A DNA stretch of 45,985 nt from positions 1 through 45,985 of IMG/VR virus record IMGVR_UViG_3300005253_000003. One strand, written 5' to 3'. A program made the position numbers and the translations under genes. Positions 1-45,985 of the stretch are shown here, in pieces. The notes beneath the pieces are model-generated. The model did not search any database, was not told where the DNA came from, and worked only from the letters and a program-made list of their open reading frames with translations. How positions within the stretch are numbered: the stretch's first letter is position 1; the number at the start of each line of letters is the position of its first letter. The DNA comes from a virus.

Positions 1-121
1 CTACGGCTGCAGCTTCCTTCTCTGCCTGCACCCGGAGATCGGCTGCTGTGTCGGCACGGGCTAGCGCGTCATCACGTTGTTGCTTGAGGCTGTCTGCGCG
101 GCCCTGTGCGGCCTGTACTTC
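1..121. repeat. Terminal direct repeat, left copy
   Basis: The first 121 bases are identical to 45865-45985. The repeat lies inside a coding region, and the reading frame continues perfectly across the join. This is the signature of a circular contig with a k-mer-sized overlap. I read it as an assembly overlap of a circular or circularly permuted genome and not as a biological long terminal repeat, although a short physical terminal redundancy cannot be excluded. Confidence 0.95.
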
Positions 122-235
122 ACCCCCCGCCGAGACGCCGCGCCGCCGGCCCCAGAGCCAGCCTAGCCCCACCACAGCGCCGGCAATCGCCAACACAGCG
201 AGCAGGACGCGGCCGATCTTTCGGAGCAGCTTCAT
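1..235 (-). CDS. Membrane-anchored coiled-coil protein, possible spanin-like lysis protein (N-terminal part)
   Basis: This gene starts at an ATG at 235 and runs off the left window edge. Its C-terminal part is at 45767-45985. Joined over the 121-bp overlap it encodes 110 residues. Residues 1-7 are basic (MKLLRKI), residues 9-28 form one hydrophobic helix, and residues 38-82 are an Ala/Gln/Asp-rich heptad-like coiled coil, followed by a Pro stretch (KPPPPTG) and a basic C-terminus. The N-in single-anchor plus coiled-coil layout resembles inner-membrane spanins (Rz type). That role is inferred from shape and position, between a holin-like gene and the endolysin. The start overlaps the holin-like stop as ATGA (232-235), with an AAGAAGGA ribosome-binding site just upstream. 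Confidence 0.75.
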   Translation of the reverse strand, partial: MKLLRKIGRVLLAVLAIAGAVVGLGWLWGRRRGVSAGGEVQAAQGRADSLKQQRDDALARADTAADLRVQAEKEAAAV

Positions 236-624
236 TCCTTCTTCAGATCCCCCGGAGCCACCGTCTGCCCCGGCAGCGCCAGCACCACCCCACGCTTTGC
301 GGCTGCCCGGCGCAGCACCTCGAAGAGCCACAGAGACAGAGCCCCCGCTACACCGAAGTAAGCAGCCGCCGGGACTATTCCCATTACAGCGGGTTCGGGG
401 TTGCGCCAGAAAATACCGATCACGATCCCCGACAGTACAGGGTGCAGCGGCAGCGTCTTGCGTGCCCAGTACCACAGCCATTTGGGCCGCAGTGTTTCCG
501 CGTGTTTTTTCGTGAAGATGTTTTTCACCATCACCTGCCCGATCACCATCGCGATCACAGCCCATGCGATGAAGGGCCAGTGTGGCAAAACGTGAGCGTT
601 GAGAAATTCCATTACTTGATCCAT
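232..624 (-). CDS. Small membrane protein, probable holin
   Basis: The 130-residue product has three hydrophobic segments: about residues 17-34 (ending GQVMV), 62-73 (VLSGIVIGIF) and 79-104 (rich in Ala, Gly and Leu, ending LWLFEVL). A basic stretch (residues 35-56) and a charged C-terminus (DLKKE) flank them. The size, number of membrane spans and position directly before the coiled-coil protein and amidase fit a holin, which would form inner-membrane pores that release or activate the endolysin. No holin family is recognised by sequence, so the function is inferred. An AGAGG motif lies about 11 nt before the ATG at 624; a second ATG at 612 is an alternative start. Confidence 0.7.
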   Translation of the reverse strand: MDQVMEFLNAHVLPHWPFIAWAVIAMVIGQVMVKNIFTKKHAETLRPKWLWYWARKTLPLHPVLSGIVIGIFWRNPEPAVMGIVPAAAYFGVAGALSLWLFEVLRRAAAKRGVVLALPGQTVAPGDLKKE

Positions 625-653
625 CTCTGTACTACCTCTTTTGAAAAAGTGCC

Positions 654-730
654 TGGGCCCGGATCATTATAGCGCAAGGGAGAGAAGGATTAAAACCCGA
701 CCCTGCGCCACACCTACAGACCCGGGCCCA
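654..730. repeat. Inverted repeat in the 114-bp gap before the holin-like gene
   Basis: TGGGCCCGG at 654-662 is the exact reverse complement of CCGGGCCCA at 722-730, with a 59-nt loop. Each arm also contains the self-complementary GGGCCC. The gap 625-738 holds no gene. The pair could fold into a transcript hairpin before the lysis genes, but no U-tract follows it, so I do not call it an intrinsic terminator. Confidence 0.45.
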
Positions 731-738
731 AACATAAA

Positions 739-1077
739 CTAGCCACCCCCGGATCGCACCCGCTCTCTTGGTGGTTTCAGACGCATTTCATCCAGTACGC
801 GAGTGATGCGATCTAAGATCTCTGTCTGCTTCTCTTGCGTTTTTTCAATCGCTACCATCGTCATGCGCATTGAGACCAATGGAGTCACCCCATGGACATC
901 AGTTTGGGTGTGCTGCTTGTACATGTGGCGAACGTGTCCCGCCATTTCTTCCAGCTTTCTTTCGTCGGTTGCGTCTTGGCCCTTCTTCCACTTCAAAATA
1001 AAGCTGAAAACTTCACGCAACAGCAGCAGGGCAACTACTGCCCCTAATCCAAGCTGTGTCCAATCTGTAGAAGCCAT
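739..1077 (-). CDS. Single-span membrane protein of the lysis region
   Basis: The 112-residue product has one hydrophobic helix at about residues 8-28 (GLGAVVALLLLREVFSFIL), then a basic stretch (KWKKG) and a long charged, amphipathic and probably helical domain ending in RSGGG. It lies between the tail-fibre gene and the holin-like gene, in the usual place of phage lysis genes. The topology (short N-terminus out, long charged domain in the cytoplasm) fits a one-span holin or holin regulator, but nothing in the sequence proves it. No good ribosome-binding site is seen before the ATG, so expression may be coupled to the fibre gene, which ends at 1080. Confidence 0.65.
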   Translation of the reverse strand: MASTDWTQLGLGAVVALLLLREVFSFILKWKKGQDATDERKLEEMAGHVRHMYKQHTQTDVHGVTPLVSMRMTMVAIEKTQEKQTEILDRITRVLDEMRLKPPRERVRSGGG

Positions 1078-1079
1078 GG

Positions 1080-2279
1080 CTACGCAACGATGATGTCTAG
1101 AAGACTGCCACCCCTACCGCCAAGACACATACCCGCGTGTGTAGTCTTATCGCTCTGACCCACTACGATCAGACGATCAGTGTGGTAGGTAACGGCAGGA
1201 TCTATTGCAGAGCCCCGCAGAAAACTTGGTTGCCGTCGCACCAACCACGTTGCACCCCCATCAGTGGATCGCAGCAAATGATTTGCGGTAGCCATGTAGA
1301 GCGTGCCGGCACCATCAGAAACGATGGATGTGATGTCTTCTGCCAAGTCCCCGTCAATGCTTTTGTCAGTCCATGTAGTGGTGCCGTTGGGGCTCACCGC
1401 GATCTTACCGCCGTCGCCAACGATAATAAAAAGCCCCGACTTGGGATCCCAAGCACAGTCATTGAAATCAACCCCGGCTAGCGAACCGGGAAGATTACCG
1501 GATTGATCGGTGTGGCTAGTGGCATCCCCGTTGATGCTTTGAACTCGTACCCCTACACTTAACCCCACAGTGATGAAGCGATCCAAAGTAGGTGACCAGA
1601 TCGCAGCCTTTCCGGCAAAGCCGTTTGAGGCCCACGCAGTGCCGTTTGTGCTTTGGATTGTTTCAGCCCCTACCGGCATGATGATGTGAGTTGCACTCTC
1701 TGCCATGCCTCCATGATTACCGGCACCAATAGAAGGATCTGTGCGTACAGTGAATGCGCCTGTAGGATCAGCCGCAGTCAAGATCAGATCTGTAGAACCT
1801 GTCTTGGTGCCGATGATCCAAAGTCCGGCAACCACTGAAAAGATCATTGATCGGGGGTGCTCAATTCCGATGAAGTCCCCAGGGTTTGAGTTAGTCTGCC
1901 AAGTAACCCCATCATCACTACGCAGCAGTACTTTGCTTCCAGAGTGAGCCCCAAGCATCGCAAGCTGTGTTGCTACAGGTTGCTGCAAACGGGATGCGAT
2001 TCCTAGTAGTTGCCCCGCTGTGATTGTTGCCGTCGTATACAGCGTAGGCTCAATCGGAAGCAGTGACATGAAGTCTTGCTTCTCCAGGTATTGCAGCCAC
2101 TGCCCCCGGGCGTTTTCATCATGGTTGAATTCCTGCGGGGGCGGTTGCTCTTCAGGCAACCAACCTTCAACCCGCTTGCCTGCACCCGGATCGCTTTTCG
2201 TCGGTGTACCGGCTTTGGGGGGGCTTGTGTAATTTAGATCAGTTGCCCACACGGGGGGATCTACGGCTGGTCTAGGCAT
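1080..2279 (-). CDS. Tail fibre or receptor-binding protein with beta-propeller repeats
   Basis: The 399-residue product is a likely host-recognition fibre attached to the baseplate. The first 65 residues carry the N-terminal pattern of many phage fibres (PPxWATDLNY, GTPTKSDPGAG, then an N-rich WLQYLEKQ segment) that anchors to the baseplate. The rest contains repeated Ser/Asn-Gly-x-x-Trp turns (LLRSDDGVTW, IQSTNGTAW, AVSPNGTTTW, LLRSTDGGATW) with intervening hydrophobic strands (LFIIVGDGGKI, RFITVGLSV). These BNR/sortilin-like repeats point to a beta-propeller tip. It follows the DUF2612-type baseplate gene by 5 bp, where fibre genes usually sit. No separate fibre chaperone is seen. The sugar or protein it binds is unknown. 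Confidence 0.75.
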   Translation of the reverse strand: MPRPAVDPPVWATDLNYTSPPKAGTPTKSDPGAGKRVEGWLPEEQPPPQEFNHDENARGQWLQYLEKQDFMSLLPIEPTLYTTATITAGQLLGIASRLQQPVATQLAMLGAHSGSKVLLRSDDGVTWQTNSNPGDFIGIEHPRSMIFSVVAGLWIIGTKTGSTDLILTAADPTGAFTVRTDPSIGAGNHGGMAESATHIIMPVGAETIQSTNGTAWASNGFAGKAAIWSPTLDRFITVGLSVGVRVQSINGDATSHTDQSGNLPGSLAGVDFNDCAWDPKSGLFIIVGDGGKIAVSPNGTTTWTDKSIDGDLAEDITSIVSDGAGTLYMATANHLLRSTDGGATWLVRRQPSFLRGSAIDPAVTYHTDRLIVVGQSDKTTHAGMCLGGRGGSLLDIIVA

Positions 2280-2284
2280 GATGT

Positions 2285-2905
2285 TTATCCTTCTTTGTTT
2301 CCGAACTTGCCACCCGAGGGGGTGTCTGAATTGAAAAAGCCCTTATCAGGATCGTTGGGTCCATCACCACCGAAAGTGAAGGTGTCTGCCTTCAGCGTGG
2401 TTGTGTAAATGAAATCGAGTTTGATCCCTGCACCCCGCGCATCGTTTAACAGATTGAAAACGATCAAAGGATCAAGCGGCCCAATGTCAGTGAGCAAAGA
2501 AATACGAAGAGCGGCCGGGGGTACATCTAGCAAAAGTATTTCTGCGGGTTGCTCCACACCTGTCAGCGTTGCAACTAACGCTAAAATCTCGATCAACTGC
2601 TCTGCGTGCCCATCCGATCGATTTACTTTGATGCGTGCTTTGATGATGGTGCGGTAGTCATCATCATCAAGTCCTACCCGCTCTGGTTGCCCAACGATGA
2701 CACCAAGTATGTCAAGCTGCACACCTACAGCCGCATCAATGGTGCGATCTGTGATCAATTCAAATAGCGCATCTTCTAATTCCTGCACCTGATCCAGAAA
2801 GATCAAAATGAGCGAAGCCAAACGCGGCTTGTTCTTGTAGCGATCGATGAAGAGCAGCAACCCTTCTGCGGTGTGCTGCGTGTTTTTGGTAATCTCTTGG
2901 GGCAT
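2285..2905 (-). CDS. Baseplate wedge-type protein, DUF2612-like
   Basis: The 206-residue product follows the baseplate J-like gene. It has the layout of DUF2612/gpI-like proteins: an N-terminal helical half (residues 15-100, including LQLDILGVIVGQPERVGL followed by DDDDYRTIIKARI) and a C-terminal beta-rich half ending FTFGGDGPNDPDKGF. In Pam3-like and P2-like tails this protein joins the J protein to form the wedge that carries the fibres. That role is family knowledge; the match here rests on the conserved VGQPERxGL-DDxxYR stretch and gene order. Confidence 0.8.
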   Translation of the reverse strand: MPQEITKNTQHTAEGLLLFIDRYKNKPRLASLILIFLDQVQELEDALFELITDRTIDAAVGVQLDILGVIVGQPERVGLDDDDYRTIIKARIKVNRSDGHAEQLIEILALVATLTGVEQPAEILLLDVPPAALRISLLTDIGPLDPLIVFNLLNDARGAGIKLDFIYTTTLKADTFTFGGDGPNDPDKGFFNSDTPSGGKFGNKEG

Positions 2906-2914
2906 CTGCTTATT

Positions 2915-4096
2915 TTATATGACGGTGATCCGGCTTGTGTCCAAGTCTGCGATCTCTCGCGGGCCTATGGGTAGATTTGCTGATCCGTCTGTTGGAGTAA
3001 CGAAACCGGCAGTGGTGCCCACGAGATCGATCACCCCGGGCACTCCGAAGACAGGCACGCAGTACGCAGACAAAATTACATCGTCTCCGATCCCCTGTAT
3101 TTTGTCTCCGAAGTCTGCAACCGCTTGCTTCAGATCTACCAGCACAAAGGGCGGGATCTCAGTGGTTAAATCAAATTCAATAAACACATTTTTGACGACA
3201 GCCCGTGAGAAATTGATGATGTGATCCACCCCCTGTGTATCTGTAGCGGTGCCCGACTCACTGCCGAAGGCTTCGATCCCGGCCGGCTTGCTATCCCAAA
3301 TCGCTTGTGCAATCTCATCATCATTTGCAGTAGGTGCTACACCATCAAAGATCACAGCTTCAAAAGACTTGCCTGGCAATCCGTTGGCATCTACTAGAAG
3401 CGTTGTATTTTCAAATACGTTAACACTGATCACTTTATCAACCTGTGCCACGTCTGCACGAATTGCATCGACGGTTGAGCTACCCACCCGGGCAAGCTCT
3501 TCTTCACGCCGGATGCGCAAGGCAACATCACTCTCTATGCCTTCACCTTCTGTGGCGTCTGCGGGATTGCTAACATCATTCCAACCCACCACAGGCTCTG
3601 CGATCACAATCAGTGTGCCTGCCAAAGCTACAACGGGGCCTGTGCTCTCTGCCTCGAATAGTTCACCCGGGTTAGACGGAGGCGCACCACCTGGTGAAAC
3701 GATCTCATTGACGTTGACAAACCTGGAATCAGGATCACCCGTAACATGCGCAATCAGATCCCCCGGTGCGTAGGTGCCCGCATCTAGATCAACATCAGCA
3801 AGTACCTGCGATTTCGTTGCGCCCCTGCGCTGCGTACCGGTGATGAGCGCAAGCACTGTCTGTGAAAAATCTGAAACGTTATCCGGATTGAAACTGTCAT
3901 AGGCTGCCTGTGCAAGCTCCCAAAGCTCACGCAGCTTGCTCGCAAAGATCCCGTTGAGTTGTCCAACGGGTGAGCTTGCCGATGTATCAAGCGTGCTTGA
4001 GATCTCTGATCGCTCTTCGGTTTCAATTTCCGTGAGAAGTTCTTCCAACGTTTTTGCTGAAAAGCCGGTAGGTGTGACGCCGAATGGTGCGGGCAT
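2915..4096 (-). CDS. Baseplate J-like wedge protein
   Basis: The 393-residue product matches the Baseplate_J family (P2 gpJ, Mu gp47, T4 gp6 relatives). Seen here are the N-terminal TPTGFSAKTLEELL start, the helical segment SSPVGQLNGIFASKLRELWE and the family hallmark segment TEGEGIESDVALRIRREEEL near residues 180-200, followed by a beta-rich domain. It forms the iris-like ring of the baseplate around the hub. It shares one base with the gp25-like gene upstream (stop/start overlap at 4096), consistent with coupled translation of the wedge proteins. Confidence 0.9.
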   Translation of the reverse strand: MPAPFGVTPTGFSAKTLEELLTEIETEERSEISSTLDTSASSPVGQLNGIFASKLRELWELAQAAYDSFNPDNVSDFSQTVLALITGTQRRGATKSQVLADVDLDAGTYAPGDLIAHVTGDPDSRFVNVNEIVSPGGAPPSNPGELFEAESTGPVVALAGTLIVIAEPVVGWNDVSNPADATEGEGIESDVALRIRREEELARVGSSTVDAIRADVAQVDKVISVNVFENTTLLVDANGLPGKSFEAVIFDGVAPTANDDEIAQAIWDSKPAGIEAFGSESGTATDTQGVDHIINFSRAVVKNVFIEFDLTTEIPPFVLVDLKQAVADFGDKIQGIGDDVILSAYCVPVFGVPGVIDLVGTTAGFVTPTDGSANLPIGPREIADLDTSRITVI

Positions 4097-4512
4097 TATG
4101 GTAGCTCCACAATCAGAGGTGGAAAGTCTTTTGACGAGAGCCTACCACCATCGGTCATGGTCCCCTCAAAATTCACTTGTGCGCGACGATCTGAACCGAT
4201 CACAAGGTCCAATGTCTCCACAGTTTCGACCCCATTGATACCAAGGATCACGTCTCTGAAAATTGCCCGCATGATGTTTTTGTTTGGGTTCTTCTTGAAG
4301 ACTTCTTCAAAGTACGGGATCCCTTCACGCTTATCTAGATGCCATTCACCCTTGAAGAAGTGCAGCTTCTGCCGAAGCTCCTGCACAACGGCTTCGGGGC
4401 TAGGCACCTTTTCTGAATTCTCAAGCAACACGATCTGCCCGGCGTCGAGTTGTAAATCCCCCTCTATGGGATTCGTGCCATCTACAATTGTTGTGAGCTT
4501 CAGGGTTGACAT
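4096..4512 (-). CDS. Baseplate wedge protein, gp25/gpW-like
   Basis: The 138-residue product is a small wedge protein between the spike and J genes. Residues 55-85 (GEWHLDKREGIPYFEEVFKK) and the IMRAIFRDVILGINGVETVE stretch resemble GPW/gp25 proteins, which link the sheath-initiating baseplate layer to gp6/J. GIPYFEEVF followed by a helix and a beta-hairpin is typical of the family in Pam3-type tails. The assignment combines these motifs with conserved order (hub, spike, gp25, J). Confidence 0.8.
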   Translation of the reverse strand: MSTLKLTTIVDGTNPIEGDLQLDAGQIVLLENSEKVPSPEAVVQELRQKLHFFKGEWHLDKREGIPYFEEVFKKNPNKNIMRAIFRDVILGINGVETVETLDLVIGSDRRAQVNFEGTMTDGGRLSSKDFPPLIVELP

Positions 4513-4514
4513 GA

Positions 4515-5156
4515 TTAGCTGTCCAATTTGTGTTTGCTTGAAAGCTCTGCGGCTGTCATTAAGGTTGACGGATCAGGGAAGCCTGAAACACCGGGCCCCG
4601 TTGTAACTCCTAGATGTTTGTGTGTGTTGAAAAGAGTAAGAAGCGCATCACCTTTGACAAGCCTTTCAGATGCACCCGTGCTGCCTAAGAAAACTTCAGA
4701 TCCAATGGTGAGCTTTGATCCCACTTTGCCCGATCCTAGCTTCTCACCGTTTGGCCGTAGCCCGGGGTAAAACACTGCGCCGGCAAGCCCATGCGCACGC
4801 TGATCCCCCGTGGTGCCGGGCTCCCCGGTGCTGCGCCACACGCCTAGATCCCGCTCGCAGAAAACAGCAAGCCCGCTGTCGTTCTTGGCAAGGGGAAAGG
4901 TAATAAAGTGAGAGCCCCCACCACCACTCGGCCACATGACTGGGACGTCCGGAAAGGTGGGTAAATCTTCAAGCTCAAACGGATCTGTAGCCTGCGAATC
5001 GTTCTCTAGCGAGCGGCGAAACTGAGGCACGAGATCTACCGTCTCACGGCTTGCGCTGTAGCTGATCACGCGCACAGGCATCGCTGTATGAAGCTCCTGC
5101 ATGTGCGCCTCGATCGCACGCCGGATCAGTTCAGCAGTTGTGGGTGTATCAGGCAT
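4515..5156 (-). CDS. Tail spike/baseplate assembly protein, Gp138- or gpV-like
   Basis: I place the start at the ATG at 5156, which overlaps the hub stop as TGATG, giving 213 residues. A longer reading from 5201 would run 45 nt into the hub gene. Residues 8-20 (TAELIRRAIEAHMQ) form the N-terminal helix of Gp138-type proteins. An OB-like region follows (MPVRVISYSASRETVDLVPQ) and then the hallmark GLAVFCERDLGVWRSTG about residue 120. The C-terminal half is Gly/Ser-rich beta structure ending in a His-containing segment (THKHLG). The family forms the central spike that pierces the outer membrane and caps the hub. Confidence 0.85.
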   Translation of the reverse strand: MPDTPTTAELIRRAIEAHMQELHTAMPVRVISYSASRETVDLVPQFRRSLENDSQATDPFELEDLPTFPDVPVMWPSGGGGSHFITFPLAKNDSGLAVFCERDLGVWRSTGEPGTTGDQRAHGLAGAVFYPGLRPNGEKLGSGKVGSKLTIGSEVFLGSTGASERLVKGDALLTLFNTHKHLGVTTGPGVSGFPDPSTLMTAAELSSKHKLDS

Positions 5157-6013
5157 CAGGCAGCACTCACCAAGGGCTCGCATTCTATGTCTACAAACCA
5201 ATCTATGCTCGCAGTGTCTCCGGTGTACTCTGCTTTGTTGACGCGAAAAAATCCCGTCACTCTGTTGGTTTCAAAACGCACCGTGCGACCCGGAAACAGA
5301 TCGGCAATCATCAGTGTACGAGCCCGTGCAATCCCATCGCTTGACACTGAGGGGGTATCAATCAATCCGGTTGTAGGGCTAAGGACAATCGCTTCACCTG
5401 ACAGGGCTCTGCGCCGGGTGACGATCTGCACTGCTCCGTTTTGAATTGAATACTCAAGCCCGGCAGAGCGCAAGAGCCCGTCAAGCTCTGCAGCCACGTT
5501 GCCGGACACCACCGTACCATTCGGAAACACGGCACCTGCAAACGGAAACTCCACCTTTCCTAGCGCTTTGAGATTGCCCAAACCTAAGCCCATTGCCGTC
5601 ACCAGATCTTCAATGGCTTTCTTGATGCTAGTCCCAGGTGCGTAGCTCTTACTGGTGCGGGCTTGTCTGTGTCGCTTCTCACCGTCGCCGCTCTTGACGT
5701 GGGTTATAAGATCTGCTTCTTCACGGGTCGTGTGTGCGGTACGTAGATCCCCTGCGAATATCAGTGAAGTTTCTGCAAAGCCTTCTTGCTCTGGTGTGCC
5801 TGGTGATCGTTCGTAGCCTGCTTCAAAAGTGACAGCGGCTATTTTCTTTTCTTCCACTGCCTGCCGGCTGTCCGGCGACAGATTCTTAACATTGATCTCT
5901 GCTGTATTTGGCTCACGCTTGAGAGACCGCGTGATCTTGAAATCAAGATCCAGCTTTTCTATCAGCAGGTTGTCGATCGTCAACCTGTAGGCACGTTTAA
6001 AAAGCGCAGCCAT
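5156..6013 (-). CDS. Baseplate hub protein
   Basis: The 285-residue product starts MAALFKRAYRLTIDN and has the pattern of hub proteins of simple contractile tails (Pam3 gp19-like, distant gp27/gpD relatives). These features are an N-terminal beta domain (DLDFKITRSLKREPNTAEIN), a central helical part (SIKKAIEDLVTAMGLGLGN), an LLRSAGLEYSIQNGAVQIV segment with the typical hub turn, and a C-terminal beta domain. The hub forms the trimer connecting tube and spike. It sits between the plug-like gene (1-nt overlap at 6013) and the spike gene (TGATG overlap at 5156), as expected. Confidence 0.8.
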   Translation of the reverse strand: MAALFKRAYRLTIDNLLIEKLDLDFKITRSLKREPNTAEINVKNLSPDSRQAVEEKKIAAVTFEAGYERSPGTPEQEGFAETSLIFAGDLRTAHTTREEADLITHVKSGDGEKRHRQARTSKSYAPGTSIKKAIEDLVTAMGLGLGNLKALGKVEFPFAGAVFPNGTVVSGNVAAELDGLLRSAGLEYSIQNGAVQIVTRRRALSGEAIVLSPTTGLIDTPSVSSDGIARARTLMIADLFPGRTVRFETNRVTGFFRVNKAEYTGDTASIDWFVDIECEPLVSAA

Positions 6014-6369
6014 TACGTAAGCTCCGCTTCTTCAAAGTAGATGAGCACGAAACGATCCCCTAACTCAAACAGCCCTGCATCCCGCGTAAGTTGATTCAGA
6101 ACGTCTTGATCGTCACCTGCGCCCTGCTGATCTACAACCATCAACACCCCGGCCGGCCGCCGCTCATCCCTGATGAAACGTTCTATGGGAAAGTTGGTAG
6201 TGAGCCGTAGCCCTGAAGCGATTGGGTTTTCATCCTGATCTGTCACATCCACAAACCAACGATCTAGCCTTTCGTTGTACTGGAAGAAAAGCACGAAGTC
6301 TTCCCCGTCCAACTGTGTGCGTTGGCTGTAGCTGGAAAGCTCTACGGATGTGGGTACGGTAAGGCTCAA
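6013..6369 (-). CDS. Baseplate plug-like protein (Pam3 gp18-like)
   Basis: The 118-residue, mainly beta-predicted protein includes the signature RTQLDGEDFVLFFQYNERLD and RWFVDVTDQDENPIASGLRL stretches. These match the small plug protein of Pam3-type baseplates, which closes the hub lumen. It overlaps the Dit-like gene by 4 nt (6366-6369) and the hub by 1 nt. The family match is from memory of the conserved FxYNxRxxRW pattern; the role follows from gene order. Confidence 0.75.
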   Translation of the reverse strand: MSLTVPTSVELSSYSQRTQLDGEDFVLFFQYNERLDRWFVDVTDQDENPIASGLRLTTNFPIERFIRDERRPAGVLMVVDQQGAGDDQDVLNQLTRDAGLFELGDRFVLIYFEEAELT

Positions 6370-7232
6370 TTAAACAAACTTTCCACGAAATCTATACCAG
6401 CATCAGTAAGTTTTTTCGCTGCACTTGCTGATCGCTCTGGGGCTTTGTCTTCTGTGGTGCGCTTGTTGCCCCGCTTGCGGCTTTTCTCCCCACGTGTCTG
6501 CAGGGGCTCTGTGATCTGCACTGTCTCTGTTGAAACAACCCGCACCTGCACCGCATCGAGAGTGATCCGCACTGAATCTGTAGCCTCTATGGGTGTCTCC
6601 ATGTTTTCAAAGATCATGTTTTCGTAGGTGCGCAGACTTGTAACGATCTTGATGAAGGTGCCTGTAGCTATGATCTTGCGTAGCTCTTCATAGACTTCAT
6701 TAACCCGGTTGAATTCCTGCGAGAATTGCAACACGGTTGCGCCCGGCCCATCTGCGGCAGCTTCAGGTATGATCGGCTGCGGTGTGAATTGAGGTTTGAT
6801 CCCGGGGATCTTCACAGAGCCTGCAAAGGTGATCCCCAAACCTACAACAGCCGGAGCACCTGCGGCTGCCGCAATTGCTCCAATGCTCACCCCTTTTGTC
6901 AGATCTCGCACTGTACGCGGGGGGCTGCCGGGGTTTGTCAGGATCGGGTTGCCGTCCTGCCTGCGGGGAGGTGAGGTAGCAAAAAGGATCGTGGGCTGGA
7001 ACGCGCTTGTTGCACCGCTGGCGTGTGACCCGGGCTGCCGGATCGGTGTGTTCGTGATCATGACTGTAACGGTGTAACGGTCATTCTCTGGCCGCACGTT
7101 GTCACTGATGTTGGTTCCTTCATCAACCGCGTGCTCTGTGACCAGAGCCGCATTATTGTGCGTCTCTTCAATGGTTGCATCAACACTGATCAAAGCTTCT
7201 ATGCCGCTAGGCTTTGTGAAAAAGATTTCCAT
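6366..7232 (-). CDS. Dit-like tail protein
   Basis: The 288-residue product lies directly after the tape measure. Its N-terminus (FTKPSGIEALISVDATIEET) and the NDRYTVTVMITNTP segment match the Dit-like N-terminal domain of simple myophage tails, a beta-sandwich around the first tube ring. A central hydrophobic Gly/Ala segment (residues 115-137) is followed by a second folded part with RVNEVYEELRKIIATGTFIK and TYENMIFENMETPI, also typical of the family. The C-terminal 50 residues are basic (GEKSRKRGNKR) and probably disordered. Confidence 0.75.
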   Translation of the reverse strand: MEIFFTKPSGIEALISVDATIEETHNNAALVTEHAVDEGTNISDNVRPENDRYTVTVMITNTPIRQPGSHASGATSAFQPTILFATSPPRRQDGNPILTNPGSPPRTVRDLTKGVSIGAIAAAAGAPAVVGLGITFAGSVKIPGIKPQFTPQPIIPEAAADGPGATVLQFSQEFNRVNEVYEELRKIIATGTFIKIVTSLRTYENMIFENMETPIEATDSVRITLDAVQVRVVSTETVQITEPLQTRGEKSRKRGNKRTTEDKAPERSASAAKKLTDAGIDFVESLFN

Positions 7233-8767
7233 CAGGCCCCCGATCCTTGTGGCACCAACGCCTCAAGCGCTGCGGTGTTGTCGTCATCCTTCAATCTGCG
7301 CAACACCTTTTGTACTCTCGTTTCGATCTCGCGAGCGTCTGCACCCCGAGCATCTATGTTAACGGTGTTGGTGTTGTTCTGGTTGACTGTGCTTTGGCTA
7401 GAAGAAGCGCCGGCCGGCAAGCTGACTGACTGCTGCAGTGGTGCCCGTTGCGTCTGTACCGTGCGCGGTGTACGAGAAGGCCCGCGTCTGCGTGGCGTGC
7501 GTGCTGTGGGTGTGGACGATCGACCCAGGGCAAGAACAGCGCGTGTGTTTAGTGCTCTACGTGCATCAGCTAAAAGTTGTTCAGGGGGTGCATTTTCGCT
7601 ACCTGGTACATCGTCTTCAAAAACTGGATCAGCACCTACAAAACTTGCAGCAGCATTTGCTGCATCTTTGCTAAGAGTGATGAAATCACTTACAAAACCA
7701 ATTGCATCCTTGATGAAAAGCACCAAGCCTTCCCATGCAAACATTAGCTCTGTGACAACTGCTTTCGCAGCACCAATCCCGAAGAGCGCATCTATGAAAT
7801 CACCGATCACACTCTCACCACCACTAAGGAATGAGAGCAGATCGTCAACCGCCAGAATCACCAACCCCACAAGAACGGTGACAAGCAGGAACATCGCGAT
7901 CATTGGAGCCCATGCAATCAACGTTTTCACCGCTGTTGCGATCATCTTGCGTCCCAGGAATACCGATGCGATCCCCAGCGCAACCATGCCAAGCTCTACA
8001 AGGTGTGTGCCTTCCAGAAAGTTACCCATAGCCGCAGCGGCTTTGGTCATCAACCGAACGAAACGGTTAAGCGTTGGCAGCACTGCCAGAGCGATCCGGC
8101 TTCGGATACCCTGAAGCGCTGTGTCCAGCCGTAGCTGTTCGTCCGTAAGCTCTACAGACGCTGCGATGGTTTCTTTGGAGAGCCCACCCCCCAACGCTTC
8201 AAACTCTTCACGGGCTAGAGCAATACCTTTTGCACCCTGTGAGAAGAGCGGTAGCAACTTCTTGCCGGTGCGCCCCATCAACGTTAGAGCCAGAGCAACC
8301 TTTTCGGATTCATTGTCCAGGTTGAAGAGCCCCACGCCCACGTCCTGTAAAAGCGTGTCGCCGTCTTTCAGTTCGCCATTTGAATCCTTGACGGATACAC
8401 CTAGCTTCTGGAACGCTTCGGCCATAGCAGCCGTACCACGGTTAGCCTCAAAAGCATTCTTCTGCAGGATCCCCAGGGACTGTGAAAACGCTGTGCCCTC
8501 AACGCCGGCAAGCCCTGCAGCGAATCTCCAGGACTGCAGATCTGCAATGGACACGCCAAGCTGCTGCGATGTCTTGTCTAGCTCATCACCAGCAGCCCGC
8601 ACCCCATCGATCATGCGCGCGATGCCACGAGCTACGAAGATCCCCGTAGCTACCGTAGCAAACGTCTTCAGCTTTTCGGTAAACTTGGAAACCTTTTTAT
8701 CGGCTTCCTTGACTTCCTTGTCATCTACCTTGATACCAAAAACGGCTAGTAATTCGCGCAGTGGCAT
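7232..8767 (-). CDS. Tape measure protein
   Basis: The 511-residue product has a charged helical N-terminus (VDDKEVKEADKKVSKFTEKL), an Ala/Gly-rich region with GDELDKTSQQLGVSIADLQ (the classic tape-measure segment), membrane-active hydrophobic helices near residues 275-320 (PMIAMFLLVTVLVGLVILAV) and a Pro/Arg/Thr-rich linker (residues 395-450) before a short C-terminal helix. It sets tail length and probably assists DNA ejection. At roughly 0.15 nm per residue it predicts a short tail of about 75-80 nm; this is an estimate from the general rule, not measured. The gene follows the frameshifted chaperone by 6 nt. Confidence 0.93.
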   Translation of the reverse strand: MPLRELLAVFGIKVDDKEVKEADKKVSKFTEKLKTFATVATGIFVARGIARMIDGVRAAGDELDKTSQQLGVSIADLQSWRFAAGLAGVEGTAFSQSLGILQKNAFEANRGTAAMAEAFQKLGVSVKDSNGELKDGDTLLQDVGVGLFNLDNESEKVALALTLMGRTGKKLLPLFSQGAKGIALAREEFEALGGGLSKETIAASVELTDEQLRLDTALQGIRSRIALAVLPTLNRFVRLMTKAAAAMGNFLEGTHLVELGMVALGIASVFLGRKMIATAVKTLIAWAPMIAMFLLVTVLVGLVILAVDDLLSFLSGGESVIGDFIDALFGIGAAKAVVTELMFAWEGLVLFIKDAIGFVSDFITLSKDAANAAASFVGADPVFEDDVPGSENAPPEQLLADARRALNTRAVLALGRSSTPTARTPRRRGPSRTPRTVQTQRAPLQQSVSLPAGASSSQSTVNQNNTNTVNIDARGADAREIETRVQKVLRRLKDDDNTAALEALVPQGSGA

Positions 8768-8773
8768 CGCTTA

Positions 8774-9435
8774 CTATCTCCGTTTCGTGGGGGTGGGTTG
8801 TGCCTTTGCTTGGGCATCTTCAAGGGCATCTAGCAGCGCATGTGCATCTGCCAAATCGTCAAGGCTCCATAGGTTTTCAATCTCATGCAGACTTGCGTTG
8901 TACTTTTCTGAAACTGCGATCCTGTGGATACTCCAGTCTAACTCGCTGGGGAGCTTGACTGTAACGGCTCCGGGGTTACTGCTTCGCCTGCGCGCTTGAT
9001 CGCGTTTGTTAGTCCCCCGGACCCTGCGAAAAAACTAGAAAAATTCACCTCCAATGCAAAAGCGATCAGCTTAAACATCTGATCCAGTTTTCCAGCAAAA
9101 AGAATGTCTGAAGTTTCCAAGGAAAGCACAGGCCACTTGCCATCCACGTGATAAATGATCCGTTCACCTTCCAGCAATGCATTAACCACGTATTCAAAAT
9201 CGTCTTCAAATACATTGTTTGCGAGCAACGCAAGACCTTCACTGATTTTTCCCAGGTTGAGATCATTCAGACCAGTCTTGCCGTTTTTACCTTTGAGTGA
9301 TTCAAGCACCTTGCCCAATGACGGGCCGGCTACCTTGAAGAGCCGCACCAAGAGCTTGCGCGCTTTTGATGCTGGCAACTGTGACACCTTGAAGGTGTGA
9401 TTTCCTATCACCGTTTCTTTTGTTTCAATGCCCAT
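8774..9435 (-). CDS. Tail assembly chaperone, -1 frameshift fusion product
   Basis: A -1 ribosomal frameshift at the T-TTT-TTC heptamer (9034-9028) would fuse the first 136 residues of the chaperone to 84 residues read in the -1 frame, stopping at the TAG at 8776-8774. The total is 220 residues. The -1 frame is open from the slip site and encodes a plausible helical domain (ELDWSIHRIAVSEKYNASL, ENLWSLDDLADAHALLDAL) ending PTPTKRR. It has no start codon of its own with a ribosome-binding site. This G/GT arrangement just before the tape measure is conserved in tailed phages, where both products coat the tape measure during tail assembly and are absent from virions. Confidence 0.85.
8938..9435 (-). 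CDS. Tail assembly chaperone, unshifted product
   Basis: The 165-residue product is read without frameshifting. It is largely helical after a beta N-terminus (ETVIGNHTFKVSQLPASKA). Residues 20-135 match phage tail assembly chaperones in size and pattern (KARKLLVRLFKVAGPSLG; FEDDFEYVVNALLEGE). The last 29 residues after the FF pair are Gly/Ser/Pro-rich and are the part replaced on frameshifting. It sits between the tube gene and the tape measure, the universal place for this chaperone. Confidence 0.85.
   Translation of the reverse strand: MGIETKETVIGNHTFKVSQLPASKARKLLVRLFKVAGPSLGKVLESLKGKNGKTGLNDLNLGKISEGLALLANNVFEDDFEYVVNALLEGERIIYHVDGKWPVLSLETSDILFAGKLDQMFKLIAFALEVNFSSFFAGSGGLTNAIKRAGEAVTPEPLQSSSPAS
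8969..9034 (-). promoter_or_regulatory. Programmed -1 frameshift site with candidate stimulatory stem
   Basis: Read on the minus strand, the in-frame heptamer T TTT TTC (9034-9028) fits X XXY YYZ exactly, so tRNA-Phe can re-pair in both P and A sites. Six nucleotides downstream, TCCGGGG (9021-9015) is perfectly complementary to CCCCGGA (8975-8969). This gives a 7-bp GC-rich stem whose 39-nt loop holds a smaller CGCG/CGCG hairpin. Slippery site, spacer of six and strong stem are the three canonical elements. Confidence 0.85.
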
Positions 9436-9478
9436 GGTTGATCCTTCTCTTTAGTGGGTTTTTCAACTGCGACGGCTA

Positions 9479-9910
9479 TCAAGTCCCGCCGGTAAAGTCA
9501 CGCAAAACAGCGCAGCGCAAAGTCCATTCTCTGGAAGTTGCTTCACGGTCAAACGTGGCATCAGGGGACTTGCTGATCCAGCACTCATCAGCTTCATACA
9601 CAGACGTACCCTGTCTGTCCCTGATAAAGAGAGCCCCGACCCCTGCACCGTTGGGGGCTGCGCGGTCTACCTGTGACAGCGCTGCAAGCACAGCGTTGCT
9701 GTCTGCAGTTTGCATCAGAACTACCGTGATCGTTGCTCTGCCGTCTTTGGTTTTTGATCGAGTGACTGATCCATCCGTCCCAACAACATCGGTGAAATCG
9801 TCCGTTTCTTTCTCGACGCGCAGAAACTCACCATCTGCGTAACCTGAAGTGATTGGAATACCAACCACGTTCAGGGTCACCTGATCAGCATCATAAATCT
9901 TGAATGACAT
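9479..9910 (-). CDS. Tail tube protein
   Basis: The 143-residue product lies directly downstream of the sheath gene. It begins MSFKIYDADQVTLNVVGIPI and has the beta-rich pattern of DUF3277-type tube proteins: GYADGEFLRVEKETDDFTD, then VGTDGSVTRSKTKDGRATIT, then a helix (SNAVLAALSQVDR). It polymerises into the inner tube through which DNA is injected. The start at 9910 is preceded by a purine-rich AGGAGCAACGAA segment, a good ribosome-binding site. Confidence 0.88.
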   Translation of the reverse strand: MSFKIYDADQVTLNVVGIPITSGYADGEFLRVEKETDDFTDVVGTDGSVTRSKTKDGRATITVVLMQTADSNAVLAALSQVDRAAPNGAGVGALFIRDRQGTSVYEADECWISKSPDATFDREATSREWTLRCAVLRDFTGGT

Positions 9911-9928
9911 TTCGTTGCTCCTGTTGGT

Positions 9929-11242
9929 TTAGATGGTGAGTACGCCGTCTATTTTGAGGGCATGAATTGCGCCGGCCAATTGTGAATCAAACTTCACATC
10001 TGGTAACAGTCGATTGATCCGATTCGTTGACGAGATATCTGCAACCAGCGGTGCGGTAACAACGGTGGTGCCTGGCACAATTGCATCAGGCTCATTGCGC
10101 CGAATCGTTGCGCCGATCTCACCTTTGAAGAGATCCACACTTGGATCAGTAAAGGGAACCTTTGGTAAATTCACCAACAGCGCAAACACATTTTCTTGTA
10201 GCCGTGCGCGCAAGAAGGAAATGAAACGGACGATATCAATAAACTCACCCGCAGAAACCTTGCCATCAAAGGTGATATTGACACCGGCCACGGTGTTGTA
10301 GTGGTTGCCGTTCTTTCCCTCAACAGCGGCCTGCTGTGCGCTGCTCAGAGTGTCCACGGTCACGCTAGCAAGTTGCTTGAATGCCCACGTAGACGTACCA
10401 GGATCTGCAGGGAACCGATCCCCCATCCATGCGGCAGCCGCGTAAGACAGAACTGACCCACTCCAGATGGGGAAGGTGCGCGCATGACCTGCAGCCTTCA
10501 GATCGCTGAAGAGATCATCCACCACTACAGCATCAAGGATCTCCGTATCGTAGGAGTTGCAACCGAACATGACTTCTAACGGCTCTGCAAATACAGCCGC
10601 AGCCAAACACTCTGCCTCTGAGTTTGAATCAAGAAGCAACCCAAACCAGTCCGCATCTTCTGCACGAATCGCAGCCAGATCTGCAGCCAAGCCAGGATCA
10701 ACAGTGGTATCTTTGATGTCCATTTTTTTGTTGACAACCACGTTAAACAGATCCCCGGCTACATCTGCAAGCAGATCGAAATCTGTAACGTTGTCAGTAG
10801 GTGTCATGTCCAGACCGCCCGAGAGTGCGCCGATAGCTGTGATCAACCCATCAATGATGAGTGCAACTGTGTCAGCCGTAACAACCTTATAGGTTGCCGT
10901 CTCCGTGGTGCCGTCCATGCGCGTGAAAGCCATGGTGTAGTCGAGCCCTACGGTGATATCTGTGGGAATAAAGTTGAGCTTCTGTATTGGGGCACTTGCC
11001 CTGCGACCAATCTTGATCGATGTCACCTTGGGGTTTTGCGAAAAGACTTTGTTTACAAGACGCACAAGCGGATCGGTGGCTAGAAAACCATCAGTAACCA
11101 TTTCAGCACCGCTGGCATACGCCCGCACCCGGTTTGCAAACACGGTGTGAAACCCTGCAGCAAGTGGAGTGCCGAAGCCTGCCCGACTGGGCGACGTGCT
11201 CTGCGCCGTGATGTTGATCTGCACAATTGTATCAAGAGACAT
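9929..11242 (-). CDS. Tail sheath protein, DUF3383-type
   Basis: The 437-residue product begins MSLDTIVQINITAQSTSPSR and matches the DUF3383 sheath family: PSRAGFGTPLAAG, then VTSIKIGRR, a central domain with DWFGLLLDSNSEAE, and a C-terminal sheath core (SAGEFIDIVRFISFLRARLQ; INRLLPDVKFDSQLAGAIH). The sheath contracts to drive the tube through the host envelope, so its presence defines a myovirus. The protein is shorter than the T4 sheath, as in other simple contractile phages. The neighbours are the tail terminator and the tube. Confidence 0.93.
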   Translation of the reverse strand: MSLDTIVQINITAQSTSPSRAGFGTPLAAGFHTVFANRVRAYASGAEMVTDGFLATDPLVRLVNKVFSQNPKVTSIKIGRRASAPIQKLNFIPTDITVGLDYTMAFTRMDGTTETATYKVVTADTVALIIDGLITAIGALSGGLDMTPTDNVTDFDLLADVAGDLFNVVVNKKMDIKDTTVDPGLAADLAAIRAEDADWFGLLLDSNSEAECLAAAVFAEPLEVMFGCNSYDTEILDAVVVDDLFSDLKAAGHARTFPIWSGSVLSYAAAAWMGDRFPADPGTSTWAFKQLASVTVDTLSSAQQAAVEGKNGNHYNTVAGVNITFDGKVSAGEFIDIVRFISFLRARLQENVFALLVNLPKVPFTDPSVDLFKGEIGATIRRNEPDAIVPGTTVVTAPLVADISSTNRINRLLPDVKFDSQLAGAIHALKIDGVLTI

Positions 11243-11254
11243 GGTTTCTACCTT

Positions 11255-11830
11255 TCACGGAAGAGTGATTGTTTCGTCTATCTGAACTGAAGTTGGCGAT
11301 CCATCTGCGTGTGTGAAGTTCGACTTGAGGGCAAGCGATCCGATGGTGTCAATGGGCTCATCAGGTACGCACACTGCAATCCCGAAACGCACATCCAGCA
11401 CTGCCCTAGATACAATGTGATCGTCTTGATCAAAGGGTGCATCCAAGATCGGTAGCGTTTCAATTATCGCTAACCCTGCACCACACAACAGATTGCGCAC
11501 CCCACGCAAACGCATAGCTGTGCGGCCTTTCTCTGCGTAGAATTTTGCTGACTCATTAGCTTTGTGCGAGTAGCTGTCAACGGTACAGGACACGTTGACC
11601 ACACGCAGCCCATTAACCGTCACGTCACACAGCAACGGATCTTCTGCGTTAGGGCCCTCTAGCCGCTCCTCGTCATGCCCAGTGCGCCGGATCGCAGGAA
11701 AATTCAAACGACAGATTGCGCCGGCCACATCATCAACAAACGGCTGCTCTTCGTTTTCTACAACCGTCTGGATCCCTACTTCTTCCCACCACGACTTGAG
11801 AGCAGTTTCGACTTTTTCAAAATTGATCAT
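11255..11830 (-). CDS. Tail terminator/neck protein
   Basis: The 191-residue product lies between the gp10-like protein and the sheath, the usual place of the tail terminator that caps the tail and joins it to the head. Visible are MINFEKVETALKSWWEEVG, the loop VVENEEQPFVDDVAGAICRL, a central beta-sheet (DVTVNGLRVVNVSCTVDSYS) and FGIAVCVPDEPIDTIGSL. It resembles the neck-terminator family often annotated LIC_12616-like or gp12-like. The assignment rests on this layout and on position. It overlaps the upstream gene by 4 nt (11827-11830). Confidence 0.7.
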   Translation of the reverse strand: MINFEKVETALKSWWEEVGIQTVVENEEQPFVDDVAGAICRLNFPAIRRTGHDEERLEGPNAEDPLLCDVTVNGLRVVNVSCTVDSYSHKANESAKFYAEKGRTAMRLRGVRNLLCGAGLAIIETLPILDAPFDQDDHIVSRAVLDVRFGIAVCVPDEPIDTIGSLALKSNFTHADGSPTSVQIDETITLP

Positions 11831-12306
11831 GCTTTCAACTTCCCACGCTCAACCGCCCACGCAATCGACTGCACAAGCTGACCCGTGTCGATCAATGTCT
11901 TGCTGCTGCCTTTGCGCTGAATCGTTTTAGGTGACAACGCGGGACTGATTCCACCTTGAATACGCTTCTGGATCGCACCCTGCAGAAAGGCACCGATCAA
12001 CCCCAGGCCCTGCGGCTCTGTGGTACGCGACTTGATGATGTTCCGTCCTAGCTTCACCTGGAGCTTCTTGATGTTGTTTTGCTCTGCGTCCACAGTGGCG
12101 CGAATGAAAGAACGTGCGGGGATCCTGCTCGTGCCGAATTCCTGAAAGCCTGCGATCTCCACGTTGCTTTTCTGCGTGCCCGCGTGCGCCTCGCTTGCAC
12201 TGTCACCGAAGATCCCCACCTTGACAAAGTGCTTGCCGGTGTTCTTTAGATTTCGCTTGAGCTTTTTCAAGCCGCGATCTCTATCTTTTACCTTGACGGT
12301 GAGCAT
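11827..12306 (-). CDS. Head-tail connector/neck protein, HK97 gp10-like
   Basis: The 159-residue basic protein contains KVGIFGDSASEAHAG, IAGFQEFGTSRIPARSFIR and the C-terminal SPKTIQRKGSSKTLIDTGQL. The FGTSRIPARSFIR and LIDTGQLxxSI motifs are hallmarks of the HK97-gp10/virion-morphogenesis family, which forms part of the neck or tail-completion complex. It follows the DUF4054-type connector without a gap and overlaps the terminator by 4 nt. Confidence 0.87.
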   Translation of the reverse strand: MLTVKVKDRDRGLKKLKRNLKNTGKHFVKVGIFGDSASEAHAGTQKSNVEIAGFQEFGTSRIPARSFIRATVDAEQNNIKKLQVKLGRNIIKSRTTEPQGLGLIGAFLQGAIQKRIQGGISPALSPKTIQRKGSSKTLIDTGQLVQSIAWAVERGKLKA

Positions 12307-12588
12307 CTAGATCACTCGAAAACCTGAAGAAACCTGCAACATCAGATCGTCCCGATGCTGCTCGTAAGTAGTAGACCCATCCTTTGAAACCAGCTTCGCC
12401 TGCCGGCCAAATGGCGAGAGAGCAAGAAGGTGTGCGGCTGTGTACTTCACACCTAGATCTGTCTTGCCCTCCCACACTTTCGCATCCACCTGCAACACAG
12501 CTTCAGCTAGCTTCGCTTTGATTACATCAACGCTTGCAGACCGAAACTCCGGAAAGGATTCGATGAAGGTTTCTACGGTTACAGCCAT
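12307..12588 (-). CDS. DUF4054-type head-tail connector
   Basis: The 93-residue helical protein has the pattern ETFIESFPEFRSASVDVIKA, then AEAVLQVDAKVWEGKTDLGV and AAHLLALSPFGRQAKL. This FPEF, W-x(5)-D-x-G and AAHLLALSPFG pattern is typical of DUF4054, a small connector under the portal in contractile phages. It is immediately upstream of the gp10-like gene (adjacent at 12306/12307). Confidence 0.88.
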   Translation of the reverse strand: MAVTVETFIESFPEFRSASVDVIKAKLAEAVLQVDAKVWEGKTDLGVKYTAAHLLALSPFGRQAKLVSKDGSTTYEQHRDDLMLQVSSGFRVI

Positions 12589-12600
12589 CCCGTTCTAGTC

Positions 12601-13089
12601 CTACACAGAGAAGGGGGTTGTGCCCTTTTCGCTGTCACCTGCCGATGTGCCTTCGCTGTCACCTGCAGGATCTGCACCCGTCTCTGCTGTTGTAGCCGGT
12701 GTGGGTGTTGCTTCCTTGGCAAGCTCTGTAGCGCGTTTCTCCACAGCATCATGCACACCCTTGCGGGTGTCTGCTTTGTGCCACTGATCAAGCTGCTGCA
12801 GATCAGCGCATGACTCGATCAAGGAAACCGCATTCTTGACATTCATCCCTATCAGGGTTTCCTTCACGTCCGGTGCGATCAAGGGCTCACCTTCTTCAAC
12901 GATTTCCAGAAAGCCCCCTTTTTCAGAATCAAAAAAGGGTTCAATCCCTGGCTTTTTCACAAGGGCTTCCATGTACTCTTCTGACACTTTGTTGATACCT
13001 GGCTTGAGGGGCACAGGCCCCCCAACGCCTTTGATCGCAGGCAGCGTCACGAGTGACAACCTGGAATTATTGACTTTGACTGTTTCCAT
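12601..13089 (-). CDS. Virion-associated protein of unknown function
   Basis: I do not recognise this 162-residue protein. The start is set at the ATG at 13089 because GGAAGGA lies about 9 nt upstream. A TTG at 13137 would add 16 basic residues without a good ribosome-binding site. The first 60 residues look beta-rich and the middle is helical (DVKETLIGMNVKNAVSLIES). The C-terminal 45 residues are low-complexity Ala/Thr/Gly/Glu-rich (TSAGDSEKGTTPFSV). Position between the major capsid protein and the connector suggests a head or neck accessory protein. Confidence 0.75.
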   Translation of the reverse strand: METVKVNNSRLSLVTLPAIKGVGGPVPLKPGINKVSEEYMEALVKKPGIEPFFDSEKGGFLEIVEEGEPLIAPDVKETLIGMNVKNAVSLIESCADLQQLDQWHKADTRKGVHDAVEKRATELAKEATPTPATTAETGADPAGDSEGTSAGDSEKGTTPFSV

Positions 13090-13140
13090 AGTAGCTGATC
13101 CTTCCTTCTCTTTACGGGTTCTAGGATTACGCGCCAACCG

Positions 13141-14085
13141 CTACAGAGCGATATCAGCGTAGGTCAGTGCAAGTGGGTAATGCACTTCGACACACGACAC
13201 GCGTGCGTGACAGGGCACAACAAAAGACAGGCTCTTTGCCTGCGGCGGAAACTGCTCAAACTCCATGGGGATGTTGAACTGCAAAACAGTCGGGTCCCGG
13301 AAGTAGGTAACAGATCGGTGGATGTTGGCAGCACCTGCGGTGTTGAGCTTTGTCCACTGGTCAATGTTCCGGATGTACGGGTTATTTTCCAGGAACGCTT
13401 TCAGGATCGTCATGCGATTGTCAACCGCGATGTGCTCCTGTGCGATGTGGTTGTAGCTCACCGTATCCAAAAGCATGGTGTCATTGTTGAAAGCTTCCAA
13501 CGTTGCGATGGTAGCCGCTGATGCCATGGCATTCAGATTCTCGATGATCTGATCTGGTGTCAGCGTAGGCCATGCACCCAGGTTGGGGAGCACAGTGATC
13601 GGGATGTTGGGGTTATTCAACAAACCCAACAGCCCCGTGTTTGGCTCACCGAAAGCCCCAATGTCATCAATCTTGCGCTCGATTGCCATCCGGCAAGCAC
13701 GCGCGCGACGCTGATCAAGGTTGCTGTTGGCCAGCGCAGCCCGGCGCAGATCCTGAATGCTCCACTGATACGCAGAGCCTAGCGACTTGACAGGGCAGGT
13801 GAATTCCTTCACCGCAACATCAACCAACGGCAGATCATCGGCGTAGTTCGCAATGACTTTCGCCATTTCAAACTGATCCCACTGACGATAGGTGATGGAT
13901 TCGGCACCCGGATCGGCAGAGCTATCCACGGGGATAAACATCTTTGCTTTGTTCGGGCCGTGTTGCACATCATAGGTTTGCGCCTTGACGTGCTCCAACT
14001 GCTTCAACAGATGCGCGGTTTCGTTTGCGTCGAGACGAATGCCGCACTGCTGGGCAACCAACTGGATGTATTGTTCTTCGTTCAT
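13141..14085 (-). CDS. Major capsid protein, DUF2184-type HK97 fold
   Basis: The 314-residue product matches the DUF2184 capsid family: an N-terminal helix (EQYIQLVAQQCGIRL), then ESITYRQWDQFEMAKVIANY, VKEFTCPVKSLGSAYQWSIQ with DLRRAALANSNLDQRRARAC, and a C-terminal segment (HRSVTYFRDPTVLQFNIPME). It would build the icosahedral shell. The gene sits directly after the decoration-protein gene, as in many phages. The start at 14085 is followed by the typical MNEEQYIQ N-terminus. Confidence 0.93.
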   Translation of the reverse strand: MNEEQYIQLVAQQCGIRLDANETAHLLKQLEHVKAQTYDVQHGPNKAKMFIPVDSSADPGAESITYRQWDQFEMAKVIANYADDLPLVDVAVKEFTCPVKSLGSAYQWSIQDLRRAALANSNLDQRRARACRMAIERKIDDIGAFGEPNTGLLGLLNNPNIPITVLPNLGAWPTLTPDQIIENLNAMASAATIATLEAFNNDTMLLDTVSYNHIAQEHIAVDNRMTILKAFLENNPYIRNIDQWTKLNTAGAANIHRSVTYFRDPTVLQFNIPMEFEQFPPQAKSLSFVVPCHARVSCVEVHYPLALTYADIAL

Positions 14086-14117
14086 GTTGTGTGTTTACCT
14101 TTTCAGTTTGTTGCGAC

Positions 14118-14624
14118 TTAGACAGTCGGGAAGAATTCAAGCACGCACAACTCACCGGCTCCGGCAAGCGTCATGAAGCGGGCACCCGGCAGGGCCACAG
14201 CCGAAGCTGTATCCACGTCGGTACGGAAAGCTCCCAGATCCGGGAACGTGTCTGCAGAAAACCGAACAAAAGCAGGCGTGCCGATAGCCGTCACAGCATC
14301 TTCAACAATGACGTGAATGCGGCCCCTGCGCAGGATCGACACGGCATCATTGATCGCGTACTGATTCACACCCAGGGTTGGCCCTTCCTGATGCGAAACA
14401 TCCGCAACAGCAATGCCCATACCGTGACCGTCTGTGATCTCTCCGGTGGTGGATGGTAGTACCACCGAGACCGGGCTATCTTGTCCGTCGTCTGCAGTAA
14501 CAAAACGACCAAACGGAATCACCTCTATGGCAAGGCCGCTGATCCTTTCCTTCACTGCGCTGTTGTCAGCCTCCATCCCCTCAATGGCTTCAGCCGGATC
14601 TTGTGTGTGTGTGAGTTGGCTCAT
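14118..14624 (-). CDS. Capsid decoration/cement protein, Gp24-like
   Basis: The 168-residue beta-rich protein lies immediately upstream of the major capsid gene. It contains ISGLAIEVIPFGRFVTAD, GHGMGIAVADVSHQEG and INDAVSILRRGRIHVIVEDA, which match small structural cement proteins that stud the capsid surface and stabilise it after expansion. The family is recognised by this pattern and by gene order. An AGAAAAGAAAGATG context supplies the ribosome-binding site near 14624. Confidence 0.8.
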   Translation of the reverse strand: MSQLTHTQDPAEAIEGMEADNSAVKERISGLAIEVIPFGRFVTADDGQDSPVSVVLPSTTGEITDGHGMGIAVADVSHQEGPTLGVNQYAINDAVSILRRGRIHVIVEDAVTAIGTPAFVRFSADTFPDLGAFRTDVDTASAVALPGARFMTLAGAGELCVLEFFPTV

Positions 14625-14639
14625 CTTTCTTTTCTCCGT

Positions 14640-15095
14640 CTATGGTGTTGACAATCGGGGATGTACCCGAAACGTTACTTCCTGAGTTGCAATATTTCCG
14701 GGGGGTAGGTTCACAATCCCCTGAACTTTCCAGAACCCTGGTACATCCAAGAAGGTTGCATCAGGGGTACGAAATTCCATCAGGCCATCTAACCCATCAC
14801 CGGTCTGACCTGGCAGCGGAGGCGCAACAGTTGCGAAGGTTGCATCAACTTCAACGGGTGCATTTGGTGTGCCGTCTACGTTGTCTGGTTTGGTGAAACG
14901 CATCTTGAGATCATCAACCACAGCCGCACTGAGATCTGAAACTGGGGGTGTCTTCCGCACCAGAGGATCAAAGAAATTTTCTGACACATCATGCACGCGT
15001 AACAGAATGGCTAGATCAATATCCCCCTCATGAATACGACGGGTTACCACCAAAGGCTTACCCTGATCAAGCGCTTTCTGAAAAACAGTTGTCAC
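14640..15095 (-). CDS. Putative structural protein of unknown function
   Basis: The 151-residue protein begins MTTVFQKALDQGKPLVVTRR. It looks beta-rich throughout, with one acidic strand pair (HEGDIDLAILLRVHDVSENF) and a C-terminal immunoglobulin-like pattern (GFWKVQGIVNLPPGNIATQ). It overlaps the repeat protein upstream by 4 nt (15092-15095), so the two are probably translated together. It may be a head fibre or baseplate-upper-type domain; I do not recognise a family. Confidence 0.65.
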   Translation of the reverse strand: MTTVFQKALDQGKPLVVTRRIHEGDIDLAILLRVHDVSENFFDPLVRKTPPVSDLSAAVVDDLKMRFTKPDNVDGTPNAPVEVDATFATVAPPLPGQTGDGLDGLMEFRTPDATFLDVPGFWKVQGIVNLPPGNIATQEVTFRVHPRLSTP

Positions 15096-16138
15096 AGCTT
15101 GCCTACATCCTGCACGAAAACTTTTTGTAATCCTACATCAAACACGACTGCCTGCCCAAACTCTACAGCAACCCGGGTCAAAACCCCTGCAAGTGTAGTG
15201 GTTCCACCCGAAGTCCCTTCGACAGATGCCACCATTTGCCCCCGGCCAATTATGATACCGGCTGCAAGAGTGCTACCGGCAGCATCCCCCACTGACTGCC
15301 CTACACCTACAAGTACACCGGCCGCTACCGTACTGCCGACAGCAGAGCCAACAAGCTGAACACGACCGATCAAAGCACCGGCTGCAACCGTGTTGCCGGC
15401 TGCATCTGCCACCATGAAACCACGGCCGATCAACACACCGGCTGCAACGGTACTGCCTGCAGCATCACCAACGATTGCTGGATCCACTGCTTTTTTATAC
15501 GTTGCGTATCCAATCATTGTTGGATTCGACGTAAAGGTCCGGCTTACTCCTACTGTACCAATCGCCGTGAGTAACTGGCTCGCGCCCTCGATTCGTTTGA
15601 ACGTCGTTGCGATGCCTCCACCTGTCAACTCGGTCATATCCGACGTGGGCGTTGCCGTCCCCTGTCGGACCCACGCAGAGGTTTGATCCGTCGGTGTCCG
15701 CAGACACTCTATGGCGATCTTGAATTCGTCCGCCTGGGCAATGCTTCCACCTGATGCGCCGGTAGCTGCCGGACTGGTTGTGACTCTGCCACTGCTGTCT
15801 GAAAGATCTTTGGGCGTAGCTGCAAAAGCCCCTCTGACCAGAATGAATAAGAGCATGTGCTCGTTGTCAACGCCATTGCCGCTACAAGTGACTGTATCGT
15901 CGCCAGCGCCCGTGACAAGTTGGGAGTAAATCGCCCCTTCGTCGTCCTCAGTTGCATTCGTTAATAGTTGGTCCTCGGTGAAGCCAGCGGTATCAACGTT
16001 GGAAGTCGGGGCGCCTGTGAAGTGCAACGCGATATTCAGATCGTCGGCTGCTGGAGTAGCCGAAGCGTAGGTTGCAGTGACGATCAGCCCGCTGGTTACA
16101 GCGGCCTCTACAACCTCGGCAATGTCTCCGAAAGCCAT
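15092..16138 (-). CDS. Structural protein with five 20-residue glycine-rich repeats
   Basis: The 348-residue protein of unknown function has two parts. Residues 1-215 resemble phage surface proteins of beta-jelly-roll type (ADDLNIALHFTGAPTSN; FTSNPTMIGYATYKK). Residues 224-305 hold four near-exact 20-residue repeats of the form AAGSTVAAGVLIGRG plus five variable residues, and a decayed fifth follows at 306-320. The C-terminal 25 residues (RVAVEFGQAVVFDVGLQKVF) form a capping strand. The repeats suggest a beta-solenoid or stacked fibre. The gene lies in the head-gene block between scaffold and decoration protein, so a head fibre or surface appendage is plausible; this is inference. Confidence 0.7.
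   Translation of the reverse strand: MAFGDIAEVVEAAVTSGLIVTATYASATPAADDLNIALHFTGAPTSNVDTAGFTEDQLLTNATEDDEGAIYSQLVTGAGDDTVTCSGNGVDNEHMLLFILVRGAFAATPKDLSDSSGRVTTSPAATGASGGSIAQADEFKIAIECLRTPTDQTSAWVRQGTATPTSDMTELTGGGIATTFKRIEGASQLLTAIGTVGVSRTFTSNPTMIGYATYKKAVDPAIVGDAAGSTVAAGVLIGRGFMVADAAGNTVAAGALIGRVQLVGSAVGSTVAAGVLVGVGQSVGDAAGSTLAAGIIIGRGQMVASVEGTSGGTTTLAGVLTRVAVEFGQAVVFDVGLQKVFVQDVGKL
15224..15463 (-). repeat. Four 60-bp in-frame tandem repeats
   Basis: These bases encode residues 226-305 of the repeat protein, as exactly four 20-residue units (AAGSTVAAGVLIGRG core). The DNA units are similar but not identical (recurring ACCGGCTGCAACCGT-type segments on the plus strand). They are therefore old duplications kept by selection, and copy number could vary by slippage. 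Confidence 0.85.
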
Positions 16139-16659
16139 TATAGATCCCGCAACCAGTTGGAAGGCCTTGGGCCTCTCGCTTTGGCATTCAATGCGATCAC
16201 TGCCACAATCGCGGGCTGTTCATCCAGAGGGATCTTTGTCCCATCGGCCAAGATCATCGGGCCGTTTAGTTCATGGATTATTTGGGTTGTATATACCCGT
16301 TCGTATGTCCCTGGATCATCGGCAGGCACGCCGCCATGTTCGATCGGCAAGGACTTCACAAAGGCTTGATGTTTCGGAGTCCGGCTCACGCTGATTACGA
16401 CAGATCTCCGTAGCCAGACCTTGGCGGCACCGTCCCAGGCAGGAGTGATGACCCAGCCATCCACTGCGAGCCTGTCCAGCACCGGCTGCATGGCTGCTTT
16501 GGATGCTGTGTAATCCGGGGGGCTAGTAACGAGCCCTAACACTTCGCCGTGTAGGCGCGTGTTCAAAAGGTCTTTTGCGGCTCTTGGGATGGACACTTTT
16601 TCCCAAATGGTGTGGGGTGCTGTGACCGGGAAAGAGAATGAACCCCCTCCCGGCCACAA
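16138..16659 (-). CDS. Putative structural protein of unknown function
   Basis: I do not recognise this 173-residue protein. It opens MWPGGGSFSFPVTAPHTIWE. The middle has a helical DYTASKAAMQPVLDRLAVDG segment followed by beta strands with conserved-looking Trp and Arg (AWDGAAKVWLRRSVVISVSR), and the C-terminus is basic (RGPRPSNWLRDL). It shares one base with the repeat-protein gene (16138) and follows a tail-fibre-like gene, so the three are likely co-translated as a head-accessory set. Confidence 0.65.
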   Translation of the reverse strand: MWPGGGSFSFPVTAPHTIWEKVSIPRAAKDLLNTRLHGEVLGLVTSPPDYTASKAAMQPVLDRLAVDGWVITPAWDGAAKVWLRRSVVISVSRTPKHQAFVKSLPIEHGGVPADDPGTYERVYTTQIIHELNGPMILADGTKIPLDEQPAIVAVIALNAKARGPRPSNWLRDL

Positions 16660-16674
16660 AGCATCCTCTTTGGT

Positions 16675-17124
16675 TTAATCCTCTGTCAGCGTCAACGCGC
16701 CGATCACGAATTCGGGCTGAATGCCTACGCTCACGGGTAACCCACCCGGGGGTGATGTGAGCAAACCGCTGTAAAGCAGCTTGTCTGAAAAACCGGTCCC
16801 CACACCGAAGTGGGTCTCAGTTTCTGATCCGGCGGTTGCCACGGGAAAAGTGATCGCAGCTTTGTTGCTGCCAACACCTAACGCCACATCCCAGTCATTC
16901 GCACCACCTGCCCTGACAATCGTCTGCCGCGCATACGAAGTGTATGCAGCTTCGCTGGTACTCTGATCACCTGCCTCACCTGGATCTGCAGTATGCAGTG
17001 AGATCTCCAGACTGCCGGCGGTTGCTGCCGCCGGCAATCCTGGTGCATCGCCAATGTTGGCAATAGCCGCATTCTGCAGAATGTGGGCTAGGTACTCGTT
17101 TTCATGTTCGTTGGTTTTTGACAT
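16675..17124 (-). CDS. Virion protein, phage tail-fibre-like/head accessory
   Basis: The 149-residue protein carries a pattern that recurs in many phages, usually annotated tail fibre or structural protein. It runs SLEISLHTADPGEAGDQSTS, then EAAYTSYARQTIVRAG, AAITFPVATAGSETETHFGV and finally a PEFVIGALTLTED end. The family is recognised by LHTADPGE, YARQ and the FPVATAG-x(6)-HFG core. Because it lies between the protease/scaffold and the capsid genes, a head-decoration role is more likely here than a tail role. That is inference from position. Confidence 0.75.
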   Translation of the reverse strand: MSKTNEHENEYLAHILQNAAIANIGDAPGLPAAATAGSLEISLHTADPGEAGDQSTSEAAYTSYARQTIVRAGGANDWDVALGVGSNKAAITFPVATAGSETETHFGVGTGFSDKLLYSGLLTSPPGGLPVSVGIQPEFVIGALTLTED

Positions 17125-17142
17125 AACGGATCACCCAATCCG

Positions 17143-18561
17143 TTACGCTTTCGCAACGGGTGCGTCTTTGGAAGCTGCCAGAGGCTGCTGCCAAGCATTC
17201 GCGCTGCGCTCCGAATCCTTGCGCTGCGCTGATGCAGCGTCCGTCTTCTCTTCGGTGGCACCACCGGTACCGCCATCTGCGCGAGCGGCTGCAAGGGCCT
17301 GTGCCGCTGCACCCTTGCCGGCTGTGGTAGCGGCCTTTGCATCGATCATGTCGAAGCGGGCATTAATGTAGTCAACGGTTTTGCCTTCTGATTCAAACTT
17401 GGAATCAGTGTGTTTGATCGCGGCGATCTTGATCGTCTGATCGTCCCCGTCCAACTTGGCATCCTTGCCCAGCACAGTACGTGCCTTGTCAAGAAGTGCG
17501 CTGCGGTCCTGCACCATCTTTGAAATGGCTTCAGGGTTTGACGCCGCATCGGCGCGAGCCTTTTCGGTGTCCCGCTCTTTGGTGAGATCCGCGATCTTGG
17601 CTTCGGCTGCATCTGCGCGGGCCGATTCCACTGTGATTTTGGCATCACGATCCGCAATCGCTTTGTCAATGTGCGGGCCGGCGGTTTGATCAACCTTGTA
17701 GCTGATACCATCAATTCTGATCTCTATGGGTTCCATGGTTCTTTTTCTCCGTTTGGGTGTGTTGCCATCGCCACGATCAGCTACAGGCACTAGCGAAAAA
17801 AGTACATCTACATCCTGCTGAATGAATTTCGCAATGGGTGCCAGATCAGATTTCTTGACTGGCCCACCGAAAGATCCACGCATGATGGATTCAAGTTCAA
17901 ATTCAAATTCCACCCCTACCGCCTGCGCTAGATCCCGCTCTGTTTTGTTGAGCAAGCTCAACCGATCCAGCACGAAGCTGTGCAACGCAGTGCTGTCAAT
18001 CCGCAAGACTAGCGATTCATCTTCTGCACCGTCCATGTGCAGCGCAACCTGCGAGCCACTGCGAGCCCATCCCCGGGGCCCCAGTGCAAGATGGTTGTAG
18101 GTAATCTTTCGCTGCACGCCATCGTACCGCTCACCCTGTGGTGATGTGCCTGATGTCATGTCCATCCGGCAGTTGTAACCGGGTGAGATCTCCCGTCGCT
18201 CTCCACTCTGCACTGACTCGATCAATTGCTGATCCTGCACTTCAACAATGCCCGTTACAAAATTTCCATCTTGACGTGGGCCTGCTACCCGGCCGCGTTG
18301 CAGGCTGCGCACGTTGCCCGGGCTCACCATTTCTGATGGGTGCAGATCAGTAACAGGTACGCCTGCAAGCGTGCCCATGCTGTCTGCTTTGAACACCTCT
18401 TCAGGTGGCCTGTACTCTCGCTGAATCGATCCGTCTTTGCGACCGTACTGAAGCACTCCGGTGCGGGTCAGGTTGCCTGCAATCTGCAGAAAACCTTGCG
18501 GCGTGCGAATGGGTGCAGCGCGAAAACCGCCGAAGTCAAACCGTTGAACCCATTTGTCCAT
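17143..18561 (-). CDS. Capsid maturation protease/scaffold, DUF2213-type
   Basis: The 472-residue product starts MDKWVQRFDFGGFRAAPIRT. Residues 1-185 match the DUF2213 protease-like domain: EYRPPEEVFKADSMGTLAG, then VPVTDLHPSEMVSPGNVRSL, SGERREISPGYNCRMDM and NHLALGPRGWARSG. The conserved His and Ser in TDLHP and REISPGY are candidate catalytic residues. Residues 290-370 are an acidic/basic coiled coil typical of a scaffold (SARADAAEAKIADLTKERD), and the C-terminus is Ala-rich. The protein would template the prohead and then be cleaved. It lies between the morphogenesis protein and the capsid genes, as expected. Confidence 0.88.
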   Translation of the reverse strand: MDKWVQRFDFGGFRAAPIRTPQGFLQIAGNLTRTGVLQYGRKDGSIQREYRPPEEVFKADSMGTLAGVPVTDLHPSEMVSPGNVRSLQRGRVAGPRQDGNFVTGIVEVQDQQLIESVQSGERREISPGYNCRMDMTSGTSPQGERYDGVQRKITYNHLALGPRGWARSGSQVALHMDGAEDESLVLRIDSTALHSFVLDRLSLLNKTERDLAQAVGVEFEFELESIMRGSFGGPVKKSDLAPIAKFIQQDVDVLFSLVPVADRGDGNTPKRRKRTMEPIEIRIDGISYKVDQTAGPHIDKAIADRDAKITVESARADAAEAKIADLTKERDTEKARADAASNPEAISKMVQDRSALLDKARTVLGKDAKLDGDDQTIKIAAIKHTDSKFESEGKTVDYINARFDMIDAKAATTAGKGAAAQALAAARADGGTGGATEEKTDAASAQRKDSERSANAWQQPLAASKDAPVAKA

Positions 18562-18598
18562 TGTGGAGATTTAGCCCGATTCTAACAGGTGCGTCAAC

Positions 18599-19474
18599 CT
18601 ATCCCACGGTTTGCTGTAATTCAGCAATCACTGGCTCTGCTGTACACCTGCAATTTATAGGCTCTCCGGGGTGTCCGTCTGATGGGGGTTGACTCCACAG
18701 AAACTCTCTGCCTTCCCGTTCTGCGTGCTCATCCCGCACCCGCTCATCCTGTGCCGTGCGCCAGATGTACTTTTTGATCCCCAGGGAAGTTTGCCGCAAT
18801 TGCGTCAACTCTCCGTTGAGTTTGCTGGTCTGATCCCGCGCGATCAGCTTGGCTCGATTCTCTGTGATCCTGAATCTGTCGCGGATCTCAGTTGCCATTT
18901 CTGATGCGCGCCGGCCACGCCTGGCACCCCTTGAAATGATCCCCTCTACATCTTCTAGAAGTTTTTCAGGGATGGTGGTTATCAGCCGCACATTCTCTCG
19001 CGCAAACTCTGCAAGGTGTGGCGCGATGGCAGGCTCTGCGCCCAGATCAATCCCCACCGTGGCAAGTAGCTGCCGGTTGTTCTGTCCCAGGTTGTGCTGG
19101 TTTACGGTGTCACCCAACGTGCGTGCACTATCCTGTGCTCGCTCTGGTGTGAAGCGGCGTGCAAACTGAATGCGCACGTTGCCGATCACCCGCTCGATCT
19201 CTTCATCCACTTGATCGATCCTGATGTTGGCAGCATCAGGGCGGTTGATCTTGGCTTCGGTTTCGATCCGCTCAAGCTCAACCAGCAACGTCTCACGAAT
19301 CAGTGTTGCGGCTTCCCGCGCAATCTCTACAAGCTGCGCGCGGTAGCGGATCTCCGCCCCTGTGGGCAGCGTTGCCCGGGGCACCCTGCGTGCGCGCCTG
19401 CGTCTGCGGCCTTCGTTGGCTTCGCGGATCTGCCGTCTGAATCTCAGTTCAGACGATGAAAGAACCAGCGCCAC
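18599..19474 (-). CDS. Head morphogenesis protein, SPP1 gp7-like
   Basis: The 291-residue product has a basic N-terminus (RRRRARRVPR), a helical middle, and the family signature in its last 100 residues: LIARDQTSKLNGELTQLRQT, GIKKYIWRTAQDERVRDEH and then PPSDGHPGEPINCRCTAEPV. The DERVRDxHxxxxG and HPGEPINCRC elements are diagnostic of the phage Mu F/SPP1 gp7 family. Its members bind the portal and are packaged in small numbers in the head. Its first base overlaps the portal stop (19474). Confidence 0.93.
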   Translation of the reverse strand: MALVLSSSELRFRRQIREANEGRRRRRARRVPRATLPTGAEIRYRAQLVEIAREAATLIRETLLVELERIETEAKINRPDAANIRIDQVDEEIERVIGNVRIQFARRFTPERAQDSARTLGDTVNQHNLGQNNRQLLATVGIDLGAEPAIAPHLAEFARENVRLITTIPEKLLEDVEGIISRGARRGRRASEMATEIRDRFRITENRAKLIARDQTSKLNGELTQLRQTSLGIKKYIWRTAQDERVRDEHAEREGREFLWSQPPSDGHPGEPINCRCTAEPVIAELQQTVG

Positions 19475-21207
19475 TACAAAGCCCGTGCCGGCCCTGTGGT
19501 GCCCTTCGGCGTGCTGTGTGTATGCCCGGCCCCACCTGGTGCAGAGCCCGTGCGACCGCCCCCAGGCAGGCTGTGCGTGTGTGCTACGCCCGGGGGTGAC
19601 AACGTTGACCCTGTGCGGCCCTCACCGGGGATGCTGTGATCATGGTGTGCTGCATCTACCCGGGGCTCTGGCTCCGGTGGTGGCTCTGGTACCGGCGGTA
19701 CTGCGTTGGGATCCGGTGGTGGTGCCGGCACCGGTACCGCGTTGGGATCAGGTGGCGTGGGTGGCACGGGATCGGGCTCATCCAGTTTTTCAAGGGCCTT
19801 TTTGGCATCTGCTTCAAGCACTTTTTTGCGCAATTCCAGATCAACCATGGTCTCACTGGAGTACCCACCCGGGCCGTACCGACTGATCGTAACTTCTTCA
19901 GGTGTTACCACTCCTGAATCGATCTCGATCTTGTCTTTCTCTGCAACCTTCTTGCGAAGCTCTGCCTTATCTTTCTCCGTCATCTGTCGAAGCGGGTTGT
20001 AGATGATGTCCCAGTTTTCAGGTACCACGCCATTGGTCGGACCTTGCTTGCTGCTCATCAACAAGAAGAGAAGCCGGGCCAACCGGGGATCTAAAATGTG
20101 GGTTTGACCGCTCTGTACAGTATCGTCCCAAACATCCTGATCACCCTTTCCCGTGGCATCCATGCCGGCCGGGCTCTGTCCCATCAAGATCGTTACCGGC
20201 ATACCCGCAGCGGCAGATAACCTGATCATGAATTGTTTCAAGATCTCTGCGTGCCCTGTGAAGGTGGTTTCTTGCCGTTCAAATTCTTCTTTGTCTGCAT
20301 CAATGACAAGCGAACGCGCAACGCTGCGGCCCATGTCCACAACCAACATCCTTTTATTGATGGCATCTGTACCACCGGAAGCGATCATCTTGATGAGCCC
20401 TTCCATCTTGAAAACACCCTGCGCCGAATCGGTAATCAGATGCGCTGTGCTCTGCCAAGACACATTGAATTGCACCAAAACAGTGTGAACCCGCTGCAGC
20501 ACTGATCGGCTCCAACCATCATTCTCTGCCTTGCGCCGCAAGGTGGTGCGGTTGCCCTCAAAGATGATCAAGCGGCTCCAGTGAACGCGCAGGGGTATTG
20601 ATACGTTAGCCTGCGTCGCAGCGGTGCCGGTGCGTGTGACTTGATACAGGGTAGCTTCACCGAATCGCTCTGATTCTGGATCATTGTCAAACTCGATGGG
20701 ATGCAGATCACGCTTGTCTATAACCAGCAGCGATCGAATCTTCATCAGCTTGTCGGGCTCTAATTCTTCTTCTGCAGGTGCTGGATCATCCGTGATGAGA
20801 TACAGCGCACCACCACCAAAGAGTCTGCCCCATATCCAGGCGTCCACTATGCGCGGGGTACCTTCAAGATCATCATACGCGGCCATAACATCGGCAGCCA
20901 TCTGCTGCGTTTGATCTATCGCTTCTGCATCCGGCTCTTCTTCATCCGGTTTGATCGACAACTCGAAGCCTTGCCGCAAGGCATCCTCTGGCATCTTCTC
21001 AACAATCTTGGCGGCAATGTCATCCTCAAAAAGAGATTCAAGCTGATCATCCGTCAAGCGCTGATTACGCTGGAAAAAAGTGCTCTGCAGTTTGTCCCGG
21101 GCCAGCGTGCCCAAACCCGTCACCAGATTAAGCCATCCATCCATGCGGCCCATACTGTCTGATAAAGGGGACATACCTTTACTGATCATGTCTGAAATTT
21201 TACCCAT
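19474..21207 (-). CDS. Portal protein with His/Pro-rich C-terminal tail
   Basis: The 577-residue product resembles DUF1073-type portals: DRLNLVTGLGT-like start, then DDIAAKIVEKMPEDALRQGF, AWIWGRLFGGGALYLITDDP, the helical stem, and AAAGMPVTILMGQSPAGMDA with GDQDVWDDTVQSGQT. It forms the dodecameric ring that docks the terminase and the neck. The last 110 residues are unusual. A Pro-rich linker has two PPDPNAVP units, followed by three His-x-His motifs (HHDHSIPG, HTHSLPGGG, HTHSTPKG) spaced about 20 residues apart. This tail is not part of the usual family and may bind metal or DNA; that is inference. Confidence 0.9.
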   Translation of the reverse strand: MGKISDMISKGMSPLSDSMGRMDGWLNLVTGLGTLARDKLQSTFFQRNQRLTDDQLESLFEDDIAAKIVEKMPEDALRQGFELSIKPDEEEPDAEAIDQTQQMAADVMAAYDDLEGTPRIVDAWIWGRLFGGGALYLITDDPAPAEEELEPDKLMKIRSLLVIDKRDLHPIEFDNDPESERFGEATLYQVTRTGTAATQANVSIPLRVHWSRLIIFEGNRTTLRRKAENDGWSRSVLQRVHTVLVQFNVSWQSTAHLITDSAQGVFKMEGLIKMIASGGTDAINKRMLVVDMGRSVARSLVIDADKEEFERQETTFTGHAEILKQFMIRLSAAAGMPVTILMGQSPAGMDATGKGDQDVWDDTVQSGQTHILDPRLARLLFLLMSSKQGPTNGVVPENWDIIYNPLRQMTEKDKAELRKKVAEKDKIEIDSGVVTPEEVTISRYGPGGYSSETMVDLELRKKVLEADAKKALEKLDEPDPVPPTPPDPNAVPVPAPPPDPNAVPPVPEPPPEPEPRVDAAHHDHSIPGEGRTGSTLSPPGVAHTHSLPGGGRTGSAPGGAGHTHSTPKGTTGPARAL

Positions 21208-21216
21208 GTTGTTCCC

Positions 21217-22716
21217 TTACATGTTTGCCATTGCCGCGCGCAATTCTTGAAGCCTGTCCCCTTTAGCAAGGGGTAGCAGCGCCTGGGATGTGGTGTCCAC
21301 GCAGTCATCATGCGCAGCCGTGGGAAAATTCGTCAATTCATGTTTTGTGATCTTGACCCATGGATGCAGGTTTTCCGGGGGAAAATAGACGCAACCCCCT
21401 TCAAATAATCCTTCGCACGCTTCGAGCCTCACCCCTTTACCCCCTTCAGGGTTGACCATTTCGATCCCGGGGATCTTCTGCTCTAGCGCGCTCTGCACAG
21501 CCGGGCCGTTGGCTTTGTCTTCAACCCGCTTGACCCATGCCGTGGGCCACTTGCTGCACAAGACTTCAAACTCTCGGATCGTTTTCAAGAAGCTCCACTG
21601 CCCGCGCACCTGATCAAGAAGAAACGCATACTGATCGATGAAGCCCCACACCTGCCCCACCACATAGTCTGATGTATCTTTGCCCTTGAAAGTACAGTCC
21701 CACGATTGCTCAAGCCGCATGGATGACAGGTGAGGCAACTTCTCAAAACGTGATCCAGGTACACCGTATTCCTTAATCCATTCCGTCTTGATGATGTTGC
21801 CGCCGGCCGGGCTAGGACGTTGCTGCAACTGTGATGAAATGTTGCGTGTACTCTGCAAACCCTTTTCCAAAGAGATAACCGCAGGCTCGTCAAACCGATT
21901 TTTCCACAGAAGCTCCCCGTCTTGCGTGCGATGATCTAAACCCACCGAAGTCACACAATGTGTTTTCGGCTCAAAGCGCATGGGCAGCCGTAGCTGTTCG
22001 TACTGCTCACCGTCTTCTTGCATCTTCTCAAGCATGGCCCCAGTCAGATCGTTTTCATGGAGCCGCTGCATAACGATCACCCGCGCGAAACGATTCGGAT
22101 CCGCAATGCGGTTTGACATGGTGCCTGTCCACCACGCAACAGCCGATTCAATTGCCTTGCGTGACTCACCGATCGAATCTTCGAGATCTAGCGGCTTGTG
22201 TGGATCGTCAACCACCTGCGTGTGCGAGTGCCGACCCGTGGCCCCGCCTGCAACGGATGTGGAGAAACGAAACCCACCGTGGTTGTTATCAAACTCTTTT
22301 GCAGACCGCGATGATTGAATCGGCAGCCGCACTTCGGGCCATCGTGCGCGCCACCATGTTGACTCAATTATGTTGCGCATCTTGCGAGCGTCGCGCAGAG
22401 ACAACCCGGCATCATAGGATGCATAGATCCACTTGTGCCCCGGGTCTACCGTCCACACCCACAAGGGCCACATCACGGACACCAGCAAGGACTTCATGAA
22501 GCCCGGGGGTATGTTGATGATCAGCCGCTTGATCTCACCGGCTGTGACGGCTTCCAGGTGATCACAGATCTCCTGAATGTGCCAGTTGTCGATGAAGGGG
22601 CCGGGCTCCAACTGCCCCCATGAGCATTCAACCATGCCCTTGAGACCCTGCTTCTTGACAAGCTCGCGATCTATCTCCCCATCTTCAGGGAATGCTTCGA
22701 TGGCCGCAAGGTTCAC
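21217..22716 (-). CDS. terL: Terminase large subunit
   Basis: The 499-residue product is the DNA-packaging motor. The ATPase domain shows a variant Walker A (PPGFMKSLL, residues 70-78) and Walker B (QVVDDPH, 167-173). The nuclease domain shows WDCTFKGKDTSDYVVG, VEDKANGPAV and the late acidic pair AHDDCVDTTSQAL, as in Terminase_6C nucleases. Length is normal for the family. It lies 10 bp before the portal gene. It is separated from the small terminase by about 5 kb of accessory genes, and an intrinsic terminator (22731-22760) sits just before it, so it probably has its own promoter. Confidence 0.95.
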   Translation of the reverse strand: MNLAAIEAFPEDGEIDRELVKKQGLKGMVECSWGQLEPGPFIDNWHIQEICDHLEAVTAGEIKRLIINIPPGFMKSLLVSVMWPLWVWTVDPGHKWIYASYDAGLSLRDARKMRNIIESTWWRARWPEVRLPIQSSRSAKEFDNNHGGFRFSTSVAGGATGRHSHTQVVDDPHKPLDLEDSIGESRKAIESAVAWWTGTMSNRIADPNRFARVIVMQRLHENDLTGAMLEKMQEDGEQYEQLRLPMRFEPKTHCVTSVGLDHRTQDGELLWKNRFDEPAVISLEKGLQSTRNISSQLQQRPSPAGGNIIKTEWIKEYGVPGSRFEKLPHLSSMRLEQSWDCTFKGKDTSDYVVGQVWGFIDQYAFLLDQVRGQWSFLKTIREFEVLCSKWPTAWVKRVEDKANGPAVQSALEQKIPGIEMVNPEGGKGVRLEACEGLFEGGCVYFPPENLHPWVKITKHELTNFPTAAHDDCVDTTSQALLPLAKGDRLQELRAAMANM

Positions 22717-22730
22717 GGAGGCACTATAGC

Positions 22731-22760
22731 AAAAAGCCCCAGCACCGAAATGCTAGGGCT
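22731..22760 (-). terminator. Intrinsic terminator before terL
   Basis: On the minus strand AGCCCTAGCA pairs with TGCTGGGGCT (one G-U pair) around a 6-nt loop (TTTCGG), followed by a run of T. It lies in the 154-bp gap between the 72-residue gene and terL, and would end leftward transcripts from the accessory block. Confidence 0.8.
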
Positions 22761-22870
22761 CACAAACCCCCGTGAAGGGGCAGGGCTTCTTTTCTCTTTC
22801 ACTTTCATTCCGGTATGACCGGCCACCTGAGAAGCTAGCCCGCTTCAGCAGGGGTGTCAAGCCCCTTGGT

Positions 22871-23089
22871 TCACAACGATTCGTCGTCGGTAGGGACAGT
22901 AAACTGTGCGCTATCAAGAGCACCCTTGCCCAAGGTGATGAAGAACTTTTTCAGCAGGGCCGTTAACTGGGTACTGGTCAAGCCATCGAAGTGCGTGACC
23001 AATGCATCGTACTCCTGACCTTCATCCCCTTTTACGATTCCCTTGTTCTGCAAATAGTTGCAGACAGTCATCAATAGCCGTTGATCCAT
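22871..23089 (-). CDS. Small helical protein of unknown function
   Basis: I do not recognise this 72-residue protein. It looks helical (DQRLLMTVCNYLQNKGIVKG; TSTQLTALLKKFFITLGKGA) with an acidic C-terminus. The ATG follows directly on the stop of the upstream gene, with GAGAGG about 8 nt before it. It is the last gene before a terminator, so it ends the 24.2-22.9 kb transcript. Confidence 0.7.
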   Translation of the reverse strand: MDQRLLMTVCNYLQNKGIVKGDEGQEYDALVTHFDGLTSTQLTALLKKFFITLGKGALDSAQFTVPTDDESL

Positions 23090-23791
23090 TTATACAGCCT
23101 CTCTGCTGTCGGCCATAACTGCAACCCAGTCAAAAAGCCCTTCAGCGCTTACTGCTGTGCCGCCGTCCCCACCCATGCAGATCCCTCCGATACCAGCAGG
23201 AAACACGTCGGCAGGCGTCCCTTCCTCTACCTCATTGATCAGAAGGTGAGTCAGGTTGTTTTTACGGTACGCTTCCAACACCACAAAGTTTCCGTTGTCA
23301 ACGTTGGTGTCCGATATGACACTGGCACCACCAATACTTTTGATCGCCCACTTGGTAACCGACTCTGCCCCCTCAACACCTAAATTCATGCGAAATACTC
23401 CGCCAGTAGGTGAGCGAAAAAATAGCCCCATAGCGCCATCAGCAGCAGGCGATGTCACCATTCGTATCCGTGTAGCAACGTACCATTTGGCGTTAGCACC
23501 TGTCGGCAGAAATGCAGGATAATTACCAGCGCCGGCTGCGCGTGCGGCCAGAAAAAAAGAGAGCGCATTCGATCCGGTGACGACATTATACACACCGCCA
23601 GCGCGGTTTCCGATCACCTGTACTACACCACCTGATCCAACAACACGCTCCCACTTGTTCCCCGGCGTAGCACCATCATCCCACTTCCACATCACATCTT
23701 TTTTGTCTGTGATGCCAAGAAACTTCCGCGCTCTCTTCAAGTAGTATTCTTCAGCCGCGCTATCGTCGCCGGCCGGAAACCAAGCTGGCAT
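23090..23791 (-). CDS. Putative lectin-fold surface protein
   Basis: I recognise no family for this 233-residue protein with confidence. After a helical N-terminus (AAEEYYLKRARKFLGITDKK) the protein looks like a beta-sandwich: ARIRMVTS-type strands (YVATRIRMVTSPAADGAMGL), FRSPTGGVFRMNLGVEG, VLEAYRKNNLTHLLINEVEE and GLFDWVAVMA. This order of strands is typical of concanavalin/LamG-like domains that bind sugars. It may be a virion surface or adsorption protein. It is coupled to the gene upstream by a TAATG overlap at 23791. Confidence 0.65.
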   Translation of the reverse strand: MPAWFPAGDDSAAEEYYLKRARKFLGITDKKDVMWKWDDGATPGNKWERVVGSGGVVQVIGNRAGGVYNVVTGSNALSFFLAARAAGAGNYPAFLPTGANAKWYVATRIRMVTSPAADGAMGLFFRSPTGGVFRMNLGVEGAESVTKWAIKSIGGASVISDTNVDNGNFVVLEAYRKNNLTHLLINEVEEGTPADVFPAGIGGICMGGDGGTAVSAEGLFDWVAVMADSREAV

Positions 23792-24171
23792 TAGCTGCTG
23801 CCAATCGCGACGGCCACATTCATCGTGTCACCCGTGCCATCGCTCGTGCGCACGTACTTGAAACGAATGAACCTGAATCGCCCACCCTCAAGCCCTACCT
23901 CGATGTAATCCTTTTTCGCCCCCACACCATCCAGGTCAACGTCCCCTTCCAATGTCAGCGGGTGCCCGGCGTCTACATCCGGGTCTTCCAGATTGGACAC
24001 GTCAACACCCACCACACCGATCGGACTGTCCACATCCGTAGCGTCGTAATCGAACGTGATGGAAACCGCATTCACCGGCAGGCGAATCCAATCGCCCACC
24101 ACATCGGCAGACATGACGTCTGCGGCGATGTACTGCGGGTACTTGCTTGCGTCATATTGAGCTATGGTCAT
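23791..24171 (-). CDS. Beta-rich protein, possible virion component
   Basis: I do not recognise this 126-residue acidic protein, which begins MTIAQYDASKYPQYIAADVM. Alternating hydrophobic strands and Asp/Gly-rich turns (DYDATDVDSPIGVVGVDVSN; GRFRFIRFKYVRTSDGTGDT) suggest a compact beta fold. It is the first gene of a three-gene group ending at 22871. Its stop overlaps the next start (TAATG). Confidence 0.65.
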   Translation of the reverse strand: MTIAQYDASKYPQYIAADVMSADVVGDWIRLPVNAVSITFDYDATDVDSPIGVVGVDVSNLEDPDVDAGHPLTLEGDVDLDGVGAKKDYIEVGLEGGRFRFIRFKYVRTSDGTGDTMNVAVAIGSS

Positions 24172-24205
24172 GCCGCTCTGCAGACTAAACCCGCCACGCC
24201 CCGGG

Positions 24206-24251
24206 TGTCAATCCCTCGCAGAAAGCTCCCCGGATTCCAGCCTTACCGGGG
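24206..24251 (-). promoter_or_regulatory. Candidate terminator hairpin followed by a promoter-like -35 box
   Basis: On the minus strand CCCCGG (24251-24246) and CCGGGG (24233-24228) form a hairpin with a 12-nt loop and only a weak T-run after it. A perfect TTGACA (24211-24206) follows; 17-18 nt later the best -10 is poor (TAGTCT, 24187-24182). The 183-bp gap 24172-24354 holds no gene. It may separate the accessory block from the 24.2 kb gene group, but the promoter is weakly supported. Confidence 0.35.
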
Positions 24252-24354
24252 ATGGCTACTGACGATTCCGGGCCACACCGTGGAAACACCCATTTTATTT
24301 AAGCAGCTTGGGGCTTGCGGCGCGGCTCTCCTCACCAGATTCAAAAGCAGAATA

Positions 24355-24615
24355 TCACATCTTGAAGGGTTGGCCTGCACTCGGTGTCTTTGTCTCGACT
24401 GGTCTCGGCGGGCCTCTGAACTGAACTACTGCAGAGCCACCCTGCGGCGGAATCAAAATCAACTCCACCGGGGGAGCATCCAGATCGATCCCTGCAAATA
24501 CATGCTCTGCTAGCTCTTCAACCGATGTGCGCAAAATCCATCGCTGCACATCTGCTTGATACCGATCACGCGGCTGATAGCCCGGCAAAATGCGCTCCAA
24601 TCCTGCTAGTGACAT
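24355..24615 (-). CDS. Small protein of unknown function
   Basis: I recognise no family for this 86-residue protein. The start is the ATG at 24615, 4 nt after the methyltransferase stop, so it is probably coupled to it. A longer open frame continues upstream but is only the antisense-frame shadow inside the methyltransferase gene. The N-terminus looks helical (LERILPGYQPRDRYQADVQR; TSVEELAEHVFAGIDL) and the C-terminus extended (QGGSAVVQFRGPPRPVETKT). Confidence 0.6.
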   Translation of the reverse strand: MSLAGLERILPGYQPRDRYQADVQRWILRTSVEELAEHVFAGIDLDAPPVELILIPPQGGSAVVQFRGPPRPVETKTPSAGQPFKM

Positions 24616-24619
24616 TCCA

Positions 24620-25225
24620 TCACAGCCGGTTCCATTCTTCGTAGTCCGGTACGGGCCGCTTTGCTTTCTTCTCTTCCTTCTTGTACGCCTGCCAGTCACC
24701 ATACCCCGCAGCCGTGCGCAGGGCCAATGCTTCTGTGTTGGTGATCCACTCCAGGGGCTCAACGATGGTGGGCCGCGCATCGGGCCCGTACTCGCACAGG
24801 ATGCAATCCTTTGGAAACGCTGTCTCATGCCAACCTTCAAACGGCAGACGCGGGTGCAGGGCATAGGTGGTTGCGTAGGGGTAGACGTGCTCCCGGTACC
24901 ACGCCGCACCGATGGACGCTGGCACCAATCCGTAGATCGTGAAATCCGATCCCCCTTCCTTGGCGCACTTTTCCATGAACGCACGGATCATTCCAAACTC
25001 AGGATTTAGCCAACCCATGCCACCTGGAAAACTGCCGGCCCATTCAACCTCTAGCGAATCCATTTCAGGGGTTATGTAATGTGAGGCTTTGCTGTTTTCT
25101 GATGTAGCTGCAAGGTCCACGATGAAAGGCCGGCCCTGCAACTCTTCGATCACGCGGATCAATTCGATCGGCGTTTCGTAATTCTGCTTGCTATTCGATC
25201 CGCTTGTGAGTCGGGGGCCGGTCAT
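24620..25225 (-). CDS. Phage Dam-like DNA N6-adenine methyltransferase
   Basis: The 201-residue product matches the phage DNA N-6-adenine-methyltransferase family (T1 Dam type). Signatures are YETPIELIRVIEELQGRPF (TP-x-x-L start), FIVDLAATSENSKASHYITP (SAM-binding DAA-like motif, residues 36-40, followed by N-x-K), EMDSLEVEWAG and GWLNPEFG (catalytic motif, residues 74-77). The usual NPPY/NPPF is NPEF here, an unusual substitution. The enzyme would transfer a methyl group from SAM to adenine, in this family usually in GATC, protecting phage DNA from restriction. The phage is very rich in GATC. It overlaps the Zn-ribbon gene by ATGA (25222-25225). Confidence 0.85.
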   Translation of the reverse strand: MTGPRLTSGSNSKQNYETPIELIRVIEELQGRPFIVDLAATSENSKASHYITPEMDSLEVEWAGSFPGGMGWLNPEFGMIRAFMEKCAKEGGSDFTIYGLVPASIGAAWYREHVYPYATTYALHPRLPFEGWHETAFPKDCILCEYGPDARPTIVEPLEWITNTEALALRTAAGYGDWQAYKKEEKKAKRPVPDYEEWNRL

Positions 25226-25590
25226 GATGGGTCGCTTTCAACGATCGTGGACAACTCATCTAGCCGCGCTTGTTGTGCATAGAAGGTGGCACCCCACCTT
25301 TCATGCGCTGCGTACAACGCTTGCTGGTAATCCTGCAACACTTTTTCAAGAAGCTTGCGTGGTACTAGCACACCCTCATCCACCACCATTTGTGGGCTGT
25401 GCTTTGAACAAAACCCCCGGATCCTTTTGCACTCGTCACACGTCAACGCTTTCTTGTCTTCAATCATCGTGACTTCCAAGTCCACGTTTCCACATTCATC
25501 ACAGGTCATCAAATCCCCGAATCCTTTCTTTCGGCTGTAGCTGTGAGGTTTTCCTTCTTTGCTTTCAGGACACAACGCAGGCGTTTTCAT
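25222..25590 (-). CDS. Small zinc-ribbon protein
   Basis: The 122-residue product has two Cys pairs (CDECGN at residues 30-35, CDECKR at 51-56) and a C-x(2)-H pair (FCSKH), preceded by CPES near the N-terminus. Together they make one or two zinc-binding ribbons. The C-terminal half is a charged helix (LLEKVLQDYQQALYAAHERW). It may bind nucleic acid or protein, but no family is recognised. It is coupled to the methyltransferase through an ATGA overlap. Confidence 0.7.
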   Translation of the reverse strand: MKTPALCPESKEGKPHSYSRKKGFGDLMTCDECGNVDLEVTMIEDKKALTCDECKRIRGFCSKHSPQMVVDEGVLVPRKLLEKVLQDYQQALYAAHERWGATFYAQQARLDELSTIVESDPS

Positions 25591-25593
25591 CTT

Positions 25594-25776
25594 TCAATCC
25601 TTCTCTCTGAGGTTACACACAAACAAAACCACTGCAGCACCAAGACAGCCTCCCATTATAAACCCTGCGATCCAATCCATCAGGCACACCATCGGCAGCA
25701 AGGGGTGATCTGCTTTGTTGTCATGACATGCCTTTCTTGGACGGGTTTCTATATCCACAACTCGATCGGCACACAA
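25594..25776 (-). CDS. Small single-span membrane protein (start uncertain)
   Basis: The certain part is the C-terminal 28 residues: DWIAGFIMGGCLGAAVVLFV, a clear membrane helix, followed by CNLREKD. The full 60-residue reading starts at a TTG at 25776 and overlaps the next gene by 28 nt. A second option is an ATG at 25680, whose upstream neighbour would be a 14-codon minicistron (25724-25680) with an AAAGG ribosome-binding site and a TGATG junction. I cannot decide between them. Function unknown. Confidence 0.5.
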   Translation of the reverse strand: MCADRVVDIETRPRKACHDNKADHPLLPMVCLMDWIAGFIMGGCLGAAVVLFVCNLREKD

Positions 25777-26009
25777 TTTGCCTGCCGGATCATTTGGCGC
25801 ATGGTCACAATACTATCAACACCGCGAATCGTTCCGCAGTTGATTGATTCAACTAACCCACGCTCTCTGCCTTTCGCACACCACCCACAAGAGCAGTCAG
25901 GTGCCACGGGCAGATCGGCATAGTACAACCACTTCCACTGAAACCGGCTGTTGCGCAAGGGTGACTTGTACTGCTTTTCACGCCGGATGATTACTTGAGG
26001 TTTTGCCAT
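25749..26009 (-). CDS. Small cysteine-containing protein of unknown function
   Basis: The 86-residue basic protein begins MAKPQVIIRREKQYKSPLRN. It contains a CSCGWC cluster (residues 39-44) and further Cys at 58 and 78 that may bind metal. The WKWLYYADLP stretch is aromatic-rich. A GGGGAAG ribosome-binding site precedes the ATG. No family recognised; it is one of a run of short, overlapping genes that often encode host-takeover proteins. Confidence 0.65.
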   Translation of the reverse strand: MAKPQVIIRREKQYKSPLRNSRFQWKWLYYADLPVAPDCSCGWCAKGRERGLVESINCGTIRGVDSIVTMRQMIRQANCVPIELWI

Positions 26010-26012
26010 AGC

Positions 26013-26180
26013 TCACTTCCCCCTGCGCGCGTTCTTGTTTACCCACAAAATGAAACCGCACATGCAAGCCCCAGGATACATCTTGCGATCGTAGGCTAGT
26101 TGGGCTTCCGGTGTCCCTTGGTGCGCGGCTGCATACTCAAGATAACGTGGGTTCCAACCTGTTGCGTTTGTGTTTTTCAT
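26013..26180 (-). CDS. 55-residue protein of unknown function
   Basis: This short gene begins MKNTNATGWNPRYLEYAAAH and ends WVNKNARRGK. Evidence for its reality is the ATGA overlap with the stop of the upstream gene (26177-26180), a GGAGA motif about 13 nt before the start, the 3-nt gap to the next start, and the way it exactly fills the gap between two coding regions. The sequence pattern (H-Q-G-T-P-E-A-Q, then C-M-C) suggests a small helical protein with a Cys pair. Function unknown. Confidence 0.7.
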   Translation of the reverse strand: MKNTNATGWNPRYLEYAAAHQGTPEAQLAYDRKMYPGACMCGFILWVNKNARRGK

Positions 26181-26419
26181 CGCTCAACCGTCTCCAGATG
26201 CGCGATAGCAGTGTCAACTGCATTGCGCCATTGTCTCGGTGTGATGTCCCAGTTGTGGCAGTCGGTTTCGTCAGCTACTACAGATGCCGCTCGTAGCTCA
26301 ACCAGTGTGTTGTCATTGCAGCACGCCTCCGCGAATTTCGCGGCCTGCGGGTCATGAGTGTGCAGATCCCAAAGCGGTGTGTACATGATGTGTGTATTGT
26401 TTGTGTTTTTGGTGGTCAT
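26177..26419 (-). CDS. 80-residue protein of unknown function
   Basis: I choose the ATG at 26419 over one at 26446 because it forms an ATGA overlap with the upstream stop and has GGAGG at 26431-26427, seven bases before it. The protein is acidic and helical in its second half (PQAAKFAEACCNDNTLVELR; RQWRNAVDTAIAHLETVER). No family recognised. Confidence 0.7.
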   Translation of the reverse strand: MTTKNTNNTHIMYTPLWDLHTHDPQAAKFAEACCNDNTLVELRAASVVADETDCHNWDITPRQWRNAVDTAIAHLETVER

Positions 26420-26640
26420 TGGCTCGCCTCCGGTGCGGTTACCCATGCCTTCCCCGACCCCAAGAAAAGCGTGACAGAGCGCCCCTCAAGCATCTCGTCG
26501 ACGAGATCCAGCTCGTCCATGTCGAGCGCTAGCACTTCGCCCTGTAGTGGTTCAGAGAGCACGCTCTGGCCCTTGGCTGAATAGTGGTTAGCGATGCGCT
26601 GCGCCAGTGCAAACAATTCCTTCTGTGTCTTGATTTCCAT
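26416..26640 (-). CDS. 74-residue protein of unknown function
   Basis: The product begins MEIKTQKELFALAQRIANHY. It has a helical first half, an acidic DMDELDLVDEMLEG segment and a short strand (SVTLFLGSGKAWVT). It is the first gene after the 26663-26680 palindrome and a promoter-like TTGCGC/CATATT pair, so it probably begins its own transcript. No family recognised. Confidence 0.7.
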   Translation of the reverse strand: MEIKTQKELFALAQRIANHYSAKGQSVLSEPLQGEVLALDMDELDLVDEMLEGRSVTLFLGSGKAWVTAPEASQ

Positions 26641-26662
26641 TCATCTAATATGCACCCTTTCT

Positions 26663-26680
26663 TTAAGGTGCGCAACTTAA
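26663..26680. promoter_or_regulatory. Operator-like palindrome upstream of the 26640 gene
   Basis: TTAAGGTGCGCAACTTAA is an 18-bp near-perfect palindrome (only the G/A pair next to TGCGCA breaks it). It starts 23 bp upstream of the ATG at 26640. On the minus strand it contains TTGCGC followed by 17 nt and CATATT, a plausible sigma70-like pair. A 16/18 match lies at 27132-27149, before the gene at 27109. A bound repressor would cover the -35 region. Confidence 0.6.
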
Positions 26681-26690
26681 ATCGACAGCT

Positions 26691-26939
26691 TCAGCGAAGA
26701 AAACCACGCCTGCGACCTTGCCACGCTTGGTGGTGGTGGTCCCCTCTGGTTGCGAGCCACAGATCCCGCAGGTACGTCCCTTTGCTGCTACTGCCTGCCC
26801 TGCGCGCGTCTGCGTTGAGTTGTCCTGCTTCCCGGGCAGATAGCAGCACGTTCACGCGCACCCCGCCTGCGGCTCTGCCTCGCTTCGTGGTGGTGCTTCC
26901 TTCGGGCCGGCCCTGGATGGGCTCTGTTGGTTTGGTCAT
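26691..26939 (-). CDS. 82-residue basic protein, possible DNA-binding
   Basis: The product begins MTKPTEPIQGRPEGSTTTKR. The middle (VRVNVLLSAREAGQLNADAR followed by RAGSSSKGTYLRDL) has the strand-helix-helix pattern of ribbon-helix-helix proteins such as Arc/CopG. The C-terminus is rich in His, Trp and Arg. It lies between the two operator-like palindromes, which fits a small autoregulator; this is inference. The start overlaps the upstream stop as ATGA (26936-26939). Confidence 0.6.
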   Translation of the reverse strand: MTKPTEPIQGRPEGSTTTKRGRAAGGVRVNVLLSAREAGQLNADARRAGSSSKGTYLRDLWLATRGDHHHQAWQGRRRGFLR

Positions 26940-27109
26940 GGCAGCCGATCCACAGGCAAAGCGCGGATACTTTCCGCTATCAGACTCCCCGGCCCACTAC
27001 CAGTCGCATCGGCTTCCAGCGCGCACAGCTCTCTCATGCGCTCTGCTTCTTCGCGTAACATCTTTTCAGTTCGCTCTTCTTCGGCTTCAATATCCTCAAT
27101 ATCTCTCAT
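26936..27109 (-). CDS. 57-residue helical protein of unknown function
   Basis: This short gene begins MRDIEDIEAEEERTEKMLRE and ends ESIRALPVDRLP. The first 33 residues are a highly charged helix. Support: an ATGA overlap with the next gene, an AGGGTTGGGGA purine run before the ATG, and a palindrome (27132-27149) plus terminator (27148-27186) just upstream, giving a complete transcription-unit start. Function unknown. Confidence 0.65.
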   Translation of the reverse strand: MRDIEDIEAEEERTEKMLREEAERMRELCALEADATGSGPGSLIAESIRALPVDRLP

Positions 27110-27131
27110 TCCCCAACCCTACACCGATTGT

Positions 27132-27149
27132 TTTAGGTGCGCAACATAA
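27132..27149. promoter_or_regulatory. Second operator-like palindrome
   Basis: TTTAGGTGCGCAACATAA matches the 26663-26680 site at 16 of 18 positions, including all of GGTGCGCAAC. It lies 23 bp upstream of the ATG at 27109, the same spacing as at the first site (26663 and 26640). On the minus strand TTGCGC is again followed by a 17-nt spacer, here to a weak -10 (TAGGGT). Confidence 0.55.
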
Positions 27150-27186
27150 AGAAAACCCCCACCCGGCGTCGCTTCCAGGTGAGGGG
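27148..27186 (-). terminator. Intrinsic terminator upstream of the small-gene block
   Basis: On the minus strand CCCC(T)CACC pairs with GGTGGGGG-type sequence around a 14-nt loop, followed by TTTTCTTT. It ends transcripts coming from terS before the promoter region of the gene at 27109. Confidence 0.65.
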
Positions 27187-27248
27187 CTTCAAGGTTTTGC
27201 TTTGCTTTGTTTTCAACCGCTCAACACGGCAGGGGGGCACCCTAGCAC

Positions 27249-27298
27249 AAAAACGAAAGCCCCATGCCATCCGGTTAGCAATTCCGGCGGTTGGGGCT
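27249..27298 (-). terminator. Hairpin with T-run, probable terminator
   Basis: On the minus strand AGCCCC (27298-27293) pairs with GGGGCT (27263-27258). Inside, CCGCCGG pairs with CCGG(A)TGG. TTCGTTTTTG follows. It is tandem with the 27148-27186 terminator. Confidence 0.6.
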
Positions 27299-27660
27299 CT
27301 CTACCTCCTAGAGGTACCGTTTCAACGTTGAACGATCCCACCCTAGCACAAAATCAACGGGGACCCCACCAGTGCCCAGTCGCTACTTGGACACCGATGA
27401 GGGTTTGCGCAGCGCTTGCGTCTCCTATCCCCAGGCCATCGCCCTGGTTGCGAACCAAAGCAGCCGGCACATCGCCTACAACCTACCACAAAAAGAAAAA
27501 ACCCCGGCTTTACGTCCCCTCCTGGCCCTAGAGTCATGACTTCCGGTACCAGGTGGGACGGCTCAACTCATAGCCTAGGGTTGCACAAAGGCCAATGTTA
27601 GAAACTTCGGAAGCAAACCTAATTTCCTGCTGAACAGGATCACCCTACACCACCATCCCC

Positions 27661-27712
27661 AAAAAGTGAAGACCCCAGGGGTAGGGAGCGACACCCACCC
27701 CTGGGGGACTTC
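27661..27712 (-). terminator. Strong hairpin after terS, probable terminator
   Basis: GAAG at 27668-27671 pairs with CTTC at 27709-27712. Inside, CCCC, AGGGGT and GGG pair with CCC, ACCCCT and GGGG (two single-base bulges), making a very stable stem around a 7-nt loop. On the minus strand CAC and five T follow. It lies 26 bp after the terS stop. Confidence 0.7.
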
Positions 27713-27737
27713 TGGCAACCCCGTCCAAAGGTGGCCG

Positions 27738-28304
27738 TTATGCGCTCGCTTTTTCCTTCAATCGCTTCAACTCTTTCAACTCTTCAACATCCAGTTTGGA
27801 GAGATCCAACCCATCGCTGTTTTCGGTGCGCTCTGTTGCCTCACCACGCGATAGCCGCTCAAGCTTGATGCCCGTTTCCATGATGCGCGACACGTCTGCA
27901 GGCTTGGCATCATCCACAGGATCGTGCGTGCGCTCTTCGGCCTTCGCTGCAAGCTTGCCGATCTCAGTGCCTGCAAACCGCTGCAGCATCATCGCACTGC
28001 GTGCGTGCCGCTTGTTCATTTCCCTAATGGTCTTCTCTGTTGTCTCAAGCGCAAGGCTGTCCAGGTGCATGTCATACAGCGTGCAGCGCTCTTTCCATCC
28101 GTGCTCTGTAGACCATACAGCCGCTTGTGATAGCTGAATTCCAGCCGCTTCAGCCACAAGCCGCAGACTGCGCCGGCCGGGCCGCTCACCGAACATTGAG
28201 CCCATGTCCCGATAGCGCACGAAGCCGTCCCACATCTGATCTGTGTCAGTTGGTCTGCGTTCCCACGGGCGTGGGGCGTGCTCTGCTTCGGCTGCGGTGC
28301 TCAT
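27738..28304 (-). CDS. terS: Probable terminase small subunit
   Basis: The 188-residue product would recognise the packaging site and load the large terminase. An N-terminal stretch (DQMWDGFVRYRDMGSMFGER) leads into a helix-turn-helix pattern, LRLVAEAAGIQLSQAAVWST then EHGWKERC (residues 46-75), very like small terminases whose DNA-binding domain ends W-x(2)-R. A long central coiled coil (ALETTEKTIREMNKRHARSA) would make the oligomer, and the charged C-terminal helix (DVEELKELKRLKEKA) would contact the large subunit. It lies 5 kb upstream of terL, an unusual separation. AGGA precedes the ATG. Confidence 0.78.
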   Translation of the reverse strand: MSTAAEAEHAPRPWERRPTDTDQMWDGFVRYRDMGSMFGERPGRRSLRLVAEAAGIQLSQAAVWSTEHGWKERCTLYDMHLDSLALETTEKTIREMNKRHARSAMMLQRFAGTEIGKLAAKAEERTHDPVDDAKPADVSRIMETGIKLERLSRGEATERTENSDGLDLSKLDVEELKELKRLKEKASA

Positions 28305-28324
28305 CGTTCCTGTCTCGCTGGGGT

Positions 28325-28337
28325 CCTGCTAGGCAGG
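28325..28337. repeat. 13-bp palindrome in the terS leader
   Basis: CCTGC-TAG-GCAGG is a perfect 5-bp inverted repeat with a 3-base centre, 21 bp upstream of the terS ATG. It could be a small operator or a hairpin in the leader. Confidence 0.45.
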
Positions 28338-28376
28338 CTAACACACCCGGTGCCCACACCACACCAAAAGTCTCCT

Positions 28377-28681
28377 GTCAACACCAAACAGCCCCGCAAC
28401 ACTTCTTTTTGGTGTTGACGTGCTGTTGACACCTACTGTTGACACTAAAAAACACCTAAAAACGTTGAATCATTATGCTTTTTCAGCAACGTCAACAGCG
28501 CAACAGCAATCCCCTTCTTCTACCCTTACCTCACCAAATCAAAGTTGCATTGTGTCATAGATCTTCAAATTGATATAGCGGTTTCATAGGGGTGTTGCAC
28601 TGTTGCAGTCACCTTATCTTTACGATATCCTTAAGGAATACCGCAACATTTGTGTGTCAACAGTACGTCAACACTGTTGAC
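28377..28681. repeat. Iteron-like cluster of eight TGTTGAC boxes
   Basis: TGTTGAC occurs on the plus strand at 28413, 28424, 28437 and 28675. Its reverse complement GTCAACA occurs at 28377, 28491, 28656 and 28667. Two boxes make a perfect 12-bp inverted repeat (28377-28388 with 28408-28419). Two others make the perfect 15-bp palindrome GTCAACACTGTTGAC (28667-28681). Spacings of 11 and 13 bp between the direct copies suit helical phasing. Confidence 0.75.
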
Positions 28682-28708
28682 ATTTTCTTAACGCACTGCT
28701 AAGCCTTT

Positions 28709-28872
28709 TTCAATGATTACAGGTTTCTAGAGTTTTTTCATTAACACACTGAATTAAAATGTTATTAACAAGATGTAACAATGATTTAACGCACCTAATT
28801 AACTCACCTAGCCATAATACCTACATCTAAGCCCTTCAATATGCTTTATCTTCAATGATTTCAGATTTCTAG
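28709..28872 (+). repeat. 22-bp imperfect direct repeat in the AT-rich tract
   Basis: TTCAATGATTACAGGTTTCT plus AG at 28709-28730 recurs at 28851-28872 with only two differences. Shorter relatives (AATGATTT) lie near 28779 and 28896. The copies are 142 bp apart and frame the most AT-rich part of the region. Confidence 0.6.
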
Positions 28873-29047
28873 CTGAAAGCACACTTTTCACCTCTAATGA
28901 TTTCAAGCCTTTACCAAAATGCTCAAGCAGTGTTAAAAGGGCTTGACAAAACTTTCTTAGCTCAGAACTTGCGCCCGCTCCGGACCCGATCCTAAAGTGG
29001 CTCCCCCGTCCAACTGTTGAAACCGTGATTAGCCAAAGCCCACAACC

Positions 29048-31426
29048 GTGATCGTCTCGCTCTTCGAGTCGATGCACCAGTCTGCACCCTATGCCCGCAT
29101 CCTGTCGTGGGATGAATTCAGCGAGCATTTCGATCCGCACGTCTTCACGTACACGCGCAAAACTGACGTGCCGTGTTTCTCTCCGGCCGAGTACCCACCC
29201 GACACCAATCGAGCCGCATCTAGAGTGCAGCGCGTGCATTTCGGCGTGCTGGATCTCGACAAGATCACTGATGACAACCTAACCACCTTGCTCGAAGCCA
29301 TAGCCAACACAGCCCACATTTTCTACACCACCTGGAGCCATCACAAGTACGCGCCGCTGTGGGCAGCACGCCTGATCGTCCCTTTCTCCAGGCCAGTGTT
29401 GCCGTCCGAATGGCCTACCTTTTGGAAACGGCTCAACCACAAATTTGGCAACATCGCTGATCCAGCGTGCAAAGACCCATCCCGCATTTACTTCATCCCC
29501 GCCGCGCCGGCTGGCACTGAGAGCGATGCGGTTTTTCACATTCAGCCCGGGCCGGCCCTGGACGTTGAAGAGATCTTGACAACGCCGATCCCCGAAAACG
29601 CGATCGTTCCCACAGAAGTGATCTCTCGTGAAGAGTTTGAAACCTTCGCGCAGACCATGCGGCGCAAGCACACCACCCACCACAAAAAGATCGGCGGGCG
29701 GTTGCTCTCCCTGCTAGCCGGTGAGCCCTTCGCTGAATTGGGAGAGGTAGACAACACGATCTTTCAGCTTACCGGCGTTATCGTCGAGCAATGGCCCGGG
29801 GTCTCACCTAGTACCCTAGCAAGATTTTTTCAGGCATCTATCGAGACAATGACAGCGCTACACCCCGACTGTCACACGCTGCAAGACGTGCAAAAGAAGA
29901 TCGAGCGGCACCAAGAACAGCTTGCCGCCGATCGCGCAGAGCAAGAGCAAGCCAACCTCGTACAGCGGGGCCTGTACATCCGGCAGGCTTTCGCAAACGG
30001 CCGCAGCGAGCCGTACACAACAGATGAGCTAACGAAATTTTGCAACGATGCTCGCACCACCCCCGAAGCCTTCACTAAACGCTGGGTGATTCAGAGTGGT
30101 TCTAATTACTACCTCTTTTTCAATGGTAGCTACCTTCCCTCAGTGCCAGAAAAAGCAGCAAGCAACGCAGCCCTGCGCGATCTGTCCCCCGCCATATCTG
30201 CGGGACTGGATCTGTGGAAGGTTTCACTGCGGGGGGATCTGACGCCGAAAACACCCAACGAGCTAACCCGCGATTTCGGCACCGTGGCAAGCAACATCGT
30301 TGTGGATCTCTCCGCGACTTACGCCACCTTCGAGGATACAACACGCACACTGATTGAAGCGCCTTGCCCCCTGCGTGATCTGCAACCCGCCTACGATCTA
30401 CAGGTAGACGAATGGCTGACCTACTTCGCAGGCCCACACTACGAAACTCTGTGTGATTGGATGGCAGTCGTTACCCACCTGCAGGAGCCCTGTGCGGCCT
30501 TATACCTTGACGGTGTGCCCGGGGCCGGCAAGACACTGCTAGCCGATGGGCTCGCGCGCCTGTGGACGGTGGAGAGGCCCACGGCGCTCGATCAAGCGAT
30601 GAGCGGATTCAACGATGGGCTCACAGCGTGCCCGCTTGTGCTGGCAGATGAAACGATTCCGCGTGACCACAGAGGCAACGTGCGCACCGCAGAGCTTCGG
30701 CAATTCATCCAGGCCCGCAACCGGCCGCTGTCACGAAAATTTCAACCAGACGCATCCCTGCGCGGGGCCGTGCGTCTCATCATCACTGCGAACAACAAAG
30801 AGCTTCTGATCTCGAATGAGGCACTGAACACCAATGACATACAAGCCATTATTGATCGAATCATCTACATCTATTGCCCTGCTAGCGCCGCGCGCTATTT
30901 GCGAGCAGTGGACACACGTAGCATGGTACGCGAGGATCGGATCGCTCGTTTCGCACTGTGGTTGGCTGGTGCCCGATCCATTAAACGAGGCAGACGCTTT
31001 CTTGTTGAGGGTAGTGATCCTACCTTGCACAGAACCCTCACTACCTCCACCGGATTGAGATCCGCGATCTGCAACTGGCTTGTCTCATACCTGCTGCTAC
31101 CACGAACGGCTGACACAGCCGCAGGGATGTTGATCAGACGGCACGAGGGGCAGCTACTTGTGACGTCACGGGGTCTAGCCGGATTCTGGCAACTGTACCC
31201 CACCAATGAAGCGGCCCCACCTGCAGGCCGCGTAGCGCAGGCACTCTCAGGGCTATCTTCAGGCAAGAAGCAAATGCGTGCGTTGGACGGCATCAGGACT
31301 AACTACCACGTGATCGATATCGGCAATCTCACGGAATGGGCAGAGCGCAACGGCTTTGCGATGGCAGAGACGCTGATCGATGCGATGAAGACGGACACAC
31401 CAAGACCGAAGGGGGTCAAGCGGTGA
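29048..31426 (+). CDS. Primase-polymerase/SF3 helicase fusion (replication initiator)
   Basis: The 792-residue product has two domains. The N-terminal half is an archaeo-eukaryotic-type primase: FGVLDLD (D69, D71; motif I), FYTTWSHHK (residues 92-100; sxH motif II) and ARLIVPF then ADPACKDPSRIYFIP (motif III region). The C-terminal half is a D5/SF3-type helicase with Walker A (DGVPGAGKTLL, about residue 490), Walker B (PLVLADETI), an Arg-rich motif (QARNRPLSRKF) and sensor VRLIITANNKELL. It would open the origin, unwind and prime. The GTG at 29048 has a poor ribosome-binding site, and the ATG at 29072 is an alternative. The candidate origin lies immediately upstream. Confidence 0.88.
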   Translation: MIVSLFESMHQSAPYARILSWDEFSEHFDPHVFTYTRKTDVPCFSPAEYPPDTNRAASRVQRVHFGVLDLDKITDDNLTTLLEAIANTAHIFYTTWSHHKYAPLWAARLIVPFSRPVLPSEWPTFWKRLNHKFGNIADPACKDPSRIYFIPAAPAGTESDAVFHIQPGPALDVEEILTTPIPENAIVPTEVISREEFETFAQTMRRKHTTHHKKIGGRLLSLLAGEPFAELGEVDNTIFQLTGVIVEQWPGVSPSTLARFFQASIETMTALHPDCHTLQDVQKKIERHQEQLAADRAEQEQANLVQRGLYIRQAFANGRSEPYTTDELTKFCNDARTTPEAFTKRWVIQSGSNYYLFFNGSYLPSVPEKAASNAALRDLSPAISAGLDLWKVSLRGDLTPKTPNELTRDFGTVASNIVVDLSATYATFEDTTRTLIEAPCPLRDLQPAYDLQVDEWLTYFAGPHYETLCDWMAVVTHLQEPCAALYLDGVPGAGKTLLADGLARLWTVERPTALDQAMSGFNDGLTACPLVLADETIPRDHRGNVRTAELRQFIQARNRPLSRKFQPDASLRGAVRLIITANNKELLISNEALNTNDIQAIIDRIIYIYCPASAARYLRAVDTRSMVREDRIARFALWLAGARSIKRGRRFLVEGSDPTLHRTLTTSTGLRSAICNWLVSYLLLPRTADTAAGMLIRRHEGQLLVTSRGLAGFWQLYPTNEAAPPAGRVAQALSGLSSGKKQMRALDGIRTNYHVIDIGNLTEWAERNGFAMAETLIDAMKTDTPRPKGVKR

Positions 31427-31686
31427 TCACCATCAAAGACGCCATTGAATGGCAGCGGCGTAACGGTGTGACCATGGACGGGCACCAGACAATCGCACTT
31501 GTTGATTTTGCAAACTTAGAACAAGTCGATCAGTTAGCGTGGGATCGCTTCGCGGCTGCGGCCCTGATAGGGCTCACGGGTACGATGTTTGGTGATGAGA
31601 CACCCGATCCACAGGGCTACACAGAGCTTGCAGCCCGCATGGCAACGGAAATGATGAAACACAGAGAGAAGGAAAAAACAAAATGA
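31423..31686 (+). CDS. 87-residue protein of unknown function
   Basis: The start is the GTG at 31423, overlapping the helicase stop as GTGA with GGGGG eight bases before. A longer reading inside the helicase gene is rejected. The protein begins with a helical ITIKDAIEWQRRNGV segment; the middle is acidic and the C-terminus basic (MKHREKEKTK). No family recognised. Confidence 0.7.
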   Translation: MITIKDAIEWQRRNGVTMDGHQTIALVDFANLEQVDQLAWDRFAAAALIGLTGTMFGDETPDPQGYTELAARMATEMMKHREKEKTK

Positions 31687-31901
31687 GAAAAGAAGAGCGT
31701 GAACACTGTGCGGAGATTCTGAAACAGAATGTAGATATCGGCGTGCATGATGCAACCCGCTTGCTCAACTACACCGATGCCCTGGAAGCTGCAGCGATCA
31801 AGATGTGGCAACACATCACAGAACAGAAACAAATAGCACCTTATGAATCTGTAGAGATCAGAGAAGTGATGAAGGTGGCGTTGCCACCGGGGGAGGTATA
31901 G
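31683..31901 (+). CDS. 72-residue helical protein of unknown function
   Basis: The start overlaps the upstream stop as ATGA, with AGAGAGAAGGA before it. The protein is almost entirely helical and charged (MRKEEREHCAEILKQNVDIG; LEAAAIKMWQHITEQKQ). No family recognised. It precedes the methyltransferase by 3 bp. Confidence 0.7.
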   Translation: MRKEEREHCAEILKQNVDIGVHDATRLLNYTDALEAAAIKMWQHITEQKQIAPYESVEIREVMKVALPPGEV

Positions 31902-31904
31902 CCC

Positions 31905-32873
31905 TTGATCGAGATCATCAACGGCAACTGTCTGCAAGAATGTGCAGAGCTAGAGCCCAACAGCTTTGATTCTGTTGTGACAGATCCACCCTATGAGCTT
32001 GGCTTCATGGGTAAGGATTGGGATCGCAGTGGGGTTGCCTACGATCCTGCAACGTGGGCAGCGTTTCTGCGTGTCTCCAAACCCGGCGCACACCTGTTGG
32101 CGTTCGGTGGCTCACGCACCTACCACCGGATCGCTTGTGCAATTGAAGATGCCGGGTGGGAGCTTCGTGATTGCATCCTGTGGCTTTACGGCTCTGGATT
32201 TCCCAAAGGCAAAAGCGTTTTGAAACCTGCTTATGAGCCTGCGATTCTGGCACGCAAACCGCTTGAAGGTACGGTTACAAAGAATGTGCAACGGTACGGC
32301 ACCGGAGCGATCAACGTTGACGGGTGTCGGGTTGATGCCAAAGGACGACCACTAATAATATCCCATGCAGATAAATCGCTGAATACCTATGGCGACGGCT
32401 TGAATGGTAGCCGCGCAGCAGGAACAATAGACGTAGGCCGGTGGCCTGCTAACGTGATCCTTGATGAAGAAGCCGGGCAACAGCTAGACGCACAGAGCGG
32501 CAACGTGGGAGCCGCTGCACCCGTCAAGGGTACAGAGCCAAGCGCAGCTAGCACCGGCAATGTTAAGGGCAAGCGTGATCGTGTGCCGGGGGTATTTCAT
32601 GGTGATGCGGGTGGTGCGTCTCGGTTTTTCTACTGTGCCAAAGCCAGCAAGAAAGATCGCGGTGAAGGCAACACACACCCCACCGTGAAGCCGCTTGCGT
32701 TGATGCAGTATCTTTGCCGGCTTGTCACCCCACCCGGGGGGCTTGTGCTTGATCCCTTCTGCGGCAGTGGCACCACCGGGGCTGCCTGTGTGGCAGAAGG
32801 TTTTGATTTTGTGGGCTTTGAGTTAGATCCACAGTACGTAGAGATCGCAGAAAGAAGAATTGGTGATGGATAA
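31905..32873 (+). CDS. DNA methyltransferase, beta class (N4-C or N6-A)
   Basis: The 322-residue product starts at a TTG with a GGGGGAGG ribosome-binding site. The catalytic motif VVTDPPYELG (residues 24-33) comes before the SAM-binding motif LDPFCGSGTTGAACVAEG (about 282-299) and THPTVKP (about residue 252), the order of beta-class enzymes that methylate N4 of cytosine or N6 of adenine. About 170 residues between the motifs are the presumed target-recognition part. No cognate restriction enzyme is present, so it is an orphan enzyme, probably for protection against host restriction. The target site cannot be predicted. Confidence 0.9.
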   Translation: MIEIINGNCLQECAELEPNSFDSVVTDPPYELGFMGKDWDRSGVAYDPATWAAFLRVSKPGAHLLAFGGSRTYHRIACAIEDAGWELRDCILWLYGSGFPKGKSVLKPAYEPAILARKPLEGTVTKNVQRYGTGAINVDGCRVDAKGRPLIISHADKSLNTYGDGLNGSRAAGTIDVGRWPANVILDEEAGQQLDAQSGNVGAAAPVKGTEPSAASTGNVKGKRDRVPGVFHGDAGGASRFFYCAKASKKDRGEGNTHPTVKPLALMQYLCRLVTPPGGLVLDPFCGSGTTGAACVAEGFDFVGFELDPQYVEIAERRIGDG

Positions 32874-33015
32874 CTCACCCAAGCCAAACATCCCAATCAT
32901 GGAAGGCAAGGTGCATGCGCAAGAGCGTGCCTGGAACAGGAGAGATCAACGCAAGGCTGCAGCTTTGGTCAGGCGCAAGAAGGTGAAGCGCAAAAACCGG
33001 AAGGGGAAGAAATGA
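32866..33015 (+). CDS. 49-residue, very basic protein
   Basis: This short gene overlaps the end of the methyltransferase gene by 8 nt (GATGGATAA) and the next gene by ATGA (33012-33015). It begins MDNSPKPNIPIMEGKVHAQE and ends in a run of Lys/Arg (RRKKVKRKNRKGKK). It may bind nucleic acid. Its reality is supported by the tight start/stop linkage on both sides and by filling an otherwise empty 138-bp gap. Confidence 0.65.
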   Translation: MDNSPKPNIPIMEGKVHAQERAWNRRDQRKAAALVRRKKVKRKNRKGKK

Positions 33016-33206
33016 GCAAGCCCAAGCCGAAGGAAGGTCAAACGATCTGGGTGCAGACCCCCATGGGTTGGGGTCGCTTCGTTGTTGGTAAGATCACTAA
33101 CGGAAAGAGGCGTCTGTTTCCGAAAGACACAAACAAGATCATCCATTTGAATGACAACACTGTGTGGGAACCACTGCCGGTGCGCCCTGAAGCCAAGAAA
33201 ACTTGA
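33012..33206 (+). CDS. 64-residue protein of unknown function
   Basis: The start is the ATG at 33012, with AAGGGGAAG before it. The protein begins MSKPKPKEGQTIWVQTPMGW and looks like a small beta-barrel (WGRFVVGKITNGKRRLF; IIHLNDNTVWEPL), reminiscent of SH3-like folds. The stop lies within the -35 box of the promoter for the nuclease gene. No family recognised. Confidence 0.65.
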   Translation: MSKPKPKEGQTIWVQTPMGWGRFVVGKITNGKRRLFPKDTNKIIHLNDNTVWEPLPVRPEAKKT

Positions 33207-33232
33207 CAAAAGCACAATTAGCGCACTATGCT
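33203..33232 (+). promoter_or_regulatory. Sigma70-type promoter for the nuclease operon
   Basis: A perfect TTGACA (33203-33208) and TATGCT (33227-33232, 4 of 6) are 18 bp apart, giving a predicted start near 33239 and a 14-nt leader before the ATG at 33253. The -35 overlaps the stop of the gene upstream. Confidence 0.55.
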
Positions 33233-33252
33233 CCCCATCTGTAGGCCCGTCC

Positions 33253-34722
33253 ATGGCAAGCAAAGACGATTTTGAAACACCGGAAGGTGATTTCGTATCC
33301 CCCTCGCAGATCGAGGTGTGGCTACTGTGCCAGCGCAAGTGGGCCTTCCGGTACATCGCTGGCATTGATGCACCTTCGCATCCGTCTGCGCAGAAGGGCA
33401 CTGCGGTTCACACCGTGCTTGAGCAATGGTTGGCCTACGGCACGGTGATCGATCTGGATGCCACGGTGGAGATTGACGGCAAGCCATTCAAGCCGGGGCC
33501 CATCGCTGCGGCCATGATCAAGCACCTGCCCCACCCCGGCACCTGCGGCACTGAAAGACACATCTTCGTGCGCACGCCGGTAGCGCACTACCAGGGGCAC
33601 ATTGACTGGGATGTGTTGAAGCTTGAGATCCCCAAGATTGGTGATCACAAAACCACGTCAAACTTCAAGTGGGCGAAAACGGCCGAAGATCTAAAGAAGG
33701 ATCCACAGGCCAACATCTATGCGGCTGCAACGATGGCAGAGACGGGGGCCGATGCCGTCGATCTGCAATGGACCTACGGCCGCACCGTTGGCAAGCCCGT
33801 AACAAAGGTAGTGCATCTGCGTCTGTATCGTGCCGAAGTGGAACGCAACTTTGACGAGCTAGACGAAACCTCCGCAGAGATCTTGGCAGCGAAAGCCGCA
33901 GGGCTCCCCCCTCTAGAACACGACTTTAACGCCAACGCATGTGAAGCGTATGGGGGCTGTTTTCATCGAGACACTTGTAATCTATCACCCACAGAAAGGC
34001 TAATGGCAATCATGGCAAAGCAAACACTGGCAGAGAAAATGGCAGCGCGTAAAGCGGCACTGGCAGCAGGGCAACCCGGTGGAAGCGCAGCACCCCCGCC
34101 GGTTGGCGGGGCGGGCATCAATGCACCGGAAGGGCCAGAGACAGCCAAACCCGAAACGGAAGCAGAGAAATTGGTTGCGGCCACCAAACCCCAAACCCTG
34201 GCAGAAAAAATGGCTGCCAAAGCCGCTGCCACAGAGGTTGCCACCACCCCGCCAGCCGCTGCAGCCACCAAGAAGCGTGGCCGTCCCCCTGGCAAGAGTA
34301 AGGCAGCCAACGCAGATGCGACGCCGGCAGCGGCCACGGTGGCACCCATCGTGGGGCATGGCACCCGGACGAAAGGCGCCACCCCGCCAGCCGGCGGGGA
34401 AGAATCACCCGTGCAGATCGTGGACCTGAAGAGCTTTGCACTCTTCATCGACTGCCTACCCGTCAAGGGTGGTCTGTTCATTCAAGCTTCAGAAGTGTGT
34501 GAGCCAGCAAGGGTTGAAGTGGCAGCCACACACAACGTAGGTGACTACCGGTTGATTGATTTCGGTAAAGCTGGTGCGTACCTGCGTGCAGCCCTGGATC
34601 GCAGGCTTACTGCGGAGCCCATCACCGGCATTGGGATTGTGCTGGACACGCGCACAGATCTTGGCAAAGACACCCTTGAAACCTTCAGCAAGCACGCCGG
34701 CTTGATCGTGCGAGCCTTCTAA
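33253..34722 (+). CDS. Fe-S PD-(D/E)XK nuclease (Cas4/AddB-like) with AT-hook linker and extra C-terminal domain
   Basis: The start is MASKDDF at 33253, giving 489 residues. Residues 15-245 form a RecB-family nuclease: SPSQIEVWLLCQRKWAFRYI, GTAVHTVLEQWL (H53), HIDWDV (D118), IGDHKTT (D131, K133) and DPQANIYAAA (Q152). C26 together with C230-x5-C236-x5-C242 reproduces the iron-sulphur cluster pattern of Cas4 and AddB. Then come two TLAEKMAA repeats (258-265, 315-322), a Lys-Arg-Gly-Arg-Pro AT-hook (residues 341-347) and a C-terminal domain of about 105 residues that I do not recognise. It probably resects DNA ends for recombination. Confidence 0.87.
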   Translation: MASKDDFETPEGDFVSPSQIEVWLLCQRKWAFRYIAGIDAPSHPSAQKGTAVHTVLEQWLAYGTVIDLDATVEIDGKPFKPGPIAAAMIKHLPHPGTCGTERHIFVRTPVAHYQGHIDWDVLKLEIPKIGDHKTTSNFKWAKTAEDLKKDPQANIYAAATMAETGADAVDLQWTYGRTVGKPVTKVVHLRLYRAEVERNFDELDETSAEILAAKAAGLPPLEHDFNANACEAYGGCFHRDTCNLSPTERLMAIMAKQTLAEKMAARKAALAAGQPGGSAAPPPVGGAGINAPEGPETAKPETEAEKLVAATKPQTLAEKMAAKAAATEVATTPPAAAATKKRGRPPGKSKAANADATPAAATVAPIVGHGTRTKGATPPAGGEESPVQIVDLKSFALFIDCLPVKGGLFIQASEVCEPARVEVAATHNVGDYRLIDFGKAGAYLRAALDRRLTAEPITGIGIVLDTRTDLGKDTLETFSKHAGLIVRAF

Positions 34723-35000
34723 TGGCTGCCATGAAGTTGGACGGCAAATTTCATGGGGTGATCGTCAAAAACAAAGACGGCTCTGTAGTCCCTCAAGATC
34801 AGTGGATGTGTTTTCTTGCGAAAGACAACGCGGTGCCAGCCATGCTGGAAACGTACCGTACTGAATGCATACGGCTAGGCGCAGGAGAGCATCAGATCAT
34901 GGCTGTTGATGCGATGCTTGAACGTGTCAACAAATGGCGTCTCGCAAATTCTAGCAAACTCAAAACACCGGACATAGAGCCGGGGGAAGAAATCCTGTGA
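34722..35000 (+). CDS. 92-residue protein of unknown function
   Basis: The start overlaps the nuclease stop as TAATG. The protein begins MAAMKLDGKFHGVIVKNKDG. A beta-hairpin start is followed by helices (DNAVPAMLETYRTECIRLGA; HQIMAVDAMLERVNKWRLAN). The FLAKDNAVPxxLxxY pattern occurs in small phage replication-module proteins, but I know no function. The acidic C-terminus is PGEEIL. Confidence 0.7.
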   Translation: MAAMKLDGKFHGVIVKNKDGSVVPQDQWMCFLAKDNAVPAMLETYRTECIRLGAGEHQIMAVDAMLERVNKWRLANSSKLKTPDIEPGEEIL

Positions 35001-35605
35001 TGCCCACGGAAGAAGCGCAAAAAGTCGCACACGCACTCGCAGCCGCAGCAGTGATATCAGCACCGGGCTTGCGCGTGCGACGCACGATCCCCGGGGGCGT
35101 AGGAACTATCACAGAGGGTGTCATTGCAAAGCGCAACGCCGATGCCAAACACAGGGCAGACAACCTGAAGGTGAAGATCACAGATATGCAGATTGAGATC
35201 GACACCTTCAAAAACAAACGGGATCAAATCATCAAAGTCCTGCGTGGGGAGAAAGATCAGCTTGACGGTGAACTGGCAGAGCTACTTAATGACATGAAAA
35301 TTTTAGAGAAGCAGCAAGAGGATCTTGAAGAGGAGATCAAAAAATCACAACTACGTGTAACTGCGCTACAAGCCCAAGTGCTTGATACTCAAACTTACGT
35401 AGTGAACATGAAAGATGCCCTGAAAATCTACCAGGAGAAAACCGCAACAAACGCGCATCACATATCGTGGGCAGCAACGCAGGACCAACCCAAGATCGAT
35501 CAGCTAACCGTCAAGCGCGACAAACTGATCACGCGATTGTACCACCTGCACAACCTTCACCCTGCGCTATCCAGCGCAGAGAAAGAGAGCAAAGAGAATG
35601 TCTAA
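35000..35605 (+). CDS. Coiled-coil protein of unknown function
   Basis: The start is the ATG at 35000 (or a GTG at 34997, which overlaps the upstream stop as GTGA) after GGGGGAAG. Of 201 residues, about 45-150 form an uninterrupted coiled coil (ITDMQIEIDTFKNKRDQIIK; LNDMKILEKQQEDLEEEIKK). Short basic and His-rich parts flank it. It may be a scaffold or bridging protein of the replication or recombination machinery. Nothing more specific is visible. Confidence 0.7.
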   Translation: MPTEEAQKVAHALAAAAVISAPGLRVRRTIPGGVGTITEGVIAKRNADAKHRADNLKVKITDMQIEIDTFKNKRDQIIKVLRGEKDQLDGELAELLNDMKILEKQQEDLEEEIKKSQLRVTALQAQVLDTQTYVVNMKDALKIYQEKTATNAHHISWAATQDQPKIDQLTVKRDKLITRLYHLHNLHPALSSAEKESKENV

Positions 35606-35948
35606 AGCACAGATGCAAGGGAAGACAGCCAAGCTGACAGACAGGCAGCGGTTGAAAGCTGCAATTGAAGGTGACCGCACCAAGATCACCACGAAGCAGT
35701 GTTGCCAGGCTGCGTACTACGTGAGGGAAGAAGCCAAGAAAACTGATGCTGGCAAAATCGCGTGCGCTCTGATCCGCACCGGGTTGCTGGATGTGTATCA
35801 AGAGTTGCATGGTGGTTATCCTGTTGTCGATCAAGCCATAGCACTTGCGAAACTGGCAGAGCACCTGGAAGGGCCCGGCACCGTCACACAGGGTGCCCTG
35901 CAGGCAGCGATGAAAATTTTCATGGAGCAGCCCGGGGCAACATCATGA
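35598..35948 (+). CDS. 116-residue helical protein of unknown function
   Basis: The start at 35598 overlaps the previous gene by 8 nt, with AGAGAAAGAGAGC upstream. The protein is basic in its first third (KLTDRQRLKAAIEGDRTKIT) and helical after it (CCQAAYYVREEAKKTDAGKI; AALQAAMKIFMEQPG). No family recognised. Confidence 0.7.
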   Translation: MSKAQMQGKTAKLTDRQRLKAAIEGDRTKITTKQCCQAAYYVREEAKKTDAGKIACALIRTGLLDVYQELHGGYPVVDQAIALAKLAEHLEGPGTVTQGALQAAMKIFMEQPGATS

Positions 35949-36127
35949 ACAAGCAACTGTGCAAGTGTGGGCACCCACGATCGGATCACTCTGAAGATCT
36001 GTCCATCTGCCGTCATGAAGATCCCAAGAAGGAAGATGCCAACCGCACCACAGAAGACAACGGGAAGCTGTACGGGTGGATCATGTGCCCGTGCAACACG
36101 TTCAAGCGGAAAGGAAACGAATCGTGA
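35945..36127 (+). CDS. 60-residue zinc-finger-like protein
   Basis: The start at 35945 overlaps the upstream stop as ATGA. The cysteine/histidine pattern is strong for such a short protein: CKCGHPRSDH (residues 6-15), CRHE (22-25) and CPCNTF (48-53). Together they provide a likely zinc site (C-x-C-G-x(4)-H type with a distal C-x-C). Probably binds nucleic acid or protein; no named family. Confidence 0.68.
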   Translation: MNKQLCKCGHPRSDHSEDLSICRHEDPKKEDANRTTEDNGKLYGWIMCPCNTFKRKGNES

Positions 36128-36336
36128 AGATCCAAGATCCAAACAGATTAGAAACCGTTATGTTTCACAACATCAAGGCCGGTAGTACGTTTCGCCATGG
36201 TGTTGATATCTACATAAAAACGCAAGAAGGGCCACCGGATAGCTACAACGCGGTTTGCTTGAATGATGGAAGCGTTGCAAGGCTTAGGGAGGAAGTGAAA
36301 GTAGTACAGGTAGAAACTGAACTAACGATCAAGTGA
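36124..36336 (+). CDS. 70-residue protein of unknown function
   Basis: The start is the GTG at 36124 (GTGA overlap with the upstream stop), preceded by AAAGGAAA. The protein looks like a small all-beta fold (FHNIKAGSTFRHGVDIYIKT; VCLNDGSVARLREEVKVVQV). No family recognised. Confidence 0.65.
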   Translation: MKIQDPNRLETVMFHNIKAGSTFRHGVDIYIKTQEGPPDSYNAVCLNDGSVARLREEVKVVQVETELTIK

Positions 36337-36395
36337 TGGACTGGCTGATCACATTCGTGCTTCTGACCCTGTGGGCATCATGGCAGGCATCCTGA
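36336..36395 (+). CDS. 19-residue hydrophobic peptide (possible)
   Basis: ATG at 36336 (TGATG overlap with the upstream stop) begins the peptide MDWLITFVLLTLWASWQAS, which is almost entirely hydrophobic. It ends 16 nt inside the helicase gene, whose start lies at 36380. It could be a small membrane peptide, or a leader that couples translation of the helicase. The reading depends only on the overlaps and composition. Confidence 0.35.
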   Translation: MDWLITFVLLTLWASWQAS

Positions 36396-38149
36396 ACAAA
36401 ATGCTAGCCCGCGCGGGCAAGACGGTTGAAGATCTCAACCCGATTTCCCGTGTGGGTAAGATCCTGCGTCGCAACGGCGTGCGGGATAGCAACGAGCTTG
36501 ATCGCATACTGCGCCTGCCCCGGCGCAAGTGGGAGGATGCCCCATCCCTTGCATCTGATCTGCAGACATGGCTGCGCACGCACTGGGGCACCATGGAGTT
36601 ACGCCCGATTCAGGCAGCGGCCCTGCAGGAGCTTCATGATCTAGGTGGGCTCTTTGCTCCCATCCGTGTGGGTGGTGGCAAGACGTTGATCAGTTTCCTG
36701 GCAGCGGCAGTGGTGGAAGCAGAGCGGCCGATCTTGCTCATCCCTGCCAAACTGCGAGACAAGACGCGCAGGGAAATGGCAGCCCTGCAGGAGCACTGGA
36801 ACTTTCCCACCCCCAAGATCATCACCTATGAGTGGTTAGGCCGAGTGGGTGCGGCTGAATTCTTCGAGACATACCAGCCCGATCTGATCATCGCTGATGA
36901 GTGCCACAAGCTCAAAAACATGGAGGCTGCAGTCACGCGCCGAGTGAATCGGTACATGAGCAAAAATCCGAAGGTGCGCTTCGCTGCGATGAGCGGCACG
37001 ATCACCATGCGCAGCCTACGTGACTACGCGCACATTGTTGAATGGTGTCTAGGCTCGTTTGCCCCGGTGCCCTTGAAGTGGACGATCTTGTCTGAGTGGG
37101 CAGACGCGCTAGATGAGAAGTTAGCCGATGGGCAGCGGCTCGCACCCGGCGCGCTGATCAAACTGTGTGAGCCGGGAGAGACACCAGATCTATCCGCCAC
37201 GCGCAAGGCTTTCAGACGCAGACTGACAGAGAGCTACGGTGTGATCGCAACGCATGAAAAGTACGTAGGGTGCTCCCTGTACATCACAGCGATAGAGCCC
37301 CCGTTGAATGAAGCTGTTGATGAAGCCTTCACCACCCTGCGCACGCTGTGGGAAACGCCGGATGGTTGGCCGATCTCCGATGGCATCACCATGTGGCGGC
37401 ACGCTAGAGAGCTTGCCTGCGGCTTCTATTACAAGTGGGATCCCCGGCCGCCCCGTGAGTGGCTAGAGGCACGCAAGCAGTGGTGCAAATTCGTGCGCAC
37501 CACCTTGAAACATCGCCCTGTAGATTCAGAGCTTCAGGTTGCGCAGGGTGTTGCCGCCGGCCGCATCCCTGACCCTGCAGGCTTCTATGAAACATGGAAA
37601 GCGATCCGGGACACGTTCAAAACCAACACGGTGCCGGTGTGGCTAGATGATTCAGTGATTGAGCTTGCCGATCGGTGGGCCAGCGAGAGCCCTGGGATTG
37701 TGTGGGTGGAGCATCAAGCCTTCGGGCAACGCATGGCAGAGCAAACCGGCCGGCACTACTACCACCGGCAGGGCAAAAATGCTGCCGGCGGGATGATTGA
37801 AGACGCGCACAAATTTGGTGTATCAATCATCGCATCCATTGCCAGCAACAAAGAAGGCCGCAACCTGCAGGAGTGGAACCGCAATCTAATCGTGTCTGTG
37901 CTCCCCAACGGTGAAGGCATGGAACAATTGCTAGGACGCACACACCGCGACGGGCAGCAAGCAGATGAAGTTGTTTACGATGTGCTGATGGGTTGCAAAG
38001 AGCAGTGGGCCGGCTTCGAGCAAGCCAGAGCGGACGCGCGATACATAGAGGATTCGATAGGGCAGGCACAGAAGCTTCTGTATGCAGACGTGGACGTGCC
38101 GACCCCGGATGAAGTAGCAGAGCGTAGCTTAGAGATCAGGTGGAGATAA
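36380..38149 (+). CDS. SNF2-type superfamily 2 DNA helicase/translocase
   Basis: I prefer the ATG at 36380 (589 residues) over the GTG at 36371. Visible motifs are the Q-like LRPIQAAAL (residues 75-83), Walker A VGGGKTL (97-103), Walker B DECH (173-176; IIADECHKLKN), motif III MSGTITMRSL and the late motif LLGRTHRDGQQADEVVYDV with SNF2-like spacing. It would move along DNA with ATP, unwinding or remodelling at forks or recombination intermediates. It follows a group of short genes and overlaps or nearly abuts the ssDNA-binding gene. Confidence 0.88.
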   Translation: MAGILNKMLARAGKTVEDLNPISRVGKILRRNGVRDSNELDRILRLPRRKWEDAPSLASDLQTWLRTHWGTMELRPIQAAALQELHDLGGLFAPIRVGGGKTLISFLAAAVVEAERPILLIPAKLRDKTRREMAALQEHWNFPTPKIITYEWLGRVGAAEFFETYQPDLIIADECHKLKNMEAAVTRRVNRYMSKNPKVRFAAMSGTITMRSLRDYAHIVEWCLGSFAPVPLKWTILSEWADALDEKLADGQRLAPGALIKLCEPGETPDLSATRKAFRRRLTESYGVIATHEKYVGCSLYITAIEPPLNEAVDEAFTTLRTLWETPDGWPISDGITMWRHARELACGFYYKWDPRPPREWLEARKQWCKFVRTTLKHRPVDSELQVAQGVAAGRIPDPAGFYETWKAIRDTFKTNTVPVWLDDSVIELADRWASESPGIVWVEHQAFGQRMAEQTGRHYYHRQGKNAAGGMIEDAHKFGVSIIASIASNKEGRNLQEWNRNLIVSVLPNGEGMEQLLGRTHRDGQQADEVVYDVLMGCKEQWAGFEQARADARYIEDSIGQAQKLLYADVDVPTPDEVAERSLEIRWR

Positions 38150-38178
38150 CAACAAAAAGTGAAAGTGAGAGTGAAACA

Positions 38179-38646
38179 ATGGGATTATTTACAGGAATAG
38201 ATGAAGCACAGGTTGGCTCCAGTGGGGTTTATTTTCAGCCGGGTATCTACGTTGTAGAGCTTCTGAAGGTTTTCGCCCTACGTGGCCGCAACGAAGTAGA
38301 TTTCTTCATTGCGGAATGTCAGGTAGTGGAGAGCGACAACGAGAAACACCCGGTGGGGCACAAAGCATCGTGGTGTGTGAAGCTCTCGCAAGACATGGCA
38401 ATGCCAAACATCAAGGGCTTCATTGCTGCGGTAAACGGAATTGATCCGCATGACGATGAAACCGTGAACGCTGAAGTCACATCAGATGTGGTTGAGTATG
38501 CCGTTTCAGATGACAACCCGCTTGCAGGTGTCCACGTTGGGCTGCAAACCACGATGATCACAACCAGGAAGGAAAAGAAACCCTTTACCAAACACGAATG
38601 GTCCCCCGTGGATCAGCCGGAAGCCGAAGAAGCCGCAGAAGCGTAA
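38179..38646 (+). CDS. Probable ssDNA-binding protein
   Basis: I set the start at MGLFTGID (38179; 155 residues). A GTG at 38140, 10 nt inside the helicase gene, would add 13 Ser/Glu-rich residues. The protein is beta-rich (GVYFQPGIYVVELLKVFALR; RNEVDFFIAECQVVESDNEK) and ends in an acidic tail (EAEEAAEA) typical of phage single-strand binding proteins. It lies between helicase and polymerase. Similar proteins of phage replication modules are usually called DUF669-like or SSB. The call rests on pattern and context, not on catalytic residues. Confidence 0.65.
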   Translation: MGLFTGIDEAQVGSSGVYFQPGIYVVELLKVFALRGRNEVDFFIAECQVVESDNEKHPVGHKASWCVKLSQDMAMPNIKGFIAAVNGIDPHDDETVNAEVTSDVVEYAVSDDNPLAGVHVGLQTTMITTRKEKKPFTKHEWSPVDQPEAEEAAEA

Positions 38647-38653
38647 CAACCCC

Positions 38654-38679
38654 GCCCCGGGCTAACCCCCGGGGCTTTC
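38654..38679 (+). terminator. Hairpin between SSB and polymerase operon
   Basis: GCCCCGGG (38654-38661) pairs perfectly with CCCGGGGC (38668-38675) around a 6-nt loop, and TTTCCC follows. The T-run is short, so termination may be partial. Confidence 0.6.
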
Positions 38680-38701
38680 CCAACCAGAGAGAAGGATTAC
38701 C

Positions 38702-39037
38702 ATGTCAAGCAAAGAAGCAACGTACCGCGCACAGCTAGGTGAAGCACTGGTGCAGATCGTGGATCTACAGGTTGAATTGCAAGCCTGCCAGGATCAACCT
38801 GTACACGTTGAAAGCAGAGCAACCGAGACCCTAGAGAAGTGCCGCGAAGCCAACGAGGGGCTTGCGAAGCAGGCTCTAGATCGCGGTGTGAAAATTGAGG
38901 AGCTAGAGAAAGAGATTGCAGAATTAGCAGCGGTCAGAATTAAACAGAGCGATAGAATAGGAGAGCTTCTAGAAGAGCTTACAGAAGCCGGCACGCAGAT
39001 CAAGTTTCTGCAGAAGCAGATCAAAGAGCAAGCGTGA
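38702..39037 (+). CDS. 111-residue coiled-coil protein
   Basis: The start at 38702 follows AGAGAGAAGGA. The whole product is helical; residues 15-108 form heptads (QIVDLQVELQACQDQ; IKQSDRIGELLEELTEAGTQ). It overlaps the polymerase GTG by 4 nt (39034-39037). It may be a polymerase accessory or a bridging protein; nothing specific is visible. Confidence 0.7.
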   Translation: MSSKEATYRAQLGEALVQIVDLQVELQACQDQPVHVESRATETLEKCREANEGLAKQALDRGVKIEELEKEIAELAAVRIKQSDRIGELLEELTEAGTQIKFLQKQIKEQA

Positions 39038-41010
39038 TCCCTGTCGCTTTAGATACTGAAACCGCGTTGATTGGTGTGGGCAATCTTGCCCCGCCACTCA
39101 CGTGCGTTTCGTGGGCAGACGTTAACGGCAGCGGGCTGTACGAATGGACACACAACGAGACAGAAGATCGGTTGTGGGATTGGGTGCAGGACTATCAGAT
39201 CATCGGGCTGAACATCGCTTACGATCTGACGGTGATTATGACGGAGTACCCCGATCAATTGCTGCCAGTGTTCGACGCCTACAAGAATGATCGCGTCACA
39301 GATATTGGACTGCGGCAGAAGTTGATCGATATCGCGCACGGGAAGTTTCGGGGCTACCGAGATGCCATGACCGGCAGCTACAGCAAGTATGAGTACGGCC
39401 TGGCAGCCCTGGCAGAGCGGCATCTACAGATCACTCTGGACAAAGAAACCCACCGGCTGCACTTCGGTGAGCTTCGCACCGTGCCCGTTTCACAGTGGCC
39501 CGCAGGAGCAGCCGAGTACGCGATCAGCGATGCAGTAATGACCTTCAAGATCTGGCAGATTCAGGAAGATGGATTTTCCCATCTGCTAGCGGATCAGTAC
39601 CGGCAAGCCCGGGCAGCGTTGGGGCTGCATCTGATTTCTTGCTGGGGCATCCGTACCAACGCAGACAAGATCGTAGAATTCACCGGCACCGTTGAGGGGC
39701 TGTTTGAAGAAGCCGTTGAGCATTGCACCCGTGAAGGTTTGGTGCGCGGCGACGGCACCCGCGACACCAAGAAAGCCCGGCAGCACATGCTAGACGTGCT
39801 TGAAGAATTGGACGCGCCGATCAATCGCACAAAAAGCTACATCCCTCTGCGCCGCAAGCGTGATGCCGGTGAAGAGCTAACGAAACGCAACTTGAAGGAT
39901 CTAGAAGATCCGCTCTTTGGTGTGTCCTGTGATGAAGAAGCCTGCACCGGCACCGGGGATGAATTGCTTATCAGCTACTCCCGGGTGTCAAGCTTAAAAA
40001 CGGTGGTGCAAGATCAGATCCCTGCGCTCTGGAACGGCACCACGGGGCCCATACAGCCCCGGTTTGATTCGCTGGTTGAGACAGGCCGCACAAGCTGCAA
40101 GGGCTACAGCGATGAGCAACCCACCAACGGCTACCAGATGCACAACGTGCGGCGCCTGCCGGGCATTAGGGAGTGCTTCACTGCCCGCCCGGGCACCGTG
40201 TACGCAGACGCGGACTACAGCGGCCTGGAGCTGTTCACATGGGCCCAGGTGTGCCTGTGGGCCCTGGGAGAAAGCCGGCTGGGACAGGCTCTCAACACCG
40301 GGGAGGATGCCCACCTGATTCTGGGAGCAGAGCTACTGAGTTGCACCTACGAAGAAGCCCTTGCCCGGTACAACGAAGGGGATGAAGAAGCTTCAGAAGC
40401 CCGGCAGTTTGCCAAGATTGGCAACTTCGGTTTCATGGGTGGGATGCAGCCCCCCACGTTTCGATCGTGGGCCCGGCAGCAATTCAGTGTGAAATTTTCT
40501 GAAGAGTTTTCAGAGCAGATCCACGCTGCATGGCACACGGCGTGGCCCGAAGCGCAACGGTACTTCATCTGGATCAAGGCTCTGTGTGACACCGGGGGCG
40601 GGTACGCGACGGTGAATCAATTTTTGAGTGAGCGCACCCGGGGGCTCATCCCTTTTACCGTTGTAGCAAACACTTTTTTTCAAGGGCTTGGCGCTGACAT
40701 TGCAAAAGAGGCACTTTTTCAAATTCAAGAGGAGTGTTACTGCGTGCCAGGCTCTGCGCTGTACGGCAGCCGCATGGTCAACTTCGTGCATGACGAGTAC
40801 ATGCTAGAGGTACCCGAAGAGATCCACGCAGCCAACGAAGCTGCAGATCGCATGGTAGCGATCATGGTTGAAGTCGCGCAGAAGTGGCTGCCTGATCTCA
40901 ACCCGGGTGCGGAAGTTGCCCTGATGAAACATTGGAGCAAGAAGGCAAAGCCGGTGCGCAACGCAGAAGGCTTGCTGATTCCGTGGGAAGAGAAGGAGCA
41001 AGCGGCATGA
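39034..41010 (+). CDS. Family A DNA polymerase with 3'-5' exonuclease
   Basis: The 658-residue product starts at a GTG (GTGA overlap with the previous stop). The exonuclease domain shows ALDTET (motif I), GLNIAYDL (II) and YAISDA (III). The polymerase domain shows motif A YADADYSGLELF (about residue 390), motif B RQFAKIGNFGFMGG (about 457-470) and motif C VNFVHDEYMLE (about 583). The R, K and F of motif B are conserved, but the Tyr equivalent to E. coli Tyr766 is Gly, as in the FG-x-x-GG subgroup of phage enzymes. It is the replicative polymerase of this phage. The N-terminal 5'-nuclease of bacterial Pol I is absent. Confidence 0.95.
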   Translation: MIPVALDTETALIGVGNLAPPLTCVSWADVNGSGLYEWTHNETEDRLWDWVQDYQIIGLNIAYDLTVIMTEYPDQLLPVFDAYKNDRVTDIGLRQKLIDIAHGKFRGYRDAMTGSYSKYEYGLAALAERHLQITLDKETHRLHFGELRTVPVSQWPAGAAEYAISDAVMTFKIWQIQEDGFSHLLADQYRQARAALGLHLISCWGIRTNADKIVEFTGTVEGLFEEAVEHCTREGLVRGDGTRDTKKARQHMLDVLEELDAPINRTKSYIPLRRKRDAGEELTKRNLKDLEDPLFGVSCDEEACTGTGDELLISYSRVSSLKTVVQDQIPALWNGTTGPIQPRFDSLVETGRTSCKGYSDEQPTNGYQMHNVRRLPGIRECFTARPGTVYADADYSGLELFTWAQVCLWALGESRLGQALNTGEDAHLILGAELLSCTYEEALARYNEGDEEASEARQFAKIGNFGFMGGMQPPTFRSWARQQFSVKFSEEFSEQIHAAWHTAWPEAQRYFIWIKALCDTGGGYATVNQFLSERTRGLIPFTVVANTFFQGLGADIAKEALFQIQEECYCVPGSALYGSRMVNFVHDEYMLEVPEEIHAANEAADRMVAIMVEVAQKWLPDLNPGAEVALMKHWSKKAKPVRNAEGLLIPWEEKEQAA

Positions 41011-41345
41011 GTGAATATGGATTCTACGGGGACCCGCCACCACAGCCTTCATCAAAAGATTGCACAGCAAAACGTGTGACCAAACATAATGAGCGGCAGT
41101 ACCTTGCATGTTGGTACCCACAAATGGGTGGGTACGGTTCAAGGTGCATGGTTGAGCTACCCACAGAAAAAGGGGGATGCTTTGAGGCTTTCATATGGCA
41201 TGACGGTAGCTTTCCATTTGATACCAAAGATGTAGGTACAGATTCATTTGGAGACGGTACTGTGCGGCAGCCCGCGCACATCCACCACTGCTCTGTGGAT
41301 CAGTTCACGCAGTTTGCAACAGATGTAAATCAGGCTGCGCTATGA
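41007..41345 (+). CDS. 112-residue protein of unknown function
   Basis: I take the ATG at 41007 (ATGA overlap with the polymerase stop), with AAGGAG nearby. The protein has a Pro-rich start (GDPPPQPSSKDC) and a small-barrel pattern with many Trp, Phe and Tyr (YLACWYPQMGGYGSRCMVEL; CFEAFIWHDGSFPF) and an HIHHCS motif. No family recognised. Confidence 0.7.
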   Translation: MSEYGFYGDPPPQPSSKDCTAKRVTKHNERQYLACWYPQMGGYGSRCMVELPTEKGGCFEAFIWHDGSFPFDTKDVGTDSFGDGTVRQPAHIHHCSVDQFTQFATDVNQAAL

Positions 41346-41551
41346 CCAGACACAAAAATACAAATTGGTGGCATGAATCTGGCCAATGGATGCATCGTCC
41401 ATGGTTCAAGGTACTCATCAACACCATTTTGCGCACTCTTCAGCCATGGAAAAGGGGCCGTAAGTTTTTGCTTGTAAGCATATGTGATGATGAGAGCAAT
41501 CCCCCGAAACTTCTAGGATATCAATTCTCTATGATCGGGATGAAGCCATGA
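41342..41551 (+). CDS. 69-residue protein of unknown function
   Basis: The start overlaps the upstream stop as ATGA (41342-41345). The basic, Trp-rich N-terminus (MTRHKNTNWWHESGQWMHRP) and an amphipathic helix (WFKVLINTILRTLQPWKRGR) are visible. No family recognised. Confidence 0.65.
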   Translation: MTRHKNTNWWHESGQWMHRPWFKVLINTILRTLQPWKRGRKFLLVSICDDESNPPKLLGYQFSMIGMKP

Positions 41552-42081
41552 CAAAGAACGGACACGGCTACTTGCTCACGATCGATCCCGGGGTGACGTG
41601 TTGCGGGTGGGCTCTCTTCAGAGATATGTATCTGGTCAAAGCAGGGCTATCGCGCACGAAGTCTGCAAGCATCGAAGAGCGCACCCGCGATCACTACAAT
41701 AATTTCATGATGGGGGGCTTGCTAGAGAAGGTAGATATTGTGGTGATTGAGAAGCCGCAGGTATATCAGCAACGCATGTGGAAGGGTGACCCCAACGATC
41801 TGATCGATCTGGCAATCGTGGTGGGTGGCATCGTTGCCAACACCCGGCCCACCGTGATCGTGCGTACCATCACCCCCAACGAATGGAAGGGGCAGGTACC
41901 CAAAGACGTCACAGACGCGCGGATGCGCCGGATCCTAACAAAGCGGGGGGAGCAGGATGCACTAGAAAACCCGGTGGTGCTTGGCAAACCGAAAGGCGCA
42001 CCGGAAGGCTTGCTACACAACATGATGGATGGGATCGCGATTGGGCTTGCACATCTACAACGGGAAGGGCCAACAGCATGA
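41548..42081 (+). CDS. RuvC-like Holliday junction resolvase
   Basis: The 177-residue product has the RNase H-fold acidic residues: TIDPGVTCCGWALF (D13), VVIEKPQVYQ (E68) and HNMMDGIAIGLAHL (H157 and D161, the H-x(3)-D end). This is the RuvC pattern. It would cut four-way junctions and replication concatemers before packaging. It overlaps its neighbours as ATGA on both sides and lies in the replication module. Confidence 0.88.
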   Translation: MTKNGHGYLLTIDPGVTCCGWALFRDMYLVKAGLSRTKSASIEERTRDHYNNFMMGGLLEKVDIVVIEKPQVYQQRMWKGDPNDLIDLAIVVGGIVANTRPTVIVRTITPNEWKGQVPKDVTDARMRRILTKRGEQDALENPVVLGKPKGAPEGLLHNMMDGIAIGLAHLQREGPTA

Positions 42082-42377
42082 ATCTAAAACAGTATTGCGA
42101 CAGGTACGGTGAAGGCACATTGAAAACCGTTGCCAAGGATTCAGAGATCACGCTTCTAACTCTGCGCAATATTTACAACGGGATGCGGGTCAAGCTGTAC
42201 CCGGTAGCTCGTGCGATCTCCAAAGCCACCGGGTGGCGCGTGACGATCCCCGATCTGTGTGAAGAAGGCAAACCAAACAACAGCGTCTTGGCACAATTCA
42301 AAGCTCGCAAAATGACTGACACCAACAGAGGCAGGCACCGCGCCCGCTTGAAAATACGTCCAATGAGAAAGGGTTAG
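42078..42377 (+). CDS. Helix-turn-helix protein
   Basis: The start is the ATG at 42078 (ATGA overlap), giving 99 residues. Residues 3-55 fit a Cro/YdaS-like helix-turn-helix: LKQYCDRYGEGTLKTVAKDS, then EITLLTLRNIYNGMRVKLYP and VARAISKATGWRV. The C-terminus is Arg/Lys-rich (GRHRARLKIRPMRKG). It may regulate the replication or lysis arm; its operator is unknown. I see no partner repressor that would mean lysogeny. Confidence 0.68.
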   Translation: MNLKQYCDRYGEGTLKTVAKDSEITLLTLRNIYNGMRVKLYPVARAISKATGWRVTIPDLCEEGKPNNSVLAQFKARKMTDTNRGRHRARLKIRPMRKG

Positions 42378-42381
42378 AACC

Positions 42382-43215
42382 ATGGAACTAGATCACCAAA
42401 ACATCACTGAAGGGCAATGCAGGGTTGCGAAGTGCAATCATGATGCCGTGGCAATCGCAGATGGCAAAACCTTTTTCAGCAAGCGGGCACCGCTGGTACC
42501 CCTGTGCGAAAACGATCTTGCTCGTGCGCAGGAAATGGCTGTACAGCTAGGCAACGATCTTGTGTGGCATGAATTTGAAGCAGAGGCTGCGCCGGCATCT
42601 GAAGAAGTAGCTTTAGTCCGTCCCGAAGAAGCACTCAAGGCAGAGCTAGTGACCGAAGCTACGCAGGCACAAGAAGCCTTAACAGAAGTCACAGCCTTTG
42701 AGATCATAGATAGCGACTCCATGACGTTTGCCGCCGATGTGTTGGCAGAGACAAAGGGCAACCACAAGCGGCTTGACGACAAACGCAAAGAGATCACGCA
42801 GCCGATCAACGCTGCGCTCAAGGCAACCAACGCACTCTTCAAACCTGCTCTTGATTTCTACAAGCGGTGTGAGGCAGGGATCAAAGTCAAGATGCTGCAG
42901 GCAAACCAACGTGCGCAGGTGGCCGCACAAGAAGCCTTGACTGCAGCCGGGGCCGCTGCGGCTGAAGGTGACACCGAAGCACTCACCCAAGAGATTGCAG
43001 CGCATGATGATGCCGTCAATCTGCCTGCGGCCGATGGGATACAGTACCGCACAACGTGGAAATTCAACATCATAGATGCGACCCTGATCCCCCGAGAATT
43101 TCTAACCCCGGATCTCAAACTGATTGAGGGGCATGTGCGACACAAGAAGGATGCAACCGCGATCCCTGGTATTGAAGCCTACGAAGATCAGACCGTTGCG
43201 AGTGCAAGCAAATGA
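42382..43215 (+). CDS. 277-residue protein, possible recombination accessory
   Basis: An acidic N-terminal domain with Cys pairs (GQCRVAKCNHDAVAIADGKT) is followed by a long helical region with the pattern FAADVLAETKGNHKRLDDKR, then KEITQPINAALKATNALFKP, which occurs in many phage proteins near recombination genes (DUF1351-like layout). The C-terminal beta domain contains YRTTWKFNIIDATLIPREFL. Function unproven; an annealing- or exonuclease-associated role is suggested by context only. AGAAAGGG precedes the ATG. Confidence 0.6.
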   Translation: MELDHQNITEGQCRVAKCNHDAVAIADGKTFFSKRAPLVPLCENDLARAQEMAVQLGNDLVWHEFEAEAAPASEEVALVRPEEALKAELVTEATQAQEALTEVTAFEIIDSDSMTFAADVLAETKGNHKRLDDKRKEITQPINAALKATNALFKPALDFYKRCEAGIKVKMLQANQRAQVAAQEALTAAGAAAAEGDTEALTQEIAAHDDAVNLPAADGIQYRTTWKFNIIDATLIPREFLTPDLKLIEGHVRHKKDATAIPGIEAYEDQTVASASK

Positions 43216-43514
43216 GCGCAGCGCCCCCGAATTGGGGACGCCCATCAAAATGGTTGCCACCCGGAATGCTAGACCGTGCTGTTGAAATACGATCAATCGT
43301 GAAGCACGGATGTATGCGCACCTACCAGACAAGCTGGGAAGACGTTGCAATCCAGTTGCACCGCGAAGGCTTCCCTCTCGTGGACAAGGCGACGATTCGC
43401 AGGCGCGTTCTACGTCACCAGGTTTCGCACGGTCTAGCCGGCGCAACCGTGCGAAAGTACAAACGCACGAAACCTGCAGGGTCCGTGCGAAAAGCCAGGC
43501 ACAAACGTGGCTGA
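43212..43514 (+). CDS. 100-residue basic protein, possible DNA-binding
   Basis: The start overlaps the upstream stop as ATGA. The strongly basic protein has an AEIRSIVKHG-like helical part (VEIRSIVKHGCMRTYQTSWE), a second helix (DKATIRRRVLRHQVSHGLAG) that could form a recognition helix, and a basic tail (YKRTKPAGSVRKARHKRG). Winged-helix or homeodomain-like DNA binding is possible but not certain. Confidence 0.62.
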   Translation: MSAAPPNWGRPSKWLPPGMLDRAVEIRSIVKHGCMRTYQTSWEDVAIQLHREGFPLVDKATIRRRVLRHQVSHGLAGATVRKYKRTKPAGSVRKARHKRG

Positions 43515-43707
43515 CATAACCGAAGCTGCAGCGAAGCATACGCAGCCATCCCACACTGAAAACCACAAAGCCCGGCAGGAGCAGATCCGCATCTTGCTGC
43601 GGCTTGGGGATCTTGAAGATGCTGAAGCAAACCTTGTGGACGCGCTAGCCCGGGCCCGGGCAGAGATCACAATGCTGCGGGAGAAAATGAAGCTCTTTCA
43701 GAAATGA
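43507..43707 (+). CDS. 66-residue helical protein
   Basis: The start is the GTG at 43507, 8 nt inside the previous gene. The protein is polar in its first 20 residues and then a long helix (QEQIRILLRLGDLEDAEANL; DALARARAEITMLREKM). It overlaps the next gene as ATGA. No family recognised. Confidence 0.58.
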   Translation: MADITEAAAKHTQPSHTENHKARQEQIRILLRLGDLEDAEANLVDALARARAEITMLREKMKLFQK

Positions 43708-44252
43708 ATGTGCTGATCGCATGCGAGTTTAGCGGCATTGTGCGGGATGCTTTCCGGCGCAGGGGGCATGAAGCGTGGAGCGTTGATCTGTTGCTGTGTG
43801 AGGCAGATGCAGAGCACCACCTACAAGACGATGTGCTCAACGTGCTGGACATGGGTTGGGATCTGATGGTTGCTCACCCACCCTGCACGCACTTGGCAAC
43901 CAGCGGCGCACGGTGGTTCAAAGACAAGCAACCAGAGCAACGGGCTGCGCTGCAATTCGTGCGGCAACTGTTGGACGCGCCGATCCCGTGCATCGCACTT
44001 GAGAATCCGATATCAGTTATTTCCACCAAGATTCGCAAGCCGGATCAAATCATTCAGCCGTGGCAGCACGGGCATGGTGAGACGAAAGCTACTTGCCTGT
44101 GGTTGAAGAATCTGCCGCTGCTAGAGCCAACGCTAGTGGTAGAAGGTAGGGCCCACAGGGTTCACAGGATGGACCCAGGGCCCAACAGGTGGCGTGAGAG
44201 ATCCCGCACCCTCACCGGGATAGCTGAAGCGATGGCCTATCATTGGGGTTAG
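43704..44252 (+). CDS. Minimal C5-cytosine methyltransferase-like protein
   Basis: The 182-residue product has the SAM-fold start NVLIACEFSGIVRDAFRRRG, a D at the second strand (WSVDLLL), the catalytic-looking Pro-Cys (VAHPPCTHLATSGARWF; PPC at residues 59-61) and ENPIS (residues 100-103, like the ENV motif), then HGETKATCLWLKNLPLL. These are motifs I, IV and VI of C5 methyltransferases, but there is no separate target-recognition domain and the protein is half the usual length. It may be a small methylase or a modification enzyme of a known but little-studied phage group. Its stop interlocks with that of the converging gene. Confidence 0.72.
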   Translation: MNVLIACEFSGIVRDAFRRRGHEAWSVDLLLCEADAEHHLQDDVLNVLDMGWDLMVAHPPCTHLATSGARWFKDKQPEQRAALQFVRQLLDAPIPCIALENPISVISTKIRKPDQIIQPWQHGHGETKATCLWLKNLPLLEPTLVVEGRAHRVHRMDPGPNRWRERSRTLTGIAEAMAYHWG

Positions 44253-44668
44253 CTACCCCAAGCGTCTGACCGCTTGCCCTCTTCAAATTCTTTCTGCACC
44301 CGGTAGGCCACCACTTCAAACCAGATCGCGCGGTACGCGTCTGCGTGGCTCATGCCCCGTGCGCGGTTGATCAAGTAGTTGCCCCCATACAGCGGCAAGA
44401 AGAGCGGCCCAAGCACTAACCTTTGCTTCACATGCACGAATTCATGCACACGCACTGACGCTTTGTCTTCTTCAACCAGCACCACCCAACTGTGTGTCTG
44501 CCCGTTGATCCATTCTCCACCCGGCACACGCTGCACCGTGATCACCAGTGCGCCCTGATGCCATTTCCAACCTATGGGCCCTGCCCACAACGCCAGCACC
44601 AAACCCAATAGAGCGTTAGGAAGTGACCACAGGTACAGCGGCGCAGCAAGCCAGGTGGGAGGCTTCAT
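44249..44668 (-). CDS. Membrane protein with HExxH motif, putative metallopeptidase
   Basis: I start at the ATG at 44668 (139 residues, ATGA overlap with the upstream stop); a longer reading is an antisense-like extension. Residues 5-30 form a membrane helix (LAAPLYLWSLPNALLGLVLA). After beta strands (GALVITVQRVPGGEWINGQT) comes VRVHEFVHVKQRLVLGPLFL. The HEFVH is a HExxH zinc motif (H-E-x-x-H), followed by an NYLINRARGMSHADAYRAIW helix with a possible third ligand downstream. It is the last lysis-region gene. The motif suggests a small membrane-bound metalloprotease, but activity is unproven. Confidence 0.68.
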   Translation of the reverse strand: MKPPTWLAAPLYLWSLPNALLGLVLALWAGPIGWKWHQGALVITVQRVPGGEWINGQTHSWVVLVEEDKASVRVHEFVHVKQRLVLGPLFLPLYGGNYLINRARGMSHADAYRAIWFEVVAYRVQKEFEEGKRSDAWGS

Positions 44669-45057
44669 CGCAGAACCACGGCAGCGGTTGCACCTACCAG
44701 CGCACCCACCGTAAACAAAACCACCGGCTGCCTGTACCACGCATCGAGCTTGGCTTGCACTGTATCGGCCCGGGCTTCTACCTTGAGGGCTGTCCGCTCC
44801 CACAAGTCGGCGCGCTCGTTTGTGGCGTCCACTGCGATCCGCACGTTGACGATCTCGATTTTGGCAAGCTCCAATTGCCGATCAAGAAGTCTGATCTTGT
44901 TTTCCTTCAGCGGCGCAAGCTCATCCAGAACGTTGAGCCGCTGCGCTTCTTTCAGTACGAACCACACCCCGTCTTTGCCGTCGTGCTGCAGCGGTACCGC
45001 TACATCATCAGCCCGGGCCACACCGGACAGCAGCAGAATGAAGATCAGTACCCGCAC
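44665..45057 (-). CDS. Exported protein with C-terminal membrane anchor
   Basis: The start is a GTG at 45057 with GGGAG eight bases before it. This gives a clear signal peptide, MRVLIFILLLSGVARA then DDVAV (cleavage predicted after ARA). The body is a coiled coil (KENKIRLLDRQLELAKIEIV; TNERADLWERTALKVEARAD) and the C-terminus has a hydrophobic segment (PVVLFTVGALVGATAAVVL). Signal plus coiled coil plus terminal anchor is the layout of single-protein or outer spanins. It overlaps the amidase by 13 nt and may act in disruption of the outer membrane; this is inference. Confidence 0.7.
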   Translation of the reverse strand: MRVLIFILLLSGVARADDVAVPLQHDGKDGVWFVLKEAQRLNVLDELAPLKENKIRLLDRQLELAKIEIVNVRIAVDATNERADLWERTALKVEARADTVQAKLDAWYRQPVVLFTVGALVGATAAVVLR

Positions 45058-45770
45058 TTGATTAACTCCCTGAAGAGATCCAACCCTGGATCGCTCTTCT
45101 TTGCGCTGATGTGAAAGTGTCCGCACACACCGTCAAACTGTGCAAGCTCACTCTTTGCCATCTTACGAGAAATGAATGCATTGTCAGGAGTGCGCGGCAC
45201 CTTGCGCGCGATCTTGGTTTTGCCTGATTCGATCACGGCATCGATCAGAGCTACAGCCGCTTTGATCTGCGCCGGGAAGAAGTGAGCGAAGCGGCAGTTG
45301 CGCCCGTTCAAAACACACTGGTAGTGCGTGCGGTTGACGCTGTTGCGGCCGGCACCAAAACCATAGTTTACGATTTCAACACCGATGCTGCGCTTGTTGT
45401 ACGGACCCGCATCGAAGGTATCTACCCGAAGCGGATCGCAGAATTGCCAGATGTCCCCGTCATGCCCGATCGCGAATTCGATCCCAAGCTCTCTGCGGTC
45501 TAGCACCTTGAATACTCTGTCCGGGGGTGCCTCCCCGCCAGTCCAGTGCAGCACGAAGAGATCTAGATCGGTCTGCTTTGGATGCCGGCGGCGCGCACCG
45601 TCCCCCGCTTCAAACTCCAGCCCGTGATCATGCCAGGTCTTCACCCCACCGGGGGCCGTGGGCACGGGGACAGGCTCCCCTCCCAAGATGATGGACGGCG
45701 TAGGCGGGCCGGCGTCTTCAGGCCCATCAACCCACTCTGATTCCGTGTCTTTTTCTTCTGCGTCGCTCAT
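45045..45770 (-). CDS. N-acetylmuramoyl-L-alanine amidase (endolysin), Amidase_2/T7-lysozyme-like
   Basis: In this 241-residue protein residues 1-45 are an acidic Pro-rich linker. Residues 68-230 form the amidase: DLFVLHWTGG (H75, zinc), ELGIEFAIGHDGDIWQ, SIGVEIVNYG (E132) and VCGHFHISAKKSDPG (H218 and D227 as further ligands). It would cut the amide bond between muramic acid and L-Ala of peptidoglycan. No signal peptide or wall-binding domain is seen, so release depends on the holin. The start overlaps the coiled-coil gene as ATGA (45767-45770). Confidence 0.9.
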   Translation of the reverse strand: MSDAEEKDTESEWVDGPEDAGPPTPSIILGGEPVPVPTAPGGVKTWHDHGLEFEAGDGARRRHPKQTDLDLFVLHWTGGEAPPDRVFKVLDRRELGIEFAIGHDGDIWQFCDPLRVDTFDAGPYNKRSIGVEIVNYGFGAGRNSVNRTHYQCVLNGRNCRFAHFFPAQIKAAVALIDAVIESGKTKIARKVPRTPDNAFISRKMAKSELAQFDGVCGHFHISAKKSDPGLDLFRELIKCGY

Positions 45771-45985
45771 GATTTACGCTCCCTGGCTCGCTTGTTGAAA
45801 GCATCTGCGACCCCCTGCCCTGTGGGTGGTGGCGGCTTCACTTCTACCGCATGGATCTCCGCGTCTACGGCTGCAGCTTCCTTCTCTGCCTGCACCCGGA
45901 GATCGGCTGCTGTGTCGGCACGGGCTAGCGCGTCATCACGTTGTTGCTTGAGGCTGTCTGCGCGGCCCTGTGCGGCCTGTACTTC
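45767..45985 (-). CDS. Membrane-anchored coiled-coil protein (C-terminal part)
   Basis: This is the other end of the gene that begins at 235. The stop is TGA at 45769-45767, and 45865-45985 repeat bases 1-121. This segment encodes the coiled-coil end, the KPPPPTG linker and the basic C-terminus (FNKRARERKS). On the closed circle the gene is intact and 110 residues long. Confidence 0.75.
   Translation of the reverse strand, partial: EVQAAQGRADSLKQQRDDALARADTAADLRVQAEKEAAAVDAEIHAVEVKPPPPTGQGVADAFNKRARERKS
45865..45985. repeat. Terminal direct repeat, right copy
   Basis: Identical over 121 bases to 1-121. The reading frame of the membrane-anchored coiled-coil gene runs through both copies without change, so the ends can be joined to a circle of about 45,864 bp. 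Confidence 0.95.

Follow-up and report, generated by a model that had tools for sequence, protein, structure and literature searches.

GATC is accumulated in one phage genome and nearly deleted in its sister, and a Dam-like gene does not account for the excess

Background

Counts of palindromes in phages are usually interpreted in a single direction, as restriction avoidance, and host restriction is an established cause of GATC loss (PMC6286503). Here we consider a case of the opposite kind, a stand-alone virus record of 45,985 bp and 54.3% GC (the whole stretch analyzed, hereafter the window), which is rich in GATC and also encodes a Dam-like protein. The original prediction tied the two together: the enzyme would methylate GATC, and the sites would have accrued as a label used in packaging, in the timing of replication or in repair. 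Does such a gene explain the excess, and if not, what might?

The excess is not new in kind, since mycobacteriophages of subcluster B3 are already on record with an about fourfold genome-wide excess of GATC, unlike their sister subclusters; it was left unexplained by the authors, the mycobacterial hosts are without Dam, and GGATCC is over-used more than fourfold (PMC4841201). The window resembles B3, as known here from the published description, in its threefold-plus genome-wide excess, and differs in that phage and host are unrelated and that GGATCC occurs at 12 sites against about 13 expected, for which reason we rejected this larger word as the driver. In HF1-group haloviruses, on the other hand, GATC is absent though several members encode an N6 methylase and the haloarchaeal host DNA is GATC-rich (PMC7230728). 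Haloarchaeal genomes with an orphan Dam over-represent GATC, which the authors tie to the cognate orphan methylase (PMC6471742); these are, however, cellular genomes, and the corresponding link fails for PF05869, the Pfam family of the window's Dam-like protein, in the phage loci tested here.

Results and discussion

GATC accumulation is word-specific and genome-wide

Across positions 1..45985, without regard to strand, we counted 546 GATC sites (11.9 per kb); with both strands considered, no other tetramer is as frequent. Base composition predicts 177 sites (3.09x) and a first-order Markov chain 178 (3.07x), which bears out the predicted over-representation and places the window opposite to palindrome avoidance. 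A maximal-order Markov model yields a ratio of merely 1.16 (z 6.2), but we set it aside as the main test because GATC itself inflates the counts of GAT and ATC.

Could favored GAT and ATC codons raise GATC in the ordinary course of codon and context usage? Arithmetically, the 3.1x excess splits into roughly 1.9x from codon and amino-acid usage and 1.7x from word context, and codon-model ratios of 1.4-1.8 are seen in many relatives and host stretches. Nevertheless, under a codon-preserving shuffle, which holds both the protein sequence and the codon usage fixed, the coding DNA contains 473 sites against about 275 expected (276 +/- 10; z about 16; window ratio 1.71), and GATC ranks first among 136 tetramers for over-representation. 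All three codon frames show the excess (observed/expected 196/129, 34/9 and 243/135), as does the DNA outside assigned genes, with 71 sites against about 27 expected. The excess also survives when codon-junction dinucleotides are held, with 243 versus 134 in frame 2 (z 14) and 34 versus 17 in frame 1 (z 6); this null fixes frame 0 by design, and that frame is thus outside its reach. Further, GAT makes up 90% of the Asp codons that precede a C, whereas the T share of Asn, His and Tyr codons in the same position is 24-43%. The junction-preserving null refutes a full account in terms of codon usage or of generic junction context, and we regard an explanation along these lines as very improbable. 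The accumulation of GATC is word-specific and genome-wide rather than a side effect of codon usage; given that every codon frame and the DNA outside genes are enriched, it is to be placed at the level of double-stranded DNA. A source in octamers like the cyanobacterial HIP1 was likewise rejected, with CGATCG accounting for just 20 of the 546 sites.

Along the genome the sites are randomly spaced (CV 0.99; biggest gap 537 bp). Two stretches had been singled out by hand counts: 6601..7080 indeed has 12 sites, and 39001..39480 has 9 rather than the 10 first counted. As the mean over all 480-bp windows is 5.7, these are local peaks on a genome-wide excess. The poorest stretch is 26001..29000, a region of small unassigned frames between divergent gene blocks with 13 sites (4.3 per kb; Poisson p 4e-6), and lowered values extend across 22.7-29 kb (O/E 1.8-2.0), as against 3.2 or more in other regions. 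The suggestion that an AT-rich control region is poorer in GATC thus stands as to the deficit, albeit at a local O/E that is still 1.77, and falls as to composition, the GC content of 26001-29000 being 0.53 overall. Random spacing fits an additive, site-by-site pressure rather than one in which sites at set places serve packaging or timing.

The window encodes two methylase-related proteins

The Dam-like protein (24620..25225, minus strand, 201 aa) was correctly recognized as a homolog: it matches PF05869 at 50.9 bits (cut-off 28.1) and the phrog_111 DNA methyltransferase family with an e-value of 8e-24. In clearing the Pfam cut-off it is like the phage N6-adenine methylases of PF05869/TIGR01712. 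It is unlike them in scoring below the cut-off of the TIGR01712 phage_N6A_met equivalog (44.2 bits versus 97.05) and in bearing NPEF in place of NPPY at motif IV. NPPY is found in 10 of 10 named phage PF05869 homologs and in 68 of 68 parsed viral homologs (a set partly picked on the WLNPPY pattern), so that all parsed homologs outside the window's lineage have it. Because of the NPEF motif, the catalytic activity of this protein appears doubtful. Matches to laccases in the PDB (e-value at least 0.004) were dismissed as chance.

A second enzyme, absent from the original prediction, is encoded at 31905..32873 (plus strand, 322 aa). It matches the N6_N4 DNA methylase family PF01555 (e-value 6e-31) and displays both the DPPY motif (TDPPYELG) and the FCGSG motif (DPFCGSGTT), by which it is predicted to be an intact-looking beta-class N6/N4 methylase. 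CcrM and DpnA, whose targets differ, are among its nearest solved structures, and many mycobacteriophages carry homologs about 50% identical to it. Of the two, the PF01555 protein would be the more credible GATC modifier.

GATC is the contested word of a polymerase lineage

Neither the window's methylase nor its portal, used singly as query, found relatives in scans of viral contigs. The family A DNA polymerase (39034..41010, plus strand) recovered 78 viral loci, whose GATC O/E ranges from 0 to 3.66; the relatives' records are classed as linear and may be fragments, and their genes were taken to be the longest open frames. No tetramer varies more than GATC across 75 polymerase-related loci (SD 1.71 log2, against a median of 0.37), with 11 loci at an O/E of at least 2 and 10 at 0.2 or less. 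At the upper end, by the plain Markov measure, MW202816 (3.40) and the fragment L026 (3.66) stand beside the window, with G011, G041 and G035 lower at 2.0-2.5. At the lower end, G002 has 1 GATC in 44.6 kb, and the sister genome G001 (IMGVR_UViG_3300025018_000046; L007-L009), with a polymerase 56% identical to that of the window, has 2 in 42 kb; both resemble the HF1-group haloviruses in having GATC purged, while the window is enriched. The polymerase gene itself has 24 GATC in the window and 0 in the G001 ortholog. G001 further has 1 AATT and 2 TTAA, three tetramers being purged together in this genome.

On a maximum-likelihood tree of the polymerases the rich, middle and poor classes require at least 12 changes. 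A five-member clade with full SH-aLRT support unites the window with L019, L020, L021 and L005/G001; its four methylase carriers have an O/E of 1.5-3.1, whereas L005/G001, in which three Pfam families and a motif scan found no methylase, stands at 0.02. These results show GATC to be the contested word in this lineage, with near-complete loss in several members and accumulation in others. That one word can go from absent to threefold enriched between sisters whose polymerases are 56% identical amounts to a natural experiment on the worth of GATC, and this within-lineage contrast is a useful addition beyond the B3 precedent.

Possession of a methylase gene does not predict the excess

The nearest-clade contrast is still compatible with the original prediction, under which the PF05869 enzyme methylates GATC and the sites serve as a mark. 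So are the above-cut-off PF05869 match and the presence of a PF05869 gene in MW202816 (locus L013, 17949-18584), the other strongly GATC-rich large relative. However, motif IV is altered there too, to NHPY, and the two PF05869 proteins are just 22% identical over 114 residues. Moreover, 107 dereplicated viral loci with PF05869 have a median GATC O/E of 0.95 (IQR 0.79-1.09; 2% at 2 or more, none at 3 or more), and ten named PF05869 phages lie at 0.45-1.35, which rules out the presence of PF05869 as a general cause. Together with the random spacing, these results make a Dam-dependent mark improbable. Owning a PF05869 "Dam" gene does not account for the GATC excess of the window.

We then took as carriers of an adenine methylase all loci with PF05869, PF02086 or PF01555 above cut-off, and as having no methylase those in which neither these three families nor a scan for [DNS]PP[YFW] gave a convincing candidate. 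Carriers and non-carriers differ little in codon-model ratio (median 1.31 versus 1.10, p 0.14, the loci being not fully independent), and tree-independent pairs reveal no link between methylase presence and GATC excess. Strong purging (ratio below 0.4) is seen in 0 of 20 carriers versus 9 of 51 others (p 0.053). With codons held fixed, an excess equal to that of the window (1.71) is found in G011 (2.41), G041 (1.68) and G035 (1.60), which have none of the three families and no convincing candidate in the motif scan, though their plain Markov values are lower (2.0-2.5 versus 3.07) and their records may be incomplete. Equal excess in relatives without an adenine methylase is what the original prediction had named as counting against itself; overall, that interpretation is partly supported, the over-representation and the Dam homolog having been upheld and the tie between them not. 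The window serves as a control case in this regard: that a GATC-rich phage has a Dam-like gene does not prove the cause of the richness, as readers of annotation easily assume.

Sampled candidate hosts do not reach the phage's GATC level

The original prediction had also allowed that the phage mirrors a GATC-rich host. A genome scan found members of the polymerase family in two Labilithrix MAGs, a Myxococcaceae MAG, a deltaproteobacterial MAG and a Planctomycetales MAG. One of them, L133, lies on a 276-kb myxobacterial contig (JAHBWC010000001.1, Labilithrix MAG); it is probably a prophage and points to a possible host group of the lineage. GATC leads the codon-model tetramers (1.80) in the Labilithrix MAG carrying a member of the family, and the sampled Myxococcota are mildly GATC-rich in many cases (median O/E 1.24). 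As haloarchaea set a precedent for GATC-rich cellular genomes (PMC6471742), word usage adopted from an unsampled and very GATC-rich host is conceivable. Against it, 83 genomes from three candidate phyla, sampled at up to 20 kb each, give no support to mirroring, with a maximal O/E of 1.76, although the window's own host may lie outside this sample. The closest tetramer signature among the sampled host genomes reaches r 0.48, as against 0.60 between MW202816 and the window, and close relatives span O/E values from 0.02 to 3.07. We consider host mirroring unlikely. A host D12 (Dam-type) methylase was rejected as the basis of the Myxococcota excess (no association, p 0.49).

Two words neighboring GATC are depleted

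On the codon model the two most depleted tetramers of the window are GAAC/GTTC (0.36) and GACC/GGTC (0.38), both one step from GATC, and their deficit holds for each frame, for either strand and for the DNA outside assigned genes. Across the polymerase family GACC is anti-correlated with GATC (rho -0.50, p 3e-6). These patterns, like the random spacing, would fit a mutational or repair bias in which replication or repair converts near-GATC words to GATC without selection on the word. On the other side, the third neighbor word at the same position, GAGC/GCTC, shows no overall depletion, and GAAC shows no correlation with GATC among the family members (rho -0.03). Such a bias would require both C-to-T and T-to-C shifts, and the DNA outside genes and the middle region are less enriched, not more. 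Mere conversion to GATC is also countered by the summed deficit of the neighbors, which exceeds the GATC surplus. We therefore view a mutational origin as rather unlikely. GAAC/GTTC and GATC are both words of the Dnd (phosphorothioation) system, a circumstance that brought mimicry of phosphorothioation into consideration.

A proposed sign-changing pressure on GATC

The reading we tentatively prefer, as plausible while still short of probable, is a pressure on the GATC word that changes sign, its direction being set by the fate of GATC in the infected cell. Where that cell has a GATC-cutting nuclease, sites would be lost; wherever a host Dam or one of the two phage methylases modifies GATC, sites would be safe, and every added modified site might confer a small additive benefit, for instance shielding from host nucleases. 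This modified-site model is favored by the word-specificity of the excess, its lability across the 75 loci, the lack of any strongly purged methylase carrier, the nearly GATC-free sister and the random spacing, and is further backed by the sampled hosts staying below the phage's GATC level. Counting against it are the GATC-rich relatives with no recognized methylase along with the weak methylase association, the occurrence of PF01555 homologs in GATC-rich and GATC-poor relatives alike, and the GAAC/GTTC depletion of the window, for which it does not account. In its full form, the proposal would be that word-specific selection changes sign within one polymerase lineage, and that the threefold excess reflects positive selection for the density of (probably modified) GATC, independent of a recognized phage Dam gene, as an anti-restriction strategy opposite to avoidance; this larger claim is possible, but on balance doubtful. 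A phage with 7-deazaguanine-modified DNA was rejected, as QueC-type PF06508 was found neither in the window nor in 14 relatives, while 12 of 14 control genomes matched.

Other words also show extreme usage among the relatives. AGCT is nearly absent from G041 (L138-L140; ratio 0.01), as is the non-palindrome AAAT from G015 (L147-L149; 0.01). TTAA is nearly absent (O/E 0.01-0.02) from four relatives, namely G016 (L150-L152), G009 and G025 (L159-L163) and G017 (L172-L173). In Xanthomonas phage XaC1 (L185), GTAC is over-represented 3.5x within the 18-kb stretch read.
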